From the NCBI RefSeq assembly GCF_947503415.1, contig NZ_CANNDS010000001.1, positions 682,001-746,000 of the forward strand: a DNA stretch of 64,000 bases. The letters are read 5' to 3'. This document shows, in pieces, positions 1-64,000 of this stretch; within the stretch, counting starts at the first letter, position 1; each line of letters begins with the position of its first letter. This DNA comes from an uncultured Tateyamaria sp. Lineage in GTDB: Bacteria; Pseudomonadota; Alphaproteobacteria; Rhodobacterales; Rhodobacteraceae. A program made the position numbers and the translations under genes. The notes beneath the pieces were generated by a model. That model saw only the letters and a program-made list of their open reading frames with translations. It made no database searches and was not told where the DNA came from.

Positions 1-266
1 CAGCCGCCCGCGTCTTTCCAATGCGCGGCATATCCTTGGGCTTCGCTCTGATTGACGAAGGCCGCAAACGCATCCTCTGTTGGGCGCAGGGCAACCGCCC
101 CGTGATCAAAGCGCCAGCCATCTTTGCGGCGTGATGCCATGCGCCCGCCAAGGCCGCGTCCCTTGTCGAAGATGACAACCGAATGTCCTCTGTCCACCAA
201 AGCCCTTGCGACCGTCAGCCCCGCAAGCCCAGCGCCGATAACGGCAATTTGGTCAGTTTTTTGCAC
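1..266 (-). CDS. FAD-dependent oxidoreductase (renalase/amine-oxidase-like), partial
   Basis: Only the N-terminal 88 residues lie in the window; the gene runs off the left edge. They begin with a Rossmann FAD-binding fold (IAVIGAGLAGLTVARAL), then a negatively charged strand end (VIFDKGRGLGGRMASRR) typical of renalase-like NAD(P)/FAD-binding amine oxidases. The start is a GTG at 264-266 with a GGAG motif a few bases upstream; no in-frame ATG is better placed. The 87 bp to the next gene show no clear terminator, so the gene may be a distal member of the reverse-strand operon upstream of it. The substrate cannot be judged from this fragment. Confidence 0.75.
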   Translation of the reverse strand, partial: MQKTDQIAVIGAGLAGLTVARALVDRGHSVVIFDKGRGLGGRMASRRKDGWRFDHGAVALRPTEDAFAAFVNQSEAQGYAAHWKDAGG

Positions 267-353
267 GGCTCAACGCTCCGGTGATCGCTGGTTTGGCAAG
301 ATGGACGGGTCGTCTTGCTCGAAGAGGGTCATGTAGTGCCAAATCGTGCCGGA

Positions 354-1409
354 TCAGGTGAAAGATGCGTCGAGGCCGTATTCGGCGGTCAGAGCTTCCA
401 GATCCCGGCGCAAGGCGGGCTTGAGGATGAGACCTTGCTCCATGCGTCCTTTGGCCGCCGCAGTCTTGCCGTCTCCGGGCAGGCGCACGGTGTCGTGGCC
501 GGGCAAAGGTTGCGAGGCGCGCATTTCGTCAAACACGCGCTCAGCCCGCTCTCCGAAATCTGTAATGCCAAAGGCCGCCGGATCGAGCGCCATCACGAAC
601 TGTCCGGTGTTGGTCGAGGAGGTTGTGTCGTTGGTGAAGTCCACAACATCCGAGCCGAAGGCGGCGTCATTCAAGACCCCGGCCATGAGTCCAATTGCGA
701 CGGACAGTCCAAAGCCCTTGGGGCCGCCGATGGGCAGCAGGAAGCCTTCGGATTTGCGCGCCGGGTCGGTCAGGGGTTTGCCATCGCGCCCCACCATCCA
801 TCCTTCGGGCATAGGCTGGCCTTGCTGCAGAAGCGTTTTGATCTTGCCCATGGCCGCTACGGTCGTTGCCATGTCGAATACGAAGGGATCCGCGCCATCG
901 CTTGGTGCGGAAAAGGCGATGGGGTTCGTGCCCAGAAGCAGGTCTGACCCGCCATAGGGTGGCACGTGGTTGGCGCTGCCCACCGCCGCGGCCATGCCCA
1001 GCAAACCTGCCTCTGCCTGAGGACGCACATAAAGCGCCAGAGGACCCGCATGATTACCACGCCGCACCCCGACCCAACCGATCCCGGCGGCGCGCGCTTT
1101 TTCCATGGCAAGGTCGCGCGCTGCAGCCATGGCCAAATGGCCCAGACCGTCGTTTCCGTCGATCACGGCGGTCGCGGCTGTTTCATGTGCCACGGAGACA
1201 TTTGCCTTCGGGTTGCAGCCTCCACCCGCCAGACGGGCCAGATATTGGCGCAAGCGAAAGACACCGTGGGTCGCGTAGCCGTAGACATCCGCCTCGACCA
1301 TCAGGGCGGCAACTGATGCAGCGTCGTCATCTGGCACACCTTGCGACCCAAGCGCCTGCGCCACAAAACTGCGCAGCGCCTCGGGTTTGATTGGCGCGTC
1401 CTCAGCCAT
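354..1409 (-). CDS. Ldh-family (malate/L-lactate/sulfolactate) dehydrogenase
   Basis: A 351-residue NAD(P)-dependent 2-hydroxyacid dehydrogenase of the Ldh_2 family (malate, ureidoglycolate and sulfolactate dehydrogenases), unrelated to classical Rossmann LDHs. Family hallmarks are the N-terminal helical segment ending YGYATHGVFRL, the GWVGVRRGNHAG segment holding the conserved catalytic histidine, GTNPIAFSAP and FDMATT near the middle, and the C-terminal GGPKGFGLSVAI glycine-rich motif. The start was set at ATG 1407-1409 because it overlaps the stop of the permease gene by 8 bp, indicating translational coupling; the open frame extends upstream only as an artefact. It is the last gene of the ABC-transporter operon, so it probably oxidises or reduces the imported 2-hydroxy- or 2-oxoacid. 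The exact substrate is unknown. Confidence 0.88.
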   Translation of the reverse strand: MAEDAPIKPEALRSFVAQALGSQGVPDDDAASVAALMVEADVYGYATHGVFRLRQYLARLAGGGCNPKANVSVAHETAATAVIDGNDGLGHLAMAAARDLAMEKARAAGIGWVGVRRGNHAGPLALYVRPQAEAGLLGMAAAVGSANHVPPYGGSDLLLGTNPIAFSAPSDGADPFVFDMATTVAAMGKIKTLLQQGQPMPEGWMVGRDGKPLTDPARKSEGFLLPIGGPKGFGLSVAIGLMAGVLNDAAFGSDVVDFTNDTTSSTNTGQFVMALDPAAFGITDFGERAERVFDEMRASQPLPGHDTVRLPGDGKTAAAKGRMEQGLILKPALRRDLEALTAEYGLDASFT

Positions 1410-2265
1410 CGTAAGAGCCCACGCGCTCCTTATGCCAGAACACGATCTTGCGCTGCGCGAACTGTACCAGAAGGTAAAGCGCAAGGCCGACAAGGCTGAG
1501 ATACAGGATCAACGAGAACACCCTTGGTGTGTTCAACTGCGAGGCCGCGACACGGATCAACTCACCAAACCCTTTGCCCCCACCAAGAAACTCCCCGGTA
1601 ATCGCCCCAGCCATCACCCCGACGGCGCCAATTTTCAGGCCAGTGAAGATCTGCGGCAGGCCAGTGGGCAGTTTCATCTTGATCAGGGTCTGCATACGGC
1701 TGGCCCCCATCGTCTTGAACAGCATACGGGCGTTCTCGTCAGCGGCATGCAGCCCGGCGGCGGTGCCAACCACAATCGGAAAAGTCGCGATAAAGGCGGC
1801 AAGGGCCACTTTCGATTCAATCCCAAAGCCCAGCCATGCCACAAACAGGGGCGCGAAGGCCACCTTTGGCATCGTGTCAATCGCCACGAGATAAGGCATC
1901 ACCGCCTTTTCGCCAAAGGCTGTTTCGCCCACCAGTACACCAAGCGTAAAGCCAATTGCGATGGCGAGAGCAAAGCCATAGATCACCTCCAGTATGGTGA
2001 TCCACAGTGCGGTCAGCATGTAGCCGCCGGTCAAAAGGTTCTGGCCGACAAAAATCATGTCCTTGAGCGTTTCGGCGGGCGTCGGCAGAATGATCGGAGA
2101 CACGAGGCCGAAGCTGGTCACGAATTGCCAGGTGCCGATGAACACCAGAAAGACAAATGTCATGGCGATCCAGCGGGGCACCGAGTCGATGAACGCGACC
2201 TCTTGCACCCAGACGGTGTCTTCGGCGTTGTCCGCAGGTGATGGAGCGTTCGAAACATCGGTCAC
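1402..2265 (-). CDS. ABC transporter permease (SsuC/TauC type)
   Basis: A 287-residue inner-membrane permease of the BPD_transp_1 family, nitrate/sulfonate/taurine branch. About six hydrophobic segments are visible. The cytoplasmic EAA-like loop that contacts the ATPase reads around ARMLFKTMGASRMQTLIKMKLPTGLPQIFTGLKIG, and the end is basic. The 5' end overlaps the ATPase gene stop by 4 bp, and the 3' end overlaps the downstream dehydrogenase start. With the ATPase and periplasmic protein this makes a complete importer. Ligands of this subfamily range from sulfonates to thiamine precursors and aromatic acids, so the cargo is open. Confidence 0.92.
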   Translation of the reverse strand: MTDVSNAPSPADNAEDTVWVQEVAFIDSVPRWIAMTFVFLVFIGTWQFVTSFGLVSPIILPTPAETLKDMIFVGQNLLTGGYMLTALWITILEVIYGFALAIAIGFTLGVLVGETAFGEKAVMPYLVAIDTMPKVAFAPLFVAWLGFGIESKVALAAFIATFPIVVGTAAGLHAADENARMLFKTMGASRMQTLIKMKLPTGLPQIFTGLKIGAVGVMAGAITGEFLGGGKGFGELIRVAASQLNTPRVFSLILYLSLVGLALYLLVQFAQRKIVFWHKERVGSYDG

Positions 2266-3071
2266 ATGTCTTCTCCCTTGTCCAGTTGTCCGCGAATGTA
2301 TTCGACGATCTCACCGAATTCCGGCGTCGTCATCATCTCAAGCGTGCGGGGGCGGGGCAGATCAACTTTCACGACCTCGGCGACGCGGCCCGGGCGCGGC
2401 TTCATCACCACGATTTCGTCCGACAAGATCACCGCTTCCTGGATCGAGTGGGTCACGAGAAAGGCGGTGGCGTCCTGCTCAGTGCAAATCCGCTGCAATT
2501 CCATGTTCATCATGTCGCGGGACAACTCGTCCAGTGCGCTGAACGGCTCATCCAGCAGCAGCACGGCGGGTTCGGTGATCAGCATCCGGCAGATCGAAGC
2601 CCGTTGCGCCATGCCGCCTGAAAGCTCGTTGGGGTAGACGTTTTCGAACCCCTTGAGCCCTACAATATCCAGAAGCTCATAAGCCTTTTCCATCGCCGCT
2701 TTGGCGGCTGCTTTTCCGTCACGGATTTCGATCGGCAGCACGATGTTCTCAACGGCTGTCTTCCAGGGAAACAGCGTCGCTTGCTGAAACATCATTCCGA
2801 TGTCGCGGCGTGGCCCGGTCACTGGTTTGCCTTGCAGGACGACGCGGCCCTGTGACGGGGGAATGAGGCCCGCCATGATCTTGAGCAATGTGGATTTCCC
2901 ACAGCCGCTGGACCCGATCACGGAGGTAAAGCTGCCTTTGCGCAATGTCAGGTTCACCCCTTCGAGCGCCACGACAAGATTGCGCGCATAAGTTTTGCTG
3001 ACGCGGCTCAGCTCATAAACTGGCGCACCCAAGGGTGCGCCAACTTCGTTTTCTACCAATTCGGTGTTCAT
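2262..3071 (-). CDS. ABC transporter ATP-binding protein (SsuB/TauB type)
   Basis: A 269-residue ATPase with Walker A GSSGCGKST, Q-loop FQQATLFPW, signature LSGGM, Walker B LLLDEPFSALD and switch histidine in LVTHSIQEA, all in normal order. It belongs to the nitrate/sulfonate/taurine importer branch. The start chosen is ATG 3069-3071, which overlaps the stop of the substrate-binding-protein gene in an ATGA arrangement; the longer frame would add an unlikely basic leader. The signature has M in place of the usual Q (LSGGM rather than LSGGQ), a common variation in this branch. Confidence 0.94.
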   Translation of the reverse strand: MNTELVENEVGAPLGAPVYELSRVSKTYARNLVVALEGVNLTLRKGSFTSVIGSSGCGKSTLLKIMAGLIPPSQGRVVLQGKPVTGPRRDIGMMFQQATLFPWKTAVENIVLPIEIRDGKAAAKAAMEKAYELLDIVGLKGFENVYPNELSGGMAQRASICRMLITEPAVLLLDEPFSALDELSRDMMNMELQRICTEQDATAFLVTHSIQEAVILSDEIVVMKPRPGRVAEVVKVDLPRPRTLEMMTTPEFGEIVEYIRGQLDKGEDM

Positions 3072-4093
3072 TCGCTGGCGGCCGCGTTTCCAATGGCTGC
3101 GAACTCGTTTGTCCACGCCGCGCTCAGATCATCGAGCGGGGCAGCAATCTCGCCACCGGTCACAAGCGCGTCCTGCCATTCGGCCCAAACCTCGGCTGGG
3201 TACCAACCCAAACCGTTTTCCGGGCTGGTCGAAATGGTCTTGGACCGAACCGCATCAAACAGGGCCGACTGGAACTCCTTGTCCTCGCCTTCCTGCGGGT
3301 TGCCGTCGGCCAGATGCTTCAACACTGCCTCGCGGTTGGCGTCATCCAGCGCGAAGGCATGGCCCTTGGCAAAGGCACGGCTCCACGCTTCGACCAGTTC
3401 ACGGTCATTGGCGATGGTGTCGGCCATTGTTGCGATGCCGTTGCCAAAGAAGCGGCCAAACTCGGCAGGCGTAATGTCCCGCACGGCCATACCGCGCTGA
3501 TTCAGGATCGCGGTGTCCGCTGTGGAGGCTGAATAGGCATCAATCTCGTTATTGAGAAATGCAGCAGTCGCCGGACCACCGTCGCCCACCGTCAGGAACT
3601 CGTAGTCGGTTCCGGCGGTCAATCCCGCGCCCGACATCACGTTGCGGGCAAAGCCCACTTCCGCGCCGTCTGCGGTGCCTGTTCCGATGACTTTGCCGCG
3701 CAGGCCTTCGATGTCCTGAATGTCGGAGCCTTCCTGTACCGCGATCCCGAAGTTGCTGCGTGCGGCCACGTTATAGATGTGGACCACCTCAACACCGCGC
3801 GACCGGGCGGCAAGGATTGGACCCGGACCGGGGCGGCCAAACTGCGCTTGCCCGGCGGACAGCGCCTGAATGACGGCACCCGAGCCGTTGATGGCTTCGA
3901 CCGTAACGTTGAGGCCTTCATCCGCAAAGAAACCTTCGCCAATGGCCACGAAGACGGGGAACGAGTTGATCGCCGATGGGCTGGGCTGCACAAACGTGAT
4001 GTCTCGCATATCTTGCGCCAAAGCGCCGGTGCTCAAAAGGCCAGCCACGGGGATTGCGGCAAGAAGCTTTGTAAAAGTTCTTCTGGTTGTCAT
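3068..4093 (-). CDS. ABC transporter substrate-binding protein (NMT1/THI5-like)
   Basis: A 341-residue periplasmic binding protein. The N-terminus MTTRRTFTKLLAAIPVAG has a twin-arginine-like motif followed by a hydrophobic stretch and an ALA-Q cleavage site near residue 26. The mature part has the NMT1/SsuA-type fold signature (GEGFFADEGLNVTVEAINGSG, then repeated binding-site glycines). It precedes its ATPase and permease in one operon and follows a FAH-family hydrolase gene by 62 bp. This family binds small organic acids, sulfonates or pyrimidine precursors; nothing in the sequence fixes the ligand. The RR motif suggests possible Tat export, unusual but known for a binding protein. Confidence 0.9.
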   Translation of the reverse strand: MTTRRTFTKLLAAIPVAGLLSTGALAQDMRDITFVQPSPSAINSFPVFVAIGEGFFADEGLNVTVEAINGSGAVIQALSAGQAQFGRPGPGPILAARSRGVEVVHIYNVAARSNFGIAVQEGSDIQDIEGLRGKVIGTGTADGAEVGFARNVMSGAGLTAGTDYEFLTVGDGGPATAAFLNNEIDAYSASTADTAILNQRGMAVRDITPAEFGRFFGNGIATMADTIANDRELVEAWSRAFAKGHAFALDDANREAVLKHLADGNPQEGEDKEFQSALFDAVRSKTISTSPENGLGWYPAEVWAEWQDALVTGGEIAAPLDDLSAAWTNEFAAIGNAAASE

Positions 4094-4155
4094 TTTGGGT
4101 CTCCTCCCTTGGTTGAATGCGTGCCGAGGTCTCTGATTGTTGCGTGCCGCCTTGA

Positions 4156-5070
4156 TCAGGCGACGCGGACAGAGTTGCTCAGCTCCCCGATTTCCGAGAC
4201 TGTGCAGACGACCGTGTCGCCTGCTGCCAGAAAGCGGGGCGGATCCATCGCGTATCCCACGCCAGATGGCGTGCCGGTTGCGATGATGTCACCGGGTTCC
4301 AGCGTCAGACCCTCCGACAGGGAGGCAATGAGCGTTGGGATATCAAAGATCATATCTGCCGTCGTACCGTCCTGGCGTTGCTCGCCATTTACGGTCAGAC
4401 CAATCGACAGCTTGTGCGGGTCACTGATTTCGTCGGCGGTCACGATCCAAGGGCCAACGGGGCAAGAGCCGTCCAGCCCCTTGCCCTTGAAATACTGCCC
4501 TCCATGACGCCGCTGCACATCGCGCGCGGTAACGTCATTCAGAATCGTATAGCCGAAGATGTGATCATAGGCGTCTCGCCTTGTGATGTTGCGCCCCGGT
4601 TGGCCGATGATAACCGCAAGTTCCACTTCGTAGTCGATGGATGTCGAAACGTCGGGAAACAGCAAGATATCACCACCGGGGGCAACAATTGATGTGGGTG
4701 GCTTGGTGAAAAAGACGGGGTGTTCCGTCACACCAACCTTCTGGTTTTGCGCCCGATCACCTTCAGCGATGTGTTCGGCGTAGTTTCGTCCGACGCAAAA
4801 GACGTTCTTGCGTGGTTGAGGAATGGGCGCCATCAACTGAGGATCAGTAACGACCGCACCGGCGTGTTGGCCTGCCTCGGCTTGCGACACCAATTCACGC
4901 AGCGCAGGGGCAGCGTCGTCGCCCGCTTCGATGATGGCCTGTAAGCTGCCGGCTTTAAGAGCGTCACTGTTCGATGCCCCCGCTGCCTGCGCGACAACGA
5001 GCCAGCTTCCGTTGCCAAGTTCCACCACTGCAGAGGGTTTGCCTCCAACTGAAAGTGTCGCCAATCTCAT
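4156..5070 (-). CDS. Fumarylacetoacetate hydrolase family protein
   Basis: A 304-residue FAH-family enzyme with an N-terminal cap of about 85 residues followed by the catalytic domain. Visible motifs are the start of the FAH fold (VFCVGRNYAEHI), the metal site in DYEVELAV (E-x-E) with the downstream acid in NDVTARD, KGKGLDGSCPVGPW, and the C-terminal TGTPSGVGYAM loop. The family cleaves C-C bonds in 3-oxoacids or hydrates and decarboxylates dicarboxylates (FAH, maleylpyruvate hydrolase, HpcE and others). It is the first gene of the operon that continues into the ABC importer and Ldh-type dehydrogenase, and it is transcribed divergently from a GntR regulator. It probably acts on the imported acid or a derivative; the substrate is unknown. 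Confidence 0.9.
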   Translation of the reverse strand: MRLATLSVGGKPSAVVELGNGSWLVVAQAAGASNSDALKAGSLQAIIEAGDDAAPALRELVSQAEAGQHAGAVVTDPQLMAPIPQPRKNVFCVGRNYAEHIAEGDRAQNQKVGVTEHPVFFTKPPTSIVAPGGDILLFPDVSTSIDYEVELAVIIGQPGRNITRRDAYDHIFGYTILNDVTARDVQRRHGGQYFKGKGLDGSCPVGPWIVTADEISDPHKLSIGLTVNGEQRQDGTTADMIFDIPTLIASLSEGLTLEPGDIIATGTPSGVGYAMDPPRFLAAGDTVVCTVSEIGELSNSVRVA

Positions 5071-5213
5071 TTTTTCTCCCTCCGAGCGGCGTCGCGTTCA
5101 GCTGCTTGACTGGCTGATTTTTGCGACTCTGCGACCAAATGCTGAAGGCAAAAGGCCGACTTATTGCAGCTCTCCTGCATTGACAAAGAGCGCTCTGCAC
5201 CATGAAATCAACT

Positions 5214-5233
5214 GACCAATTCGTTGATTGGGT
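5214..5233. promoter_or_regulatory. Candidate GntR operator in the FAH/gntR divergent region
   Basis: An imperfect inverted repeat, GACCAAT-N6-ATTGGGT, lies 8 bp before the gntR start codon and about 145 bp before the divergent FAH gene. The same left half-site and spacing recur as a perfect repeat before the second FAH gene (6738-6757). It is proposed as the autoregulatory site of the adjacent GntR protein. Confidence 0.5.
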
Positions 5234-5241
5234 GGGTCTCA

Positions 5242-5934
5242 ATGCCAAAAACCGAGCTTCTTGTGCAGCGTATCAGGCAGATGATTGCGTCTGACGGCTA
5301 CACTCATAACGACCGACTGCCGCCGGAACGGGCGATGTGCGCGACGCTTGGCGTCACGCGCAACCAATTGCGGTCGGCGCTGGCGCGGCTGGAAGCGCGG
5401 GGGCTGATATGGCGTCACGTGGGGCGTGGCACGTTTGTCGGAGAACGCCCCGTTTTGAACCTCGATGACGTCTTGTATCTCCGCGATCAGGTGACGCCAC
5501 CGCAGGTCGCGTCCGTTCGGCTGGCCATCGAACCGGAGTTGGCACGTCTCGCAGCAACCAACAGTACGCCCACGGATCGGGAAGAGCTTCGAACCTGCGC
5601 GGAGCGTTGCCGAGACGCCCCTGACTGGCGCAGCTATGAGGCGTGGGACAACAAGTTCCACTTCGCGGTCGCCCGCGGTGCAAAGAACCAGCTGTTCCTG
5701 TACTACTTCGAGACGCTCAATGTGGTGCGGCGATCCATGGTATGGGCGCAGCCACGCACGACTGCGAAACCGGTGAAAAACTACTCGAGCTTTCTGGAGC
5801 ACGACTTGATCGTGAAAGCGATCGACGACACTAACGGCGATTTGGCAGCGCATTATATGAAGCAGCATCTGCGTTCTGTTTACGGCCGCATTCTGCCATC
5901 GCTCGACGAGACTGCAGTGCAGCGCACCAACTGA
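5242..5934 (+). CDS. GntR-family transcriptional regulator (FadR/FCD branch)
   Basis: A 230-residue regulator: N-terminal winged helix (residues about 5-70, with LPPERAMCATLGVTRNQLRSALARLEARGLIWRHVGRGTFV as the helix-turn-helix and wing) and a C-terminal all-helical FCD ligand domain. The start is ATG 5242, preceded by GGGTGGG; a TTG 18 bp upstream is less likely. It is divergent from the FAH/ABC operon and upstream of a second FAH gene on the other strand. Two matching inverted repeats near its own promoter and before the second FAH gene suggest it represses both, with an organic acid as inducer. That link is inferred. Confidence 0.88.
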   Translation: MPKTELLVQRIRQMIASDGYTHNDRLPPERAMCATLGVTRNQLRSALARLEARGLIWRHVGRGTFVGERPVLNLDDVLYLRDQVTPPQVASVRLAIEPELARLAATNSTPTDREELRTCAERCRDAPDWRSYEAWDNKFHFAVARGAKNQLFLYYFETLNVVRRSMVWAQPRTTAKPVKNYSSFLEHDLIVKAIDDTNGDLAAHYMKQHLRSVYGRILPSLDETAVQRTN

Positions 5935-5992
5935 TGCGCGACACCCCCGCAAGACGGGAGCATCACTGACGGCTTTTGATCTGCCAGAGCGA

Positions 5993-6676
5993 TTAGGTCA
6001 CGGTGACGGTCAGCGTACCAAGCGCGGGTATCGCCACTTCCATGACGTCGCCTTTGACCACCGGACCAACGCCCGACGGTGTACCGGTCATGATCACATC
6101 GCCCGCTGCCAGTTCGAAATATTCGGACAGGTAAGAAATCATCTCGGGCGTTTTCCAGATCAACTGGTTCAGGTCGCCTTCCTGGCGCAGCTCCCCGTTT
6201 ACTTTCAGCGTAATCGCGCCCTCATCAAGGTGACCAACCTCAGCGACGGTGTGGATCGGACCGATGGGTGCCGAGCGCTCGAACGCTTTGCCAATCTCCC
6301 AAGGCCGCCCTGCCTTTTTCATTTCGCCCTGAAGATCCCGGCGGGTCATATCGAGCGACAATGCATAGCCATAGACGTGATCCATCGCGCTCTCGACCGG
6401 AATGTTCTTGCCACCGGATTTCAGTGCAACGGTCAATTCAGCTTCGTGATGAACATCAGATGTGTGAGGCGGGTATGGAAACTCCCCCGTGGTATCGAGG
6501 TTGTTGGGGTTCTTTTGAAAAAAGAAGGGCGGCTCGCGGTCCGGGTCATGGCCCATCTCGATGGCGTGCGCTGCATAGTTGCGGCCAATGCAGTACACCC
6601 GACGCACCGGGAATGCGCCGCCCGATGCGACGGGGATCGACGTTACGGGTGGCGTGGGGATGACGTAATCAGACAT
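5993..6676 (-). CDS. Fumarylacetoacetate hydrolase family protein (short form)
   Basis: A 227-residue FAH-domain enzyme without the N-terminal cap of its neighbour at 4156, the usual size for maleylpyruvate/fumarylpyruvate hydrolases and oxaloacetate-decarboxylase-type (FAHD1) members. Motifs are VYCIGRNYAAHAIEMGHD, the metal-binding HHEAELTVAL, RRDLQGEMKKAGRPWEIGKAF and MTGTPSGVGPV. The start ATG 6674-6676 follows a GGAG motif. It is monocistronic on the reverse strand, and a perfect GACCAAT-N6-ATTGGTC repeat lies about 60 bp upstream. It probably acts in the same pathway as the other FAH gene, possibly on a pyruvate adduct. Confidence 0.88.
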   Translation of the reverse strand: MSDYVIPTPPVTSIPVASGGAFPVRRVYCIGRNYAAHAIEMGHDPDREPPFFFQKNPNNLDTTGEFPYPPHTSDVHHEAELTVALKSGGKNIPVESAMDHVYGYALSLDMTRRDLQGEMKKAGRPWEIGKAFERSAPIGPIHTVAEVGHLDEGAITLKVNGELRQEGDLNQLIWKTPEMISYLSEYFELAAGDVIMTGTPSGVGPVVKGDVMEVAIPALGTLTVTVT

Positions 6677-6737
6677 TGAGCAGCTCCATATTTCGGGTCC
6701 CGCTTGGCATACGGGTTGAAATCTGAGAGATCAATCT

Positions 6738-6757
6738 GACCAATGGGCGGATTGGTC
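6738..6757. promoter_or_regulatory. Perfect inverted repeat, candidate GntR operator upstream of FAH gene
   Basis: GACCAAT-N6-ATTGGTC is a perfect 7-bp inverted repeat with a GC-rich 6-bp spacer, 62 bp upstream of the short FAH-family gene. The left half-site and spacing match the repeat before the gntR gene at 5242. The 3' neighbour (6817, reverse) ends downstream, so the site serves the FAH promoter. Confidence 0.55.
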
Positions 6758-6816
6758 CGGCCATGCTGGCCAAAATGCAATCAAGGACGGTAGTGCATGA
6801 TCAGCTGATTTGATCG

Positions 6817-7503
6817 CTACGCGACGCCAGCGGTGTCTTGCGATTGCAACCATTTCACGACCGAAGCCCGCTTTGCGTCCATGTGGTTCAGCAAAGTGGC
6901 CGCAAGGTTGGGACCGTCGCGCGCGACAAGGTATTGCAGGATTTTCTCATGCTCCTGCACGGCGTCGTACCAACGGCTCTCCGAGATGTTGGCCAGATAA
7001 CGGGCGCGTTGCATACGCAGCGACAGCGCCTGAGACGATGTGGTCAGTGTTCCGTTGCGCGCCGCCATCAGGATGGCCCGGTGGATTTTCTGGTTGATGC
7101 TGAAATAGGCGTCCAAGTCCCGGCGTTCATAGCTTTCGATCATCTGGGCGTGCAGCGCACGCACCTCTTCGATTTCAGCGTCAGTGATGTGCTTGCAGGC
7201 CAATTCACCGGACAATGCCTCGAGCGCGCCCAGCACGGGAAACACTTCCTCGACTTCCTCTTGGGTGACTTGCGTCACCCACGCGCCGCGGTTCGGCTCC
7301 AACCTGACCAACCCGTCAGAAGCGAGTACCTTGAGCGCCTCGCGTAACGGAGTGCGAGACACGCCGAACTGGTCGCACAATTGCTTTTCCGGCACCTTGG
7401 TGCCCGGTTTCAATTCGGAATTGATGATCAGGGTTTGCAGGCGATCCACCAGCTCATGATGCAGGGATTTGCGCATGATTGTCTGTGATGTGTGCAGTGT
7501 CAT
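6817..7503 (-). CDS. GntR-family transcriptional regulator (FCD branch)
   Basis: A 228-residue regulator with an N-terminal winged helix (LKPGTKVPEKQLCDQFGVSRTPLREALKVLASDGLVRLEPNRGAWV) and a helical FCD domain with the metal/ligand histidines typical of the class (FSINQKIHRAIL, QEHEKILQYL). It starts at ATG 7501-7503 with GAGGTGA upstream, 9 bp after the stop of the large FAD/Fe-S dehydrogenase, so the two are co-transcribed. It most likely controls that operon in response to a 2-hydroxyacid, as LldR/GlcC-type regulators do. This is inference from context. Confidence 0.88.
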   Translation of the reverse strand: MTLHTSQTIMRKSLHHELVDRLQTLIINSELKPGTKVPEKQLCDQFGVSRTPLREALKVLASDGLVRLEPNRGAWVTQVTQEEVEEVFPVLGALEALSGELACKHITDAEIEEVRALHAQMIESYERRDLDAYFSINQKIHRAILMAARNGTLTTSSQALSLRMQRARYLANISESRWYDAVQEHEKILQYLVARDGPNLAATLLNHMDAKRASVVKWLQSQDTAGVA

Positions 7504-7512
7504 CGCGTCACC

Positions 7513-10410
7513 TCATTGCGTCAACGCACGTTCCAGCAGACGTGCGATATGTATGGGTTTTCGGTCTGTCAGATCGGCCACTTGATGACGACAAGATGTG
7601 CCATCCGCAACAATTAATGTGTTTTGGTCGGCGTCGCGCACGGCGGGCAATAGATCAAGCTCCGCCATTTTCCGCGACACCTCGTGGGTTTCGACGCCAT
7701 AGCCAAAGGCGCCCGCCATGCCGCAACAGCTTGTCTCGATCACCTCGACCTCTGTGTCGGGAAGGCGCGCGAGGGTCTTTTCGATGGAGGACATCACCCC
7801 CATCGCCTTTTGGTGGCAATGGCCATGCAACAGCACCTTGGGTGCCGGCGAGGATAGCGGCAGGTCGAAATCCGGATTGTCGTCCTGATCCGCGATGAAT
7901 TCCTCGAGCATCCGGGCGTGTTGGGCCAATAGCTCGGTGTCCTTTCCGGGCAACAAGGCCGGGATTTCATCGCGTAACGTGAGCAGGCAACTGGGTTCAA
8001 GGCCGATGATCGGGACGCCTTGTTGCGCGAAAGGCAGCAGCGCATCGACCAGCCGTTGCGCCTCTTGCTTTGCTTCCTCAATCAGACCAGCGGACAGAAA
8101 AGTGCGCCCACAGCACAGGGGGCGTTCACCCTTGGGGGCTGCCGCCACGTGCACCGGGACGTCCGCGGCGTTCAACACCTTAGCGGCCGCGCGCAGGTTT
8201 TCGGGTTCAAAATAGCGGTTGAAGGTGTCGGCAAACAGAACCGCCTTGGGTGGTCCGGAGGCTATGACTTCATCATCCTTGAACGGCTGTCCATGCCATT
8301 TTGGCAGATCGCGGGTGGCGGTGAAGCCGGTCAGCTTTTCGGTCAGTTTCGCAAGGCCCGGCATGCCGTTGCGCAGGTTCACCAGAAACGGCACCCGCGC
8401 CGCCCAGCGGGCATAGCGCGGCAGATAGGCGACCAGACGGTCATGCAGACTAAGCCCGTTCTTTGCGATACGCGCGGCTTGGACCTCAATCTTCATTCGG
8501 GCCATATCGACACCGGTGGGGCATTCGCGTTTGCAACCCTTACAGGACACACACAGTTTCATCGTGTCGGCCATCTGATCAGAGGTCAGCGCGTCAGGTC
8601 CCAACTGCCCCGAGATTGCGAGACGAAGCGTGTTGGCGCGACCCCGTGTCAGGTCCTGTTCCTTGCGTGTGACACGGAACGAGGGACACATCACACCGCC
8701 CTTCAGCTTACGGCAGGCCCCGTTGTTGTTGCACATCTCGACAGCGCCCTGAAATCCGCCGCCGCTGCCCGTCCATTCCGACCAATCCAGACCGGTCTGA
8801 AACTCCGGCACTCTGTAGTCGGGGCCGTAGCGAAACAGAGACCGGTCATCCATTTTGGGCGCATCCACGATCTTTCCGGGATTGAACAGGCCACCGGGAT
8901 CAAACCGCTGCTTCACCTCAGCGAAATTTGCCACCATCCGCGCGCCAAACATCTTCTCGTGAAATTCTGACCGGACAAGGCCATCGCCATGCTCGCCCGA
9001 GTGCGAGCCCTTGTAGCGCGCGACGAGATCAAAGCACTCTTCGGCAATCGCGCGCATTTTCCTGACGTCCTGATCCAGTTTGAGGTTCAGCACCGGACGC
9101 ACATGCAGGCACCCGACCGAGGCATGGGCGTACCATGTGCCGCGGGTGCCGTGTTTGTCGAAAATCCTGGTCAGACCTGCGGTGTAGTCGGCCAGATCAG
9201 GCAGTTCGACGGCGCAATCTTCGACGAAGGAGACAGGTTTACCATCGGCCTTCATCGACATCATGATGTTCAAGCCCGAGCTGCGCAGATCCGCGATCCG
9301 CGCCTGCATCCTGGGGTCAGGCACAGCCGTAACACCGCCCCAGTTCTTGCCGGTTTTGTCCCAGGCAAATCCAAGATCGCCCATGACTTCTTCAAGCTCT
9401 TTGAGCTTTTGGGGATGCGTACTGCTGTCTTCCTCTGCGAATTCGACCAGCAGCAAGGCATCCGGTTTGCCAGTCACGAATTCCTCGATGGTATCCCGGA
9501 ACATGGGTATGTCGCGGGCCAGCGCGATCATTGTGGCGTCCACCAGTTCGACCCCTTGCGGGTTCAGTTTGACAAGATGCTGTGCCGCATCCATGGCCTG
9601 ATGGAAGGTGGGAAAGTGGCAAACACCCAGAACCTTTTCCGTCAGGATCGGCCACAGCTTCAGTTCAATCGCGGTGGAGTAGGCCAGCGTTCCTTCGGAC
9701 CCCACCAGCAGATGGGCAAGGTTGTTGGCGGTGTCCTTGGGCACCAGCGCGTCGATGTTATAGCCCCCCACCCGGCGCATCACATTGGGGAATCGCGCGT
9801 CGATCTCAGCGGCTTCGCGCGCGCCCAGTTTCAACAGATCGTCTTGCAGCGCGGCAAGATCAGCGGGGCGGTCATTGCCGATGGGACCAAAGCGGTGCTT
9901 GCTGCCATCGGCCAGAAACCCTTCGATCGACAGGACATTGTCGCGCATCATGCCATAGCGCAGCGATTTACCCCCGCAGGAATTGTTGCCCGCCATCCCT
10001 CCAATCGTCGCGCGCGAGGCGGTCGAGACATCGACGGGAAACCACAGGCCATGAGGCTCCAAGGCGCGGTTCAAGTCGTCCAGAACAATGCCCGGCCGCA
10101 CCACACAGCGCATGCCCTCAACATCCAGCTCCAGAATGTCATTGAAATACTGCGTGTTATCGAGAACCAGTGCCGCGTTCACGGTCTGACCACATTGCGA
10201 TGTTCCACCGCCGCGTGCCAGCAGGGGTGCGCCTTGCGCCCTTGCCACGTCGATGGCGGCGGCAATGTCGTCTTCGGATTTCGGAGATAACACGCCCACC
10301 GGCATCATCTGATACAGCGACGCATCCGTCGCATAGCGCCCACGCGAAAAGCTGTCGAACATCACGTCACCCTCGACACGATTTTTCAGGGCATCGGAGA
10401 GGTTCTGCAT
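7513..10410 (-). CDS. FAD/Fe-S D-2-hydroxyacid dehydrogenase (D-LDH/YdiJ-like fusion)
   Basis: A 965-residue fusion: FAD_binding_4 (PCMH) domain at about 35-270 (APLLARGGGTSQCGQ; IGGMAGNNSCGGKS), the FAD-linked oxidase C-terminal domain to about 500 (HASVGCLHVRP; HSGEHGDGLVRSE), then an Fe-S ferredoxin-like part with CVSCKGCKRECPTG and two CCG-type cysteine motifs (LCCGRTFLSAG; SCCGMAGAFG). This is the layout of respiratory D-lactate dehydrogenases and of D-2-hydroxyglutarate dehydrogenase YdiJ. Such enzymes oxidise a D-2-hydroxyacid and pass electrons to the quinone pool through the membrane-associated Fe-S part. A GntR gene follows in the same transcript. The start is ATG 10410, and the promoter lies in the AT-rich gap shared with the divergent aminotransferase. 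Confidence 0.9.
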   Translation of the reverse strand: MQNLSDALKNRVEGDVMFDSFSRGRYATDASLYQMMPVGVLSPKSEDDIAAAIDVARAQGAPLLARGGGTSQCGQTVNAALVLDNTQYFNDILELDVEGMRCVVRPGIVLDDLNRALEPHGLWFPVDVSTASRATIGGMAGNNSCGGKSLRYGMMRDNVLSIEGFLADGSKHRFGPIGNDRPADLAALQDDLLKLGAREAAEIDARFPNVMRRVGGYNIDALVPKDTANNLAHLLVGSEGTLAYSTAIELKLWPILTEKVLGVCHFPTFHQAMDAAQHLVKLNPQGVELVDATMIALARDIPMFRDTIEEFVTGKPDALLLVEFAEEDSSTHPQKLKELEEVMGDLGFAWDKTGKNWGGVTAVPDPRMQARIADLRSSGLNIMMSMKADGKPVSFVEDCAVELPDLADYTAGLTRIFDKHGTRGTWYAHASVGCLHVRPVLNLKLDQDVRKMRAIAEECFDLVARYKGSHSGEHGDGLVRSEFHEKMFGARMVANFAEVKQRFDPGGLFNPGKIVDAPKMDDRSLFRYGPDYRVPEFQTGLDWSEWTGSGGGFQGAVEMCNNNGACRKLKGGVMCPSFRVTRKEQDLTRGRANTLRLAISGQLGPDALTSDQMADTMKLCVSCKGCKRECPTGVDMARMKIEVQAARIAKNGLSLHDRLVAYLPRYARWAARVPFLVNLRNGMPGLAKLTEKLTGFTATRDLPKWHGQPFKDDEVIASGPPKAVLFADTFNRYFEPENLRAAAKVLNAADVPVHVAAAPKGERPLCCGRTFLSAGLIEEAKQEAQRLVDALLPFAQQGVPIIGLEPSCLLTLRDEIPALLPGKDTELLAQHARMLEEFIADQDDNPDFDLPLSSPAPKVLLHGHCHQKAMGVMSSIEKTLARLPDTEVEVIETSCCGMAGAFGYGVETHEVSRKMAELDLLPAVRDADQNTLIVADGTSCRHQVADLTDRKPIHIARLLERALTQ

Positions 10411-10552
10411 GATCTGTCCTGTATCATTCGGCCGTCTTTTCGTTTGACTTAATTATGAATTCAAAATTACGTTGCGACAACAAAAATCAGAATTCGTGGG
10501 TAAGGCTGCTCTGCCAAGCCCACGCAAACACTTGCTTGTGAGACCTGCCGTC
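10411..10552. promoter_or_regulatory. Divergent AT-rich promoter region
   Basis: This 142-bp gap separates the reverse-strand D-2-hydroxyacid dehydrogenase and the forward aminotransferase. Bases 10448-10495 are markedly AT-rich and contain two GAATTC-centred near-palindromes, so it probably carries both promoters and a regulator site. No GACCAAT-type repeat like those at 5214 and 6738 is present. Confidence 0.4.
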
Positions 10553-11710
10553 ATGAGAAAAGCTGGCCGCCATTTTCTGCAAATTCCTGGACCAAGCGCC
10601 GTGCCGGACCGGATTCTAAGCGCAATCGGCCAGCAAACCATCGACCACCGCGGCCCGGATTTCGCCAAGGTCGGCCTACGTGCGCTTGACGGCATGAAGT
10701 CGATCTTCAGAACCGACGAACATGTGTTCATCTACCCCGCGTCCGGCACAGGCGCTTGGGAGGCGGCGTTGGTCAACACCCTGTCACCCGGCGATCGGGT
10801 CCTCATGTTCGAGACGGGCCATTTTGCCGCCATGTGGAAGAAACTGGCCGAAAAGCTGGGGCTAAAGGCCGAATTCATCGAAGGGGATTGGCGCAGCGGT
10901 GCCGATCCTGAGCAGATCGAGGCGTATCTTGCCGAAGACAAGGCGCATGAGATCAAGGCGGTCTGTGTTGTCCACAACGAAACCTCGACCGGGTCCGTGT
11001 CCCCCATCGCCGAAGTGCGAAAGGCGATTGACCGGGCCGGGCATCCTGCCCTGTTCATGGTCGACACAATCTCTGGTCTGGCGTCACTGGACTATCGGCA
11101 TGATGAGTGGGGTGTTGATGTCACCGTCTCAGGCTCACAAAAAGGTCTGATGCTGCCGCCGGGGCTGTCGTTCAATGCGGCAAGCGCCAAGGCGATGGCC
11201 GCCAACAAAACAGCCAAGCTGCAGCGGTCGTACTGGGATTGGGCCGACATGGTCGGGCCAAACAAGACAGGCTATTTCCCGTACACCCCCGGCACCAACC
11301 TGCTCTATGGGCTGAACGAAGCCATTGATATGTTGCACGAGGAAGGGCTCGACAATGTCTTTGCCCGCCACGCGCGCCACGGCGCCGCGGCCCGGGCAGC
11401 GGTGCGCAAATGGGGACTTGAGGTGCTCTGCGCCACGCAAGGCCAGGAAAGCGGCGTGCTTACAGCCGTAAAGCTACCCGATGGTCACAGCGCGGATGCG
11501 TTCCGCGCCACAACGCTCAAGCACTACGACATCTCCTTAGGCAACGGGCTGTCCAAGGTCGCCGACAAGGTGTTCCGCATCGGCCACCTTGGGGACTTCA
11601 ATGACCTCATGCTGATCGCAACACTTGCAGGGGTCGAAATGGGGCTGAGCCAGGCCAGCGTACCGCACACGAAAGGCGGTGTGCAGGAGGCGATGAACCA
11701 CCTCAGTTAA
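10553..11710 (+). CDS. Class V aminotransferase (serine/alanine-glyoxylate type)
   Basis: A 385-residue PLP enzyme of the alanine-glyoxylate/serine-glyoxylate/phosphoserine class V group. Visible are the N-terminal GRHFLQIPGPSAVPDRIL motif, cofactor-binding YPASGTGAWEAAL, HNETSTGSVSPI, the PLP-pyridine aspartate in MVDTISGLASLD, and the Schiff-base lysine in SGSQKGLMLPPG (about residue 197). The start chosen is ATG 10553, because family members begin just before this motif; an upstream frame to 10472 has no homologous look. No strong Shine-Dalgarno is visible. It opens a forward block with a TRAP transporter and CoA-chemistry enzymes 75 bp downstream, so it may remove the amino group of an imported amino acid. 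Aspartate-glyoxylate transaminase was considered, but the partner genes of that cycle are absent. Confidence 0.85.
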   Translation: MRKAGRHFLQIPGPSAVPDRILSAIGQQTIDHRGPDFAKVGLRALDGMKSIFRTDEHVFIYPASGTGAWEAALVNTLSPGDRVLMFETGHFAAMWKKLAEKLGLKAEFIEGDWRSGADPEQIEAYLAEDKAHEIKAVCVVHNETSTGSVSPIAEVRKAIDRAGHPALFMVDTISGLASLDYRHDEWGVDVTVSGSQKGLMLPPGLSFNAASAKAMAANKTAKLQRSYWDWADMVGPNKTGYFPYTPGTNLLYGLNEAIDMLHEEGLDNVFARHARHGAAARAAVRKWGLEVLCATQGQESGVLTAVKLPDGHSADAFRATTLKHYDISLGNGLSKVADKVFRIGHLGDFNDLMLIATLAGVEMGLSQASVPHTKGGVQEAMNHLS

Positions 11711-11785
11711 CAAAACCGCCCGCACAGAAAGGGCCAATACCAATAAGAAAAAGCGAAAATCGAAAATCTCTGGGAGGAGAAGATC

Positions 11786-12766
11786 ATGAAAGTAATCTCA
11801 AGAATACTTGCAGTCACCACAGCGATTGGCATGGCGACGGGTGCCTTTGCGGCGGACGTCACCATGAAATTCGGCCATGTCGGTGCGCCCGGCTCACTGT
11901 TCGAGGCGACGGTCGATAACTTTGCCGCCTGCGTGAACGGCGCGATGGGCGACAAGGTCGAGGTGCAGACCTTTGGGTCATCGCAGCTGGGCAAGGACAA
12001 GGAATTGCTGCAAAAGCTCAAGCTGGGTCAGGTCGATTTCTCCCTGCCCTCTTCGGTCATGTCATCGGTGGATGATGCGTTTGGCATTTTTGAGATGCCC
12101 TACATCATCGCGGATCGCGACCATATGCGCCGCGTGCAGGGCGAGATGATGGATGTCTTTCAGGACGCGGCCAATGCAAACGGCTATCACATCGTCGGTC
12201 TGGCCGAAAATGGCTTTCGCAACATCACCAACAACACCCGCCCCATCAACGTGCCGGCCGACCTTGAAGGGATCAAGCTGCGCACACCGAACGGGGTGTG
12301 GCGTTTGAAGATGTTCCAGGAATACGGGGCCAACCCGACACCGATGGCGTTTTCGGACGTGTTCACCGCCCTGCAAACCGGTGTGATCGACGGGCAGGAA
12401 AACCCTTATGCTCAGATCGCGTCAGCCAAGTTTCAGGAAGTGCAGAAGTATCTGTCGGTCACAGGCCATGTCTACACACCTGCCTACATTCTGATGTCGA
12501 AAAAGAAGTACGACAATCTGGATGCCGAAGTGCAGGCCGGTCTGACGGATTGCGCGAACCAGACACAGGATTTCACCTATGAAAAGGCGGCTGAGTTGGA
12601 AGCCAGCCTGTTGAAGGTAATCGAAGATGCGGGCGTTGCTGTGAACACCGCGGACAAGGCGGCGTTCATCGAAGCCTCTGCACCGATCTACAAGCAGTTT
12701 GCCGATGAGGTCGATGGCGGTCAGGGCATGATCGACAAAGTTCTGGCTCTTGGCAATTCGGGCTGA
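11786..12766 (+). CDS. TRAP transporter substrate-binding protein (DctP family)
   Basis: A 326-residue periplasmic binding protein with a Sec signal peptide (hydrophobic segment to about residue 22, ending GAFA-A). The mature protein shows DctP features: KFGHVGAPGSLFEA, the helix-strand PADLEGIKLRTPNG carrying the conserved substrate arginine, and TALQTGVIDGQENPYAQI. A strong GGGAGGAG precedes the start. It is followed by the small and large TRAP permease genes, so this is a complete secondary importer for an organic anion; the ligand is unknown. A stem-loop follows its stop before the dctQ gene. Confidence 0.92.
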   Translation: MKVISRILAVTTAIGMATGAFAADVTMKFGHVGAPGSLFEATVDNFAACVNGAMGDKVEVQTFGSSQLGKDKELLQKLKLGQVDFSLPSSVMSSVDDAFGIFEMPYIIADRDHMRRVQGEMMDVFQDAANANGYHIVGLAENGFRNITNNTRPINVPADLEGIKLRTPNGVWRLKMFQEYGANPTPMAFSDVFTALQTGVIDGQENPYAQIASAKFQEVQKYLSVTGHVYTPAYILMSKKKYDNLDAEVQAGLTDCANQTQDFTYEKAAELEASLLKVIEDAGVAVNTADKAAFIEASAPIYKQFADEVDGGQGMIDKVLALGNSG

Positions 12767-12812
12767 GAAACGGCTTTGCTTTGCTGCACGTGTTGTTTGT
12801 AAATCCAATACA

Positions 12813-12842
12813 CTCCTTCGCCCCGGTTGCCGGGCGGAGGAG
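12813..12842 (+). terminator. Stem-loop between dctP and dctQ (attenuator-like)
   Basis: A GC-rich hairpin (CTCC...CGCCCCGG-TTG-CCGGGCG...GGAG, one bulge) sits in the 105-bp gap after the TRAP binding-protein gene. It has no T-run, so it is more likely an mRNA-stabilising or partial-termination element that favours dctP over the permease genes than a full terminator. Confidence 0.45.
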
Positions 12843-12871
12843 GTCGATAAATACCCAACAGGTTTGCCGGC

Positions 12872-13438
12872 ATGGAAAATGAAGCCTACCCGACCTTGTC
12901 TCGGATAAATCGGGCTCTCAGCAAGGTTCTGGAATGGGTCACGATCAGCCTTATGATCCTGCTCACGCTTGTGGTCACGGCGGCGGTTCTGGCGCGTTTG
13001 ATGGGGCAGAGTTTTTCATGGTACGATGAGGTGGCCGCCATCATGCTGGCATGGATCACCTACTACGGGTCGGCGCTGGCCGCCCTGCACCGACGCCACA
13101 TCGGCTTTGATACGGTGCTTTTGAAGCTCCCGCAAAAACTGCGCATCGCGGCGGTGCTGTTCGGCGAGGCAATTGTACTGACCTTCTTTTTCCTGATGGC
13201 ACGCGCCGGGCTGCAAGTCCTTGAAGTGCTGGCTGGCGACACGTTGATCTCGCTCACCTGGGTGCCGATCCAGTTCACCCAGTCCATCATTCCGATTGGG
13301 GCCATCCTCTTCATGCTGTGCCAGCTGCTCAGCTTGCCGGGCTACCTCAAGATCACGGCTGCGGGCGTCTCGCTCGAACATGCCGAGATTGAGGAAGAGG
13401 TCGAAACCGAGCTTGAAAAGAACAAGGATCGCGTCTGA
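12872..13438 (+). CDS. TRAP transporter small permease (DctQ family)
   Basis: A 188-residue membrane protein with four hydrophobic segments (about 22-42, 52-70, 90-112, 128-150) and the DctQ mark SWYDEVAAIMLAWITYYGSALA. The acidic, charged C-terminal tail is cytoplasmic. The stop overlaps the start of the large permease gene (TGATG). It forms the small membrane subunit of the TRAP importer encoded here. Confidence 0.92.
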   Translation: MENEAYPTLSRINRALSKVLEWVTISLMILLTLVVTAAVLARLMGQSFSWYDEVAAIMLAWITYYGSALAALHRRHIGFDTVLLKLPQKLRIAAVLFGEAIVLTFFFLMARAGLQVLEVLAGDTLISLTWVPIQFTQSIIPIGAILFMLCQLLSLPGYLKITAAGVSLEHAEIEEEVETELEKNKDRV

Positions 13439-14718
13439 TGCTGATGGCCGGTATTTTCATCGCGATGCTGATCATGATCTGCATCAATATCCCCATCGCC
13501 GTGGCCCTTGCTATGTGCGGCGTGCTGGGCCTGCTGGCGACCGAAGGGGTGGACAGCCTCGTGACCATCGCGCTGGATATGTATGATGGCTCCACCAAGT
13601 TTTCGCTGATCGCGATCCCGATGTTCGTGCTGGCCGGTGCCATCATGAACGCAGGCGGGATTACGGACCGGCTGATCAACTTCGTCGGCGCCATCATCGG
13701 CTTCATCCGTGGCGGTCTTGCGATGGTCAATATCGGCGTTTCGCTGTTCTTTGCCGAAATCTCCGGTTCGGCTGTGGCGGATGTGGCGGCCATGGGATCA
13801 ATCCTGATCCCGCAGATGAAAAAGCGCGGCTACAGCAAGGAGTTTTCGGCGGCTGTCACCTCATCCTCCGCCTCGCTTGCGATCATCATTCCCCCGTCGA
13901 TCCCAATGATCCTCTATGCGGCATCGGCCAACACCTCCGTGGAGCAGTTGTTCGTTGCGGGCGTCGTCCCGGGCCTTTTGGGCGCCGGAGGGTTGATGAC
14001 GGTCGCCTATCTTTTTGCCAAACGCTACAATTTCCCGACCGAAGACGCGTTTCGTCTTGCCCGTCTGCGCGAGACATTTGTGGACGCGCTGCCGGCCTTC
14101 ACTCTGCCGGTGATCATTCTGGGCGGTATCTTCGGCGGCTATGTCACCGCAACCGAGGCCGCCGGGCTTGCCGTCTTGGCGTCTCTTGCCGTGTCGGCCT
14201 GGTACGGCAATCTTGATTTCAGCCACCTGCGCCGCGCCATGTTGGACGGGGGCATTCAAACAGCCGTCGTGATGCTGCTGGTCGCCGCCTCTGTGTTGAT
14301 GGGCGGGTTCCTGACCCGCGCACAAATCCCGCAGCAACTGGCCGAAGGCATCTTGTCGATCACGACCCAACAGTGGGTCATCCTGCTGATCCTGAACTTC
14401 TTCTTTCTGATTGTCGGGTTTTTCCTGCACTCAGCCGCCGCGATCATTCTGGTGATCCCGATCGTGATCCCGCTGATCACTGCCGCCGGGATCGATCCCG
14501 TCCACTTCGGGCTCGTGGTCACGCTGAACCTCGCCATCGGTCAACAGACCCCGCCCGTGGCATCGGTGTTGATCACCGCCTGCTCGGTCGCGCGGGCGAA
14601 CATCTGGGAAGTGTCCAAGGTCAACATCTGGTTTGTCGGCGTGCTTTTGGCTGTGCTGATGCTGTGTACTTACGTCCCATCCGTGCCGATGTTCCTGGTG
14701 GAGTATTTCTACAGATGA
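13438..14718 (+). CDS. TRAP transporter large permease (DctM family)
   Basis: A 426-residue, about 12-segment membrane protein of the DctM family, with the conserved loop motifs GSAVADVAAMGSILIPQMKKRGYSKEFSAAVTSSSASLAIIIPPSIPMILYA in the first half and NLAIGQQTPPVASVLITACSVA in the second. It couples uptake to a sodium gradient in characterised relatives. The stop overlaps the next start in an ATGA arrangement, tying it to the enoyl-CoA hydratase gene and so to degradation of the imported compound through a CoA thioester. Confidence 0.94.
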   Translation: MLMAGIFIAMLIMICINIPIAVALAMCGVLGLLATEGVDSLVTIALDMYDGSTKFSLIAIPMFVLAGAIMNAGGITDRLINFVGAIIGFIRGGLAMVNIGVSLFFAEISGSAVADVAAMGSILIPQMKKRGYSKEFSAAVTSSSASLAIIIPPSIPMILYAASANTSVEQLFVAGVVPGLLGAGGLMTVAYLFAKRYNFPTEDAFRLARLRETFVDALPAFTLPVIILGGIFGGYVTATEAAGLAVLASLAVSAWYGNLDFSHLRRAMLDGGIQTAVVMLLVAASVLMGGFLTRAQIPQQLAEGILSITTQQWVILLILNFFFLIVGFFLHSAAAIILVIPIVIPLITAAGIDPVHFGLVVTLNLAIGQQTPPVASVLITACSVARANIWEVSKVNIWFVGVLLAVLMLCTYVPSVPMFLVEYFYR

Positions 14719-15491
14719 GCCGCGAAATAGCAGATGAGGTGCGCAACGGCGTACTCTGGATCACCTTCAACCGGCCGGAGGCGCGCAACGCGCTGACCTT
14801 CGCCATGTATGATCGACTTGCCGAGCTTTGCACAACGATGCCCACCGACGGCTCCATCCGCGCAGTGGTGATTTCGGGCGCAGGGGGCAAGGCTTTTGCG
14901 GCTGGCACGGATATGACCCAGTTTCGCGCCTTCGAGACGCCGCAGGATGCGCTGGACTACGAACACCGCATCGACGAAGTGCTGGAGGCGGTCGAGCGGT
15001 GTCCTCTGCCGACCATCGCAGCACTCAACGGGGCCTGCACCGGTGGCGGCGGGTCCATCGCTGCGGCCTGCGATATTCGGGTGGCGTCGGCCAGCCTCAA
15101 GTTCGGATTTCCGATCGCCCGCACCTTGGGCAATTGCCTTGCAGCCGGCAACCTTGCCCGCTTGTCTGAGCTGATCGGCGCGGGTCGTGTGCGCGAGATC
15201 ATCTTTACCGCCCGCCTGATCGAAGCACAGGAAGCGTTGGACACCGGACTTGTCAGTGAAGTTCTACCAAATGAAACCGCGCTGATGGCTCGCGCATCCG
15301 AGCTTGCCGACAAGATCGGTGGCATGGCCCCCCTAACTTTGCGCGCCACCAAGGAAGCACTGCGCCGCAACCGCGCAGCACTTCAGGTGGACGATTCCGA
15401 TCTGATTGTGTCCTGTTACATGAGCGAAGATTTCCGCACTGGCATGGAAGCGTTCCTCGCCAAGACAAAACCCGCGTGGAAAGGAAAATGA
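14715..15491 (+). CDS. Enoyl-CoA hydratase/isomerase family protein
   Basis: A 258-residue crotonase-fold protein: FNRPEARNALTFAMYDRL at the N-terminus, the first oxyanion-hole strand GAGGKAFAAGTDMTQF, and the second oxyanion helix NGACTGGGGSIAAACDIRVAS. In place of the two catalytic glutamates of true hydratases the equivalent helix reads IARTLGNCL, so the reaction may differ from water addition (isomerase, lyase or hydrolase are possible). The ATG overlaps the TRAP permease stop, and the gene overlaps the following CoA-transferase start, so transport, activation and conversion are co-translated. Confidence 0.88.
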   Translation: MSREIADEVRNGVLWITFNRPEARNALTFAMYDRLAELCTTMPTDGSIRAVVISGAGGKAFAAGTDMTQFRAFETPQDALDYEHRIDEVLEAVERCPLPTIAALNGACTGGGGSIAAACDIRVASASLKFGFPIARTLGNCLAAGNLARLSELIGAGRVREIIFTARLIEAQEALDTGLVSEVLPNETALMARASELADKIGGMAPLTLRATKEALRRNRAALQVDDSDLIVSCYMSEDFRTGMEAFLAKTKPAWKGK

Positions 15492-16693
15492 GCGCCAAGA
15501 CCGGCCCGCTCAGCGGTATGCGCGTGATCGAACTTGCGCACATCATGGCCGGTCCCGTCTGCGGTTTGATGCTGGCGGATATGGGGGCCGATGTCATCAA
15601 GGTCGAAAAACCAACTGGTGATGACAGTCGGCGTTTCGTGCCACCGGATATCGGCGGCGAGGCGGCAGCCTACATGATGATGAACCGCAACAAACGCGGG
15701 ATATCGCTGAACCTGAAAGACCCGTCTGCCGTCGACGTCCTGCGCAAACTGCTGGCTGACGCGGATGTGGTGATCGAGAATTACCGCAAAGGCACGATGG
15801 AAAAGCTGGGTCTGCGGTACGAGGATCTTGCGGCGGTAAATCCGCGCATGATCTATTGCGAAATCTCGGGATTTGGCCGCACAGGCCCCTACGCAGACCG
15901 CGGCGGGTTTGATCTGATCGCGCAGGGTATGTCCGGTCTGATGTCGATCACGGGCGAAGGGCCGGGCCGACCGCCAGTAAAAGTCGCCGCGCCAATTTCG
16001 GACATCAACGCGGGCATTCTGGGTGCTATGGGTGTTTCAGCGGCCTACGCGAACATGCTCAAAACGGGTCAGGGGCAAAAGGTGGACACGTCCCTGTTCG
16101 AAGCCGCCATCGTGCAAACCTACTGGCAATCCGCCATCGCTTTTGCGACCGGCGACAAACCCGAACCGCTTGGCTCTGCTCATCCGCTCAATGCACCCTA
16201 CCAGTCCTTCCGGACCAGTGATGGCTGGATCAACGTGGGTGCCGCGAACCAACGAAACTGGCTGCGCTTTCTCGACGTCATTTCGGCCCCCGAGCTAGAC
16301 GACGACCCGCGCTTTAATTCGAACGCGGTCCGCCTTCAAAACCTGCCTGCGTTGGTTGACATTCTGAACGGCTACCTTGCGCGGGACACCACCGCAAACT
16401 GGCTGGCCCGTATGGACGCTGCCCATCTTCCAGCCGGGCCGGTCAACGATATCCTGCAAATGCACGACGACCCACAAGCCAATGCGCGCGATATGATCGT
16501 GGATGTTGATCACCCGACCGCGGGCCGGGTCAAAACCATTGGGCATCCGGTCAAATACAGCCGCACACCGGCCAGCGTGGATCAGGCCGCCCCGGTCCTG
16601 GGCCAACACAGTCGCGAGGTGTTGGCCGAGGTCGGGTATGACAGCGCAGAAATCGAAGCGTTGATCCAAGCGAATGCTGTGATTTCGCCGTAA
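15488..16693 (+). CDS. CaiB/BaiF (class III) CoA-transferase
   Basis: A 401-residue formyl-CoA-transferase-type enzyme: GMRVIELAHIMAGPVCGLMLADMGADVIKVEKP at the N-terminus, MNRNKRGISLNLKDP, CoA-binding ENYRKGTMEKLGL and the C-terminal LGQHSREVLAEVGY. Class III transferases use an aspartate to move CoA between carboxylic acids; the candidate lies in FDLIAQGMSG (FDLxxQ motif). The start ATG 15488 overlaps the hydratase stop and has AAGGAAA before it; a GTG at 15476 is less likely. It would activate the acid taken up by the TRAP system or formed by the aminotransferase. The specific donor and acceptor are not visible. Confidence 0.92.
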   Translation: MSAKTGPLSGMRVIELAHIMAGPVCGLMLADMGADVIKVEKPTGDDSRRFVPPDIGGEAAAYMMMNRNKRGISLNLKDPSAVDVLRKLLADADVVIENYRKGTMEKLGLRYEDLAAVNPRMIYCEISGFGRTGPYADRGGFDLIAQGMSGLMSITGEGPGRPPVKVAAPISDINAGILGAMGVSAAYANMLKTGQGQKVDTSLFEAAIVQTYWQSAIAFATGDKPEPLGSAHPLNAPYQSFRTSDGWINVGAANQRNWLRFLDVISAPELDDDPRFNSNAVRLQNLPALVDILNGYLARDTTANWLARMDAAHLPAGPVNDILQMHDDPQANARDMIVDVDHPTAGRVKTIGHPVKYSRTPASVDQAAPVLGQHSREVLAEVGYDSAEIEALIQANAVISP

Positions 16694-16773
16694 CTTGTGG
16701 CCGCGCAACGCCTTGAGCGTGGAAACCAGATTCCCGCAGGTTTCAGACACTGAAGCCTTGAAAGGAAGCCGCA

Positions 16774-16923
16774 ATGAACCTGACACTTTAGCAGGCTCAG
16801 CACATCATCGATGACTGTCTGAACCGATGCCAGATTCTTGATCCGCAACCTCTCGCCTTTGTGCTGTTGGACGGCGCGGCCTCACGTTTTTTCCGTCGCG
16901 CGCGGGGAGCCGGCCAAGGTTGA
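16774..16923 (+). pseudogene. Relic of a GlcG/HbpS heme-binding-family gene
   Basis: Downstream of the CoA-transferase, ATG 16774 (after an AAAGGAAG ribosome-binding site) opens a frame reading MNLTL, then a TAG stop, then QAQHIIDDCLNRCQILDPQP and LAFVLLDGAASRFFRRARG before it ends at 16923. The pattern LTL-x-QA-x-xIIDxxL...PLAxxVLDxxG...FxRxxGAG is the start of GlcG/HbpS proteins, which are often found in glycolate, propanediol and TRAP operons. The early stop and the loss of the remaining two thirds make it a decayed remnant of the last gene of the operon. Confidence 0.55.
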
Positions 16924-16934
16924 GCGCCCTGCCC

Positions 16935-17990
16935 TCACTCTGCTGGCGAGAAGCCTGTTATCAGTTGCTTCAATCCAAAGCTTGCGCCTGCAAAGATGGC
17001 AAGGAACGCAACCGGTGCGCTGAATGCCAATGTCGAGAACGCGGAAATGCCCTGACCGACGCTGCAACCAACGGCCAGAATAGCCCCCGGCCCCATCAGT
17101 GCGGCACCCGCGATCTGGCGTCGCAACTCTCTTGGATCCTCGCACGCTTCCCAGCGGAAATGCCCTTTGGAATACGATCCCATTGCCGCACCAATCATCA
17201 CGCCAACGACGGATCCGACGCTGAACGACAATGTGGTGGCAGAGGCCGTCATCACATAGAATAGCGTGTCGCCGATTGGTGCGACGAAGCTGTGGGTCTC
17301 AATGGGTTCGGGTTCAAATCCGATGCTTGCGACCCAGTATGTGCCGATCCATCCCGATACGATGACAAGGCCGACAACGCCGCCCCAGAACACGTGCTTC
17401 GGTGAGCGTCGCATTTCAGAGCTCGAAAGCCCCGCAACGATTATCATTGCCCCAATGATCAGACCGGTCAAAAGCGGCGAGATGCCGAAATGTACGTCGA
17501 ACAACTGGCCCAGGCCCTGTGGGCTTGTCGCACCCGTCTCGACCGGAAAGAGCCAGACGCGTGCATGTGCCAGCGGCCCCGACATTACGAAATATGCGGA
17601 CAGCCCCATCACGATCACAATCACAAAGGATCGCAGATCACCGCCACCCAGCCGCGCCAACGCGCCGTAGCCGCAATTGCCGCTCATCGCCATGCCGTAA
17701 CCGAACATCAGCCCGCCGATGACCGTACCAAGTGGATTCCAGACCCGATCAAGATAGGCAGATGCACCAGCATCAAACATGTTCAGAAACATGGCAACAT
17801 GCGTTCCGATGATCGCGACACCGATGGCAATTGCCCACATACGCAAGCGTCTGTCATCAGATCCGTAAAGCACATCCTCAATCGCGCCCAGCGTGCAAAA
17901 GCGCCCAATGCGCGCGGCAAGGCCAAGGGCGATGCCGCCCAACAGTCCAATCAAAGCAACGGTGTTGGCTTCACCAAGCAGGTCCAGCAT
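16935..17990 (-). CDS. soxT: YeeE/YedE-family sulfur-compound transporter (SoxT-like)
   Basis: A 351-residue polytopic membrane protein of the YeeE/YedE (TsuA-like) family, with about ten hydrophobic segments. Conserved cysteines lie in family loops: RIGRFCTLGAIEDVLYG, MAMSGNCGYGALARLGGG and ILAVGCSVGQGISAFS. In thiosulfate transporters such cysteines line the path. The start ATG 17988-17990 has an ideal GGGAGGAAG upstream; the longer frame is not needed. It is the third gene of the soxS-soxR-soxT unit, the position of soxT in Paracoccus, and probably carries a sulfur compound across the inner membrane. Confidence 0.85.
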   Translation of the reverse strand: MLDLLGEANTVALIGLLGGIALGLAARIGRFCTLGAIEDVLYGSDDRRLRMWAIAIGVAIIGTHVAMFLNMFDAGASAYLDRVWNPLGTVIGGLMFGYGMAMSGNCGYGALARLGGGDLRSFVIVIVMGLSAYFVMSGPLAHARVWLFPVETGATSPQGLGQLFDVHFGISPLLTGLIIGAMIIVAGLSSSEMRRSPKHVFWGGVVGLVIVSGWIGTYWVASIGFEPEPIETHSFVAPIGDTLFYVMTASATTLSFSVGSVVGVMIGAAMGSYSKGHFRWEACEDPRELRRQIAGAALMGPGAILAVGCSVGQGISAFSTLAFSAPVAFLAIFAGASFGLKQLITGFSPAE

Positions 17991-18032
17991 GTCGGCTTCC
18001 TCCCGAGGACCGATCACTGGCGAGGCGACCGG

Positions 18033-18416
18033 TCAGTCTTCCCTGCAAAACAGGTCGTAGACGACTTCCATGATTTGCCGGGGCCGGTCATCTGTCAAGC
18101 TGTAGTAGATCGCCTTGCCATCCCGCCGGGGTTTGACCAACCCCTCCAGCCGCAAACGGGACAGCTGCTGCGACACCGCCGCTTGCCGGGCGGACAGCAG
18201 GTCCTCAAGTTCGGTGACCGACTTCTCGCCCGACGCCAGATGGCACAGGATCATCAACCGCCCCTCGTGGCTGATCGCCTTGAGGAAGTTCGATGCCTCC
18301 TGGGCATTGCGCATCATCTTTTCCATGTCTTCGGCACACATATTCGCGTCGAACACAGGCAAACGGGATGCGGTATCGGTCGTTGGGTCAGGCTGGCTTG
18401 TCATATCAAGGGTCAT
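18033..18416 (-). CDS. soxR: ArsR-family sulfur-responsive repressor SoxR
   Basis: A 127-residue winged-helix repressor: helix-turn-helix in SVTELEDLLSARQAAVSQQLSRLRLEGLVKPRRDGKAIYYSL. Cysteines fall at about 27, 58 and 124. The Cys58-Cys124 spacing of 66 residues equals that of the dithiol pair reported for the persulfide sensors SqrR/BigR, so it probably forms a polysulfide bridge on sulfide stress and releases DNA. ATTC-N8-GAAT repeats, the operator type of that group, lie before soxX and the soxG-like gene, and a one-mismatch copy lies in the soxS-soxV gap. It follows soxS by 6 bp. A second ATG 12 bp downstream is an alternative start. Confidence 0.9.
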   Translation of the reverse strand: MTLDMTSQPDPTTDTASRLPVFDANMCAEDMEKMMRNAQEASNFLKAISHEGRLMILCHLASGEKSVTELEDLLSARQAAVSQQLSRLRLEGLVKPRRDGKAIYYSLTDDRPRQIMEVVYDLFCRED

Positions 18417-18422
18417 AGCTTT

Positions 18423-18791
18423 TTACCCGGTCTTGTCCAATGGGATGTCGGCGCGTTCAAACATCATTGTGAGCAGGCCCCAAAAGAAATCCTCGCCCGG
18501 ATAACCTTCGATCCGGCCAACTTCGGCACCGTCCTCGACCAGAATGAAGGTTGGCGTGAAGTGTACGCGCTGCACAAAGGTGACGTCCGGCGCCTCACCG
18601 CGAAGGTCATAACGCTGCAACGGGGCCGTCTTGCCTTCAGCTGTCTTGGGATAGATGTGGGCGATTTCCTCGTTCCACTTGGCGCACCAATAGCATCCAT
18701 CCTCCTCCGCCATCAGCAGATAAGTGTCCGCCCAAAGGTTGAACGGAAGCCACGTCAGGACCGTGACGGCAAGTATGCGCAGTGGCTTCAC
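18423..18791 (-). CDS. soxS: Periplasmic thioredoxin-like protein SoxS
   Basis: A 122-residue thioredoxin-fold protein with an N-terminal signal segment (to about residue 21) and the redox motif CYWC (GCYWCAKW), followed by the cis-proline region FTPTFILVEDG. SoxS keeps SoxYZ in an active reduced state in Paracoccus. It begins with GTG 18789-18791 preceded by GGAG. It heads the leftward soxS-soxR-soxT unit and is divergent from soxV; the shared gap holds a candidate SoxR site. Confidence 0.88.
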   Translation of the reverse strand: MKPLRILAVTVLTWLPFNLWADTYLLMAEEDGCYWCAKWNEEIAHIYPKTAEGKTAPLQRYDLRGEAPDVTFVQRVHFTPTFILVEDGAEVGRIEGYPGEDFFWGLLTMMFERADIPLDKTG

Positions 18792-18871
18792 AAGATCGCT
18801 CCGATTGACGCCATTTCATAATTCATCATAATCTAATTTTTGAATGTCTCAAGACAAAGGGCCGCCAAACC
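18792..18871. promoter_or_regulatory. Divergent soxS/soxV promoter region with candidate SoxR site
   Basis: An 80-bp AT-rich gap. AATC-N8-GAAT at 18830-18845 differs from the perfect ATTC-N8-GAAT sites elsewhere in the locus only by an inverted AT pair in the left half. Its position allows control of both soxS and soxV. The Paracoccus SoxR protein is known to act at the corresponding gap. Confidence 0.5.
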
Positions 18872-19612
18872 ATGTTTGATGTGACATATTTGGGCGCTTT
18901 GCTTGCAGGTCTGCTGTCTTTTCTGTCGCCCTGTATCCTGCCGATTGTGCCGTTTTACCTCAGCTATCTTGCCGGCGTCGGCATGAACCAGATCTCTGCA
19001 CAGGCCGACATGACGCCTCAGGTGCGCATGCGTGCCTTTCTGGCGGCCTGTTGCTTTGCGCTTGGGGTCATCACCGTCTTCATGGGGCTGGGCGCCACGG
19101 CCACGGCGTTCGGGCAGATGGTGCGCGACTATTTCGATATCCTGCGGTGGGTGGCCGCGGCCATCATCATTGCAATGGGCCTGCATTTCCTTGGCGTCTT
19201 GCGGATCGGGTTTTTATACCGTCAGCTCCGGGCAGATGCCGGGAACACGTCGAACGTGGGTCTGTTGGGCGCTTTTGTCATCGGGCTTGCCTTCGCCTTT
19301 GGCTGGACACCCTGCGTGGGGCCGGTGCTGGCCGCCATCCTGTTCACCGCCGCAGGACAGGAAACGGCTGGTCAGGGGGCCACCCTATTGTTCGTCTATG
19401 GGCTAGGCATGACCCTGCCCTTCATAGCAGCGGCGCTTTTCATCGGTCCGTTCATGCGGTTCATGGCGCAGTTTCGCCGCCACCTTGGACTTGTCGAAAA
19501 GATCATGGGCGCACTTCTGATCCTGTTCGGCGTGCTGATCGCCACAAATTCCATCAACTACATCGCGCAATGGATGCTGGAGCACGTCCCGTGGTTCAGC
19601 GCCATTGGCTAA
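18872..19612 (+). CDS. soxV: Thiol-electron transporter SoxV (CcdA/DsbD family)
   Basis: A 246-residue CcdA-type protein with about six membrane segments and the two functional cysteines in SFLSPCILPIVPFYLSYLAG and GWTPCVGPVLAAI. It moves reducing equivalents from cytoplasmic thioredoxin across the membrane to periplasmic SoxW and, through SoxS/W, to SoxYZ. soxW follows 15 bp downstream. The start ATG 18872 has a modest AAAGGG upstream. Confidence 0.93.
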   Translation: MFDVTYLGALLAGLLSFLSPCILPIVPFYLSYLAGVGMNQISAQADMTPQVRMRAFLAACCFALGVITVFMGLGATATAFGQMVRDYFDILRWVAAAIIIAMGLHFLGVLRIGFLYRQLRADAGNTSNVGLLGAFVIGLAFAFGWTPCVGPVLAAILFTAAGQETAGQGATLLFVYGLGMTLPFIAAALFIGPFMRFMAQFRRHLGLVEKIMGALLILFGVLIATNSINYIAQWMLEHVPWFSAIG

Positions 19613-19627
19613 ACCGGGAGACTTGCC

Positions 19628-20188
19628 ATGTTTCGCTTATTTGCCCTTTTGACCGCCCTGATTCTCGCCTTTCAGGTGAACGCCGCCGAGCTTGGCGATG
19701 ACGGCCTGCACAAGGCGCCGTGGATGCGCGATACGTTCAAGGATTTGACCGAAGATCTGGAAGAGGCCAATGCCGAAGGCAAGCGCCTGATGGTCATGGT
19801 CGAACAACGCGGCTGCATCTACTGCAAGAAGATGCACGAGGAAGTCTTTGTCGTGCCCGAGGTGGCGCAATATATCGAGGACAACTTCTTTGTCGTGCAG
19901 ATCAACATGTTTGGTGATGTTGACGTCACCGACTTCGACGGCACCACCCTGCCCGAAAAGGATATGGTCAAACGCTGGGGCGCGCTGTTTACCCCCAGCA
20001 TCTACTTTTTTCCCGAAGAGGTGGCGGACGATGTGATCGCAACACAGGCCGCTGTGGCAAACATGCCGGGCGCGTTCGGGCGCTGGACCACTTTCAACAT
20101 GCTGAACTGGGTTGTCGAGAAGGGCTATGACGGGGACGAGCCGTTCCAGAAATACCACGCGCGGAAGTTCGAAGAGCAGAACGGATAG
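19628..20188 (+). CDS. soxW: Periplasmic thioredoxin SoxW
   Basis: A 186-residue exported thioredoxin-like protein: signal peptide to about residue 20 (FQVNAAEL) and the redox site EQRGCIYCKKMHEEVF, followed by a thioredoxin fold with LFTPSIYFFPEE as the cis-proline loop. It receives electrons from SoxV. It is the last gene before the soxX promoter gap. Confidence 0.9.
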   Translation: MFRLFALLTALILAFQVNAAELGDDGLHKAPWMRDTFKDLTEDLEEANAEGKRLMVMVEQRGCIYCKKMHEEVFVVPEVAQYIEDNFFVVQINMFGDVDVTDFDGTTLPEKDMVKRWGALFTPSIYFFPEEVADDVIATQAAVANMPGAFGRWTTFNMLNWVVEKGYDGDEPFQKYHARKFEEQNG

Positions 20189-20252
20189 TCACCTTGCTGC
20201 AGGTGCGAGAAAAATCTTGCGTCTCATGCTGCAACTGCGAACAGATACAAAA

Positions 20253-20268
20253 ATTCATGTAGTTGAAT
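20253..20268. promoter_or_regulatory. Perfect ATTC-N8-GAAT SoxR operator candidate upstream of soxX
   Basis: ATTC-ATGTAGTT-GAAT is a perfect inverted repeat of the SqrR/BigR operator form. It abuts a plausible promoter: TTGATA (20269-20274), 17 bp, TGTACA (20292-20297), 44 bp before soxX. The placement next to the -35 box fits repression by SoxR in the absence of reduced sulfur. Confidence 0.65.
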
Positions 20269-20343
20269 TTGATATTGCTCAACCGTGAATGTGTACAGTA
20301 GTGTACCCCCAAGAACGGACGGGAATCGTCCAAGGGAGGGTGC

Positions 20344-20820
20344 ATGAAACACATAATTGGACTAGGTCTGGCCGCGACATTTGCAGCCACCATCGTTGGC
20401 GCGGAGGCTGTGAAGCCCACGCAGGTTGTTTTTGAGGATGGCGCGATTGCCGCTTCCCTCAGCGGGGCGGCTGGTGACGCGGAAAACGGTGCCATCCTGA
20501 TGAACAAGGGATCGGGCAACTGCATCGCCTGCCATTCGGTGGATGCCCTGTCGGACCTGCCCTTCCACGGCGAGGTTGGCCCGCCCCTTGATGGCGTTGC
20601 AGACCGTTGGAGCGAAGCGGAACTGCGCGGGATCGTGGCCGACGCAAAGATGATGTTCGACGGCACGGTGATGCCATCGTTCTACAAAACGACGGGTTTC
20701 ACCCGTCTTGGTGATGCCTACACCGGCAAGGCCCATGCTGACGGTGAGGTCCAACCCCTTTTGACAGCTCAGGACATCGAGGACGTTGTCGCGTTCCTTG
20801 TGACCCTGAAAGAAGAATGA
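20344..20820 (+). CDS. soxX: Sulfur oxidation c-type cytochrome SoxX
   Basis: A 158-residue monoheme cytochrome: signal peptide to about residue 20 and one heme motif CIACH (GNCIACHSVDAL), with a C-terminal methionine-bearing loop (GTVMPSFYKTTGF) as the likely distal ligand. SoxX pairs with SoxA to attach thiosulfate oxidatively to the SoxY cysteine. It opens the soxXYZA block and is preceded by GGGAGGG. Confidence 0.95.
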   Translation: MKHIIGLGLAATFAATIVGAEAVKPTQVVFEDGAIAASLSGAAGDAENGAILMNKGSGNCIACHSVDALSDLPFHGEVGPPLDGVADRWSEAELRGIVADAKMMFDGTVMPSFYKTTGFTRLGDAYTGKAHADGEVQPLLTAQDIEDVVAFLVTLKEE

Positions 20821-20842
20821 ACCGAGACAACTGGAGCGTTCC

Positions 20843-21265
20843 ATGGAACTGACACGGCGAAAACTGCTTGTAATTGGCTCTGGCGCGGTCGCGCTGTCGA
20901 GCCTGACCGGCCTACCGGCCTTTGCCAGCCTGACCGACGACGCAATTGCGGAACTGACGGGCGGCGCAGAGGTGGGCGAAGGTGCGGTGACGATCACGGC
21001 CCCCGAGATTGCCGAGAATGGCAACACCGTTCCCATCGAGGTGTCGGCCCCCGGCGCGGTGGCGATCACGCTTTACGCGGACGGCAACCCGGTGCCCAAT
21101 GTGGCCACCATCAGATTCGGCCCGCTCAGCGCATCGCGCAGCGCATCCACGCGCATCCGTCTGGCCACCACGCAGGACGTCATTGCCATCGCACAGATGG
21201 AAGACGGCTCGTTCCAGAAGGCATCGGCCAACGTGAAAGTGACCATCGGCGGCTGCGGCGGCTGA
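20843..21265 (+). CDS. soxY: Thiosulfate carrier protein SoxY
   Basis: A 140-residue protein with a twin-arginine signal (LTRRKLLVIGSGAVALSSL) and the defining C-terminal swinging arm GGCGG, whose cysteine carries the sulfur substrate through the cycle. SoxZ lacks a signal and is presumably co-exported with SoxY through Tat. It lies between soxX and soxZ. Confidence 0.97.
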   Translation: MELTRRKLLVIGSGAVALSSLTGLPAFASLTDDAIAELTGGAEVGEGAVTITAPEIAENGNTVPIEVSAPGAVAITLYADGNPVPNVATIRFGPLSASRSASTRIRLATTQDVIAIAQMEDGSFQKASANVKVTIGGCGG

Positions 21266-21327
21266 TCTTACAATCTGCCCACCCGCACACGGCGGATGTC
21301 GGGCACCAGATATTGGAGAGAGAGAAC

Positions 21328-21657
21328 ATGGCATCCGGAGTGAAACCCCGCGTAAAAGTCCCCAAAACGGCGGCTGCTGGCGACACGATCACGATCAAGA
21401 CCCTGATCAGCCACAAGATGGAAAGTGGCCAGCGCAAGGACGATGACGGCAACGTCATCCCCCGCTCGATCATCAACCGCTTCACAGCCGATTTCAACGG
21501 CCAGAACGTGATCGATGTCACGCTGGAACCCGCGATTTCGACCAACCCGTATTTCCAGTTCGAAGCCATCGTGCCGGAATCCGGCGAGTTCCAGTTCACC
21601 TGGTACGACGATGACGGTGACGTCTACGAAACAGCCAAGAAGATCGACGTCTCTTAA
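21328..21657 (+). CDS. soxZ: Thiosulfate carrier subunit SoxZ
   Basis: A 109-residue immunoglobulin-like protein, MASGVKPRVKVPKTAAAGDT to VYETAKKIDVS, the normal SoxZ length and start. There is no signal peptide. It forms the heterodimer with SoxY that presents the carrier arm to SoxXA, SoxB and SoxCD. The start ATG 21328 follows GGAGAGAG; a slightly earlier ATG at 21313 is within the leader. Confidence 0.96.
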   Translation: MASGVKPRVKVPKTAAAGDTITIKTLISHKMESGQRKDDDGNVIPRSIINRFTADFNGQNVIDVTLEPAISTNPYFQFEAIVPESGEFQFTWYDDDGDVYETAKKIDVS

Positions 21658-21688
21658 GAAGACGGGGTCTCGCCAGGGAGGGACACTA

Positions 21689-22522
21689 ATGAACTTGAAA
21701 CCATGGATAGCAGCCGCCGTCATAGGGATGGCCGGGGCCGCGTTCGCGCAAGATGACAGCACGCTGTCGATCGATGGCGAGGATTTCGTCACCGAAACAG
21801 CCGCGCCCGCGCATCTGGACAACCTCAGCACGATCTATTCGGGCTGGCGCTTCCGTACGCCTGAAACGCAGGCGCTGCAGATTGATGACTTCGACAACCC
21901 GGCCATGATCTTTGTCGACCAAGGCATTGACCTCTTCAACGCGGTCGACGGCACCGAGGGCAAGTCCTGCGCTTCGTGTCACACGGGCGGGCCAGAGGAA
22001 TTTGCAGGTCTGCACGCCCAGATGCCAAAGGTCGTTGATGGCAAGCTGGTCGTGATGGAAGATCTGATCAACACCCACCGCCAAGAGGTGATGGGCGCAG
22101 AGCCATGGAAATGGTCCGGGGCCGACATGCAGGCCATGGTCGCCCTGATCGGGCTGCAATCGCGCGGTATGCCGATGGACGTGGTGATTGACGGTGACGC
22201 CGCCCCGTTTTGGGAAAAAGGCAAAGAGATCTACTACACCCGCTACGGTCAGCTCGAACTGTCGTGCTCCAACTGTCACGAAGACAACTACGGCAACATG
22301 ATCCGCGCCGACCACCTCAGCCAGGGCCAGATCAACGGCTTTCCGACCTATCGTCTGAAACAGGCCAAGCTGATCTCGCGGCACAACCGGTTCCGTGGCT
22401 GTATCCGCGACACACGGGCCGAAACATTTGCCGAAGGGTCGGACGAGTTCAAGGCGCTTGAGCTTTATGTGGCAAGCCGCGCAAACGGGCTGGATATCGA
22501 AACACCTGCTGTTCGCCAGTAG
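21689..22522 (+). CDS. soxA: L-cysteine S-thiosulfotransferase SoxA (diheme)
   Basis: A 277-residue exported cytochrome with signal peptide MNLKPWIAAAVIGMAGAAFA, two heme motifs (SCASCHTGG and SCSNCHEDNYGN) and the catalytic cysteine in RFRGCIRDTRAE, where a cysteine persulfide ligates the active heme. Both CxxCH sites are intact, so this is the diheme form. With SoxX it conjugates thiosulfate to SoxY. The start ATG 21689 is preceded by GGGAGGG. A strong hairpin follows the stop, before soxB. Confidence 0.96.
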   Translation: MNLKPWIAAAVIGMAGAAFAQDDSTLSIDGEDFVTETAAPAHLDNLSTIYSGWRFRTPETQALQIDDFDNPAMIFVDQGIDLFNAVDGTEGKSCASCHTGGPEEFAGLHAQMPKVVDGKLVVMEDLINTHRQEVMGAEPWKWSGADMQAMVALIGLQSRGMPMDVVIDGDAAPFWEKGKEIYYTRYGQLELSCSNCHEDNYGNMIRADHLSQGQINGFPTYRLKQAKLISRHNRFRGCIRDTRAETFAEGSDEFKALELYVASRANGLDIETPAVRQ

Positions 22523-22531
22523 GCAAACAAA

Positions 22532-22562
22532 AAAGGGGCGCGCAGGCATGCTGCGCCCCTTT
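22532..22562 (+). terminator. Hairpin between soxA and soxB (terminator/processing element)
   Basis: AAAGGGGC and GCCCCTTT arms enclose an inner GCAG/CTGC stem and a 5-nt loop; the 3' arm ends in TTTCT. It sits in the 90-bp gap inside the sox operon and looks like a rho-independent terminator or mRNA end, implying a separate or attenuated expression of soxB onward. Confidence 0.6.
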
Positions 22563-22581
22563 CTGCACTAATTAAATTCAA

Positions 22582-22593
22582 ATATGCGCATAT
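22582..22593. promoter_or_regulatory. Palindrome before soxB (possible internal promoter/operator)
   Basis: ATATGCGCATAT is a perfect 12-bp palindrome in an AT-rich stretch just after the soxA hairpin and 20 bp before the soxB start. It may be part of an internal promoter that restores transcription of soxB-CDEF. Confidence 0.35.
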
Positions 22594-22612
22594 GTACTAA
22601 AGGACACGAACC

Positions 22613-24313
22613 ATGATCTCGCGGCGGGACTTTCTTCAGGTTGGTATGGCGGCCTCGGCGCTGATCGGCGCATCGGGGTTTGGCAACTGGGCGCGGCTGG
22701 CCGCCCAACAGGCGCTTACGCAGGACCAACTGCTGAACTTTGACACGTTCGGCAACGTATCGCTGATCCACATCACCGACATCCATGCGCAACTGAAACC
22801 AATCTATTTCCGCGAACCCTCGGTGAACATCGGCGTCGGCGGCAACAAAGGCGCAGTACCGCATGTGACCGGCGCTGACTTCCGCAAGCTCTATGGCATC
22901 GACGATGGCTCGCCCGCGCATTACGCGCTCAGCTCCGGCGACTTCTCCTCGCTTGCCCAAGGCTATGGCCGCGTCGGCGGGCTGGACCGGGTTGCCACCG
23001 TGATCAAGGCGATCCGCGCCGACCGCCCCGATGCGATCCTGCTGGATGGCGGCGACACGTGGCACGGATCCTACACCTGCCTCAAGACCCAAGGCCAGGA
23101 CATGGTCAACGTGATGAACGCGTTGAACCCTGACGCCATGACCTTCCATTGGGAGTTCACGCTGGGGTCCGACCGCGTGAACGAACTGGTGGAAAGCCTG
23201 CCATTCGCGGCCCTTGGCCAGAACATATTCGACGTCGAATGGGACGAACCGACAGACCTGTTCCCGCCCTACAAGATGTTCGAGCGCGGCGGCACCAAGG
23301 TGGCCGTGATCGGACAGGCGTTCCCCTACATGCCCATCGCCAACCCCGGCTGGATGTTCCCCGAATACGCCTTTGGCATCCGGGACGAGAACATGCAGGC
23401 CATGGTGGACGAGGTCCGCGCCGCTGGGGCCGAATGCGTTGTCGTACTCAGCCACAACGGCTTTGACGTCGACAAGAAAATGGCCACGGTCGTGTCGGGC
23501 ATCGACGTGATCCTGTCGGGCCACACCCATGACGCCCTGCCCGAACCCGTGGTGTCGGGCGAAACACTGATCTTCCCATCAGGCTCCAACGGCAAGTTTG
23601 TCACCCGCATTGACCTTGATATCCGCGATGGGCGCGTGCTGGGCTACAAATCCAAGCTGATCCCGATCTTTTCCGACGTGATCACGCCAGACGCCGACAT
23701 GACCGCCCTGATCGACGCCCAGCGCGCACCGTTTGAGGCCGAGTTGTCGGAAGTGATCGGTCAAACCGACAGCCTGCTCTACCGGCGCGGCAACTTCAAC
23801 GGCACGTGGGATGACCTGATCTGCGACGCCCTGCTCAGCGAGCGCGAGGCCGAGATCGCGCTCAGCCCCGGCGTGCGTTGGGGGCCATCGCTTATCCCCG
23901 GCCAGGACATCACCCGCGAGGATATCTTCAACGTCACCTCCATGACCTATGGCAAGGCGTATCGCACGGAAATGACCGGCGAATTCCTCAAGGTCGTGCT
24001 CGAAGACGTGGCCGATAACATCTTCAACCCGGACCCCTACTATCAACAGGGCGGCGACATGGTGCGCACGGGCGGGCTTGGCTACCACATCGACGTCAGC
24101 CAGCCGCAAGGCAGCCGCATCAGCAACATGACCCTGCTCAACACGGGCGAGGCGATTGATCCGGCGCGCAGCTACGTGGTCGCGGGCTGGGCTTCGGTCA
24201 ACGAAGACACCGAAGGCCCGCAAATCTGGGACGTGGTCGAAGATCACATCGCCAAGATGGGCACCGTCACCGTCAATCAGGACAACAACAGCGTCGTCGT
24301 CACCGGCGTTTAA
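22613..24313 (+). CDS. soxB: Thiosulfohydrolase SoxB
   Basis: A 566-residue periplasmic enzyme of the 5'-nucleotidase/metallophosphatase family. A twin-arginine signal (SRRDFLQVGMAASALIG) precedes the dinuclear-metal motifs HITDIHAQ, LDGGDTWHGSY, VVLSHNGFDVD and LSGHTHDALPEPV, which bind two manganese ions in characterised SoxB. The nucleotidase C-terminal domain follows. It hydrolyses the terminal sulfonate of SoxY-cysteine-S-thiosulfonate to sulfate. SoxC follows 18 bp downstream. Confidence 0.97.
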   Translation: MISRRDFLQVGMAASALIGASGFGNWARLAAQQALTQDQLLNFDTFGNVSLIHITDIHAQLKPIYFREPSVNIGVGGNKGAVPHVTGADFRKLYGIDDGSPAHYALSSGDFSSLAQGYGRVGGLDRVATVIKAIRADRPDAILLDGGDTWHGSYTCLKTQGQDMVNVMNALNPDAMTFHWEFTLGSDRVNELVESLPFAALGQNIFDVEWDEPTDLFPPYKMFERGGTKVAVIGQAFPYMPIANPGWMFPEYAFGIRDENMQAMVDEVRAAGAECVVVLSHNGFDVDKKMATVVSGIDVILSGHTHDALPEPVVSGETLIFPSGSNGKFVTRIDLDIRDGRVLGYKSKLIPIFSDVITPDADMTALIDAQRAPFEAELSEVIGQTDSLLYRRGNFNGTWDDLICDALLSEREAEIALSPGVRWGPSLIPGQDITREDIFNVTSMTYGKAYRTEMTGEFLKVVLEDVADNIFNPDPYYQQGGDMVRTGGLGYHIDVSQPQGSRISNMTLLNTGEAIDPARSYVVAGWASVNEDTEGPQIWDVVEDHIAKMGTVTVNQDNNSVVVTGV

Positions 24314-24331
24314 CCAAGGGACATCGAAACC

Positions 24332-25594
24332 ATGGATGACATGTTCAAACCATCCCGGCGGGCCTTCCTTCGCGGCTCTGCCGCCGTGGCCGCCGGATCT
24401 GTCGCGGGGGCGGCATCGGCCAGCGGACCCGACCCGCTGATCACCGAATTGCAGGACTGGGCCAGCTACACCGGCGTGGGCGTTGACGAAACACCCTATG
24501 GCATGCCCATCAGCTTCGAGAGCCACGTGGTGCGCCGCAATGTCGAGTGGCTGACCGCCTCGCCCATCTCGTCCATCAACTTCACCCCGATCCATGCGCT
24601 GGACGGCACGATCACGCCGCAAGGCTGCGCGTTCGAACGGCACCACTCGGGTGCGATCGAGCTGTCGAAGCCGGACTACCGTCTGATGATCAACGGCCTC
24701 GTCGATCAACCGTTGGTCTTTACCTATGACGACCTGATGCGCTTCCCGCGCGAAAACCACGTCTATTTCTGCGAATGCGCCGCCAATACCGGCATGGAAT
24801 GGGCAGGTGCACAGCTGAACGGGGTGCAGTTCACCCACGGCATGATCCACAATATGGAATATACCGGCGTGCCCCTGCGGACCCTGCTGAAAGAGGCGGG
24901 CGCGGATATCTCATCCGACAAATGGGTCTATGTCGAAGGCGCAGATGCGTCCTCGAACGGCAGGTCCATCCCGATGGAAAAGGCGCTCGATGACGTGCTG
25001 GTGGCGTTCAAGGCCAATGGTGAGGCGTTGCGCATGGAACATGGCTATCCCGTCCGGCTGGTCGTGCCGGGCTGGGAAGGCAACATGTGGGTCAAGTGGC
25101 TGCGCCGCATCGAAGTGACCGACATGGCTGTCGAAAGCCGCGAGGAAACCAGCAAGTACACCGACGTGCTGGAGGATGGCACGGCGCGCAAGTGGACGTG
25201 GGAGATGGACGCCAAATCCGTCATCACCTCGCCCAGCCCGCAGATGCCGATCACTCATGGCAAGGGGCCGCTGGTCGTCTCGGGCCTCGCGTGGTCCGGT
25301 CACGGCAAGATCACCCGCGTGGACGTGTCCAAGGATGGCGGCATCACATGGGAAACGGCCCGTCTCGGCAAGCAGGGAGACACCAAGGCGCTCACCCGCT
25401 TCTACCTCGATATGGACTGGGACGGCGCGCCAATGCTGCTGCAATCCCGCGCCATGGACGACACCGGATATGTGCAGCCCACCAAAGAGCAATTGCGCGA
25501 ACAGCGGGGCGAGAACTCCGTCTATCACAACAACTGTATCCAGACATGGTACGTGAATGCAGAAGGGATCGCAGAGAATGTCGAAGTCTCCTAA
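24332..25594 (+). CDS. soxC: Sulfane dehydrogenase molybdopterin subunit SoxC
   Basis: A 420-residue protein of the sulfite-oxidase family with a twin-arginine signal ([17 protein letters not shown]). The molybdenum-ligand cysteine lies in [14 protein letters not shown], with downstream motifs [13 protein letters not shown] and [21 protein letters not shown]; the dimerisation domain closes the protein. It pairs with the diheme cytochrome SoxD to oxidise the sulfane sulfur still bound to SoxY. Its stop lies within the start of soxD. Presence of soxCD means complete oxidation of thiosulfate without sulfur-globule deposition. Confidence 0.97.
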
Positions 25595-26876
25595 CTTCCT
25601 TATCCCCGCGCTTGGCGGTACGGCCCTTGTCCTTGGGGCGGCCTTTGCCCTGATGAACCGCGACTATGCGGCCGACAAGATCGACACGCTTGAAACCCGT
25701 GTGGAACAGGTGTCGGCACAAGCCACCAGCGCCACCGAAAAGGCCAGGGCCGAAGCCGCCCGCGCCGCTGAGCTGGAACAGCAAGTGGCCGAGATACAGG
25801 CCGTGGCGTCTGGCGGTCTGATCGCAGAACCTGCACCCGATGCCGATGGCCGCTACGGTCTGGGCCGCGCGGCCCTGCCCGAAGAGATCGCGGCATGGGA
25901 CGTGGACGTCCTGCCCGATGGTCGTGGCCTGCCCGAGGGCAGCGGCGATGTGTGGACCGGCGAAGAAGTCTTTGTCGACAATTGCGCCTCCTGCCACGGC
26001 GACTTTGCCGAAGGGGTCGATAATTGGCCCGTGCTTGCAGGCGGTTTCGATACCTTGGCCGACAAGGATCCGGTGAAGACCGTGGGCAGCTACTGGCCCT
26101 ATCTCTCGACCGTCTGGGACTACGTGCACCGCTCCATGCCCTTCGGCGGGGCAGGCACGCTCACCAATGATGAGACCTACGCCATTGTCGCCTACATCCT
26201 CTACTCCAACGACATGGTGGATGATGATTTCGTGCTCAGCCGCGAAACCTTCACAGACGTCGAAATGCACAACGCAGATGGCTTTGTCGTCGATGACCGG
26301 GCGCAGACAGAATATGCCGAATGGCGCACCGAACCCTGCATGGAAAACTGCAAGGACGAGGTCGAGATCACCATGCGCTCCGTCTTTCTGGTGGAAACAC
26401 CGCCCGAGGGGGGGTCGAACTCCATCATGAACCCCGCCAAGGTCGACGATCTGCCCTCCTTCACCGCGGACGGCCCCTCTTTCATCCCGGCGGCGGCACC
26501 CAAACCTATAGAGGCGCCTGCACCCGAGGCGACACAAACCGCCGCAACCGACGACGACGCGATGCTGAAACACGGGGAAAAGGTGTTCAAGAAATGCGCC
26601 GCCTGTCACGCCGTGGGGGACGGTGCCAAGAACAAGGTTGGACCGCAGCTGAACGGTGTCATGGGCCGGACCATGGGGTCGGTCGAAGGGTTCAAGTATT
26701 CCAACGGATTTGCCGAAGCGAACGCCGAGGGCAAGACCTGGACCCCCGAAGAAATGGCCGCCTTCCTGGCCAAGCCCAAAACCTACATGAAAGGCACCAA
26801 AATGGCCTTTGCCGGGCTGAAGAAGGACGAGGATCTGGCAGCGATCAACGCCTATCTGGCGAGCTTCGGGAACTGA
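25578..26876 (+). CDS. soxD: Sulfane dehydrogenase diheme cytochrome SoxD
   Basis: A 432-residue exported cytochrome. The N-terminus has a single hydrophobic helix (residues about 7-25) and then an Ala/Glu-rich coiled-coil-like segment (to about 75). Two c-type domains follow: CASCHGDF near residue 137 and [25 protein letters not shown] in the C-terminal mitochondrial-type domain. An acidic/proline-rich linker ([15 protein letters not shown]) joins them. It accepts electrons from SoxC. The start ATG 25578 overlaps soxC by 17 bp. Confidence 0.95.
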
Positions 26877-26881
26877 CGGCC

Positions 26882-27586
26882 ATGCGGTCCGTGTTCAAAT
26901 ACCTCGCGGTCGCATCGCTGCTCGGCCTGCCCATCGCGGGCCACGCCGACACCGGCGACGCAGAGGCGGGCGAAAAGGTGTTCCAGCAGTGCAAGGGCTG
27001 CCATCAGGTCGGCGCGGGGGCCAAGCACCGCAGCGGGCCGCACCTGAACGGCCTGTTCGGGCGCAAGGCCGCGAGCCTTGACGACTTCCGCTATTCCAAA
27101 AGTTTCCAGCGCGCAGGCGCAGGCGGGCTGGAATGGCACGCCGACACACTGGACGTGTTTCTGGAAAACCCGCGCGCCATGGCGAGCGGCACGCGGATGA
27201 GCTTTCGAGGCATCAAAAACGCCGATGATCGCGCAAACCTGATCGTCTACCTGCGCACCTTCTCAGACGATCCCGCAAACATCCCCGAGGCGGATCCAAC
27301 CGCCCAAGCGCTGGACCATGACCTCGACCCGGCCATTCTGGCGCTCAAAGGTGACCCGGAATACGGCGAGTACCTGAGCGGCGAATGCACCACCTGCCAT
27401 CAAGCCGCCGGTGGTGATGACGGCATCCCGTCGATCACGCTTTGGCCCGAGGATCAGTTCGTCGTGGCCATGCACGCCTACAAGACCAAGCAACGCAATC
27501 ACCCGGTCATGCAGATGATCGCCGGGCGGCTGGGCGATGACGAAATTGCGGCCCTCGCCGCGTATTTCAAAGACCTCGAAAACTGA
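26882..27586 (+). CDS. soxE: Diheme c-type cytochrome SoxE
   Basis: A 234-residue exported diheme cytochrome: signal peptide to about residue 22, CKGCHQVGAGAKHRSGPHLNGLFGR in the first domain and CTTCHQAAGGDDGIPSI in the second. It is the SoxE component that pairs with the flavoprotein SoxF; together they resemble the flavocytochrome c sulfide dehydrogenase (FccAB). soxF begins 24 bp downstream. Confidence 0.92.
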   Translation: MRSVFKYLAVASLLGLPIAGHADTGDAEAGEKVFQQCKGCHQVGAGAKHRSGPHLNGLFGRKAASLDDFRYSKSFQRAGAGGLEWHADTLDVFLENPRAMASGTRMSFRGIKNADDRANLIVYLRTFSDDPANIPEADPTAQALDHDLDPAILALKGDPEYGEYLSGECTTCHQAAGGDDGIPSITLWPEDQFVVAMHAYKTKQRNHPVMQMIAGRLGDDEIAALAAYFKDLEN

Positions 27587-27610
27587 GGCAACCCTAGGGA
27601 GGAGACTGAC

Positions 27611-28879
27611 ATGACACTGAACAGAAGGACGTTCCTTGGCGCATCTGCCGTGGCCGCCGCGACGCTCGCAGCGCCGATGGTACGGGCCCAAGGCAAACCG
27701 CGCGTCGTCGTGATCGGCGGCGGTGCAGGTGGGGCCACGGCCGCGCGCTACATCGCCAAGGACAGCAAGGGGGACGTTGATGTCACCCTGATCGAACCCA
27801 CGCGCACATACTATACCTGCTTCTTCTCGAACCTGTATCTGGGCGGCATCAAGGACATTGATGATCTGGGCCACAGCTATGGTGGTCTGGCCGCAGGCGG
27901 CGTGAACGTGGTGCATGACTGGGCCGTGGGCGTGGACCGCGATGCCAAGACCGTCACCCTCGCCGGGGGTGGGTCGCTGCCCTATGACAAGCTGATCCTG
28001 TCGCCCGGCATCGACTTTGTCGACGGCGCTGTAAGTGGCTGGGACCTGTCGGCCCAGAACGCAATGCCACATGCCTACAAGGGCGGGTCGCAAACCGAAC
28101 TGCTCAAGGCGCAGCTCAAGGCGATGCCCGAAGGCGGCACCTTCGCCATGGTGGCCCCGCCCAACCCCTATCGCTGCCCCCCAGGCCCCTACGAACGGGT
28201 GTCGATGGTCGCGCACTATCTCAAGGCCAACAATCCGACGGCCAAGATCATCGTCGCCGACCCCAAGCCGAAATTCTCGAAAATGGCACTGTTCCAGGAA
28301 GGCTGGAACAACCACTACGCGGGTATGGTGGATTGGATCGGTGAGGACTTTGGCGGTGGCGAAGTGTCCGTGGACCCCGCGACCATGACCGTGACCATCG
28401 ACGGCGAAGAGACCAAGGTGGATGTCTGCAACGTGATCCCCGCCATGAAAGCGGGCCGCATTGCCGAAATCGCTGGTGTGACCGATGGCAACTGGGCCCC
28501 TGTCAACGCCGCCGACATGTCAAGCAAGGCCGACCCGGATATCTACGTTCTGGGCGACGCCAGCCAGCAGGGCGATATGCCCAAATCCGGCTTCTCGGCC
28601 AACAGTCAGGCCAAGGTCTGCGCCAACGCCGTGCGCGGCGCGCTGACCGGGTCCAAGGTGTTCCCGGCCAAGTTCTCGAACACGTGCTGGTCGCTCATTG
28701 ACGCCAATGACGGGGTCAAGGTGGGCGCGACGTATGAGGCGACGGACGAAAAGATCGCCAAGGTCGATGGCTTCATCTCGCAGACCGGTGAAACATCGGA
28801 CGTGCGCAAAGCCACCTACGAGGAATCCGAAGGCTGGTACGCGGGCATCACCGCCGACATGTTCGGCGCGTCTGTCTGA
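27611..28879 (+). CDS. soxF: Sulfide-dehydrogenase-like flavoprotein SoxF
   Basis: A 422-residue flavoprotein with a twin-arginine signal (LNRRTFLGASAVAAATL), the FAD-binding fold VVVIGGGAGGATAARYI, a redox-active cysteine in TYYTCFFSN and the C-terminal domain of flavocytochrome c sulfide dehydrogenases (GKVFPAKFSNTCWSLI). In Paracoccus SoxF has sulfide dehydrogenase activity and raises Sox rates with SoxE as electron acceptor. An inverted-repeat hairpin follows the stop. Confidence 0.94.
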   Translation: MTLNRRTFLGASAVAAATLAAPMVRAQGKPRVVVIGGGAGGATAARYIAKDSKGDVDVTLIEPTRTYYTCFFSNLYLGGIKDIDDLGHSYGGLAAGGVNVVHDWAVGVDRDAKTVTLAGGGSLPYDKLILSPGIDFVDGAVSGWDLSAQNAMPHAYKGGSQTELLKAQLKAMPEGGTFAMVAPPNPYRCPPGPYERVSMVAHYLKANNPTAKIIVADPKPKFSKMALFQEGWNNHYAGMVDWIGEDFGGGEVSVDPATMTVTIDGEETKVDVCNVIPAMKAGRIAEIAGVTDGNWAPVNAADMSSKADPDIYVLGDASQQGDMPKSGFSANSQAKVCANAVRGALTGSKVFPAKFSNTCWSLIDANDGVKVGATYEATDEKIAKVDGFISQTGETSDVRKATYEESEGWYAGITADMFGASV

Positions 28880-28885
28880 TACCGC

Positions 28886-28917
28886 GGCGGGGCCTTGATA
28901 CTTCTCAAGGCCCCGCC
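28886..28917 (+). terminator. Strong hairpin after soxF
   Basis: A perfect 13-bp stem (GGCGGGGCCTTGA/TCAAGGCCCCGCC) with a 6-nt loop lies 7 bp after the soxF stop. There is no T-run, so it is more likely an mRNA 3'-end stabiliser or weak terminator before the DUF302-hemA pair. Confidence 0.55.
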
Positions 28918-28958
28918 CGCACATGCGTGCAATTCTGCGGCATGATCAGGAGGATAAG

Positions 28959-29387
28959 ATGAAACAGACCATTCTTGCCGTGACCCTCGGCCTCGCCGGT
29001 GCCGCCCACGCAGACAGCCCCATCGTGGTGCCCTATGACGGGTCATTCGATGATGCGACCTTTGCGGTCGAAAGCGCCATTGTCGGTCAGGGGCTGGTGA
29101 TCGACTATGTCAGCCATGTGGGCGACATGCTGAACCGGACGGGTGCGGATGTGGGCAGCGACACGCAGCTTTTCGACAATGCAGACATCTTCATCTTTTG
29201 CTCAGCCGTTGTGTCACGCGAGGTGATGGAAGCCGATCCGATGAACATCGCCCACTGCCCCTATGGCATCTTCGTCGCCGAACGGGACGGAGAGGTGATG
29301 GTGGGCTACCGCGACTACCCCGACGGCGAGATGCAGAAAGTACAGGCGCTGCTGGCCGACATCGTCGCCGACGCCGTGGAGAACTGA
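28959..29387 (+). CDS. DUF302-family periplasmic protein
   Basis: A 142-residue exported protein: signal peptide to about residue 18, then a single DUF302 domain ([33 protein letters not shown] ... [27 protein letters not shown]). The function of DUF302 is unknown; several members sit in sulfur or nitrogen redox loci. The start ATG 28959 has GGAGG upstream. Its stop overlaps the hemA start (TGATG), so the pair is translated together at the end of the sox operon. Confidence 0.85.
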
Positions 29388-30604
29388 TGAACTACACCGC
29401 CTTTTTCCGGTCCGAACTGGACTCCCTGCGCGACAGCGGCAACTACCGCGATTTTGCTGAACTCGAACGCCGTCGCGGCGCCTTCCCATCCGCCACGTGC
29501 CACAACGGCCCGGGTGAGGTGACGATCTGGTGCTCCAACGACTATTTGGGCATGGGCCAGCACCCCGTTGTGCTGGATGCCATGCACGAGGCGCTCGACC
29601 GGACGGGGGCGGGCGCCGGGGGCACGCGCAACATTTCGGGCACCACCCATGACCACGTGCTGCTCGAGGCGGAACTGGCCGACCTCCACGACAAAGAGGC
29701 GGCGCTGCTGTTCACGTCCGGCTACGTGTCGAACTGGGCAGCCCTTGGCACTTTGGGCGCACGGATACCCGGGCTGACAATCCTGTCCGATGCCCTCAAC
29801 CACGCGTCCATGATCGAAGGGATCCGGCATTCCAAAGCCGCGCGGGTGATCTGGAAGCACAACGATGTGGCCGATCTCGAGGCAAAGCTGGCCGCCCTGC
29901 CCCCTGATGCGCCCAAACTGATCGCCTTCGAATCCGTCTATTCCATGGACGGCGACATCGCCCCCATCGCCGAAATCTGTGATCTGGCAGATCGCTACAA
30001 CGCCATGACCTACCTGGACGAGGTGCACGCCGTTGGCCTTTACGGCCCGCATGGTGGGGGCATTGCGGAACGCGAAGGCCTTATGGACCGGCTGACCGTG
30101 ATCGAAGGCACACTTGGCAAGGCCTTTGGCGTGATGGGCGGGTATATCGCGGCCTCCGCCGAGATTTGCGACTTCGTCCGGTCCTTTGCCAGCGGGTTCA
30201 TCTTTACAACCGCCCTGCCGCCCGCCGTGGCCGCCGGTGCTGCGGCGTCAATCAGACACCTCAAAACCAGCACATCGGAACGCAGCGCACATCGAGCCCG
30301 CGTGGCTGACGTGCGTGCGCGCCTCGACGCGATCGGCCTGCCGCATATCGACAATCCCAGCCACATCATCCCGGTGATGGTCGGCGACCCGGTGAAGTGC
30401 AAGTTCATCTCGGACACGCTGCTCAAGGATCACGGGATCTATATCCAGCCCATCAACTACCCGACCGTCCCCGCGGGGACAGAGCGGTTGCGCATCACAC
30501 CGTCGCCCGTGCACAGCGATGCGGATGTGGAGCGATTGGCGGCGGCACTGGAAGACCTCTGGACCCAATGCCAATTGGCGCGACGCCCCATGGCGGCACA
30601 GTGA
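29387..30604 (+). CDS. hemA: 5-aminolevulinate synthase (second-copy type)
   Basis: A 405-residue PLP enzyme of the alpha-oxoamine synthase family: N-terminal [19 protein letters not shown], substrate segment [39 protein letters not shown] and the Schiff-base lysine in [14 protein letters not shown]. It condenses glycine and succinyl-CoA, the first step of heme synthesis in alphaproteobacteria. The TGATG overlap with the DUF302 gene places it in the sox operon, where it may raise heme supply for the four Sox cytochromes; a housekeeping copy is expected elsewhere. It converges on yeeE 4 bp away. Confidence 0.95.
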
Positions 30605-30608
30605 CGGG

Positions 30609-31676
30609 CTAGGCTGATCGCAGCAGTTTTCCCCGTGACGCCATCCAACGATGCGTACCCATGGCCCCCAGCCACATGCAGAACACGGCAACCCATGCGG
30701 TCAGCGCCATGATGGAGCCGCCCGCCATGCCAGCCCCCACGGCACAGCCACCCGCCAACATGCTGCCGAACCCCATAAGGATACCGCCGACCAGATACCG
30801 CTCCATCGGCGTATCTGCGTCAAAGCGCTGAATGCGCGCTTCGCCCTTGATCAGCGCCGTGACCAACGCGCCGACAAAAACGCCGGGAACAAGGCCCAGA
30901 CCAAAGCTGGGCGCGACCTGCGGGGCCGTGACAAGCGCCATCAGCGTGTCGGTCGACGGACCGGTAAAGGTGACGGACTGCACCGCGATCACCTCAAACG
31001 AGGCCTGCGCAATGGCATAGGTCGCGACCCACCCCAGAAAGACGGCCAGCCCTACAAAGGCCGCCGCCACAAGCTCGGAGACGGGCACACGCTCAAGACA
31101 GCCAAAGATCAGCGCCCCCACCAACGCCAACGCCGCGACACCGGTGATCACGGGCAAGCCAAGACCAAGGATCGCAGCCATGCTGCGCGTCGCGCCACCC
31201 GGCACGGTCCACAGCAACGCCATCCACTCGCGGATCGGCGACAGCGCGCCGCTCAGCGCGGCCTGGGCCACGATCGTGACGATCAGCCCCGTGACAATGG
31301 CCCGCAGATTGCCGGTGGCCGACAGAACAAGCAGGCGGCTCACACAACCGCGCGCAAGGATCATGCCCACACCGAACATCCCCCCACCGATGATCGCCCC
31401 GGACAGGCTGCCCGTCGCAGCCAACTGCCGCGCCCCGCTCAGATCAACAGCGCCCGTCATGACCGTGATTTGCACAGCCAGCAGGGCCGCGAAAAAGGCA
31501 ACAAGCCAGATCGCCAGACGCGGCCCCGCCTGCCCCTCCGCCACCTCCACGGCTGCCGCACGCAGGCAGAACCGCGCGTGCAACGCCGCGGCACCGAACA
31601 CCAATCCCACAAGCGCGCCCGCCGCGCACATTACTGCCGGATCGCCAAATCGGTCTATCAGGCTTTCCATGTCCAT
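30609..31676 (-). CDS. YeeE/YedE-family transporter (second copy)
   Basis: A 355-residue membrane protein of about ten hydrophobic segments with family cysteine motifs HARFCLRAAAVEV, ILARGCVSRLLVLSATGNLR and LAGGCAVGAGMAGGS. It is only distantly like the SoxT-like protein at 16935, so the locus carries two such transporters of different branches. The start at 31676 or the next methionine (31670) cannot be separated; a GGGAG motif fits either. It is the last gene after the soxG/soxH-like pair and probably moves thiosulfate, sulfite or another sulfur compound. Confidence 0.82.
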   Translation of the reverse strand: MDMESLIDRFGDPAVMCAAGALVGLVFGAAALHARFCLRAAAVEVAEGQAGPRLAIWLVAFFAALLAVQITVMTGAVDLSGARQLAATGSLSGAIIGGGMFGVGMILARGCVSRLLVLSATGNLRAIVTGLIVTIVAQAALSGALSPIREWMALLWTVPGGATRSMAAILGLGLPVITGVAALALVGALIFGCLERVPVSELVAAAFVGLAVFLGWVATYAIAQASFEVIAVQSVTFTGPSTDTLMALVTAPQVAPSFGLGLVPGVFVGALVTALIKGEARIQRFDADTPMERYLVGGILMGFGSMLAGGCAVGAGMAGGSIMALTAWVAVFCMWLGAMGTHRWMASRGKLLRSA

Positions 31677-31757
31677 ACGCTCCCGTCTCAGACCACGTAT
31701 GCACGCAGTGACAGACCGCAGACACCTACGCCTTGACCCATCGCAAATGGCCCCGGG

Positions 31758-32699
31758 TTATTCGAATTCCATCTGCTCGAACACGCGGCCCGCATTTCTG
31801 GTGGCCAACTCCTCGAACGTGTCGAGGTGGGCATAGGCACTTTGATCGACGTAATAGGCCTCTGCCAATTCGCCGCCCGCGTCCAGATGTGCGCCCACCG
31901 CCTCGCGCAGATGGACAAGATAGTCCCGCGTGTACCGGCGCACCTGATCCATGTTGGTCGGATGCCCGTGGCCCGGAATGACGTAAGTTGCGCCAAGCGG
32001 CTCGAAACAACACTCCCATGTTTCGATCCAGTCCAGCACAATCGTGTCCTCGAAAATGGGCAGCATCCGCTCGTGAAACGCCATATCGCCTGCGATCACC
32101 AGCCCCTGTTCCGGCAACCAGACCTGCGTGTCACCGGGTCCATGCGCAGGACCAAGATGCAGGACTTCCATCCGGAACGCGCCCATCTCGATCACTTTCC
32201 TGTCCTCAAAGGTCTCTGTCGGAGGGGCGACGAAGGTTCCTTCGGCCTTGTCCCGGTTGTAGCGTTCCATGTTCTCAAGGATGCGATTGCCGCGTTCTTC
32301 GATCTCGTGCGCGGCATCCACATGAGCAAGGATCGGCACCCCCTGCTCTGCCCAGTATGAATTGCCAAGCATCGCGTGGCCCTGTCCGTTTTCATCAATG
32401 ACCAGTTTCACGAGCTGGTCCGTGATCTCCTTGATCTCGTCATGCAGCGCCTTGGCCAGCAGATACGCAGCGCCGCCATTGATCACGACGACACCGTCGC
32501 CCGTGACAATGAAGCTCAGGTTGTTGTTGTGACCACTGTTTTCGTAGGTGGGCGGCGCCGTCGCACCAATGGCCGACCAGACATGCGGGATCACCTCCAC
32601 CGGTTTTGAATACAGCAGCGACGCCGGATACTGATCCGCTATGTCCTCACTGGCAAAGGCAGGTGCAGCGCACAGAACCAATGTACATGCCCAGCGCAT
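31758..32699 (-). CDS. soxH: Metallo-beta-lactamase-fold protein, SoxH-like, with degenerate metal motif
   Basis: A 313-residue exported protein: signal peptide MRWACTLVLCAAPAFA, then an MBL fold (PPTYENSGHNNNLSFIVTGDGVVVINGG). The zinc motif HxHxDH is replaced by ENGQGH (IDENGQGHAMLGN), keeping only the last histidine, while the later LGPAHGPGD and IPGHGHPT motifs persist. Size and place match SoxH of Paracoccus, a predicted periplasmic hydrolase of unknown role. The start is ATG 32697-32699, overlapping the soxG-like stop (TGATG); an upstream GTG is less likely. It may bind fewer or different metals or act as a binding protein. Confidence 0.78.
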   Translation of the reverse strand: MRWACTLVLCAAPAFASEDIADQYPASLLYSKPVEVIPHVWSAIGATAPPTYENSGHNNNLSFIVTGDGVVVINGGAAYLLAKALHDEIKEITDQLVKLVIDENGQGHAMLGNSYWAEQGVPILAHVDAAHEIEERGNRILENMERYNRDKAEGTFVAPPTETFEDRKVIEMGAFRMEVLHLGPAHGPGDTQVWLPEQGLVIAGDMAFHERMLPIFEDTIVLDWIETWECCFEPLGATYVIPGHGHPTNMDQVRRYTRDYLVHLREAVGAHLDAGGELAEAYYVDQSAYAHLDTFEELATRNAGRVFEQMEFE

Positions 32700-33616
32700 C
32701 ACGCGGCACCCGGCAGGAACACATATCCCTCCGCATCACGATCCACACGACCCATGCCACCTTCAGGCAGATGGAAGCCGACAATCTGCATCTGCTCGGA
32801 CATGATCCGGTCAAACAGCACAGCGCGCGTGGCGGCCGCCAGATCACCATTCTGGTCCGCCCCGCTGATCCAATCGGGCTTGCGGAAGGCCACGTGGTGA
32901 TTGCCAATGGCATCGCCCAGAACCAGCGCACTGTCCGACCCGTTGCGAAGCTCGAAACTCATGTGCCCCGGCGTATGACCGGGCGAAGAGACGGCGGCAA
33001 TGCCGGGCAAAATCTCTTGCCCGTCCTCAAAGAACACAACGCTGTCCTCGATCACTTCCATCCGCCGCTTGGCACCGACCGCAAATGCGGCACGGGCATC
33101 GCCAATGGTGTTTACCGTGTCCGGATCCCACCAGTAGTCCCACTCTGCACGGCCCATCCTGTAGGTGGCATTGTAAAACAGCGGATCGTCAAATTCGTCG
33201 ATCAGCCCCCAGATGTGATCCGGATGGGCATGGGTGAATACCACGTCGGTGATGTCTTCCGGCGCCAGCTCCACCGCGTTCAAACTCTCCAGAACCGTGC
33301 CCGCGGTTGGCATGAAGTCCGGACCCGACCCGGCATCGAACAGGACGGTGCGTTCACCATCCCGGTACAGCGCCAGATTGCATTCCGGTGTCAAACGCTC
33401 GTGGGAAATACCGAAGTCTGCCAAAACGCGCTTCAGCCCATCCTGAGGCATCGGCTCAAAGATGAAATCTCCGGGAAGTATCAGGTTCCCGTCACTCACC
33501 GTCGTCAATGTCGCCTGCCCGACGCTCGCGCTGGTCACTTTGGGGAAAACGGACAAGGATGCTGCCGCAGCGGCACCGCCTTGCAAGAGGAGCGATCGTC
33601 TATTCAGCTTCACCAT
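32699..33616 (-). CDS. soxG: Metallo-beta-lactamase-fold hydrolase, SoxG-like
   Basis: A 305-residue MBL-fold protein with a twin-arginine signal (LNRRSLLLQGGAAAAAS) and an intact metal site: THAHPDHIWG, PGHTPGHMSF and LGDAIGNHH. It heads a leftward unit with the soxH-like gene and a YeeE transporter. The start ATG 33614-33616 has GAGGTGA at the right distance. A perfect ATTC-N8-GAAT repeat sits 11 bp upstream, so it probably belongs to the SoxR regulon. Size and place fit SoxG of Paracoccus; the substrate is unknown. Confidence 0.8.
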   Translation of the reverse strand: MVKLNRRSLLLQGGAAAAASLSVFPKVTSASVGQATLTTVSDGNLILPGDFIFEPMPQDGLKRVLADFGISHERLTPECNLALYRDGERTVLFDAGSGPDFMPTAGTVLESLNAVELAPEDITDVVFTHAHPDHIWGLIDEFDDPLFYNATYRMGRAEWDYWWDPDTVNTIGDARAAFAVGAKRRMEVIEDSVVFFEDGQEILPGIAAVSSPGHTPGHMSFELRNGSDSALVLGDAIGNHHVAFRKPDWISGADQNGDLAAATRAVLFDRIMSEQMQIVGFHLPEGGMGRVDRDAEGYVFLPGAA

Positions 33617-33626
33617 GTCACCTCGC

Positions 33627-33642
33627 ATTCTTTAATATGAAT
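33627..33642. promoter_or_regulatory. Perfect ATTC-N8-GAAT SoxR operator candidate upstream of soxG-like gene
   Basis: ATTC-TTTAATAT-GAAT has the same geometry as the site before soxX. It lies 11 bp from the start codon of the leftward soxG-like gene, close enough to cover the promoter or transcript start. It links this reverse operon to the forward sox genes. Confidence 0.6.
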
Positions 33643-33968
33643 ATGTAGGGAATGCCGCTTAAATGCAAGCGCTTGGTGCGTGCAGAACGTGTCCTGACAG
33701 CCGAATGTACGGCGCGGTTGACGGTGTTGCAGGGCTCACTGGTCTTCGACAGCCATACTCGGTTGTGCGAGGGTCTCAGAAATCCACTTTGACCCGCGCC
33801 AATCCGTCAACGCGAGGCACAATCGCCTGCACTGTAGCTCACATGTCCCTAGACCAACTCATCACGTCAAAGCCCCGAACATACGGCCAAGCCAAATGTT
33901 CTGAACCGCGGCTGCGCGCCCCACCTGAACAGGCGCATCCAAACGTGCACACCCCAAAATACAAAAAA
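33643..33968. other. Intergenic stretch without recognisable gene
   Basis: The 326 bp between the SoxR site and the tRNA hold no frame with a plausible ribosome-binding site or protein family. The stretch presumably carries the upstream part of the soxG promoter; no repeat or hairpin stood out. Confidence 0.4.
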
Positions 33969-34045
33969 TGGCGATCCCTGAAGGACTCGAACCCTCAACC
34001 TGCTGATTAGAAGTCAGCTGCTCTATCCAGTTGAGCTAAGGGACC
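33969..34045 (-). tRNA. tRNA-Arg (anticodon TCT)
   Basis: A 77-nt cloverleaf on the reverse strand with a GGTCCCT/AGGGATC acceptor stem (one G-T pair), D arm TAGCTCAACTGGATAGAGC, anticodon loop CTTCTAA with anticodon TCT at 34009-34011, T arm GAGGGTTCGAGTCCTTC and an encoded CCA end. It reads AGA codons, rare in this high-GC genome. Confidence 0.96.
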
Positions 34046-34087
34046 GCTGTACCCGTCTTGCCGCAGGTCAACGCGCAGGGCAAGGGT

Positions 34088-34552
34088 TCAGAGCGTGCGG
34101 GTCATGAAAACGCTCAAGGGGTCCTCACGATAGGTCCCGAAAGGCGGGCATTCCGTGAAGCCGTGCGCAGCATACAAGGTGCGGGCCGGGGCAAACATCT
34201 CTGCCGTCCCGGTCTCGAGGCTGACGCGGGTCAGACCGATGTCGCGGGCATGCGCAAGCAAAGCCAGAAGGACGTGACGGGCCACACCCCGCCCGCGGGC
34301 TTCGGCAGCCGTGTGCATGGACTTCAACTCGCCATGCTCTGGGCCAATCACGGCAATCGCACCAACGCCAAGAACGGCAGCCCCCTCGCGAGCGGCAAAC
34401 AGCGCCGCGTCGCGCTCCAGCAACGCATCGGGCTGCATCACATGGCAGCTTTCCTCGGGGGACGATGCGCGCATCAAATCGAAATGACGTTGCAACAGCG
34501 CCGTCACGGCAGGGCTGTCCACGCCCATACGTTCCACCGTCAGACCACTCAC
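34088..34552 (-). CDS. GNAT-family N-acetyltransferase
   Basis: A 154-residue acetyltransferase: acetyl-CoA loop in AEARGRGVARHVLLALLAHARDIG and the C-terminal GTAEMFAPARTLYAAHGFTECPPFG, typical of PhnO/RimI-like GNATs. It starts with GTG 34550-34552, which overlaps the cupin gene stop (GTGA), so it is translationally coupled to it. The substrate is unknown. Confidence 0.88.
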   Translation of the reverse strand: MSGLTVERMGVDSPAVTALLQRHFDLMRASSPEESCHVMQPDALLERDAALFAAREGAAVLGVGAIAVIGPEHGELKSMHTAAEARGRGVARHVLLALLAHARDIGLTRVSLETGTAEMFAPARTLYAAHGFTECPPFGTYREDPLSVFMTRTL

Positions 34553-34995
34553 AACGGCGGCCCCACGAAAGCGACGTCATACAGTTCCGCAAGTTCTGTG
34601 ATGCGCGGCATGTCGGTGGCCGGGCTCAACCCTTCATCCGACACGGCGCGGAAAAACGCGTCGCCGCCGCCGGGTGACAGGGTGATCAGCACAACGGACC
34701 CGTCCGGGGCCAGCCCCTTGAAGGCATGGGGCACACCCATGGGGATCAAGACGGTGTCGCCTGCGCCCGCCTCGAACTGCGCGCCATCGGCTTCAAACAG
34801 GACACGACCGGTGCGCACGACGAAAAGCTCGGCTGCGCTGGTGTGGATGTGTCGGGGCGGGCCCGCGCCCTCGGGCACGTCCTCTTCCCAGACCGATGGC
34901 AGGGTCGCGTCGCCTGTGACGTGAAAGCGCCGGGGCAATCCAAACGCGTCATTCGGGGCGCCCGCCCCTGCAGGCGTGTGCACCGCGCCACCCAT
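34549..34995 (-). CDS. Cupin-domain protein
   Basis: A 148-residue single-domain cupin: PPRHIHTSAAELFVVRTGRVLFEADG (motif 1, with metal-ligand histidines and glutamate) and IPMGVPHAFKGLAPDG (motif 2 histidine). The start ATG 34993-34995 overlaps the complex I subunit stop (TGATG); a TTG three bases upstream is less likely. Function within the broad cupin family cannot be fixed. Confidence 0.85.
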   Translation of the reverse strand: MGGAVHTPAGAGAPNDAFGLPRRFHVTGDATLPSVWEEDVPEGAGPPRHIHTSAAELFVVRTGRVLFEADGAQFEAGAGDTVLIPMGVPHAFKGLAPDGSVVLITLSPGGGDAFFRAVSDEGLSPATDMPRITELAELYDVAFVGPPL

Positions 34996-35306
34996 CAATG
35001 GGTCCAGGCACCGCGCCGGTTTGTGGCAAAGTTGTCACCGTATCCGCCGGGGCGAATGTTGGCCCTGCGCTTGTTTGGCTCTTGCACCTGCGCGTCGATG
35101 CCATGTTCCTTGGCATAGTCGAGGGCAGCCTCTTTGCTTTCAAATGTCATGTGAACCTGCGCTTGCGTGTCGGACGATGACGTCCAGCCCATCAGCGGAT
35201 CAACGGACCGGGCAGATGCAGGTGCGAATTCCAGCACCCAATGCTTGGTCTTGGCCGTGCCCGATGACATGGCCGTCTTGGCCGGTTGAAAGATGCGTGC
35301 GCGCAT
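34995..35306 (-). CDS. NADH dehydrogenase accessory subunit (NDUFS4/ETC complex I 18-kDa family)
   Basis: A 103-residue protein beginning [27 protein letters not shown] and ending [22 protein letters not shown], the form of the alphaproteobacterial homologue of mitochondrial NDUFS4, which stabilises the NADH module of complex I. The frame continues upstream, but the family start is ATG 35304-35306. It heads a three-gene unit whose next two genes (cupin, acetyltransferase) overlap it. Confidence 0.9.
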
Positions 35307-35403
35307 GAGGTCGCTCCATTCTGGCTCCCGAATATATCGGGAATTCCGGCCCGCGCTGCAAGATGCGAATTGTCTCAGATGCAAAGCGTGCCATAACAAA
35401 CAG

Positions 35404-36552
35404 ATGCAAGACACAGACGCGCATATCGCCTGGATCCTGTCCACAGGACGCATGTTGGGCCTTCAGGCATTGGTGGACGGCCTGGGGCCACGCCTGCGCG
35501 ACGGGGGCATGGACCTGATGCGCTTCAGGCTGGGCATGCGCACCACGCACCCGCTGACCACCGCGCTCAGCTTCGTGTGGGAAAATGAGGGCGGACCGAT
35601 TGTTCAGGTCGCAGCCCCGCATGGGCTGGAAAGCCGCTCCGCGTATGTCGGCAGCCCGATGGAACATGTGGCCACGACACGCACGCCGTACCGGCGCAAT
35701 CTGACAGGGCCACTGACGGACACGGACCATACCATTCTGCACGAACTGAAAGAACGTGGTGCGACGGATTACTACGGTGTTCCGCTGGACTTCGTGGCCG
35801 CATCAAGCGGTATCATGATGGTCGTGTCCGATGGCGCAAACGGGTTCAGCGACGACGATATTGCGCTGCTCACCACGCTGTCGCAGGTTCTGTCACCCGT
35901 GGCCGAAGCCCACGGCAACTTCCACCTCGCCACGGCCATCGCCACCAGTTACCTCGGCCCCAATACGGGCCAGCGGGTGCTGGACGGCCAGATCACCCGC
36001 GGTGACATCGAGACGACGCAGGCCGCGATCCTGTTCTCGGACATCCGCGGCTGGACCGCCCTGAACGCCGCCGAACCACCAGAGCGGGTGCTTGAAATCG
36101 CCAACGGGTATTTCGAGGTGATGTCGGATGCCGTCGACAACAACGGCGGCGAAATCCTCAAGTTCATGGGCGACGGCATTCTTGCGCTCTTCCCCTCCGA
36201 CGGCAGCGATGCGGGCAAGGTGCAGGCCTGCCGACAGGCCCTCAGCGCCGCCCACGCCGCCCTCGGGATCGCCCGACTGGCCGACCTGCCCGTCCCCTTC
36301 GGCACCGGCATCCACTATGGCGAATTGCTCTATGGCAATGTGGGCGCGCGCGAACGGATCGACTTCACCGTGCTGGGCCAGTCCGTCAACATCGCAGCCC
36401 GGGTCGAGGCGTTCTGCGGCAGGCTCGACGAACCCATTCTGCTGTCGGACCACGCCGCCCGGCTGACGGGCATGCCCACCCGCCACGTGACCACCGAAGT
36501 GCTGAAGGGGCTGGATATGCCCATGCCCCTGCACGCACCGAACGTCCCCTGA
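35404..36552 (+). CDS. Class III adenylate/guanylate cyclase
   Basis: A 382-residue protein: an N-terminal regulatory part (about 1-185), possibly GAF-like from its pattern [26 protein letters not shown], and a C-terminal class III cyclase domain with the first metal aspartate in [12 protein letters not shown], the second in [10 protein letters not shown] and the transition-state residues in [14 protein letters not shown]. The start ATG 35404 has no clear Shine-Dalgarno; a longer frame to 35293 overlaps the divergent gene. The regulator input is unknown. It makes cAMP or cGMP. Confidence 0.88.
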
Positions 36553-36693
36553 CCTTCGCCCCGCAACACGCTGTACACGCCAAAGCACGGTTGTGCCCGG
36601 TGCCACAAAACCTGCGCGGAATTGGGAGTCAATGCGCGTGCATATGAGAGCCTGCAAGGGCGAGAGTGCCGCACACGGCGGCACCCTCACGCA

Positions 36694-37248
36694 TCAGAAG
36701 AAATCGTAGTCGATGCTTGGCGCAGGGTTGCTGTACTGGCCTCCTCTGCTGAAGTCAGAGTTGTCGAGGGGGACATCGAAGGTGCCGAAACTGCCATCAT
36801 TGGTGTAGTAATAGGTCGTCTTCGTCTCGTTCATCCGGTCGTAGACAGAGAAGGTTGCGCTGTCGCCACCCGGCTCCACGGACAAATCGTACTCGATGTT
36901 CGGAGGCGTCGACTTGAACTCGAAACCGTCCTCACCGTCGAGGCGACCGTCGAGAAAATCAAAGGCGGCATCCACGAAGTCGCCAACCGTGGGCGGTGTG
37001 TCATCGCCGTCGGCGTCGGACGGGCGCGGTGCCGTCACGATGATCTCATTCTCTTCCTCCGGGCTTGGTGGCGTTGCGCCCCCTCCGCCCCCACCGACAG
37101 GGCCTTGTTGGCCTTGGACGACGCCGAAGGTGCCGAAGGTGCCGCCGAAACCACCCCAAAACCCACCGCCACCATTGTCGTCTGTGGAAATCCGGTCCGC
37201 TGTTACCACAATCTCGTTCTCTGTTTCTGTGTCGTCGTCACTGGGCAT
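36694..37248 (-). CDS. Acidic Gly-rich protein with duplicated EIVVTA-type motif
   Basis: A 184-residue protein not matched to any known family. Its N-terminal half is low-complexity: an acidic start, NEIVVTADR (about residue 11), a Gly/Phe stretch (GGGGFWGGFGGTFGTFG), a poly-Gly run and NEIIVTAPR (about 67). The C-terminal half (about 85-184) is acidic with aromatic residues and ends SIDYDFF. There is no signal peptide or membrane segment. The EIVVTA element resembles the TonB-box-like start of many TonB-dependent receptors, but this protein has no barrel. The start ATG 37246-37248 is preceded by GGAGATG. Function unknown. Confidence 0.7.
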   Translation of the reverse strand: MPSDDDTETENEIVVTADRISTDDNGGGGFWGGFGGTFGTFGVVQGQQGPVGGGGGGATPPSPEEENEIIVTAPRPSDADGDDTPPTVGDFVDAAFDFLDGRLDGEDGFEFKSTPPNIEYDLSVEPGGDSATFSVYDRMNETKTTYYYTNDGSFGTFDVPLDNSDFSRGGQYSNPAPSIDYDFF

Positions 37249-37546
37249 TGAGCATCTCCATGGTTGAGGTATCAGGACAGGCTAGCCAGCGCGCGTGACA
37301 GATCAAACAACAGGATGCGCGCGCCCCTTGGATGCGCGGCAGATCGCTTGTTGCACATCCATGTCGTCAGAAACGAACCCGGACGCACAGCCATGCACTC
37401 CCGTTTTGTCCCGTAAAGCCGACGCCTCGCAGCATTGCGTCGAACCGGCGACCTCCTGACACATTCTGACAGCAATGCACATTCAGGCGGCACCCACCGG
37501 GCCCGCCCCCCTTGCATCCGGGCGGGCGCGCGACAGATAACAAAAC
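37249..37546. promoter_or_regulatory. uvrB upstream region with leader hairpin
   Basis: This 298-bp gap holds no plausible gene. A 7-bp GC stem (CCCGCCC/GGGCGGG, 37502-37526) lies in the uvrB leader about 20 bp before the start codon. No alphaproteobacterial LexA box (GAAC-N7-GAAC or GTTC-N7-GTTC) was seen. Confidence 0.35.
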
Positions 37547-39751
37547 ATGGCATACACGCACACCGATTCCACCGATCCCGTCACCTACCTCGCCAACCCG
37601 GCCGAGGATGTCCGCACCCGTCTCAAGCTGGAGGGCGGCAAAGATCTGGTGATGAACACCGAATTCCAGCCCGCAGGCGACCAGCCCACCGCGATCAAGG
37701 AGCTGAGCGCAGGGGTTCTTTCCGGCGACCGCGATCAAGTCCTGCTGGGGGCCACGGGTACCGGCAAGACCTACACCATGGCCAAGGTGATCGAGGAAAC
37801 TCAACGCCCCGCGATCATCCTTGCGCCGAACAAGACGCTGGCCGCCCAACTTTATGGTGAGTTCAAAGGGTTCTTCCCCGACAACGCCGTCGAATACTTC
37901 GTCAGCTACTACGACTACTACCAGCCCGAAGCCTACGTCGCCCGCTCCGACACCTATATCGAGAAAGAATCCCAGATCAACGAACAGATCGACCGCATGC
38001 GCCACTCCGCCACGCGGGCGCTGCTCGAACGGGACGACGTGATCATCGTGGCCTCCGTCTCCTGCATCTACGGCATCGGGTCGGTGGAAACCTACGGGGC
38101 CATGACGCAAGACCTGAAAACGGGCAAGACATACGACCAACGGCAGGTCATCGCAGACCTCGTCGCCCAGCAATACAAACGCAACGACCACGCCTTCCAG
38201 CGGGGCTCCTTCCGGGTGCGCGGCGACAGCCTCGAAATCTTCCCCGCCCACCTCGAAGACCGCGCATGGCGGCTGTCCTTCTTCGGCGAAGAACTGGAAA
38301 GCATCACCGAATTCGACCCGCTCACCGGCGAAAAAGCCGACACGCTCGACCACATCCGCGTCTACGCCAACTCGCACTACGTCACGCCCAAACCCACGAT
38401 GAACCAGGCCATCATTGGCATCAAGAAAGAGCTGAAGATGCGGCTCGACCAACTCGTGGGCGAAGGCAAACTGCTCGAAGCGCAACGGCTCGAACAGCGC
38501 ACCAACTTCGATCTGGAAATGCTCGAAGCCACCGGCGTCTGCAACGGCATCGAAAACTACTCCCGCTACCTCACGGGCCGCGCCCCGGGCGAACCGCCCC
38601 CCACGCTCTTCGAATTCATCCCCGACAACGCCATCGTGTTCGCGGACGAATCCCACGTCTCCGTCCCCCAGATCGGCGGCATGTACAAGGGCGACTACCG
38701 GCGCAAGTTCACACTGGCCGAACACGGCTTCCGACTGCCCTCCTGCATGGACAACCGCCCCCTCAAGTTCGAGGAATGGGACGCCATGCGCCCGCAATCC
38801 GTCTTCGTCTCCGCCACCCCCGCGGCATGGGAGATCGAACAGACAGGCGGCGTCTTCACCGAACAGGTCATCCGCCCCACCGGCCTGCTGGACCCGCCCG
38901 TCGAAATCCGCCCCGTCTCCATGCAGGTCGACGATCTGCTGGACGAGGTCCAAAAGGTCGCCAAGGCCGGCATGCGCACTCTCTGCACCACGCTGACCAA
39001 GCGCATGGCCGAGGATCTGACGGAATACATGCACGAACAGGGCATCCGCGTGCGCTACATGCACTCCGACATCGACACGCTGGAACGGATCGAAATCCTG
39101 CGCGACCTGCGGCTTGGGGCCTTCGACGTGCTGATCGGGATCAACCTGCTGCGCGAGGGGCTGGATATCCCCGAATGCGGGCTGGTCGCGATCCTGGATG
39201 CGGACAAGGAAGGGTTCCTGCGGTCCGAGACCTCGCTTGTGCAAACCATCGGCCGCGCCGCACGCAACGCCGATGGCCGCGTGATCATGTACGCCGACAA
39301 GGTCACCGGCTCGATGGAGCGTGCACTGGCCGAAACCAACCGCCGCCGCGCCAAGCAGATGGCCTATAACGAAGAACACGGGATCACGCCCGAGACGGTG
39401 AAGAAAAACGTCGAGGATGTGCTGGCGGGCCTCTACAAAGGCGACACGGACATGAATCGCGTCACCGCCAAGATCGACAACCAGATGGCGGGCGGCAACC
39501 TGCAAGCGGTCCTCGATGGCCTGCGCGCCGACATGCGCAAAGCGGCCGAGAATCTTGAGTTCGAAGAAGCGGCACGGTTGCGGGACGAGGTCAAACGTCT
39601 GGAAACGGTCGATCTGGTCGTGGCGGATGATCCCCTGGCGCGTCAGTATGCAGTGGAGAAAGCCGTGGACGATGCGCAGAAGGCGTCCGGTCGCTCAACG
39701 GCGGGGCGGGCTGGTCAAAGGGGTGGGAATGTGAAGCGGCGGAAACGGTAG
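37547..39751 (+). CDS. uvrB: Excinuclease ABC subunit B (UvrB)
   Basis: A 734-residue DNA-repair helicase. Visible are Walker [11 protein letters not shown], the DNA-clamping beta-hairpin [53 protein letters not shown], helicase motifs to [23 protein letters not shown] and QTIGRAARN, and the C-terminal UVR motif ([17 protein letters not shown]) that contacts UvrC. The first 35 residues form an extension before the conserved [18 protein letters not shown]. It recognises and verifies lesions in nucleotide excision repair with UvrA and UvrC, which are not in the window. Confidence 0.98.
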
Positions 39752-39766
39752 GGCAGAGTTTCGCCA

Positions 39767-39782
39767 GCTAGGTTATCCTAGC
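39767..39782. terminator. Small inverted repeat between uvrB and the low-GC gene
   Basis: GCTAGG-TTAT-CCTAGC is a perfect 6-bp stem with a 4-nt loop in the 26 bp between the converging uvrB and low-GC gene stops. It has no T-run, and it may act as a weak bidirectional terminator. Confidence 0.3.
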
Positions 39783-41151
39783 GTTCCACACTGTTCATTT
39801 TGATCGAAAGTCTACTATTGAATCCTTCAACGGACCGTCCATAGTTGAGTGCCGCTACAACATAGTCGCCTTTTTGCAAACTGACCGTAATTCTTGAATT
39901 TAGACCACCGCCTCCATCATCGTCATATTCTACGATTTCACAACTATTTACTAACCCAACTCGAAGAAGCACGAGGTATGGGTCCACGAATACCTCTCGC
40001 ACCAAATCAGTCAATTCGATAGTTACTCTAATTCCTTCCGTCGACGCCACTTTAAGTGGAGCGTAGTAAGGCAGCGCAACGTCAACATCTCCAGTAAGCT
40101 CCCCTTGCAAATTTCGGAATCCGTCGCGACACTCTGCCAGCGCTTGACTACGTGGGCTCGATAGGTTTCCAATTGACTCACGTGGGATTTGCGGGATTCG
40201 TGCCTGTACCCTGTCCTGAAACTCAAGAACCTCTAGGAATGGGCATTCGGCAGAGTCAAATATCCGGTGGTATTCGCAAATAACTTGCTTACCCAAAAAA
40301 GTAACCTCCGCCTCTGCCACGTCTGTATAACTGTAGTTAACAAGCTCTTGAGCACGTAACGTCCTTAAGTCTTCTAAGAACTCTTCTTCCTCACCGTAGC
40401 GGTAATAAAATTCCCTGAATGATCCGCCCTCGCCATCAATTTCGGAATTTCTTGACGGTCGGAAAGACAGCAGCAAACCCAACGCTCCACTGTAACGCAA
40501 GCGCTCTAGGTGCGTCGTGATTCTATCATTTGCAACAGTTCTAGAGATTGATAAAACTGCCTGAGTTCTTGCTTTATTATCCAAGTCTCCAATAATTGCA
40601 GTACTAGGACTAGTAACCCGCTCTCCTTCTTGCCTTGAGGTCTCTTGCAAATTCGTAATAATTTTATTCGCCAAATCCGAGTCCCGCCCCTTGAACTCAG
40701 ACCCATCTTTTAGTGCTGCACCCCCGACTTCTTCGGAAAGGCTCCGGCCTGTTATTAGAAGTGTAAAATAAACCATATCCTTAGTTGGAATAATTAAGGC
40801 TCCAATAATCAACACTCCTAATGCTGAAATGAATTTATCCCGAGTGCGAGAAATTAAAGAGACAATAATCCCAATAGCCGCGAGCATTGCAAAAAGCTCA
40901 ACACTTCGGAAGCGAATCCACGGCTCAACATTATCCGCAAAAATGATCGAAAAGAACAGGAAAAGTACACCAACAGCTCCAGAAAGGACAAAGACTATCA
41001 GACCGGCTCGTTCAACAAGTCTACCATCCAAGATTACTGGAGATTTTGATGCTTCTGTATCGCGCTTACGCGGCTCCTCGACTGAAGCAACATCTGATTG
41101 ATCATACTCAGGTTCGCTTTGAGCTTCGCTTTTATTATCTTCTTTAACCAT
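39778..41151 (-). CDS. Low-GC orphan membrane protein
   Basis: A 457-residue protein of unrecognised family. After an acidic/basic cytoplasmic start (about 1-45), three hydrophobic segments follow (about 50-72, 85-103, 110-128), then a large soluble part (about 130-457) rich in charged residues, with cysteines near HRIFDSAECPF and ECRDGF. Base composition is far more AT-rich than all neighbours, and codon use includes many AT-ending codons, so it is a likely recent arrival. No integrase or repeat flanks it. The start ATG 41149-41151 lacks a Shine-Dalgarno; GTG 41160 is an alternative. It may be a signal- or defence-related gene, but nothing supports a specific role. Confidence 0.65.
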   Translation of the reverse strand: MVKEDNKSEAQSEPEYDQSDVASVEEPRKRDTEASKSPVILDGRLVERAGLIVFVLSGAVGVLFLFFSIIFADNVEPWIRFRSVELFAMLAAIGIIVSLISRTRDKFISALGVLIIGALIIPTKDMVYFTLLITGRSLSEEVGGAALKDGSEFKGRDSDLANKIITNLQETSRQEGERVTSPSTAIIGDLDNKARTQAVLSISRTVANDRITTHLERLRYSGALGLLLSFRPSRNSEIDGEGGSFREFYYRYGEEEEFLEDLRTLRAQELVNYSYTDVAEAEVTFLGKQVICEYHRIFDSAECPFLEVLEFQDRVQARIPQIPRESIGNLSSPRSQALAECRDGFRNLQGELTGDVDVALPYYAPLKVASTEGIRVTIELTDLVREVFVDPYLVLLRVGLVNSCEIVEYDDDGGGGLNSRITVSLQKGDYVVAALNYGRSVEGFNSRLSIKMNSVER

Positions 41152-41406
41152 AACAATCACGAGAATATATTCATTTAAAACTCACCTATACCATAAAAGG
41201 CGCAAGCACACAACTATGGAGCGAGGCTTGCTATTTGATTTTTTTCTGTGTGACGAGCAAAAACAATGCATTAATCGGTGAAAAGCAAAAAAATGCATAT
41301 TCTCCCACAGAGTCTGACCGGTAGATTTGGCCTAACAACCCCGATGATTGAGGCAACAATGCACCTTTCATCTGTGGCTATCCGCGCCAATAGAAAAGTT
41401 TCCGCC
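41152..41406. other. AT-rich gap upstream of the low-GC gene
   Basis: 255 bp of AT-rich DNA, similar in composition to the orphan gene, with no plausible gene. It probably carries that gene's promoter. The switch back to normal GC occurs near 41400, at the end of the next gene. Confidence 0.35.
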
Positions 41407-41724
41407 TCAAAACACCCCCGCCACCTCATACATCACCGGCTCGAACCGCGTGCACATCCCCGCGATCTCCCGGTTGCGGTCCCGCATCTCGTCCGTCCGC
41501 AGCATCGCCTGAAAATCCTCACGCCGCTGCCATTGCGAGTAATTGGCAATCCGCGTCTGCGCGTCGTTCACGTGCAACCCGGCGGCAATGAACCCCGGCT
41601 GATGAGAGATAAGATCCCGGTACGCCCCCTGCAGCTTGTCCAGCACATCGGCACAGGTGCCGGGCGAACATTCGAAGGTGGTGATCACGGTCTGGCAGTC
41701 GGTGGCGGTGTCGATCTTGAGCAT
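41407..41724 (-). CDS. Antibiotic-biosynthesis-monooxygenase (ABM)-domain protein
   Basis: A 105-residue ABM-fold protein (dimeric alpha-beta barrel): MLKIDTATDCQTVITTFECSPGTCADVLDKL, GFIAAGLHVNDAQTRIANYSQWQRREDFQAM. Such proteins include small monooxygenases and stress-related heme or quinol enzymes. The start ATG 41722-41724 has AGGAGG six bases upstream; an ATG at 41730 and a longer frame are less likely. It stands alone. Confidence 0.75.
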   Translation of the reverse strand: MLKIDTATDCQTVITTFECSPGTCADVLDKLQGAYRDLISHQPGFIAAGLHVNDAQTRIANYSQWQRREDFQAMLRTDEMRDRNREIAGMCTRFEPVMYEVAGVF

Positions 41725-41860
41725 GGGCATCCTCCCTGCCCGCATCATAGCACAGCTTGGCACCGCACGGATCAAGGGCGCATCACGCAACCCATCCCTC
41801 GTACCTATCGGGCCGAGCCTCGCACGATCTGCCTAGAATTAACCATTTGATAACAAACAA

Positions 41861-41878
41861 TGTTTCGCGCGCGAAACA
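41861..41878. repeat. Perfect 18-bp palindrome
   Basis: TGTTTCGCGCGCGAAACA is fully self-complementary and lies between the csp terminator and the ABM gene. It looks like an operator or dyad rather than a coding feature. Confidence 0.45.
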
Positions 41879-41909
41879 AAAAACGCGGCCCCCATACGGG
41901 CGCCGCGCC
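41878..41909 (-). terminator. Rho-independent terminator of the cold-shock gene
   Basis: On the reverse strand a CGCGGC/GCCGCG stem with inner G-C pairs is followed by six Ts (41878-41883), 40 bp after the csp stop. Confidence 0.75.
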
Positions 41910-41921
41910 AAATCTTGAACC

Positions 41922-41946
41922 GTAGGGTGGGGTTTCACCCCACTAC
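41922..41946. repeat. GTAGGGTGGGG-type hairpin element
   Basis: GTGGGGT-TTC-ACCCCAC (7-bp stem, 3-nt loop), extended by GTA/TAC arms with a 2-nt bulge. It lies directly after the csp stop. The form is like widely scattered GTAGGGTGGG hairpins of bacteria. It may assist termination. Confidence 0.45.
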
Positions 41947-41951
41947 CCCGA

Positions 41952-42158
41952 TCATGCCAGAGCGATGTTGACCGCGCTCTCGCGGCCGTCACGGCCGGAT
42001 TCCAGGTCAAACGTGACCTTCTGGTTGTCGGCCAGACCGGTCAGGCCCGAACGCTCAACGGAGGAGATATGGACGAACACGTCCTTGCTGCCGCCGTCGG
42101 GTGCGATGAAGCCGAAACCTTTGGTGGAGTTGAACCATTTCACTGTGCCAGTGGCCAT
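41952..42158 (-). CDS. cspA: Cold-shock protein
   Basis: A 68-residue CSD protein with both RNA-binding motifs: [17 protein letters not shown] (RNP1) and DVFVHISSV (RNP2). It is an RNA chaperone and has the standard size. The gene has a leader with a small hairpin and a terminator downstream. The symbol denotes the family, as several paralogues are usual in this group. Confidence 0.95.
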
Positions 42159-42181
42159 GTGATGTCTTCCTTCAATAATTA

Positions 42182-42202
42182 CCGCTCACGGGAATGCAGC
42201 GG
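42182..42202 (-). promoter_or_regulatory. Leader hairpin of the cold-shock gene
   Basis: A CCGCT/AGCGG stem in the cspA leader 24 bp before the start. Structured leaders are usual for cold-shock mRNAs, so it may be thermoregulatory. Confidence 0.3.
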
Positions 42203-42368
42203 TCCGGCGTAGTCGTCTTGATCGAGAGACTGGTCGCCGTGAGGAAAGTCAGAACATCGAGTAGAATAGCTATGCAAGCCCGGCTCTACAGCATCCACGC
42301 CAAAGCACAAGGGTATTCGAAACGCGTCGGAAGATGTCCGCCGACGAAATTCGCTCTACCATAATGCC

Positions 42369-42788
42369 ATGCGTATTCTGATTGCCCTCGTCCTGCTGAC
42401 CACGCCTGCCCACGCGTGGGAGTTCTCGACCACCCCGATCTGCACTCTGTCGCACAGCGAAAGTGGGGCGGATGTGCAGGTCACCTATAACCACGCGACG
42501 GCCCTCTATGCCATCGCGATCACCAGCCCAGAGGGGTGGCCCGGTGCGCCCGCCTTCTCCATCCGGTTTGACGGTGCCCGTCCAAACACCATCTCAACCC
42601 AGACCTTTCAGACCACCGACCAGACCCTCACGGTCACGGACAGCGGCTTTGGCAACGTGCTGGATGGGCTAGAGTTCAACAGCACTGCCAACGCCTTCAC
42701 CCAGACGGCTGCAATCACGGTGTCACTTGATGGTGCACCCGGACCGGTCCAACAGTTTCGCGCCTGCACCACAGCCCCCATCGCCTGA
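42369..42788 (+). CDS. Hypothetical exported protein
   Basis: A 139-residue protein with a clear signal peptide (MRILIALVLLTTPAHA-W). The mature part is Thr/Ser/Ala-rich with a beta-sandwich-like pattern and two cysteines (TPICTL, FRACTT) that could bridge in the periplasm. No family was recognised. It starts 7 bp into a modest gap and stands alone. Confidence 0.65.
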   Translation: MRILIALVLLTTPAHAWEFSTTPICTLSHSESGADVQVTYNHATALYAIAITSPEGWPGAPAFSIRFDGARPNTISTQTFQTTDQTLTVTDSGFGNVLDGLEFNSTANAFTQTAAITVSLDGAPGPVQQFRACTTAPIA

Positions 42789-42893
42789 GACGTCAGGAAT
42801 ACCTGACTAAGCGCGCCGCTGCATGCCTGTTACAGTGATCTCATATTTCACTGCCCCGCAGACCATCGCGAGGCCCGTCCAAGGGGCTTTTAC

Positions 42894-43232
42894 ATGGACC
42901 ATTTGTTATTTGGATTTTCACTGACCTTTGTCACCGCGATGATTGTCGTCGTCGGTGACTATGCCATCAAACTCGCCGCGGACGGGAACCAGCCCATGTG
43001 GTCCTGGCCCGTCATTCTGGGTGTTGTTCTCTACGGCACATCGGCGCTCTTCTGGTTCTATGCCATGCAGCACGTGACATTGGCGCAGGCCGGCGTGGCC
43101 TACTCCATGCTCACATTGATCGCACTGGCCATAATCGGAGCCGTCTATTTCGGCGAAACGCTCCACGCCCGCGAATATGCGGGGCTGGGCTGCGCACTCT
43201 TGTCGATGATCCTGATGAGCCGCCTCGCCTAA
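42894..43232 (+). CDS. EamA/SMR-like small membrane transporter
   Basis: A 112-residue protein with four hydrophobic segments (about 6-24, 36-57, 62-83, 90-110), ending LLSMILMSRLA. The size and layout resemble half-size EamA (DMT) transporters or small multidrug-resistance pumps, with a conserved glutamate in VYFGETLHAREYAG. It overlaps by 4 bp the stop of the converging zinc-ribbon gene. The substrate is unknown. Confidence 0.75.
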   Translation: MDHLLFGFSLTFVTAMIVVVGDYAIKLAADGNQPMWSWPVILGVVLYGTSALFWFYAMQHVTLAQAGVAYSMLTLIALAIIGAVYFGETLHAREYAGLGCALLSMILMSRLA

Positions 43233-43495
43233 AAGTCGAAGATATCGCCCAGCAGATCACCCATGCCCTTTTTCTTCTTGCGGCGTGGATCGTACTGGCG
43301 ATCGTCATACCCGCGGGACATCTGCGGTTCGGCCTGAGGCGGCGGGGGCGGTGCAGAATAAGCGGACGCACGCTCGATGATCTTGTCGAGCTCACCCCGG
43401 TCCAACCACACGCCGCGACACTGCGGACAATAGTCAATCTCGACCCCGCTTCGGTCGGTGATGACAAGTTGGGTTCCGTCGATAGGGCACTGCAT
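43229..43495 (-). CDS. Zinc-ribbon (zf-TFIIB) protein
   Basis: An 88-residue protein: MQCPIDGTQLVITDRSGVEIDYCPQCRGVWLDRGELDKII, a two-CxxC zf-TFIIB zinc ribbon, then a proline-rich linker (APPPPPQAEPQ) and a basic tail (RRKKKKGMGDLLGDIFDF). The start ATG 43493-43495 has GGAGAG at good distance; ATG 43499-43501 is the alternative. Role unknown; such proteins are common conserved hypotheticals in Rhodobacteraceae. Confidence 0.82.
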   Translation of the reverse strand: MQCPIDGTQLVITDRSGVEIDYCPQCRGVWLDRGELDKIIERASAYSAPPPPPQAEPQMSRGYDDRQYDPRRKKKKGMGDLLGDIFDF

Positions 43496-43562
43496 GGGCA
43501 TCTCTCCGTTGATTACTTGACCAATATAGTGCGGAAACACGCCCCCCATAGGGACACCGCAC

Positions 43563-43592
43563 AAAAAAGCCCCCGCGCACGACGCAGGGGCT
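43563..43592 (-). terminator. Rho-independent terminator of the small anchored-protein gene
   Basis: On the reverse strand a 10-bp stem (AGCCCCTGCG/CGCGGGGGCT, one G-T pair) is followed by TTTTTT, 26 bp after the stop of the gene at 43618. Confidence 0.85.
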
Positions 43593-43617
43593 CAGATTGA
43601 ACAGGGCGATTTGAAAA

Positions 43618-43893
43618 TCAGCCGTCGTTTGCGGGCGGCGTGACTTCAATGCCGGGCACGGTCACTGTGGTCTCTTCCATGGACACGTCCACGTCCGGCA
43701 CTGTCACGTCGACTGTCTCTTCGGTCAGGTTCACTTCCCCGACCTCGGCGTCGAATGCGGGCAATTGGCCACCCTCGACACTGACTTCTGGCAGACGTGT
43801 TTCCTGTGTCTGGTCAATGTCCACCATGTACACGGCAGCACCCACGGCCAGAACGGCCACCACGGCCAGCAAAACTGTCATTGTCGCTTTCAT
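43618..43893 (-). CDS. Hypothetical anchored protein with VTVP-type repeats
   Basis: A 91-residue protein: one hydrophobic N-terminal segment (about 5-24, signal or anchor) and an acidic exported tail. The tail contains short repeating valine-rich units (VDVTVPDVDVS; TTVTVPGIEVTPP), suggesting an extended beta or repeat structure. AAGGAG precedes ATG 43891-43893. It has its own terminator. No family was recognised. Confidence 0.7.
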   Translation of the reverse strand: MKATMTVLLAVVAVLAVGAAVYMVDIDQTQETRLPEVSVEGGQLPAFDAEVGEVNLTEETVDVTVPDVDVSMEETTVTVPGIEVTPPANDG

Positions 43894-44014
43894 CTCAAAT
43901 CTCCTTTCGCATCACTTGCGTCGGTGGGCAAACGCAGATGGGTGCCCGAAAGGTTCCGAAAAATTTTACATCCTGAGTGCCAAAAAGTGATGACTCACCA
44001 ATTGTTAACCATGT

Positions 44015-44722
44015 TTGGGCCACGGTTGGACTTTGTTAACCTTCCAGTGGACCGAGACCATCCGCCTGCACATCCTACCCCTGCTTCTGACCGCGCTGCT
44101 TGCCGGAACCGGCGCGATGGCTGGGGCGTGGTTGCAGGAGCACCGCAAAGGCTTTCTGTCATACAGCAGCGTCTACGAGGAAAGCGGGCGGCTCGACGGG
44201 TCGTTGTTCATCGAATACGGGCTGCGACCAAAGCTGACGCTGGGTGCCAAGGTCGATGTGGACATGACAAGCGGGCGACTTGGCAATGGCACCGCATTCG
44301 TCTTTCTACGCAAGCCGATCCCCACCGGCGAACGCGAGTACAAATTGGCCTACGAGATAGGTGTTGGCAGCACTTTTGGCATCGCCATGGACCCGCTCCT
44401 GCGCACAGGGTTGAGCTATGGGAAAGGCATAAAGGTTTGGGAGAAATATGGATGGTTGGCCGTGGATGGTGCCGTTGAATGGGCCATCGACGACGGACCG
44501 AACACACTGAAAATCGACAGCACATTCGGACTAACATTGAATGACAGGTTCAAAGTGATGATGCAGGTATTCGTCAGCAGCGCGGACGGAGACGTATCAA
44601 CGACGCTCGCTCCATCGCTGATATGGCAGCCAAAAAAGCCGAAAGCGCCCAGCATTGTCGTCGGTATCGAGGGCGAGGAAGGTGTCCTCGCCCTTAAATT
44701 CGGCATGTGGCAGTCATTCTGA
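44015..44722 (+). CDS. Hypothetical outer-membrane/periplasmic protein, uncertain start
   Basis: A frame of 235 residues; the C-terminal about 190 (from FLSYSSVYEESG) have alternating beta-strand character with Gly/Ala turns (GVGSTFGIAMDPLLRTGLSYGKGI) and end in phenylalanine, like small outer-membrane barrels or a YaiO-type fold. The signal-like segment LHILPLLLTALLAGTGAMAGA is preceded only by TTG codons (44015, 44033), and an ATG at 44011 is out of frame. The start is therefore uncertain: a non-ATG start or a frameshift near 44050 is possible. Confidence 0.5.
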   Translation: MGHGWTLLTFQWTETIRLHILPLLLTALLAGTGAMAGAWLQEHRKGFLSYSSVYEESGRLDGSLFIEYGLRPKLTLGAKVDVDMTSGRLGNGTAFVFLRKPIPTGEREYKLAYEIGVGSTFGIAMDPLLRTGLSYGKGIKVWEKYGWLAVDGAVEWAIDDGPNTLKIDSTFGLTLNDRFKVMMQVFVSSADGDVSTTLAPSLIWQPKKPKAPSIVVGIEGEEGVLALKFGMWQSF

Positions 44723-44732
44723 CCGCGCTGGA

Positions 44733-47018
44733 TCAATCCTTGTCCATGCGGACAGTGGCCCGGATCGACCCACGCATGTCTTCACTGAATTCGAGCGAAA
44801 ACTCGTCTTCGTTCGGACCAATCCGACCCCGACCCACCGGCGCCTCATAGCGGCGTTGGTTGGAGTTGTTGCGCAAGTCGCCCGTCAGCACGACAGAGTC
44901 GACAAAATGGCAGAAGCTTTCAAAGGGCAGCTTCTTGCTGGTGCCAACCGTCCATGTCCGGGCGTTGGTGCTTTGGGTATGAGCCACCAGAAGCGGGTTT
45001 TCGGCATGCTCACTCACGTTGTGATAGGAGTTGCCTTTGAACCAGACAGACCGGTTCCGGTTGTAGTCCAGATCGGCAAAGCTGGTATCGACACGTTCCG
45101 CCCGGTCGATATTTCCGTTGATGGAACGGAACCGGTTGCCCGTCACTGTGATGCCGTTCAGGAAATGACCCGTGCCATGCGGTTTGACCACGAGATAGCT
45201 GAACCAGGGCGCCACATCGCCGGACAGGAACACGTTGTCCGTCAAGCTGAAGGAACTGAACGAAAAGCCGCTGGTAAACTGGGGCGTGGGGTCGCGTTCA
45301 TTGGTCCATTCGACAAAACAATTGTCAATGTAGTTCCCGGTGATCACGCTGGCCGTGTAATTGTCCTGCAGCACAATGCCCGCCGTGCGGACGCCATCCG
45401 CAACGCCATCGCCTTGAAAGAAGTGGTTGCCTTTGATCAGGTGGTTCTGCCCGGCCAGCAGCATGAAGTGACGGAACTGGGTCGCGCGGCAGTCGCGGAT
45501 CTTTGCGTCATTGGAATTCACGTTGAAGCCGATCGTAGTCCGGTTCGCGACAGTCTCGGATTCTTCGGATGACAGGAATTGGCACCGGTCAATCAGAATG
45601 CCCTGGCAACCACCACCGATCGAGGTGATCCCGCGATCTTTGGGGCGGCTGATAAAGCATTCCTGAAGTTCGAATGTCGGTCCGGCGGGCGCTAGCATGA
45701 TGCCGCTGCACTTGTCGTTACACTGGAACTCGATGTTCGACATGTTGAACTTCGACAGCTTGGAGAACCCGCCGAAATCGATCAGGTAGTCAAACCGGCG
45801 GAAGATGAAATTCTGCGTGCCATCCGCATCAAAAGGAGGGGCGTTCAGTTCAATGGTCCCCGCACCCACATTCTTGCTGCGCACGTAGATCTCGCGACCG
45901 ACCCCGTTGCCGCTGACATGCGCCCCGACAGGTACATTGGCGATGTTCGCCACATCCGTCAGTGTGCGACCGTTCGTGGACGAGTAGGTCGCCTGACTGA
46001 TCACAGTGACGGTGTTCCAGTCTTCGCCCTGCGCTTCGAATTGACCGTTCCGAATAACACGCCGGGTGTTGAACTGGTCACGGTTCGGCACTGCGGACTG
46101 CATGTCGATGGGTTCGAACACTGCAATACGGCGCCCGCCCATGTCGAGGCTTTCGTGGTCAGAGCTGTTCAGAAGGGCTTGGAACGCCTTCTTGAAGGCC
46201 AGCACCTCGTCGCCGAACGCTTCGATATAGGTCGGCAGATCAAAGCTCTTGCGCAACAGCAGCATCTTGTCGTCAGGCATGCTCAGCGTACCCTCGAACT
46301 TCACCAGCTCTTCGAACGCCACATCCTTCTCAAGGCGGAACACACCGTCCGGCACCAGAACGGTGCGCCCGTTGGCGGCCGCAATCGCCGCATCAAAGGC
46401 ATCGCTGTCATCGGTTGACCCGTCTCCCATGGCGCCAAAGTCGCGGACATCCACGACAGATACGATATCGCGCAGGAAAACGGATGTGATGTCTTCGATG
46501 ATGATGTCATCAATGCGAACGACACCGCCATTGGGGCCTGTCAGATCCAGGCCGAAGTGGCCGTAGATTGCATCCGATCCCCAAACAAGGTCCACACCGG
46601 CCCGGTTGCCAGCACCGATGATGGCCGACACCTCGGTCACTTCGCCGTAGCTCGTCAGGGCAACGCTCTCTCCGGTTGTATCCACACCCGGTACGGACGA
46701 ACCGTTGGCGCGCGCCGCAAACCCTGCAACGCGTACCGACGGCAGGCTGCCGCTGATCGCCTTCAAACGGACGATGACACGCAGGTAACATCCGGGCAGC
46801 AACGGTGTTTCGCCCATGTAGCGGACGCGCGTCGTGTTGGATGTCTTTTGCAGTTCAAGACAACCGCCAAAGTCCTGATCAGCCGGTACGAAGGCCGCAT
46901 TGGGAGCGTTTTGATACGTGTCCGATCCCGGCGTACCATCACCGCTCGACCACACATTCAAACCATCCGCAAACGCGGGCGGCATCAGCAGTACGCCGTC
47001 AGTAATTGCCTTGTTCAT
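44733..47018 (-). CDS. Right-handed beta-helix (pectate-lyase/GH28-like) protein
   Basis: A 761-residue protein: a carbohydrate-binding-like beta-sandwich at the N-terminus (MNKAITDGVLLMPPAFADGLNVWSSGDGTPGSD), then the Pectate_lyase_3 entry motif VVDVRDFGAMGDGSTDDSDAFDAAIAAA (about 250), and parallel beta-helix coils with repeated asparagine ladders (ITGNYIDNC, ITVTGNRFRS). There is no signal peptide. The start ATG 47016-47018 follows AAGGGATG; the frame upstream has no family match. It resembles phage tailspike and exopolysaccharide-lyase architectures, and may act on a surface polysaccharide. No phage genes are nearby. Confidence 0.75.
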   Translation of the reverse strand: MNKAITDGVLLMPPAFADGLNVWSSGDGTPGSDTYQNAPNAAFVPADQDFGGCLELQKTSNTTRVRYMGETPLLPGCYLRVIVRLKAISGSLPSVRVAGFAARANGSSVPGVDTTGESVALTSYGEVTEVSAIIGAGNRAGVDLVWGSDAIYGHFGLDLTGPNGGVVRIDDIIIEDITSVFLRDIVSVVDVRDFGAMGDGSTDDSDAFDAAIAAANGRTVLVPDGVFRLEKDVAFEELVKFEGTLSMPDDKMLLLRKSFDLPTYIEAFGDEVLAFKKAFQALLNSSDHESLDMGGRRIAVFEPIDMQSAVPNRDQFNTRRVIRNGQFEAQGEDWNTVTVISQATYSSTNGRTLTDVANIANVPVGAHVSGNGVGREIYVRSKNVGAGTIELNAPPFDADGTQNFIFRRFDYLIDFGGFSKLSKFNMSNIEFQCNDKCSGIMLAPAGPTFELQECFISRPKDRGITSIGGGCQGILIDRCQFLSSEESETVANRTTIGFNVNSNDAKIRDCRATQFRHFMLLAGQNHLIKGNHFFQGDGVADGVRTAGIVLQDNYTASVITGNYIDNCFVEWTNERDPTPQFTSGFSFSSFSLTDNVFLSGDVAPWFSYLVVKPHGTGHFLNGITVTGNRFRSINGNIDRAERVDTSFADLDYNRNRSVWFKGNSYHNVSEHAENPLLVAHTQSTNARTWTVGTSKKLPFESFCHFVDSVVLTGDLRNNSNQRRYEAPVGRGRIGPNEDEFSLEFSEDMRGSIRATVRMDKD

Positions 47019-47295
47019 CCAATCATCCCTTTTCCACAGGGGCCGAAACAGCCCGTGTCTCGCAGTCACCAGAAATCGGCCAGATGGTTCGGCCGTCGCG
47101 GGCAAGGGAAGTATCAACGATGGGTTAACGGGCGCCGACAGGACCGTGCGGACGGTTCTGTACCCGCGCAACACAGCGCTCGATTGTTACAACCGCTCAC
47201 AACCTTTGCATCGATTGTGGAATAATCCGTAGGGCGACCCGACCTATGCTATGTGCAAACGCAGCAAATCCCTTTGCAACCGCAGCGAGGTCGCC

Positions 47296-48609
47296 ATGTC
47301 AAAGGTTACGCAATCCCGACCCAAGGTCGTCATTATTGGCGCTGGCTTTGGTGGCTTGGCCGCCGCCCGCGCACTGAAAAACGCGCCCGTCGATATCAAG
47401 GTAATCGACCGACGCAACTACCACCTGTTCCAGCCCCTGCTCTATCAAGTCGCCACGGCAGACCTGTCGCCCGCAGACGTGGCCTGGCCCATCCGTGGCA
47501 TCTTTTCCAACCAGCAGAACGTGTCGGTGGCCCTGACCGAAGTGCTCGATGTGGACAAACAGGCCCAAAAGGTCATCACTGAAGAGGGACAGTTCGACTA
47601 CGACCACCTCATCGTGGCCTCGGGTGCGCACCACTCCTACTTTGGCCGTGACGAGTGGGAAAAGCACGCTCCCGGCCTCAAGCGCATTATCGACGCGACG
47701 GAAATTCGCAAACAGGTGCTGATGGCGTTTGAGCGGGCGGAAATCTCGAACTCCGATGCCGAACAACGCCGCCAGTTGACCTTTGTGGTTGTCGGTGGCG
47801 GCCCCACCGGCGTGGAAATGGCAGGCGCGATTGCGGAACTGGCCAACCACGCGCTGGCCGCTGACTTCCACCGCATCAACTCCCGCGATGCCCGCGTGAT
47901 CCTTGTCGAGGCGGGCGACCGCCTGCTCAAGGCCTTCCCCGAAAGCCTCTCCACCAAGGCGCAGCAATCGCTTGAAAAACTGGGGGTCGAAGTGATGGTC
48001 GACACGCGGGTCGAGGACATCACCGAAGACGGCGTGAAACTGGCCGACCAATTCATCCCCTCCGCTACCAAGGTCTGGGGCGCAGGTGTCGCGGTCAAAA
48101 ACGTGGGCCGCTGGCTTGATGCCACGACCGACCGCACAGGCCGCGTGCCCGTCAACCCCGACCTCAGCCTGCCCGACGCGCCCAATGTCTACGTGATCGG
48201 CGATGCGGCCCAGGTGCCGTGGAAAGACGGGCTCGATGTGCCCGGCATCGCGCCTGCGGCCAAACAGGGCGGCAAATATGTGGGCAAACGGATCAAGGCG
48301 CTGACCGCTGGCAAAGCCCACAAGAAACCCTTCCGTTACAGTCACGCGGGCAACCTCGCCACCATCGGACGGCACGCCGCGGTCATCGACTTCGGCAGCA
48401 TCCGCATGTCGGGCTTTGTCGCATGGTGGCTCTGGGGCGTCGCGCATATCTACTTCCTGATCGGCGTGCGCAACCCGGTCTTCGTGGCTATGAACTGGTT
48501 CTGGTCCTACCTCACCTTCTCCAAAGGGGCTCGGCTCATCACCGGCCTCCGTCCCCTGCACGAAGACCACGACACGGAACCAAAACCCAGCGTACATGCT
48601 GCAGAATAG
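47296..48609 (+). CDS. ndh: Type II NADH:quinone oxidoreductase (NDH-2)
   Basis: A 437-residue flavoprotein of the NDH-2 family: FAD site VVIIGAGFGGLAAARAL, NAD site FVVVGGGPTGVEMAGAI, NVYVIGDAAQVPW and a C-terminal amphipathic/hydrophobic region (SGFVAWWLWGVAHIYFLIGVRNPVFVAMNWFWSYLTFSKGARLI) that docks to the membrane. It oxidises NADH and reduces quinone without proton pumping. The start ATG 47296 follows a GAGG motif. A hydrolase gene lies 42 bp downstream. Confidence 0.93.
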   Translation: MSKVTQSRPKVVIIGAGFGGLAAARALKNAPVDIKVIDRRNYHLFQPLLYQVATADLSPADVAWPIRGIFSNQQNVSVALTEVLDVDKQAQKVITEEGQFDYDHLIVASGAHHSYFGRDEWEKHAPGLKRIIDATEIRKQVLMAFERAEISNSDAEQRRQLTFVVVGGGPTGVEMAGAIAELANHALAADFHRINSRDARVILVEAGDRLLKAFPESLSTKAQQSLEKLGVEVMVDTRVEDITEDGVKLADQFIPSATKVWGAGVAVKNVGRWLDATTDRTGRVPVNPDLSLPDAPNVYVIGDAAQVPWKDGLDVPGIAPAAKQGGKYVGKRIKALTAGKAHKKPFRYSHAGNLATIGRHAAVIDFGSIRMSGFVAWWLWGVAHIYFLIGVRNPVFVAMNWFWSYLTFSKGARLITGLRPLHEDHDTEPKPSVHAAE

Positions 48610-48651
48610 GCAACGCACCGGTGTCCCTTGGGCCGACAGGCAGACGCAGCA

Positions 48652-49431
48652 ATGACCCAAACGCAGCACACCGTCCGGCACCACGGCGCCGAACCTGCCA
48701 AAGTCGTCGTTCTGCACGGCGGTCCCGGCGGCGCGGGAGAGGTTGAAGCCTTTGCGCATAAGCTTGGGCACCGGGGCCACGCCGTCCTTGAACCGTTCCA
48801 GACGCAACACTCGGTGGGCGCGCAGATCGAAGAGTTGCGCGAACAGATCACGCACCACAGCACACCACCGATCACCCTGATCGGCTGGTCCTGGGGCGCG
48901 TGGCTCGGGTGCCTCTTTGCCGCAAGCCACCCCAACCTGGTGCGCAAGCTTGTCCTCGTCGGCAGCGGCCCGTTTGAAGCGCGCCACACCGAGGCTATCA
49001 AGGCGACCAAAGCGGCCCGCCTAACCGATGCCCAACGCGCAGAGCTTGCCACTCTCAACCTCGGTTCCGGCGATCCCACACGCACCGCCCGCTTCATCGC
49101 GCTCAACGACGTGGCGGACACATTCGAACGCGACACGTCCCCCCTGCCGGACGTGCAGTTCGACGCAGACATTCACCGATCCGTCTGGCCCGAAGCCAAC
49201 GCCATGCGCACAAGCGGCGCGTTACTGGACACCCTCGCGACCATCCGCTGCCCCGTCATCGCCTTGCACGGGGACCATGACCCACGGCCCGCAGATGGTG
49301 TGCGCCTCCCTCTGCAAGCGGCCTTGCCGTCGGCCACCTTCACTCTGCTGGAAAAATGCGGCCACAAGCCATGGCAAGAGGTCCACGCACAGGACCAATT
49401 CTATCAATTGATCGAAGCGGCACTCGACTGA
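48652..49431 (+). CDS. Alpha/beta-hydrolase-fold protein
   Basis: A 259-residue alpha/beta hydrolase: oxyanion segment LHGGPGGAGE, nucleophile elbow GWSWGAW (serine), acid in LHGDHDPRP and histidine in EKCGHKPW. The order is classic. The substrate is unknown; the HGGPG start resembles prolyl-aminopeptidase-like hydrolases. It is on the same strand as NDH-2 and could be co-transcribed. Confidence 0.86.
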   Translation: MTQTQHTVRHHGAEPAKVVVLHGGPGGAGEVEAFAHKLGHRGHAVLEPFQTQHSVGAQIEELREQITHHSTPPITLIGWSWGAWLGCLFAASHPNLVRKLVLVGSGPFEARHTEAIKATKAARLTDAQRAELATLNLGSGDPTRTARFIALNDVADTFERDTSPLPDVQFDADIHRSVWPEANAMRTSGALLDTLATIRCPVIALHGDHDPRPADGVRLPLQAALPSATFTLLEKCGHKPWQEVHAQDQFYQLIEAALD

Positions 49432-49439
49432 CTCGCCGC

Positions 49440-50366
49440 TCAGGTCGCGATCTGCTTGAAACGACGCAGCAGAAACGGCGTCAGATACATCGGGATCTGA
49501 TAGCACCCCACAAAGATCATCAGCGGGGCCGCCACCTCGGGGGGCAACACAATCAGAAACAGCGCAATGTTCCGATTGCCCGCGTAGATCCCGGTTGCCA
49601 GCGGCATCGTCCACCCGAACCGGCGACACAGCCACAGCGTCACCAGCACCAGGGCGAAATTGATCAGCAAAGCCGCCGCCAGCCACAACGCCAACTCAAG
49701 TGGGTCAGCCCGCAGCAACGGCCCAATCGCATTCATCAGGCCGACCACGACGACCCCCAACAGGATCGCCGCACAGCCATCCAGCGCCTGTTGCGCAGGC
49801 CGCTCGCCCAAGCGCGGCACCATCCGCCGCACGGCAAACCCGCAGCCCACGGCAATCACAATCGCGCTCAGCAGTCCAAAGGACAACGACACCGCGCCAA
49901 GCGCCCCGGTCCCCACCGGATCAACGATCATCAGCACCGGCAAAGCGGTCAGCGGAAACAGGGCCGTGCCCAACACCAGCAACCGCATCCCCGGCGCCGG
50001 ATCATGCCCCAGCATGATCGCAAAGTTCGGCCCACCTGTCAGCGATGGGGCCGACAGCATCAGCACCACAGCCAGCGCAAGCGGCGCATCAATCACCCCC
50101 ATCGCCGTCAGGCACACCGCGACCACTACCGGCAGGATTGTCTGCAAAATCACGAGCCGCGTCAGCGTGGGCCGCAACGCCTCAAGATTGCCAAAGGCCC
50201 GCCGCGCACCCACACGCATGCCCGTCACGAACAACAGCAGCGCCACCATTGTCCCGATCCACGGCGTCAGCACCGCCGCCACACCAGGCAAAAGCAGCCC
50301 CGCCACCAGCCCGGCAATCAGGCAGAACTGTCCGTGCCGCCCAATCGTGGAAAGCGCCCGGATCAC
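49440..50366 (-). CDS. BASS/bile-acid:sodium-symporter-like permease
   Basis: A 308-residue membrane protein with nine to ten hydrophobic segments, most like the SBF/BASS family (MLSAPSLTGGPNFAIMLGHDP as the crossing-motif region; TGIYAGNRNIALFLIVLP near the second). It starts with GTG 50364-50366, 3 bp after the TRAP permease stop, so it is part of that operon. It may export or import a product related to the TRAP substrate. Confidence 0.72.
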   Translation of the reverse strand: MIRALSTIGRHGQFCLIAGLVAGLLLPGVAAVLTPWIGTMVALLLFVTGMRVGARRAFGNLEALRPTLTRLVILQTILPVVVAVCLTAMGVIDAPLALAVVLMLSAPSLTGGPNFAIMLGHDPAPGMRLLVLGTALFPLTALPVLMIVDPVGTGALGAVSLSFGLLSAIVIAVGCGFAVRRMVPRLGERPAQQALDGCAAILLGVVVVGLMNAIGPLLRADPLELALWLAAALLINFALVLVTLWLCRRFGWTMPLATGIYAGNRNIALFLIVLPPEVAAPLMIFVGCYQIPMYLTPFLLRRFKQIAT

Positions 50367-50369
50367 CCG

Positions 50370-51677
50370 TCAGGGGGCCTGTCGCATGGTCTCGGGCAGC
50401 CACATGGCGATGTCCGGGAACCAGATCAGGACAAAGCACATCAGCACCATGATCATGAACATCGGGAAGGCCGCACGGGTGATGTACCCCATCTCATGCT
50501 CGGTCATGCCCTGCAGCACAAACAGGTTGAAACCGATGGGCGGCGTGATCTGCGCCATCTCGACCACCACAACGACAAAGATGCCAAACCAGATCAGGTC
50601 AATCCCCGCCTCGCGCACCATCGGCTCGACCACGGCCATGGTCAGAACGACAGACGAAATCCCATCCAGAAACATGCCCAGCACGATGTAGAACACCATC
50701 AGGATCATCAGCAACTCAAAGCGCGACAGCTCCATGGTCGCAATCCCGTCGGCCAAGGCACGCGGCAGCCCGGTAAAGCCCATCGCCAGCTTCAGAAACG
50801 CAGCGCCCGCAAGGATCAGCGCAATCATGGCCGACGTGCGCGTGGCCCCCATCAGGCTCTCCGAAAACGTGTTCCATGTCAGCGACCCCTGACTTGCGGC
50901 CAGCACAAGCGCGCCAATCACGCCAATGGCGGCTGCCTCAGTCGCGGTGGCGTAACCTGCATACATCGACCCGATCACCACAAAGATCAGGCACAGCACA
51001 GGGATCAGAAACCGCGAATTCTTCAGCTTCTCGCCAAAGCTCATGCCGGTTTCCTGCTTGGGATTCCAACCGCTCGACATCCACGAATAGATGGCCACAT
51101 ACCCCATGAACATCAGCGCCAGACAAAGCCCGGGAAACACGCCAGCAAAGAAGAGCTGCGTGATGCTTTCATTCACAGTCACGCCATAAACGATCAACGC
51201 AAGCGATGGCGGGATCATCAGACCCAGCGTCGCAGCCCCCGCCAGCGTGCCAATGACAATGCGCTCGGGATAATCCCGCGCCCGCAACTCGGGAATGGAC
51301 ATCTTGCCAACGGTGGTCAGCGTCGCCGCAGACGATCCCGAGACAGCAGCAAAGACGGTACAGCCGACAATATTCGTATGGACCAACCCGCCCGGCAACC
51401 GCGCCAGCCATGGGGACAGGCCCCGAAACATGTCTTCCGACAACCGCGTTCGAAACAGGATTTCTCCCATCCAGATGAACAGCGGCAACGCTGTCAGCGT
51501 CCAACTGGATGACGACGCCCAGATCGTCGTGATCATCGTGTCGCCCACAGGTCTTGTCGTGAACAGCTCCATCCCGACCCAGGCCACACCCATCAGGGCC
51601 AAGCCAACCCAGACCCCACTGCCCAGCAGCAGGAACAACACAAACAGAAACAGGCTGATCGCATAGACTTCTTCCAT
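50370..51677 (-). CDS. TRAP transporter large permease (DctM family)
   Basis: A 435-residue permease of about 12 segments with DctM motifs AVSGSSAATLTTVGKMSIPELRARDYPERIVIGTLAGAATLGLMIPPSLALIVYG and, in the second half, EMAQITPPIGFNLFVLQGM. It begins at ATG 51675-51677 after GGAGTAGGGTG; the longer frame is spurious. It forms the importer with the following dctQ and dctP genes. Confidence 0.93.
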   Translation of the reverse strand: MEEVYAISLFLFVLFLLLGSGVWVGLALMGVAWVGMELFTTRPVGDTMITTIWASSSSWTLTALPLFIWMGEILFRTRLSEDMFRGLSPWLARLPGGLVHTNIVGCTVFAAVSGSSAATLTTVGKMSIPELRARDYPERIVIGTLAGAATLGLMIPPSLALIVYGVTVNESITQLFFAGVFPGLCLALMFMGYVAIYSWMSSGWNPKQETGMSFGEKLKNSRFLIPVLCLIFVVIGSMYAGYATATEAAAIGVIGALVLAASQGSLTWNTFSESLMGATRTSAMIALILAGAAFLKLAMGFTGLPRALADGIATMELSRFELLMILMVFYIVLGMFLDGISSVVLTMAVVEPMVREAGIDLIWFGIFVVVVVEMAQITPPIGFNLFVLQGMTEHEMGYITRAAFPMFMIMVLMCFVLIWFPDIAMWLPETMRQAP

Positions 51678-51681
51678 CACC

Positions 51682-52218
51682 CTACTCCGCGAAACTTTGA
51701 TCAACGAGGTCGCGCTGAATGCGGTGATCCCCTCGGAAAATGACGTGTATCAGATGGTCGGTCAGCGAGATGGCCAGAATACCGCCACCAATGACCATTA
51801 CAGATTGCGGAATCCACAACGGCGTGGCATCCTGCGCCTGGCTCAACTCGTTGAATTTCCACGACCAATAGGTGAACCAATAAGCGTAGTAGGTGAAATA
51901 CCACATCACTCCCGCCGCAATCCCGAAACACCAGATCTCAAGGAACCGACGAAACCGCTCAGGCACCGCATTCAGCACAATCGACACCCGGATGTGCGAG
52001 CCGCGGTTCAGCGCATTGGCAAAGGCAAAGAAGCTGGCGGCGGCCATGGCATAGCCCGCGTAGTTGGCCGCACCCGGAAAAATCTCGCCCGTCCAGCGGG
52101 CCACCATCTGCGCCACGATCAGCAAAAGGATCGCGATCAGGCACAAGGCAGCCAGCACTCCGGCAGCAAGATACAAAAAATCAAGAAAGCGGCGCAGGCC
52201 GCGCAGGGCACCCGTCAT
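51682..52218 (-). CDS. TRAP transporter small permease (DctQ family)
   Basis: A 178-residue membrane protein with four hydrophobic segments and DctQ features (IFPGAANYAGYAMAAASFFAFANALNRGSHIRVSIVL). It lies between dctP and dctM of the same operon. A stem-loop precedes it, after dctP. Confidence 0.92.
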   Translation of the reverse strand: MTGALRGLRRFLDFLYLAAGVLAALCLIAILLLIVAQMVARWTGEIFPGAANYAGYAMAAASFFAFANALNRGSHIRVSIVLNAVPERFRRFLEIWCFGIAAGVMWYFTYYAYWFTYWSWKFNELSQAQDATPLWIPQSVMVIGGGILAISLTDHLIHVIFRGDHRIQRDLVDQSFAE

Positions 52219-52243
52219 AGGTCAGTCTCCGGGGCTGAAAAGC

Positions 52244-52270
52244 GCCCGGGCCAGCACATGCAGCCCGGGC
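52244..52270 (-). terminator. Stem-loop between dctP and dctQ
   Basis: On the reverse strand GCCCGGGC-N11-GCCCGGGC is followed by GCTTTT. It lies in the 61-bp gap after dctP and probably causes partial termination or 3'-end protection, favouring the binding-protein mRNA. Confidence 0.55.
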
Positions 52271-52279
52271 AAATCGCGC

Positions 52280-53260
52280 TTATTGCGCAGCGTTGTAGGC
52301 ATCCAGAATGGCAGCACCGGTGTCACCCGCAGCTTCCAGCCATTCGGCGGCCATCGTCTCACCCACACCGCGCAGATCGCTCATCAGCTGATCGCCCGCG
52401 GGGGCCACGGTCATGCCACCTTCGGCCAGACCGGCAAGGGTAAAGCCGGTGTATTCCTTGGCGCGCCACGTGCCAGCATACTCGGCCATCGCGGCACAGG
52501 CATTGATCACGTTCTTGTTCTGATCAGACACACCCGACCACACATCGTTGTTGATCAGCATGTAGTTCCGGGGCAGCCACGCATCGACGGAATAGAAGTG
52601 GCTCAGGCTTTCCCACACCTTGCGGTCATAGCCAGTGGCACCAGACGACACCATGGACTCCGCCACACCGGTGGCAAAGGCTTGGCTGATCTCGGCCGCC
52701 TCAATGGACACAGGCAGCATCTTGGTCAGCTCGGCCATGCGGGCCGTCGCGTTGTTGTAGGACCGGAACTTCAGGCCTTCCATATCAGCGACAGAATTCA
52801 CTTCCTTGTTGAAGTACAGACCCTGCGGCGGCCACGGCACGGAATAGAGCATGGTCATGTTCTGCTCGGCCAACAGCTCCTGCACGTGGGGCAAGGCGGC
52901 TTCGTAAAGCTTCTCATGCTCGTCAAAGGACGACACGAGGAAGGGCACGGAATCCCAGCCAAAGATGGCGCTTTCGTTCTGGTGACCCGACAGCAGACGC
53001 TCACCAATCGGCACCTGACCGGTCTGAACGGCACGCTTGATGTCCGCGCCCGCATAAAGCGACCCCGACGGGTGCGTCGTAATCTCGATCTCGCCACCCG
53101 TCCCTGTGGTCACACATTGGGCAAACTCCGCACCCGTCACCGAGTGAAAGTTGGACCCGGAATAGGCCATGGGCAGGTCCCACTTCTCCTCTGCCATTGC
53201 AGGCAGGGCAAGCAGAGTCGCCGTGGCGAGGGTTGCGCAAGTTGTCTTAAGTTTCGTCAT
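52280..53260 (-). CDS. TRAP transporter substrate-binding protein (DctP family)
   Basis: A 326-residue periplasmic binding protein with a signal peptide (to about residue 23, ALPAMA-E). Features are WDLPMAYSGSNFHSVTGAEFAQCV, the substrate-arginine strand LKFRSYNNATARMAELTKMLPV, and FATGVAESMVSSGATGYDRKVWESLSHFYSVDAW. The pattern fits the C4-dicarboxylate/2-oxoacid-like TRAP group, but the ligand is not identifiable. It is one of two TRAP systems in the window. Confidence 0.92.
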   Translation of the reverse strand: MTKLKTTCATLATATLLALPAMAEEKWDLPMAYSGSNFHSVTGAEFAQCVTTGTGGEIEITTHPSGSLYAGADIKRAVQTGQVPIGERLLSGHQNESAIFGWDSVPFLVSSFDEHEKLYEAALPHVQELLAEQNMTMLYSVPWPPQGLYFNKEVNSVADMEGLKFRSYNNATARMAELTKMLPVSIEAAEISQAFATGVAESMVSSGATGYDRKVWESLSHFYSVDAWLPRNYMLINNDVWSGVSDQNKNVINACAAMAEYAGTWRAKEYTGFTLAGLAEGGMTVAPAGDQLMSDLRGVGETMAAEWLEAAGDTGAAILDAYNAAQ

Positions 53261-53293
53261 GTCTTACTCCCTGATGGTCATTTTTCTGCGGAC

Positions 53294-54535
53294 TCATGCA
53301 AAACGCATGGGGTCGAACGCGCCGATATCGGTGTTCATAGGTTGGTCCGCGACAAGACCTGCCACGATCCTTCCCGTTTTCGGGCCACCGGTCAATCCAA
53401 TGTGATGATGACCAAATGCGGTGAACACGCCCGTGTCCCGCACCTCGCCAATCAACGGCAAGCTATCCGAGGGCGCGGGCCGGTGTCCAAGCCACTCGAT
53501 TTCCCCTTTGCATGAAAGGTTTGGAAAGGCCGCCTTTGCCTGTTTTCGCAGCAGGTTCAGGGCCGCCTCGGACGGGCCCGCCTCCAAGCCACCAAACTCG
53601 ACCACACCCGCACAGCGCAGGCCCGCAGCCATGGGTGTCGCCACAAACTTGCCACTCGCCACCATGATGGGATGCGATGGACCGCCTTCCGCCTCTTCAA
53701 AAATGATATGATAGCCGCGTTCTGACTCGATCGGGATGGACAGACCCAGCTTCTGCATCAACGGCTTCGACCACACGCCCGTTGCCAGAATGGCCTGATC
53801 ACAAGGCTGCCGCCCTTCCGTCGTCAAAACAGCAGCCACCTTGCCGTCCGCCATCTCGAAATCCTTGATCTCAGCTTGCACAATAGTGCCGCCCACAGCT
53901 TCGAACACGGCGGCCAGCGCCTTCACATATCCACCCGGATCGCGGATAAAACCGTGGTCGGTCATCGTCGCCAGCAACCCAACCGACGGCGACAGTTGCG
54001 GCTCATAGGCCCGCACATCGGCACCCTCACGGATCACCGGCTCAAACCCCGCATCGCGGCGCAAACCCCAGGTATAACTGTCGGCTTCAAACGCCGCCCG
54101 GTTGGCATAGGCAAAGGAATAGTCGCTTTCGCTTACCCAATGCGCGGCATCCGTATCCGCCACCAGCGATTTGTGCTGATCAACGCAATCCCCGACAATC
54201 GTGGTCAAACCGGTCGCAGTCCGGCGCGTATCGCTGTCATTGGCATTCGACAGGTATTTCATCAGCCACGGCAGCAACTTCGGGAAGTATCCCCAACGCA
54301 TGAACAGCGGGAAATCGGGGTTCATCAGCATCTTGGGCGCCTTGCGCACCAAGCCCGGCGCTGTGACAGGCACCATGGAACAGGCCGCAAGCACACCCGC
54401 ATTGCCATGCGACGTGCCCTCACCGGGCGGCAAACGATCAATGATCGTCACTTTTGCATCCGAAAAGCGGCGCAGCCAGATGCCCGTCGACACACCGACG
54501 ATACCCGCCCCGGCGATGATCACATGTTTCGGCAT
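53294..54535 (-). CDS. FAD-dependent D-amino-acid-dehydrogenase-like oxidoreductase
   Basis: A 413-residue DadA/DAO-family flavoprotein: HVIIAGAGIVGVSTGIWLRRF (FAD fold), GTSHGNAGVL, and the C-terminal WLGHRPAPSDSLPLIGEVRDTGVFTAFGHHHIGLTGGPKTGRIVAGLVAD with FAD contacts. It oxidises D-amino or secondary amino acids to 2-oxo/imino acids with a quinone or O2 acceptor. It lies 33 bp upstream of the TRAP dctP on the reverse strand and is divergent from the racemase operon. The start ATG 54533-54535 was chosen because the N-terminal extension lacks homology. Confidence 0.88.
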   Translation of the reverse strand: MPKHVIIAGAGIVGVSTGIWLRRFSDAKVTIIDRLPPGEGTSHGNAGVLAACSMVPVTAPGLVRKAPKMLMNPDFPLFMRWGYFPKLLPWLMKYLSNANDSDTRRTATGLTTIVGDCVDQHKSLVADTDAAHWVSESDYSFAYANRAAFEADSYTWGLRRDAGFEPVIREGADVRAYEPQLSPSVGLLATMTDHGFIRDPGGYVKALAAVFEAVGGTIVQAEIKDFEMADGKVAAVLTTEGRQPCDQAILATGVWSKPLMQKLGLSIPIESERGYHIIFEEAEGGPSHPIMVASGKFVATPMAAGLRCAGVVEFGGLEAGPSEAALNLLRKQAKAAFPNLSCKGEIEWLGHRPAPSDSLPLIGEVRDTGVFTAFGHHHIGLTGGPKTGRIVAGLVADQPMNTDIGAFDPMRFA

Positions 54536-54674
54536 TGTCGCGTCCCCCAAGAGCAGGCCAAGCCCGTCCGCCAAATTGCAAGTGAAACAAGGCACAGCCT
54601 TGTGCGTGACGCAAGACCCGCGCTAGCGTGCCGCAAATTGCGCTGCCTCAAAGCGTCCCTCGGAAAGACCACAC
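54536..54674. promoter_or_regulatory. Divergent promoter region of the second catabolic locus
   Basis: 139 bp between the leftward dadA-like/TRAP operon and the rightward racemase operon. It presumably holds both promoters. No clear inverted repeat was seen, and no regulator gene is within the locus. Confidence 0.35.
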
Positions 54675-55412
54675 ATGACAACACATGGCGGCAAAACCGT
54701 CTTCGGCGCGTCCGTCGGCATCCTGATGCTGAACACCCGCTTCCCCCGCATCCCCGGCGACATCGGCAACGCAGGCACATGGCCTTTCCCCGTCCAATAC
54801 AAGGTCGTCCCCTCGGCCACCCCCGACAACGTGGTGCGCGGCGACGCCACCCCGCTTCTGGGCGCGTTCATCGACGCGGGGCGCGAGCTTGTTGATCTGG
54901 GCTGTGACGGCATCGCCACCAATTGCGGCTTTCTCGTCCCGTTCCAGTCGGACATGTCCCGCGCCCTCGGTGTGCCCGTCGCGTCCTCCTCGCTGCTCCA
55001 AGCCTCCCTTATCCGCCAAACCCTGCCCGCAGATCAGAGCTTGGGCATCCTCACCATATCTTCGGAAACCCTGACCACCGCCCATCTCGACGCCGCAGGC
55101 ATCCCACACGACACGCCCGTCGGCGGCACTGGCGCGGGGTCCCACTTCACCACCCAAGTGCTGGGGGACGCCGCCGAAATCGACTTCGACCAAGCCCGCA
55201 CCGACAACGTCCAGGCCGCCCAACAGCTTGTGGCCGACCACCCCAACATCGGCGCGATCCTTCTGGAATGCACAAACATGGTCCCCTACGCCGCCGACAT
55301 CCGCCGCGCCACGGGCCGCCCCGTCTTCTCGATCTACACGTACCTGCTGTGGTTCCAATCCGGCCTCCTGCCCCGCCGCTTTCCATCCAACCTCGACGAC
55401 TTGCGCGCATGA
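54675..55412 (+). CDS. Asp/Glu/hydantoin racemase-family protein
   Basis: A 245-residue protein with the two-cysteine pattern of cofactor-independent racemases: first cysteine in CDGIATNCGFLVPFQ and second in ILLECTNMVPYAADI. The proline-rich start (LNTRFPRIPGDIGNAGTWPFPVQYK) resembles the aspartate/hydantoin racemase and arylmalonate-decarboxylase-like group. It may racemise the amino acid before the D-specific flavoprotein. Its stop overlaps the next gene (ATGA). Confidence 0.8.
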   Translation: MTTHGGKTVFGASVGILMLNTRFPRIPGDIGNAGTWPFPVQYKVVPSATPDNVVRGDATPLLGAFIDAGRELVDLGCDGIATNCGFLVPFQSDMSRALGVPVASSSLLQASLIRQTLPADQSLGILTISSETLTTAHLDAAGIPHDTPVGGTGAGSHFTTQVLGDAAEIDFDQARTDNVQAAQQLVADHPNIGAILLECTNMVPYAADIRRATGRPVFSIYTYLLWFQSGLLPRRFPSNLDDLRA

Positions 55413-56536
55413 CGGACCACCGCATCACCCACCTGCGTGTCCACTGCGTGACCATTCCGGCACGCGCCGTCCACTCCCACGGCTCCGGCGACGTCGGCGG
55501 CATCAACGCAGCCCTTCTGGAACTCGCGACGGACACGGGCCTCACAGGCTGGGGCGAAGCCTCCCCCTGGCCCGTCTTCACCGGCACGGTCGAGGGCAAC
55601 GCCGCCGCCCTGCACACCCACCTGCGCCCCCACGTGATCGGCCAGAACCCCACCCAAATCGAACCGATCATGGCCCAAGCCGACCGCACCCTCGTCGGCC
55701 ACCCAGAGGCCAAAGCCGCCCTCGAATGCGCACTGCTGGACCTCACCGGCCAGATCACGAACCTGCCCATCGCAGAGCTTGTCGGCGGCAGGCATCGCAC
55801 CCAAATCCCCCTCAGCTTCTCGGTTGCCAATCCCGACTTCGACGCCGACCTCGACGACATCACACAGCTTTGGGCCGACGGCATCCGCATCTTCAAACTG
55901 AAAACCGGCTTTGCCGACCACGCCTTCGACCTCATGCGACTCGAAAAACTGCGCAGCACATATGGCGACGCCGCCCGCTTGCGCATCGACTACAACCAGG
56001 GGCTCCCGGCCTACGACGCCATCCGCCACATCCGTGATCTCGAAACCTTCCGCCCCGACTTTGTCGAACAACCCGTGAAAATGCACGAACGCGAGGCACT
56101 CGCCGCCATCACAAGCGCCGTAGATGTCCCCATCATGGCCGACGAATCCGTCTTCAACGTGCGCGACGCCCTCCAAGGCGCGCACAATCGCATCGCCAAC
56201 ATCTTCTCGCTCAAGACCGCCAAATCCGGGGGCGTCCGGCGCTGCGTTGAGATCGCCGCGATCGCCCGCGCCGCCGGGGTTGAGGTTTACGGCGGCTGCA
56301 TGTTCGAAACCTCCATCGCTCACATGGCAGGCGCGCACCTCATGGCCGCCATCCCCGACCTCACGCTGGGATGCGAATTCTACATGTCCACCTATTACGC
56401 CGAAACGGACATCGCCCAGACGCCCTTCCCGGTCCGAGGCGGCCACGTCCATGTGCCGACCACACCCGGCCTCGGCACCGCGCCGGACCCCGACACACTC
56501 GCCCGCTATCGCACAGATCTGCTGGAGGAAACATGA
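55409..56536 (+). CDS. Enolase-superfamily enzyme (mandelate racemase/muconate lactonizing type)
   Basis: A 375-residue enolase-superfamily member of the MLE-type subgroup: catalytic K-x-K in FKLKTGF, metal ligands in RIDYNQG, FVEQPV and MADESV, and the second base in SLKTAKSGG. Possible activities include cis-3-hydroxy-L-proline dehydratase, proline-betaine epimerase or dipeptide epimerase; only biochemistry could decide. The start ATG 55409 overlaps the racemase stop, and the stop overlaps the ThDP enzyme start, so the three act together. Confidence 0.82.
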   Translation: MTDHRITHLRVHCVTIPARAVHSHGSGDVGGINAALLELATDTGLTGWGEASPWPVFTGTVEGNAAALHTHLRPHVIGQNPTQIEPIMAQADRTLVGHPEAKAALECALLDLTGQITNLPIAELVGGRHRTQIPLSFSVANPDFDADLDDITQLWADGIRIFKLKTGFADHAFDLMRLEKLRSTYGDAARLRIDYNQGLPAYDAIRHIRDLETFRPDFVEQPVKMHEREALAAITSAVDVPIMADESVFNVRDALQGAHNRIANIFSLKTAKSGGVRRCVEIAAIARAAGVEVYGGCMFETSIAHMAGAHLMAAIPDLTLGCEFYMSTYYAETDIAQTPFPVRGGHVHVPTTPGLGTAPDPDTLARYRTDLLEET

Positions 56537-58251
56537 CCCAGATGAACGGCGCCCAGGCGCTCCTCCACATGCTCGAACTGCATGACGTCACCCACGTCTT
56601 CGGCCTGCCGGGCGAGACGACGATAGGCTGGTACAAGGAATGGCGCGCCCATTCGAACATCGAATTTGTGCTCACCCGCGACGAACGCACCGCCTCCTAC
56701 GCGGCCGAAGCCTACGCCAAGATCACCGGCAAACCCGCCGTGCTTGAGGCGCCCAGCCCCGGCGTCACCCACTGCACCCCCGGCATCACGGAGGCGTTCC
56801 TCTCGTCGGTCCCCATCATCTTCTTCTCCTCCGACATCCCCGTGAACCAGGACAAGAAACACGGGCTCACAGGTGTCGACCAAACCGCGCTCTATAACAG
56901 CATCTGCAAAGAATCCTTCACCATCACCAAGGTCGCGGACATCCCGTTCCTGCTGCGCCGCGCCTTCCGCGTCGCCACCTCGGGCCGCCCCGCCCCCGTG
57001 CATATCCGTGTCCCCATCAATATCTTCGGCGAAGAAGCAAACCTGACAGACCTCTACGCCGAACCCGACTACGAGCACTACCCGGCCCACCGCCCCGTCG
57101 CGGACCACAGCAAAATCCGGCAAGCCATTGATCTGCTGCTCTGCGCCAGCAAACCCGCCATCGTCGTGGGCCAGGGCGGGCTGATCTCCAAAGCCTCCCA
57201 AACCATCCTTGACCTCGCGGAATTGCTGCAAATCCCCATCGGCACCACCACCCCGGGCAAGGGCACGATCCCCGAAAACCACCCGCTCTCCCTGCGGGTC
57301 ATCGGTGCACGCGGCGGGATGGAACACGCCAACCAGTACCTGTTGGACGCCGACATGATCTTCTTCATCGGCACCAACACCGACAGCGCCGCCACGGACC
57401 ACTGGAAGCTCTACGGTGACCCCAACACCAAAACCTTCCTGCATCTCGACATTGCCGAAGCGCATGTGGGCAACAACTTTCCGCTCAAGCTCGGCATGGT
57501 CGGTGACGCCCGCGCGACGCTCGACTACATGGTCGAACTGATCAAAACCGAACACCCAAATCTCAACAGACCCAAAGTCGACCTGACGGACCTAAAACAA
57601 ACCGCACTCGACACAGTCTTCAACGCCAACATCCCGATGCCCGACGGCACGCTGTCGCCCGTCAAACTCTCGCAGGCGCTCGACAGGCTGATGCCAGACG
57701 ACGCCATCGTCACGTCCGAACCCGGCGTCAGCGCGATCTTCCCCTCGGCCCTGCTGACCTTCCGCAAAGCAGGCCGCCGCTACATCACCAACTACTCCAT
57801 GGGCGCACTCGGCTACTCGGTCCCGGCGGCCATCGGCGCGTCCTACGCGCATGATGGGCCGATCATCTCCTTCACCGGCGACGGCTCCTTCGGCTTTGTC
57901 ATAGGCGACATGGAAACGATCAAACGGTCCGGCAAAAACGTGACAATTATCCTCAACCGCAACGACAGCTTCGGCTGGATCAGGGGCGAGGCGATCCTGC
58001 TGGATGACGTGGACGAGCCTTGGTCCACCGACTTCGGCGGCGTCGACTACATCAAGGTCGCCGAAGGGTTCGGGTTCGACGCCACGCGCATCACGTCCCA
58101 CGACGACATCGAACCAGCCCTTGCCCGCGCCATCGCCAACCAAGGCGCCAATTTCATAGAAATCCGCGTGCCCACACAGGACCAGATCGTGCCCTTCGTC
58201 CCCTCATGGGTCCGCGCCGCGCGGGCCAAAGGGCTGCCGCACTTCTCATAG
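56533..58251 (+). CDS. Thiamine-diphosphate enzyme (acetolactate-synthase-like)
   Basis: A 572-residue ThDP enzyme with the three expected domains: N-terminal pyrimidine domain with catalytic glutamate in FGLPGETTIGW, the central FAD-like domain (ASKPAIVVGQGG), and the ThDP-diphosphate motif GDGSFGFVIGDMETIKRSGKNVTIILNRN. Many relatives decarboxylate 2-oxoacids (acetolactate synthase, sulfopyruvate or phenylpyruvate decarboxylase, glyoxylate carboligase). The ATG follows GGAGGAA and overlaps the previous stop. It probably finishes the degradation of the 2-oxoacid product of this cluster. Confidence 0.88.
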   Translation: MTQMNGAQALLHMLELHDVTHVFGLPGETTIGWYKEWRAHSNIEFVLTRDERTASYAAEAYAKITGKPAVLEAPSPGVTHCTPGITEAFLSSVPIIFFSSDIPVNQDKKHGLTGVDQTALYNSICKESFTITKVADIPFLLRRAFRVATSGRPAPVHIRVPINIFGEEANLTDLYAEPDYEHYPAHRPVADHSKIRQAIDLLLCASKPAIVVGQGGLISKASQTILDLAELLQIPIGTTTPGKGTIPENHPLSLRVIGARGGMEHANQYLLDADMIFFIGTNTDSAATDHWKLYGDPNTKTFLHLDIAEAHVGNNFPLKLGMVGDARATLDYMVELIKTEHPNLNRPKVDLTDLKQTALDTVFNANIPMPDGTLSPVKLSQALDRLMPDDAIVTSEPGVSAIFPSALLTFRKAGRRYITNYSMGALGYSVPAAIGASYAHDGPIISFTGDGSFGFVIGDMETIKRSGKNVTIILNRNDSFGWIRGEAILLDDVDEPWSTDFGGVDYIKVAEGFGFDATRITSHDDIEPALARAIANQGANFIEIRVPTQDQIVPFVPSWVRAARAKGLPHFS

Positions 58252-58253
58252 TC

Positions 58254-58655
58254 TCAGGCATTCACCCCGGGCGCATCCAGCAACTGCACGCCACCGATCT
58301 TCCAACCGTCAGCGGTCTCGATCATGGCATAGGCCAGAAAATGCACGGCACCCTCTGCGTCTTCAATCCGCACCGTCTGCACATACCGCCCGCCTTCTTC
58401 CCGCAGGTCGAGATAGGTGACATCCGCCGGCCGCCACACCATTGGATAGCCTTGGGTGACCATGCGCCCAAAATTCTCAGGCGTCCGGAACATCCCCTGA
58501 ATAGAAGGCGCCGCAAAGGTAAACGCCTGCTCAAAATCATCCGCCTTGAAGGCTTCGATCTGACTGCCGATGACGCCTTCAATTTCAGTCCCCTGCGCCA
58601 TCGCGGCACCGGCCAGACCCACGGCCAACACGGCCCCCATCATCCATTTCCGCAT
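58254..58655 (-). CDS. DUF4864-family exported protein
   Basis: A 133-residue protein with a signal peptide to about residue 20 (AGAAMA-Q) and a DUF4864-like NTF2-type domain (GVIGSQIEAFKADDFEQAFTFAAPSIQGMF ... MIETADGWKIGGVQLL). Role unknown. It converges on the ThDP gene 2 bp away. Confidence 0.82.
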   Translation of the reverse strand: MRKWMMGAVLAVGLAGAAMAQGTEIEGVIGSQIEAFKADDFEQAFTFAAPSIQGMFRTPENFGRMVTQGYPMVWRPADVTYLDLREEGGRYVQTVRIEDAEGAVHFLAYAMIETADGWKIGGVQLLDAPGVNA

Positions 58656-58722
58656 CTGATATCCTCTTGGCTCTTGACCAAAGGATAGCGCTGGACACGC
58701 TCAGAACAATGGCGGCGTGCAA

Positions 58723-59214
58723 TCAGAAAAACAAAGCTCCGAACAATGTTCTGTCTGCTTTGTTCCGTTCAACCGCGCGGCACAGCAGGGTGGGATCGTT
58801 CGGGTCAAACGGGCCATACTCCTGCTTAAATGCATCCAGTTGCGCCTTTGCTGTCGCTTCACGTGCTTGTTTGTCTTGAAAAATCGCTCGCCTGCCGATC
58901 GCTGCCGCTCGGTCGAAATACAAATAATCCAGCGGTACACCGCATTCCGCTGACGCGACAAGCGCGAGGCGCGTAAATGCAAAATAGGTGATGTTGCCGT
59001 ATTGCTTATTGGGCATCTCAAAATGCGCGTTCTTCCAATCAGAGCGTTGGATGCGGAAGCCACGGTTGGCAAAAGTCGGTTTATTTCTGACCTGTGATTG
59101 AGGGGTTGCGACCGGTGTCTGCGATACGGCCTCAGTGTTTTGGGTCTGTGGAGCCGTTGCATCGCAAGCAGAAAGAGCGATGGTGGCCGAAACGACGGCA
59201 AGTAACTGTTTCAC
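58723..59214 (-). CDS. Hypothetical lipoprotein
   Basis: A 163-residue protein with a lipoprotein signal (lipobox LSAC at about residue 17), a Thr/Gln-rich spacer and a charged C-terminal part. Its base composition is lower in GC than the neighbours. No family was recognised. It may be a laterally acquired envelope protein. Confidence 0.6.
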   Translation of the reverse strand: MKQLLAVVSATIALSACDATAPQTQNTEAVSQTPVATPQSQVRNKPTFANRGFRIQRSDWKNAHFEMPNKQYGNITYFAFTRLALVASAECGVPLDYLYFDRAAAIGRRAIFQDKQAREATAKAQLDAFKQEYGPFDPNDPTLLCRAVERNKADRTLFGALFF

Positions 59215-59496
59215 TAAATACTCCTTGGCTTATTTCGCTCGAAAAGAAACGCAAAACCTCTACTATCTCAAGGAGAATTGCGATAGCGCCCAATCGTCTA
59301 AATGAATTTGCAACAGGCGACGGGCTGGTAGAAGTTCCAGCCTCGTATGGCTGTCACGAAAAACGGCGCCCATTCACGTGTTTTCCGTTTCAACGAGTTC
59401 CTCGAAGGATCGGATTAGCCAAAACGAAAATCGCTGCCCGCCTTCGCGGTCCATCCTGCCGGATGCGTGGTTAATTTTCCCTGACCCAACCGTGCA
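59215..59496. other. Intergenic region upstream of the lipoprotein gene
   Basis: 282 bp with lower GC and no plausible gene. It probably contains the promoter of the leftward lipoprotein gene and the downstream side of the lysK terminator. Confidence 0.35.
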
Positions 59497-59526
59497 AAAG
59501 CCAAGCGGTTGATCCCGCTTGGCTTT
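59497..59526. terminator. Strong terminator after lysK
   Basis: A perfect 12-bp stem (AAAGCCAAGCGG/CCGCTTGGCTTT, 6-nt loop) with T-rich ends in both directions. It lies 58 bp after the lysK stop and is the strongest hairpin in the window. Confidence 0.8.
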
Positions 59527-59565
59527 CACATCTCTCTAAAGATCAGGCAAAGCCACCGAACAGGC

Positions 59566-59581
59566 TGTCCCCGCGGGGACA
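59566..59581. repeat. TGTCCCCGCGGGGACA palindrome, copy 1
   Basis: A perfect 16-bp palindrome (18 bp with CTG...CAG) 2 bp after the lysK stop. An identical 16-mer occurs before the gene at 61213-61228. Confidence 0.6.
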
Positions 59582-59583
59582 GA

Positions 59584-61161
59584 TCAGCCCACCAGCTCTC
59601 CCGCCAGCGCTTTTTCGATCAGGGAGACAGTCTCTTCGACCCCGTAAAGCGCAATGAACCCGCCAAATCGCGGGCCTTGGCTCGCGCCCAAAAGCACCTC
59701 ATACAGCGCCGTGAACCACTCCCGCAGCGGATCAAACCGATCCCGCCCAACGGCATAGGCCACGGACTGCAACGCCTCGTCCTCGATGGGACCGTCATAG
59801 GCCTCCAACTCGGTCTTCAGCGCTTCCAACGCCTCTCGCTCGGCATCCGTCGGCAAACGGTAAACCTTCGCCGGTTTCACAAAGTCGTTGTAGTAGCGCA
59901 CCGCGTGCCCCACCGCCTTGTCCATGCCGGGATGCGTCTCCGGCCCGGTGTCCGGCGCGTAGCGCTGAATGAAGCCCCACAGCTTGCCCTTGTCCTCCGC
60001 CGACGACACCGACGCGAGGTTCAAAAGCATGGCAAAAGGCACCACCATATCGCTCTCGGGCACGTCGCCCGAATGGATATGCCACACCGGGTTCGCGGCC
60101 CGCGCCTTGTCATCCTGTCCCGCATAGGCGCGCAGCTGCTGATGGTACTCGTCCACCGCCTTGGGGATGACATCAAAGAACATCCGCTTCGCCGTCTTGG
60201 GCTTTTGATACATGAAATAGGACAGCGATTCCGTGCTGGCATAGGTCAGCCACTCGTCGATGCTGACACCATTCCCGCTCGACTTCGAAATCTTCTGTCC
60301 CTGATCATCCAGAAAAAGCTCATAGGAAAAGTGGTTCGGCGGGCGCGCACCCAGGGTCCGACAGATCGCGTCATAGATCTTTTCGTTGGTTGCGTGCTCC
60401 TTGCCATACATCTCGAAGTCCACGCCAAGAGCCGCCCAGCGCGCGCCGAAGTCCGGCTTCCACTGCAGCTTCACGTTGCCACCCGTTACGGGAAGCGTCA
60501 TCTCACCCCCGTCCGGATCGTCGAAAGTGACGGTGCCATTGGCCGCATCCACATGCTTCATCGGAACGTACATGACGCGGCCCGTGTCAGGATGAATGGG
60601 AAGAAAGATCGAATAGGTCTGCTGACGCTCTTCGCGCAAAGACTTAAGCATGATCGCCATCAGATCGTCATAGCGTTCCGCACAGCGCAGCAATACCTCG
60701 TCAAACCGACCAGAGCGATAAAACTCGCGTGCCGAAATAAACTCGTATTCGAACCCGAACGTGTCCAGGAACCTGCGCAGCATGGCATTGTTGTGATGGC
60801 CGAAACTCTCATGCGTCTCGAACGGGTCGGGCACCGAAGTCAGCGGCATCTGCAGGTATTCCTGCAACGCGTCAGGATTGGGCACATTGCCCGGCACCTT
60901 GCGCATGCCATCCAGATCATCCGAGAAACATATCAGCTTGGTGGGAATATCCGACAGCACCTCGAAGGCGCGGCGGACCATCGTGGTGCGCGCCACTTCG
61001 CCGAAGGTCCCGATATGAGGCAGACCCGAGGGGCCATAGCCCGTCTCGAACAACACATATCCCTTCTCGGGTGGCGCCTTTTCGTAACGTTTGAGCAAGC
61101 GGCGGGCTTCTTCGAACGGCCAGGCTTTGCTGCTCATCGCGGCGTCACGGAAAGTTGACAT
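59584..61161 (-). CDS. lysK: Class I lysyl-tRNA synthetase
   Basis: A 525-residue class I LysRS: N-terminal [18 protein letters not shown] carries the HIGH-like motif and [11 protein letters not shown] the KMSKS loop. The start is ATG 61161. Alphaproteobacteria commonly use this archaeal-type enzyme instead of class II LysRS, and no class II gene is in the window. It charges tRNA-Lys. The gene is framed by identical 16-bp palindromes and followed by a strong terminator. Confidence 0.96.
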
Positions 61162-61212
61162 GGCTTTGGTCCCATATGGCAGGCCTCCGCCCTATGCGCG
61201 GCCCTTCGGACA

Positions 61213-61228
61213 TGTCCCCGCGGGGACA
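61213..61228. repeat. TGTCCCCGCGGGGACA palindrome, copy 2
   Basis: Identical to the palindrome after the lysK stop. It lies 52 bp upstream of the lysK start in the divergent gap with the TerB-like gene, so it could be an operator for either gene. Confidence 0.6.
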
Positions 61229-61303
61229 ATCCCGCCGGTACCTATTGCGGGCCGGGTCAGGCGTCAATATTGAGGGAGCACGCACCCAAAAAGGACGCAC
61301 GCC

Positions 61304-61726
61304 ATGGCCAACTCACAACTCTCCCTGACCGCGCAGGATGCGCTGGTCGCCCTGATGATTGCGGTGTCGGCCTCGGACGAAGACATCCGCACCGCGGAAC
61401 TGGTCAAGATCAACTCTGCCGTCAACAATCTGCCTGTCTTTGCGGGCTACGATCTGGATCGGCTGAACCGCATGGCGCAGATGGTGTTTGATCTGTTCGA
61501 ACAGGAAGACGGGCTTGACGCACTTTTCGGGCTTGTTCGCGAGGCGTTGCCGGAGCGGCTGTTCGAGACCGCATATGCGCTGGCCTGCGACGTGGCGGCT
61601 GCGGACGGGACGCTGGAGGAAGCGGAGCTGCGCTTGCTCGAAGAAATCCGCTACGAGTTAAACATCGATCGGCTGCACGCAGCAGCCATCGAACGCGGCG
61701 CCCGGGCGCGGCATTTGACGCTTTAG
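61304..61726 (+). CDS. TerB-like tellurite-resistance-family protein
   Basis: A 140-residue all-helical protein of the TerB-like superfamily: SLTAQDALVALMIAVSASDEDIRTAELVKI and YALACDVAAADGTLEEAELRLLEEI, with the two acidic metal-binding helices of the fold. Function is unknown; many members are stress related. It is divergent from lysK. Confidence 0.86.
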   Translation: MANSQLSLTAQDALVALMIAVSASDEDIRTAELVKINSAVNNLPVFAGYDLDRLNRMAQMVFDLFEQEDGLDALFGLVREALPERLFETAYALACDVAAADGTLEEAELRLLEEIRYELNIDRLHAAAIERGARARHLTL

Positions 61727-61762
61727 GTTAGGATTGCGGGAAAAAGCAATCATTAGCCACCA

Positions 61763-62275
61763 CTACGGCAATGGCGGCCTTTGATCGGTCGCAAAAATGA
61801 TCTGCTCTGCTCCAAATCTCTGAACCCGTTCAACCTCCACCATCCCAAGTTCCCTCAACAGGCGGCAGGATGCTGAATTGGCGCTCTGGGTTTCTGCAAT
61901 GATCCGCCGCAATCCGGCCTCATCAAGAGCATGCCTGACGACTTCCCGGATAGCCTCGGTGGCGAATCCCATACCCCAAAAGTCGGGGGCAAACTGGTAG
62001 GAAATTTCGTAGTCCTTTCCGTCTTTGTGCAGTCCCAGTTCGACGAGACCAATGGGCTGGTTGCGCTCTGTCAGGCTTACCACCCAGACGCCCGCGTTGC
62101 TCGGACAAGTCAAATATCGCTTGAAGCGTGGAAACCGTTGCCTTCTAGGAACAGGGCCGCCGAGATACCGCCTGACGCATGCCTTCCCTAAGATCTTGTA
62201 AAAAAACCAAAAATCCCGCTTTCCGAGCGAACGTAGCAAAAGCCGTTCTGTACGGATTTGTTTCGCAAAATTCAT
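61763..62275 (-). CDS. GNAT-family N-acetyltransferase (RimJ-like)
   Basis: A 170-residue acetyltransferase: N-terminal IRTERLLLRSLGKRDFWFFY, acetyl-CoA segment FAPDFWGMGFATEAIREVVRHALDEAGLRRI and SANSASCRLLRELGMVEVERV. The pattern is that of RimJ/RimL ribosomal-protein or small-molecule acetyltransferases. It stands alone, and its substrate is unknown. Confidence 0.86.
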   Translation of the reverse strand: MNFAKQIRTERLLLRSLGKRDFWFFYKILGKACVRRYLGGPVPRRQRFPRFKRYLTCPSNAGVWVVSLTERNQPIGLVELGLHKDGKDYEISYQFAPDFWGMGFATEAIREVVRHALDEAGLRRIIAETQSANSASCRLLRELGMVEVERVQRFGAEQIIFATDQRPPLP

Positions 62276-62476
62276 AGCATCTTACAAAGACCGACGTCCG
62301 CCGCGACGCAGCATCAATGCATTTGATGCTCAGACCGGGCACCCACTGAAAGCACCGCCCGACCCACGACAAAACGTCAAATCACTTACAACTCCCACGC
62401 CTTACCCTCACGATCCTTACACTTGGAAAAGTATCACTCTCACAGCCGTCCGACGCATGCAAAATACGTGTTCTGG
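62276..62476. other. Intergenic region without recognisable gene
   Basis: 201 bp between two reverse-strand genes, apparently promoter DNA of the acetyltransferase gene. No hairpin or repeat stood out. Confidence 0.35.
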
Positions 62477-62827
62477 TTACAGGTCTGTCCAACGGCTCAG
62501 TGCGTTGGTCTTACTGCTGGAGGCATAATAGCCCGCCAAAATGAGGCCCGACACCGACCCGATCAAAACGGTTCTTACGCAAAATTCGAATACTGATCTT
62601 CCCCCGGGAATACTGCCAGACGAAATCGAGACCAGTCCGATCAACAGGGTGAAGAAAACGCTTTGTCCCAGAAAGCCGCGCCAGAAAGGTTTGTAGTGGG
62701 GTGGAACGGGTTTTAGGCCAAACTTGTACAGGAGCCGGGTGTAGAGTGGTACGGCATTGGACGGCCAAATCCCTGCGTCCTGCATTTCAAGTTCTGCGGC
62801 TTTGAAACGGTGTTGGTAGTCTGACAC
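62477..62827 (-). CDS. DUF6404-family membrane protein
   Basis: A 116-residue protein from GTG 62825-62827 (VSDYQHRFKAAELEMQDAGIWPSNAVPLYTRLLYKFGLKPVPPHYKPFW...), which has GGAGGTGA upstream; ATG 62842 is the alternative. Two membrane segments follow (about 54-72 and 80-102). The start pattern Y-x-H-R ... GIWxSNAxPxxYRLLxxFGLKPxPPHY is that of DUF6404 membrane proteins. Role unknown. Confidence 0.78.
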   Translation of the reverse strand: MSDYQHRFKAAELEMQDAGIWPSNAVPLYTRLLYKFGLKPVPPHYKPFWRGFLGQSVFFTLLIGLVSISSGSIPGGRSVFEFCVRTVLIGSVSGLILAGYYASSSKTNALSRWTDL

Positions 62828-63140
62828 TGGACTCACCTCCATGCCCGATGAGTGTTGCACTGACATAGGAGCCATTCAACCGGACCACAGGTCGGCTTGG
62901 CATGAGTTTGCCGATGTGTACGCGACAGGTTTCCGACACCGCCATCGGCACTCACCTCGAGCAGACATTGGCTGCGATCCAGAAGACGTCGTTTGGTGTT
63001 GAAAACCGCAGCGCGCTGTGCTGCGCCAGCGCCCCTGTAGCGCGCGCATCACGCATGCGCATCTGTGACAGTGCGTGATCGACAAACCCTTTGCGCGACT
63101 CGCGCAGGCTTCCTATGTCGGGCGCAGTCGCAGAGGCCGA
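62828..63140. other. Intergenic region before the glycine riboswitch
   Basis: About 310 bp with no gene. It should hold the promoter of the riboswitch-controlled transcript. Confidence 0.35.
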
Positions 63141-63142
63141 CA

Positions 63143-63345
63143 TGGGAGAGCGCGGGACATGCCCGCCGCCGAAGGAGCAACGCCCCGGAAACTCTCAGGC
63201 ACCAAGAACCGTGCCGGCCGCGCCCCAGCAGAGGGGCACATGTGATCATCTGGAGAGTGGTTGGACGTCACGCGCCCGGCCCACCGAAGGAGAAAGCGCC
63301 GCATGCGGCGTCAAGCTCTCAGGTCTCGCGACAGATGGGGACGGA
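63143..63345 (+). ncRNA. Tandem glycine riboswitch
   Basis: Two aptamers in tandem. Aptamer 1 (about 63143-63242) has GGAGAG, GCCGAAGGAGCAA and AACTCTCAGGCACCAAGAACCG; aptamer 2 (about 63250-63345) has TGGAGAG, CACCGAAGGAGAAAGCG and AGCTCTCAGGTCTCGCGACAGA. These are the hallmark glycine-binding cores. It ends about 57 bp before a dadA-like gene and likely turns it on in the presence of glycine. Confidence 0.93.
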
Positions 63346-63401
63346 TGCCCGGCATGGTGCAGGGCGGCGTCCTTGGTTCGCGTGTTTTGGGAGGACCCCC
63401 A

Positions 63402-64000
63402 ATGACCCATATCGCCGTGATCGGCGCCGGTATCACCGGCATCACAACCGCCTATGCCCTTGCCCGCCGTGGCTACCAAGTGAGCGTGTTTGACCGCAAC
63501 CGCTATGCCGCGATGGAGACATCCTTTGCCAATGGTGGGCAGTTGTCTGCCAGCAATGCCGAGGTGTGGACCCGCTGGGGTACTATTTTCAAGGGCCTGA
63601 AATGGATGATGAAATCCGACGCCCCCCTGCTGGTGAACCCACGCCCCAGCTGGCACAAGCTGTCCTGGATGGCCGAGTTCATGGGCAATATCCCCGATTA
63701 TGAGCGCAACACGGTCGAGACCGCCCGGCTGGCCATTGCCGCGCGTGCGCATCTGTTGGAGTTCGCCAAGGAAGTGGGTGCCGATTTCGATATGGAGCAG
63801 CGCGGCATTCTGCATGTCTATCGCAAGCAGTCCGAGTTCGATCATGCCCGCCGTGTGAATGCCCTGCTGGAACAGGCGGGCCTTGAGCGGCGTGAGGTGA
63901 CGGCCGACGAGGTGCAGCGCCTTGAGCCTGCACTGAAGGCCGACACCATCGGTGGCTTTTACACCGAGAGCGACTTTACCGGCGACATCCACCGCTATAC
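63402..64000 (+). CDS. dadA: D-amino-acid dehydrogenase-like flavoprotein, partial
   Basis: The first 199 residues of a DadA-family enzyme; the gene runs off the right edge. Features are HIAVIGAGITGITTAYALARRGY (FAD fold), ETSFANGGQLSASNAEVW and the helical segment to FTGDIHRYT. It has GGGAGGACC before the ATG. A glycine riboswitch in its leader implies that it oxidises glycine or a D-amino acid when glycine is abundant; in several Rhodobacterales the riboswitch accompanies such genes. It is distinct from the DadA-like gene at 53294. Confidence 0.93.
   Translation, partial: MTHIAVIGAGITGITTAYALARRGYQVSVFDRNRYAAMETSFANGGQLSASNAEVWTRWGTIFKGLKWMMKSDAPLLVNPRPSWHKLSWMAEFMGNIPDYERNTVETARLAIAARAHLLEFAKEVGADFDMEQRGILHVYRKQSEFDHARRVNALLEQAGLERREVTADEVQRLEPALKADTIGGFYTESDFTGDIHRY

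Follow-up and report, generated by a model that had tools for sequence, protein, structure and literature searches.

The sox genes of this roseobacter-type bacterium very probably belong to a single SoxR regulon, in which dimeric SoxR would occupy four operators and be released by sulfane sulfur. The best-supported reading of the sequence is a regulon with four or more sites in the window, that is, the whole stretch of 64,000 nucleotides that was analysed. The preliminary description had proposed three sites; all three are present, with ATTC-N8-GAAT perfect before soxX and soxG and a one-mismatch copy in the soxS-soxV gap, but the count has to be raised since soxB has a conserved site too (Table 1). 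The sequence arrangement, with soxR adjoining soxS and soxV and operators at soxV (one mismatch) and soxX, matches that of a SoxR regulon.

Table 1. Genes and predicted control elements of the sox region (positions within the window).
Feature	Position	Strand	Remarks
soxT1	16935..18017	-	YeeE/YedE-type sulfur-compound membrane protein; Pfam Sulf_transp 5.4e-60
soxR	18033..18416	-	ArsR-family dithiol repressor, 127 aa, Cys27/58/124
soxS	18423..18791	-	named by position; between soxR and soxV in 39/39 clusters with a match
Promoter-like site of soxV, TTGACG-16-CATAAT	18805..18832	+	CATAAT-like box recurs in relatives
Promoter-like site towards soxS, TTGAGA-16-TATGAT	18825..18852	-	consensus match only
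Predicted SoxR operator 1, soxS/soxV gap	18830..18845	.	AATC-N8-GAAT, one mismatch, AATCTAATTTTTGAAT
soxV	18872..19612	+	DsbD_TM 5.6e-17
soxW	19628..20188	+	Thioredoxin_2 5e-15
Predicted SoxR operator 2, before soxX	20253..20268	.	perfect, ATTCATGTAGTTGAAT
Putative soxX promoter TTGCTC-18-TAGTGT	20275..20304	+	directly downstream of operator 2
soxX, soxY, soxZ, soxA	20344..22522	+	names from reading translations; order from the cluster comparison
Hairpin after soxA	22533..22561	+	T-run weak (TTTCT)
Predicted SoxR operator 3, before soxB	22576..22591	.	one mismatch, ATTCAAATATGCGCAT; absent from the preliminary description
soxB, soxC, soxD, soxE, soxF	22613..28879	+	names from reading translations
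DUF302 protein and 5-aminolevulinate synthase-like gene	28956..30604	+	tail of main sox strand
soxT2 (yeeE)	30609..31676	-	Pfam Sulf_transp 5e-49; behind soxH, same strand
soxH	31758..32702	-	metallo-beta-lactamase-fold protein
soxG	32699..33628	-	metallo-beta-lactamase-fold hydrolase, HAHPDH
Predicted SoxR operator 4, before soxG	33627..33642	.	perfect; ATTCATATTAAAGAAT on - strand
Putative soxG promoter TTGCAT-17-CATATT	33640..33668	-	-10 overlaps operator 4

In the proposed mechanism, dimeric ArsR-family SoxR would bind the 16-bp ATTC-N8-GAAT operator at the divergent soxS/soxV promoters, before soxX, in the soxA-soxB gap and before the facing soxG-soxH(-soxT2) unit. When no sulfur substrate is present it would overlie the -10 boxes of soxV and soxG and, at soxX, lie immediately upstream of the -35 box. 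In the presence of thiosulfate or sulfide, sulfane sulfur that probably enters via SoxT1 would bridge Cys58 and Cys124; the bridged SoxR would release DNA, and thus all units would switch on together. SoxR binding, repression, the activity of the promoters and release through a sulfur bridge are what we infer here, binding and release by analogy with the literature on SoxR and SqrR of other species.

Strong evidence comes from comparison of 39 sox clusters, in which a site with at most one mismatch lies upstream of soxX in 35/38, soxB in 30/38, soxG in 19/24 and soxV in 24/39. Twelve other genes of the same clusters (SoxR, W, Y, Z, A, C, D, E, F, DUF302, ALAS and SoxH) have such a site in only 16/387 cases. 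Excluded from these controls were soxS, because it shares the soxV gap, and SoxT1 (0/38) and SoxT2 (3/35), because weak cross-matches were counted as present but went unscanned. When 36 palindromic half-sites were compared by perfect match, only ATTC was conserved (soxX 30/38, soxB 14/38, soxG 15/24), the others reaching at most one locus each, and among the 19 spacers from 2 to 20 only 8 was conserved, the rest occurring in four loci or fewer. This control is uninformative for the soxS/soxV site, which is perfect in just 1/39. The relatives share ancestry, so that the genomes of the footprint are not fully independent samples.

In a set of 49 genomes of different genera, our own included, 31 have the perfect site at the soxG start, with 31 different spacers. 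Among named genomes (the best 80 of 551 relatives, sharing at least 7 genomes with the first set) the site is found in 55. The soxFG arrangement explains 3 of the 18 loci in the 49-genome set without a perfect site; where soxG directly follows soxF the site is absent (0/3 in that set, 0/8 among the best 80 of 551). The 80 named genomes also include 10 loci whose fetched flanks hold no sox genes, and 7 of these keep it. That the shared operator persists even at relocated soxG speaks for a role of SoxG in oxidising sulfur. The footprint thus strongly supports the earlier proposal that one operator type ties soxG-soxH to the sox genes.

A unit that also includes yeeE, as proposed earlier, may exist in the window and is less general among the clusters. 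In the window soxG shares 4 bases with soxH, and an 81-base gap, with no terminator-like site listed in it, leads to yeeE on the same strand. Across 24 soxG-bearing clusters, yeeE (soxT2) comes after soxH in the same orientation in just 5, faces the opposite way in 9 and was not found in the stretch in 10. The earliest candidate ATG of soxG is overlapped by the operator at 33627, and the likelier start codon is another in-frame ATG, at 33616. By our reading, the SoxG start resembles a signal with an RR pair. The HxHxDH motif is absent from the SoxH sequence. On the opposite strand, the DUF302 protein scores above the Pfam cut-off (5e-06), and the ALAS gene was named from its translation and from the gene layout in PMC11034169.

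Placement relative to promoter-like boxes can be read at three operators. Operator 1 overlaps the promoter-like sites of both soxV and soxS; its <=1-mismatch form is the least certain of the four, because the mismatch type and the register vary among relatives. At soxX the site is perfect in 31/38 clusters, and in 2/4 soxX loci from other families; relatives repeatedly show TTGCG and TAcGGT-like boxes there. CTTGCC-like and CAT-ATT boxes likewise recur across the 31 aligned soxG sites, and the putative soxG promoter is not among the 6 matches of a stricter promoter scan. That scan of the region found 6 matches against 5.1 expected, no excess, and the boxes are consensus readings. The soxX operator has a fuller form, ATTCA-N2-TA-N2-TGAAT; with one mismatch allowed this motif occurs at 4 places, and the soxX copy is the only one in the sox region. 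No match to soxS was found in Pfam or NCBIfam.

The regulator was described earlier as a SqrR-type sensor with Cys58 and Cys124 spaced by 66 residues; the spacing is correct, and the sensor assignment is supported by homology. In a phmmer search of the PDB the best match of SoxR is 6o8k/6o8l (2.3e-38), with BigR 3pqj following at 3e-20; 6o8k-6o8o, the nearest solved structures, are titled just 'ArsR family' and are what we take to be SqrR of Rhodobacter capsulatus. SoxR passes the Pfam HTH_5 cut-off and scores 99.2 of the 155 bits required by the NCBIfam BigR equivalog, so it is not BigR itself. In a MAFFT alignment of 39 SoxR, Cys58 is kept in 39/39 and Cys124 in 36/39, and the residues of what is presumably the recognition helix are nearly invariant in 38/39. 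Beside it, soxT1 adjoins soxR in 37/39 clusters; its product has cysteines at 41, 115 and 318 and is likely the signal feeder of SoxR.

The regions bound by SoxR of Pseudaminobacter salicylatoxidans KCT001 and Paracoccus are, we presume, the soxS-soxV and soxW-soxX gaps. PMC10451225 locates them within sox promoter-operator segments, and PMC11582611 describes the same ArsR-family repressor and soxSRT arrangement as here. For Hyphomicrobium denitrificans SoxR, PMC10451225 reports that polysulfide stops DNA binding and that its two cysteines, Cys50 and Cys116, also 66 apart, become linked through a tri- to pentasulfide bridge; the H. denitrificans regulator differs in its truncated Sox system, sHdr targets and partner sHdrR. 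The site deduced for R. capsulatus SqrR has the ATTC-N8-GAAT form in PMC9774250, where the related YgaV also binds a katG site that lacks this motif; in contrast to the role proposed here for SoxR, SqrR controls sulfide-dependent photosynthesis genes and not a sox cluster (PMC10451225). The soxT names follow Paracoccus denitrificans, Cereibacter and Roseovarius (PMC11582611), in which SoxT1B/SoxT1A and SoxT2 are YeeE-like, soxT1 is next to soxR and another soxT lies at the opposite end of the sox genes. Here, unlike in those systems, soxT2 stands behind soxG-soxH and therefore may come under the soxG operator. A text search of the main text of PMC10451225 returned neither 'ATTC' nor 'soxG', and no SoxR site at soxG or soxB was found in the portion of the literature consulted.

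At soxB, ATTC-N8-G[AC]AT is present in 29/38 loci. The 30 loci with at most one mismatch, 14 of them with perfect GAAT, include L157 (at -128) and L170 (at +3, probably by chance); half of the 30, the window's own among them, have the variant half-site GCAT. In 23 of 29 site-bearing loci a hairpin, usually terminator-like, precedes the site at 16.8 +/- 1.5 bp; the other 6 lack a hairpin under the strict rule and do not enter this figure. Hairpin counts cover 160 bases upstream of soxB, the soxA end included, and of the 31 loci with any hairpin several have it in the soxA end and without a T-run. The hairpin of the window folds at -24.6 kcal/mol (z -3.5; 22518-22570), and the terminator scan listed no + strand terminator there. 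A soxB site was first hinted at in the relative G112, among the pattern matches listed for 6 relatives, from which no counts were drawn. That the element is common to all Alphaproteobacteria is ruled out: 18 loci of other families have 1 perfect site and 4 with at most one mismatch, one of these at +3. It is also missing from L174, of the same family and outside the 39-cluster set.

We tentatively propose, as a possibility, that the soxA/soxB gap holds a composite terminator-operator element, made up of the hairpin, with a T-run after it at most loci, and the SoxR-type site, through which SoxR gates soxBCDEF apart from soxXYZA. Bound SoxR could act as a roadblock to read-through coming from the soxX promoter, or it could cover the -10 box of an internal promoter that has its -35 within the hairpin arm.

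Density by itself proves little, for perfect and one-mismatch copies alike. The genome-wide scan suggested earlier was run and gave 27 perfect copies in 4.87 Mb, an unremarkable density; it is the positional conservation that speaks for the regulon. The stretch 18033-33642 holds 2 perfect copies against 0.09 expected from the genome-wide count. The window holds 12 copies with at most one mismatch against 21.65 expected, fewer than chance, and density as proof of the regulon is ruled out. A reversed-pattern control (27 against 3 matches) is biased because, by our reading, the reversed pattern contains stop triplets. A third perfect copy at 35318-35333, absent from the preliminary description, is probably a chance copy: in the 200 bases ahead of the ETC-subunit-like gene on one side of it, 0/10 relatives have a site with at most one mismatch, and as an extra regulon member it was rejected. 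Beside 7 of the 24 perfect sites outside the window (L001, L003, L005, L012, L014, L098, L104) there was no sulfur gene; the matches were DnaA, FG-GAP repeats, di-haem cytochrome c peroxidase, zinc alcohol dehydrogenase, molybdenum hydroxylase parts, lectin and abortive-infection protein, and two proteins had no match.

The soxX and soxG palindromes might likewise be random occurrences of a short motif, with the regulon an artefact of inspecting a single place. This would fit these counts and the fact that 19 of the 27 perfect copies fall within ORFs passing a codon-composition filter (mechanical calls, some maybe spurious). It is nevertheless extremely improbable: across dozens of genera the sites at soxX, soxB and soxG keep their positions with differing spacers, and the negative controls are clean, which refutes it for these three genes; it still stands for 35318. 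The operators could instead be real and mainly bound, at soxG and soxB, by another ArsR-type or an unrelated regulator. A second SoxR/BigR-like gene (E<=1e-20) is present in 18 of the 29 relatives searched, including all five with a relocated, site-keeping soxG (G138, G005, G038, G044, G031), where it could be the one acting. We consider this quite unlikely, as the genome of our bacterium has SoxR as the only SqrR-type match at the same threshold, the same motif stands at the promoters beside soxR, and the presumed recognition-helix residues are nearly invariant.

A doubtful but less easily dismissed alternative accepts soxG as co-regulated and denies that the soxB element is a SoxR switch: the hairpin would process or stabilise the mRNA, and the palindrome would belong to a constitutive internal promoter. 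The GCAT variants and the L170 site, the weak T-run with no terminator call, the scarcity of the site outside the family, and a hairpin with T at the site-less L144, L167 and L170 all agree with it. The recurrence of the ATTC-N8-G[AC]AT form, a spacer fixed at 8 and the perfect GAAT copies argue for an operator at soxB.

With SoxR as the regulator of all four sites, the known sulfur-control circuit appears to extend beyond what has been described, including soxG-soxH and probably soxB too. The shared operator gives a testable handle on SoxG, and with the conserved motif candidate SoxR targets can be picked out in the genomes of roseobacters. As the element at soxB suggests, the whole Sox pathway may be under two-level control by a single sulfane-sulfur sensor; if the gating at soxB is true, that sensor would decide whether the pathway is on or off and also the proportion of sulfur carrier to hydrolase and dehydrogenase.

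A complete sox cluster lies in the window; several of its gene names are our reading of the translations. The two perfect ATTC-N8-GAAT sites before soxX and soxG and the one-mismatch copy in the soxS/soxV gap, from which the preliminary description had predicted a three-site SoxR regulon, were all present as described (see the table). The third perfect site showed no conservation upstream of its other neighbour gene in 10 relatives.

Features of the sox region (window coordinates) and relocated soxG loci of relatives
Feature	Position	Strand	Remark
soxT1-soxR-soxS		minus	sox cluster
soxVWXYZABCDEF, DUF302 gene, 5-aminolevulinate synthase-like gene		plus	sox cluster
soxT2(yeeE)-soxH-soxG		minus	facing the plus-strand sox genes
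soxR (ArsR-type gene)	18033-18416	minus	
One-mismatch site	18830-18845		soxS/soxV gap
Perfect site	20253-20268		before soxX
Hairpin, then SoxR-type site at near-fixed distance	22533-22591		soxA-soxB gap; hairpin terminator-like in most relatives
One-mismatch site	22576-22591		37 bases 5' of soxB; absent from the preliminary description
soxH	31758-32702	minus	
Perfect site	33627-33642		before soxG
tRNA gene	33972-34045	minus	upstream of soxG
Third perfect site	35318-35333		near divergent adenylate cyclase-like ORF (our reading); absent from the preliminary description
soxG with perfect SoxR-type site	L026, L029, L030, L032, L037		loci outside the sox cluster

The preliminary description had proposed random density as a check on its regulon. 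The own genome carries 27 perfect copies in 4.87 Mb, 19 of them within ORFs that were called mechanically and passed a filter on codon composition, and the window showed no enrichment of copies with at most one mismatch (21.65 expected, 12 found). The genome-wide density is near random and so comes close to the outcome named as refuting, but by itself it cannot settle the matter. It is conservation that decides whether the predicted sites exceed chance.

SoxG was searched in 149 family genomes. A first set was made up of the 49 best loci, one from each of 49 genomes that differ in genus label, the own genome among them. A perfect site lies just 5' of the soxG start in 31 of them, with 31 different spacers. 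It was missing from all three loci of this set in which soxG comes directly after soxF in the same orientation, and a further 15 loci without it are not accounted for by this soxFG arrangement. In a second set, the best 80 of 551 relatives (named genomes, at least seven shared with the first set), the site was perfect in 55 and had at most one mismatch in 64. Among these best 80, perfect sites were found in 38 of 48 loci with the soxGH pair, in 10 of 14 with sox genes nearby but soxH not adjacent, in 7 of 10 whose fetched flank, on some short contigs, held no sox genes, and in none of the eight with soxFG.

The whole clusters (the window and 38 fetched clusters) were scored within 180 bases upstream of each gene. 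Sites with at most one mismatch were found before soxX in 35/38 (31 perfect), soxB in 30/38 (14 perfect), soxG in 19/24 (15 perfect) and soxV in 24/39 (1 perfect), and before twelve further genes of these clusters, used as a control, in 16/387. When 36 palindromic half-sites were matched perfectly within 130 bases only ATTC was conserved, and among spacers of 2 to 20 only 8 was, every other spacer reaching at most 4 loci. The predicted soxV site is the least certain, because this perfect-match control says nothing about it and its near-matches vary among clusters in mismatch and register. In other families, 7 clusters were fetched and two of the four loci with a soxX match had a perfect site before it. 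The main claim of the preliminary description, that one type of operator links the facing soxG-soxH unit to the sox genes, is strongly supported, but its count of three sites was too small, the soxB site being conserved too. A perfect site directly precedes soxC in 2 of 37 clusters (L148 and L160). Locus L046 has a second perfect site, ATTCAACATGTTGAAT (G073:C1:637764), which apparently falls within soxW, 249 bases before soxX and 158 bases before the soxX site.

The hairpin in the soxA-soxB gap of the window (-24.6 kcal/mol, z -3.5) has a weak T-run, and a terminator scan gave no plus-strand call. Across relatives, 31 of 38 loci have a hairpin in the 160 bases before soxB; in 24 loci the nine bases that follow it include four or more T, and 29 loci carry ATTC-N8-G[AC]AT. 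In the 23 of these 29 that have both, hairpin and operator are 16.8 +/- 1.5 bases apart, and the distance from operator to start codon varies more (44.7 +/- 10.6). The near-fixed distance suggests that hairpin and operator act together; that they form a working terminator-operator switch is doubtful. Of 18 loci outside the family, 4 have the soxB site with at most one mismatch and 1 has it in perfect form.

By consensus reading, a promoter-like TTGACG-16-CATAAT at soxV overlaps the operator in the window, as does the soxS-facing pair; it is the half-site shared with the -10 box that deviates, and this may account for the one-mismatch form. At soxG the same reading shows a conserved -35 box, CTTGCC-like, and a -10 box, CAT-ATT, overlapping the left half-site; at soxX it places a conserved TTGCG box directly after the operator and a TAcGGT-like box 18 bases beyond. 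A strict promoter scan listed 6 promoter-like sites where 5.1 were expected, and the pairs at soxX and soxG were not among them.

The best matches of SoxR among solved structures are the R. capsulatus SqrR entries, and soxT1 adjoins soxR in the window. Among 39 aligned proteins Cys58 is present in 39, Cys124 in 36 and Cys27 in 15. The 66-residue spacing of Cys58 and Cys124 is that of Cys50 and Cys116 in H. denitrificans SoxR, which, according to excerpts of the source, forms tri- to pentasulfide bridges and loses DNA binding with polysulfide (PMC10451225). ATTC-N8-GAAT is given as the deduced SqrR recognition site in excerpts of another paper, where one YgaV-bound region is without it (PMC9774250). 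At E<=1e-20 a second SoxR match was found in 18 of 29 relatives searched and none in the own genome.

In five genomes (G138, G005, G038, G044 and G031) soxG lies on a contig other than that of the sox cluster and keeps its perfect site. Its neighbours in the four loci scanned (L026, L029, L030 and L037) include fructose-bisphosphatase, ribulose-phosphate epimerase, redoxin, HAD hydrolases or FAD-dependent oxidoreductase. The best SoxR match is in the sox cluster in each genome; as all five hold a second SoxR-like gene, either protein could be the acting regulator there. The perfect site was not found in G125, G007 and G027, where soxG is without sox neighbours.

SoxG keeps the HxHxDH metal motif (24/24 compared), and SoxH has ENGQGHA in its place (17/17). 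Excerpts of PMC11034169 describe Sulfitobacter clusters with soxG, soxH, DUF302, ALAS and YeeE genes and leave the last three open. The portions of the literature searched gave no SoxR site for either soxG or soxB; outside them lie the 2005-2007 SoxR papers, which might describe one. The soxG-soxH-yeeE operon of the preliminary description agrees with the layout in the window, where soxT2, 81 bases behind soxH, may share the soxG promoter, but it is not a general rule: among the 24 clusters whose fetched stretch includes soxG, soxT2 follows soxH on the same strand in 5 (the window, L135, L136, L137 and L142), faces the other way in 9 and was not found in 10. The predicted operon is therefore lineage-specific, its constant part being soxG with its putative operator, and through this site soxG-soxH are very probably under SoxR control.
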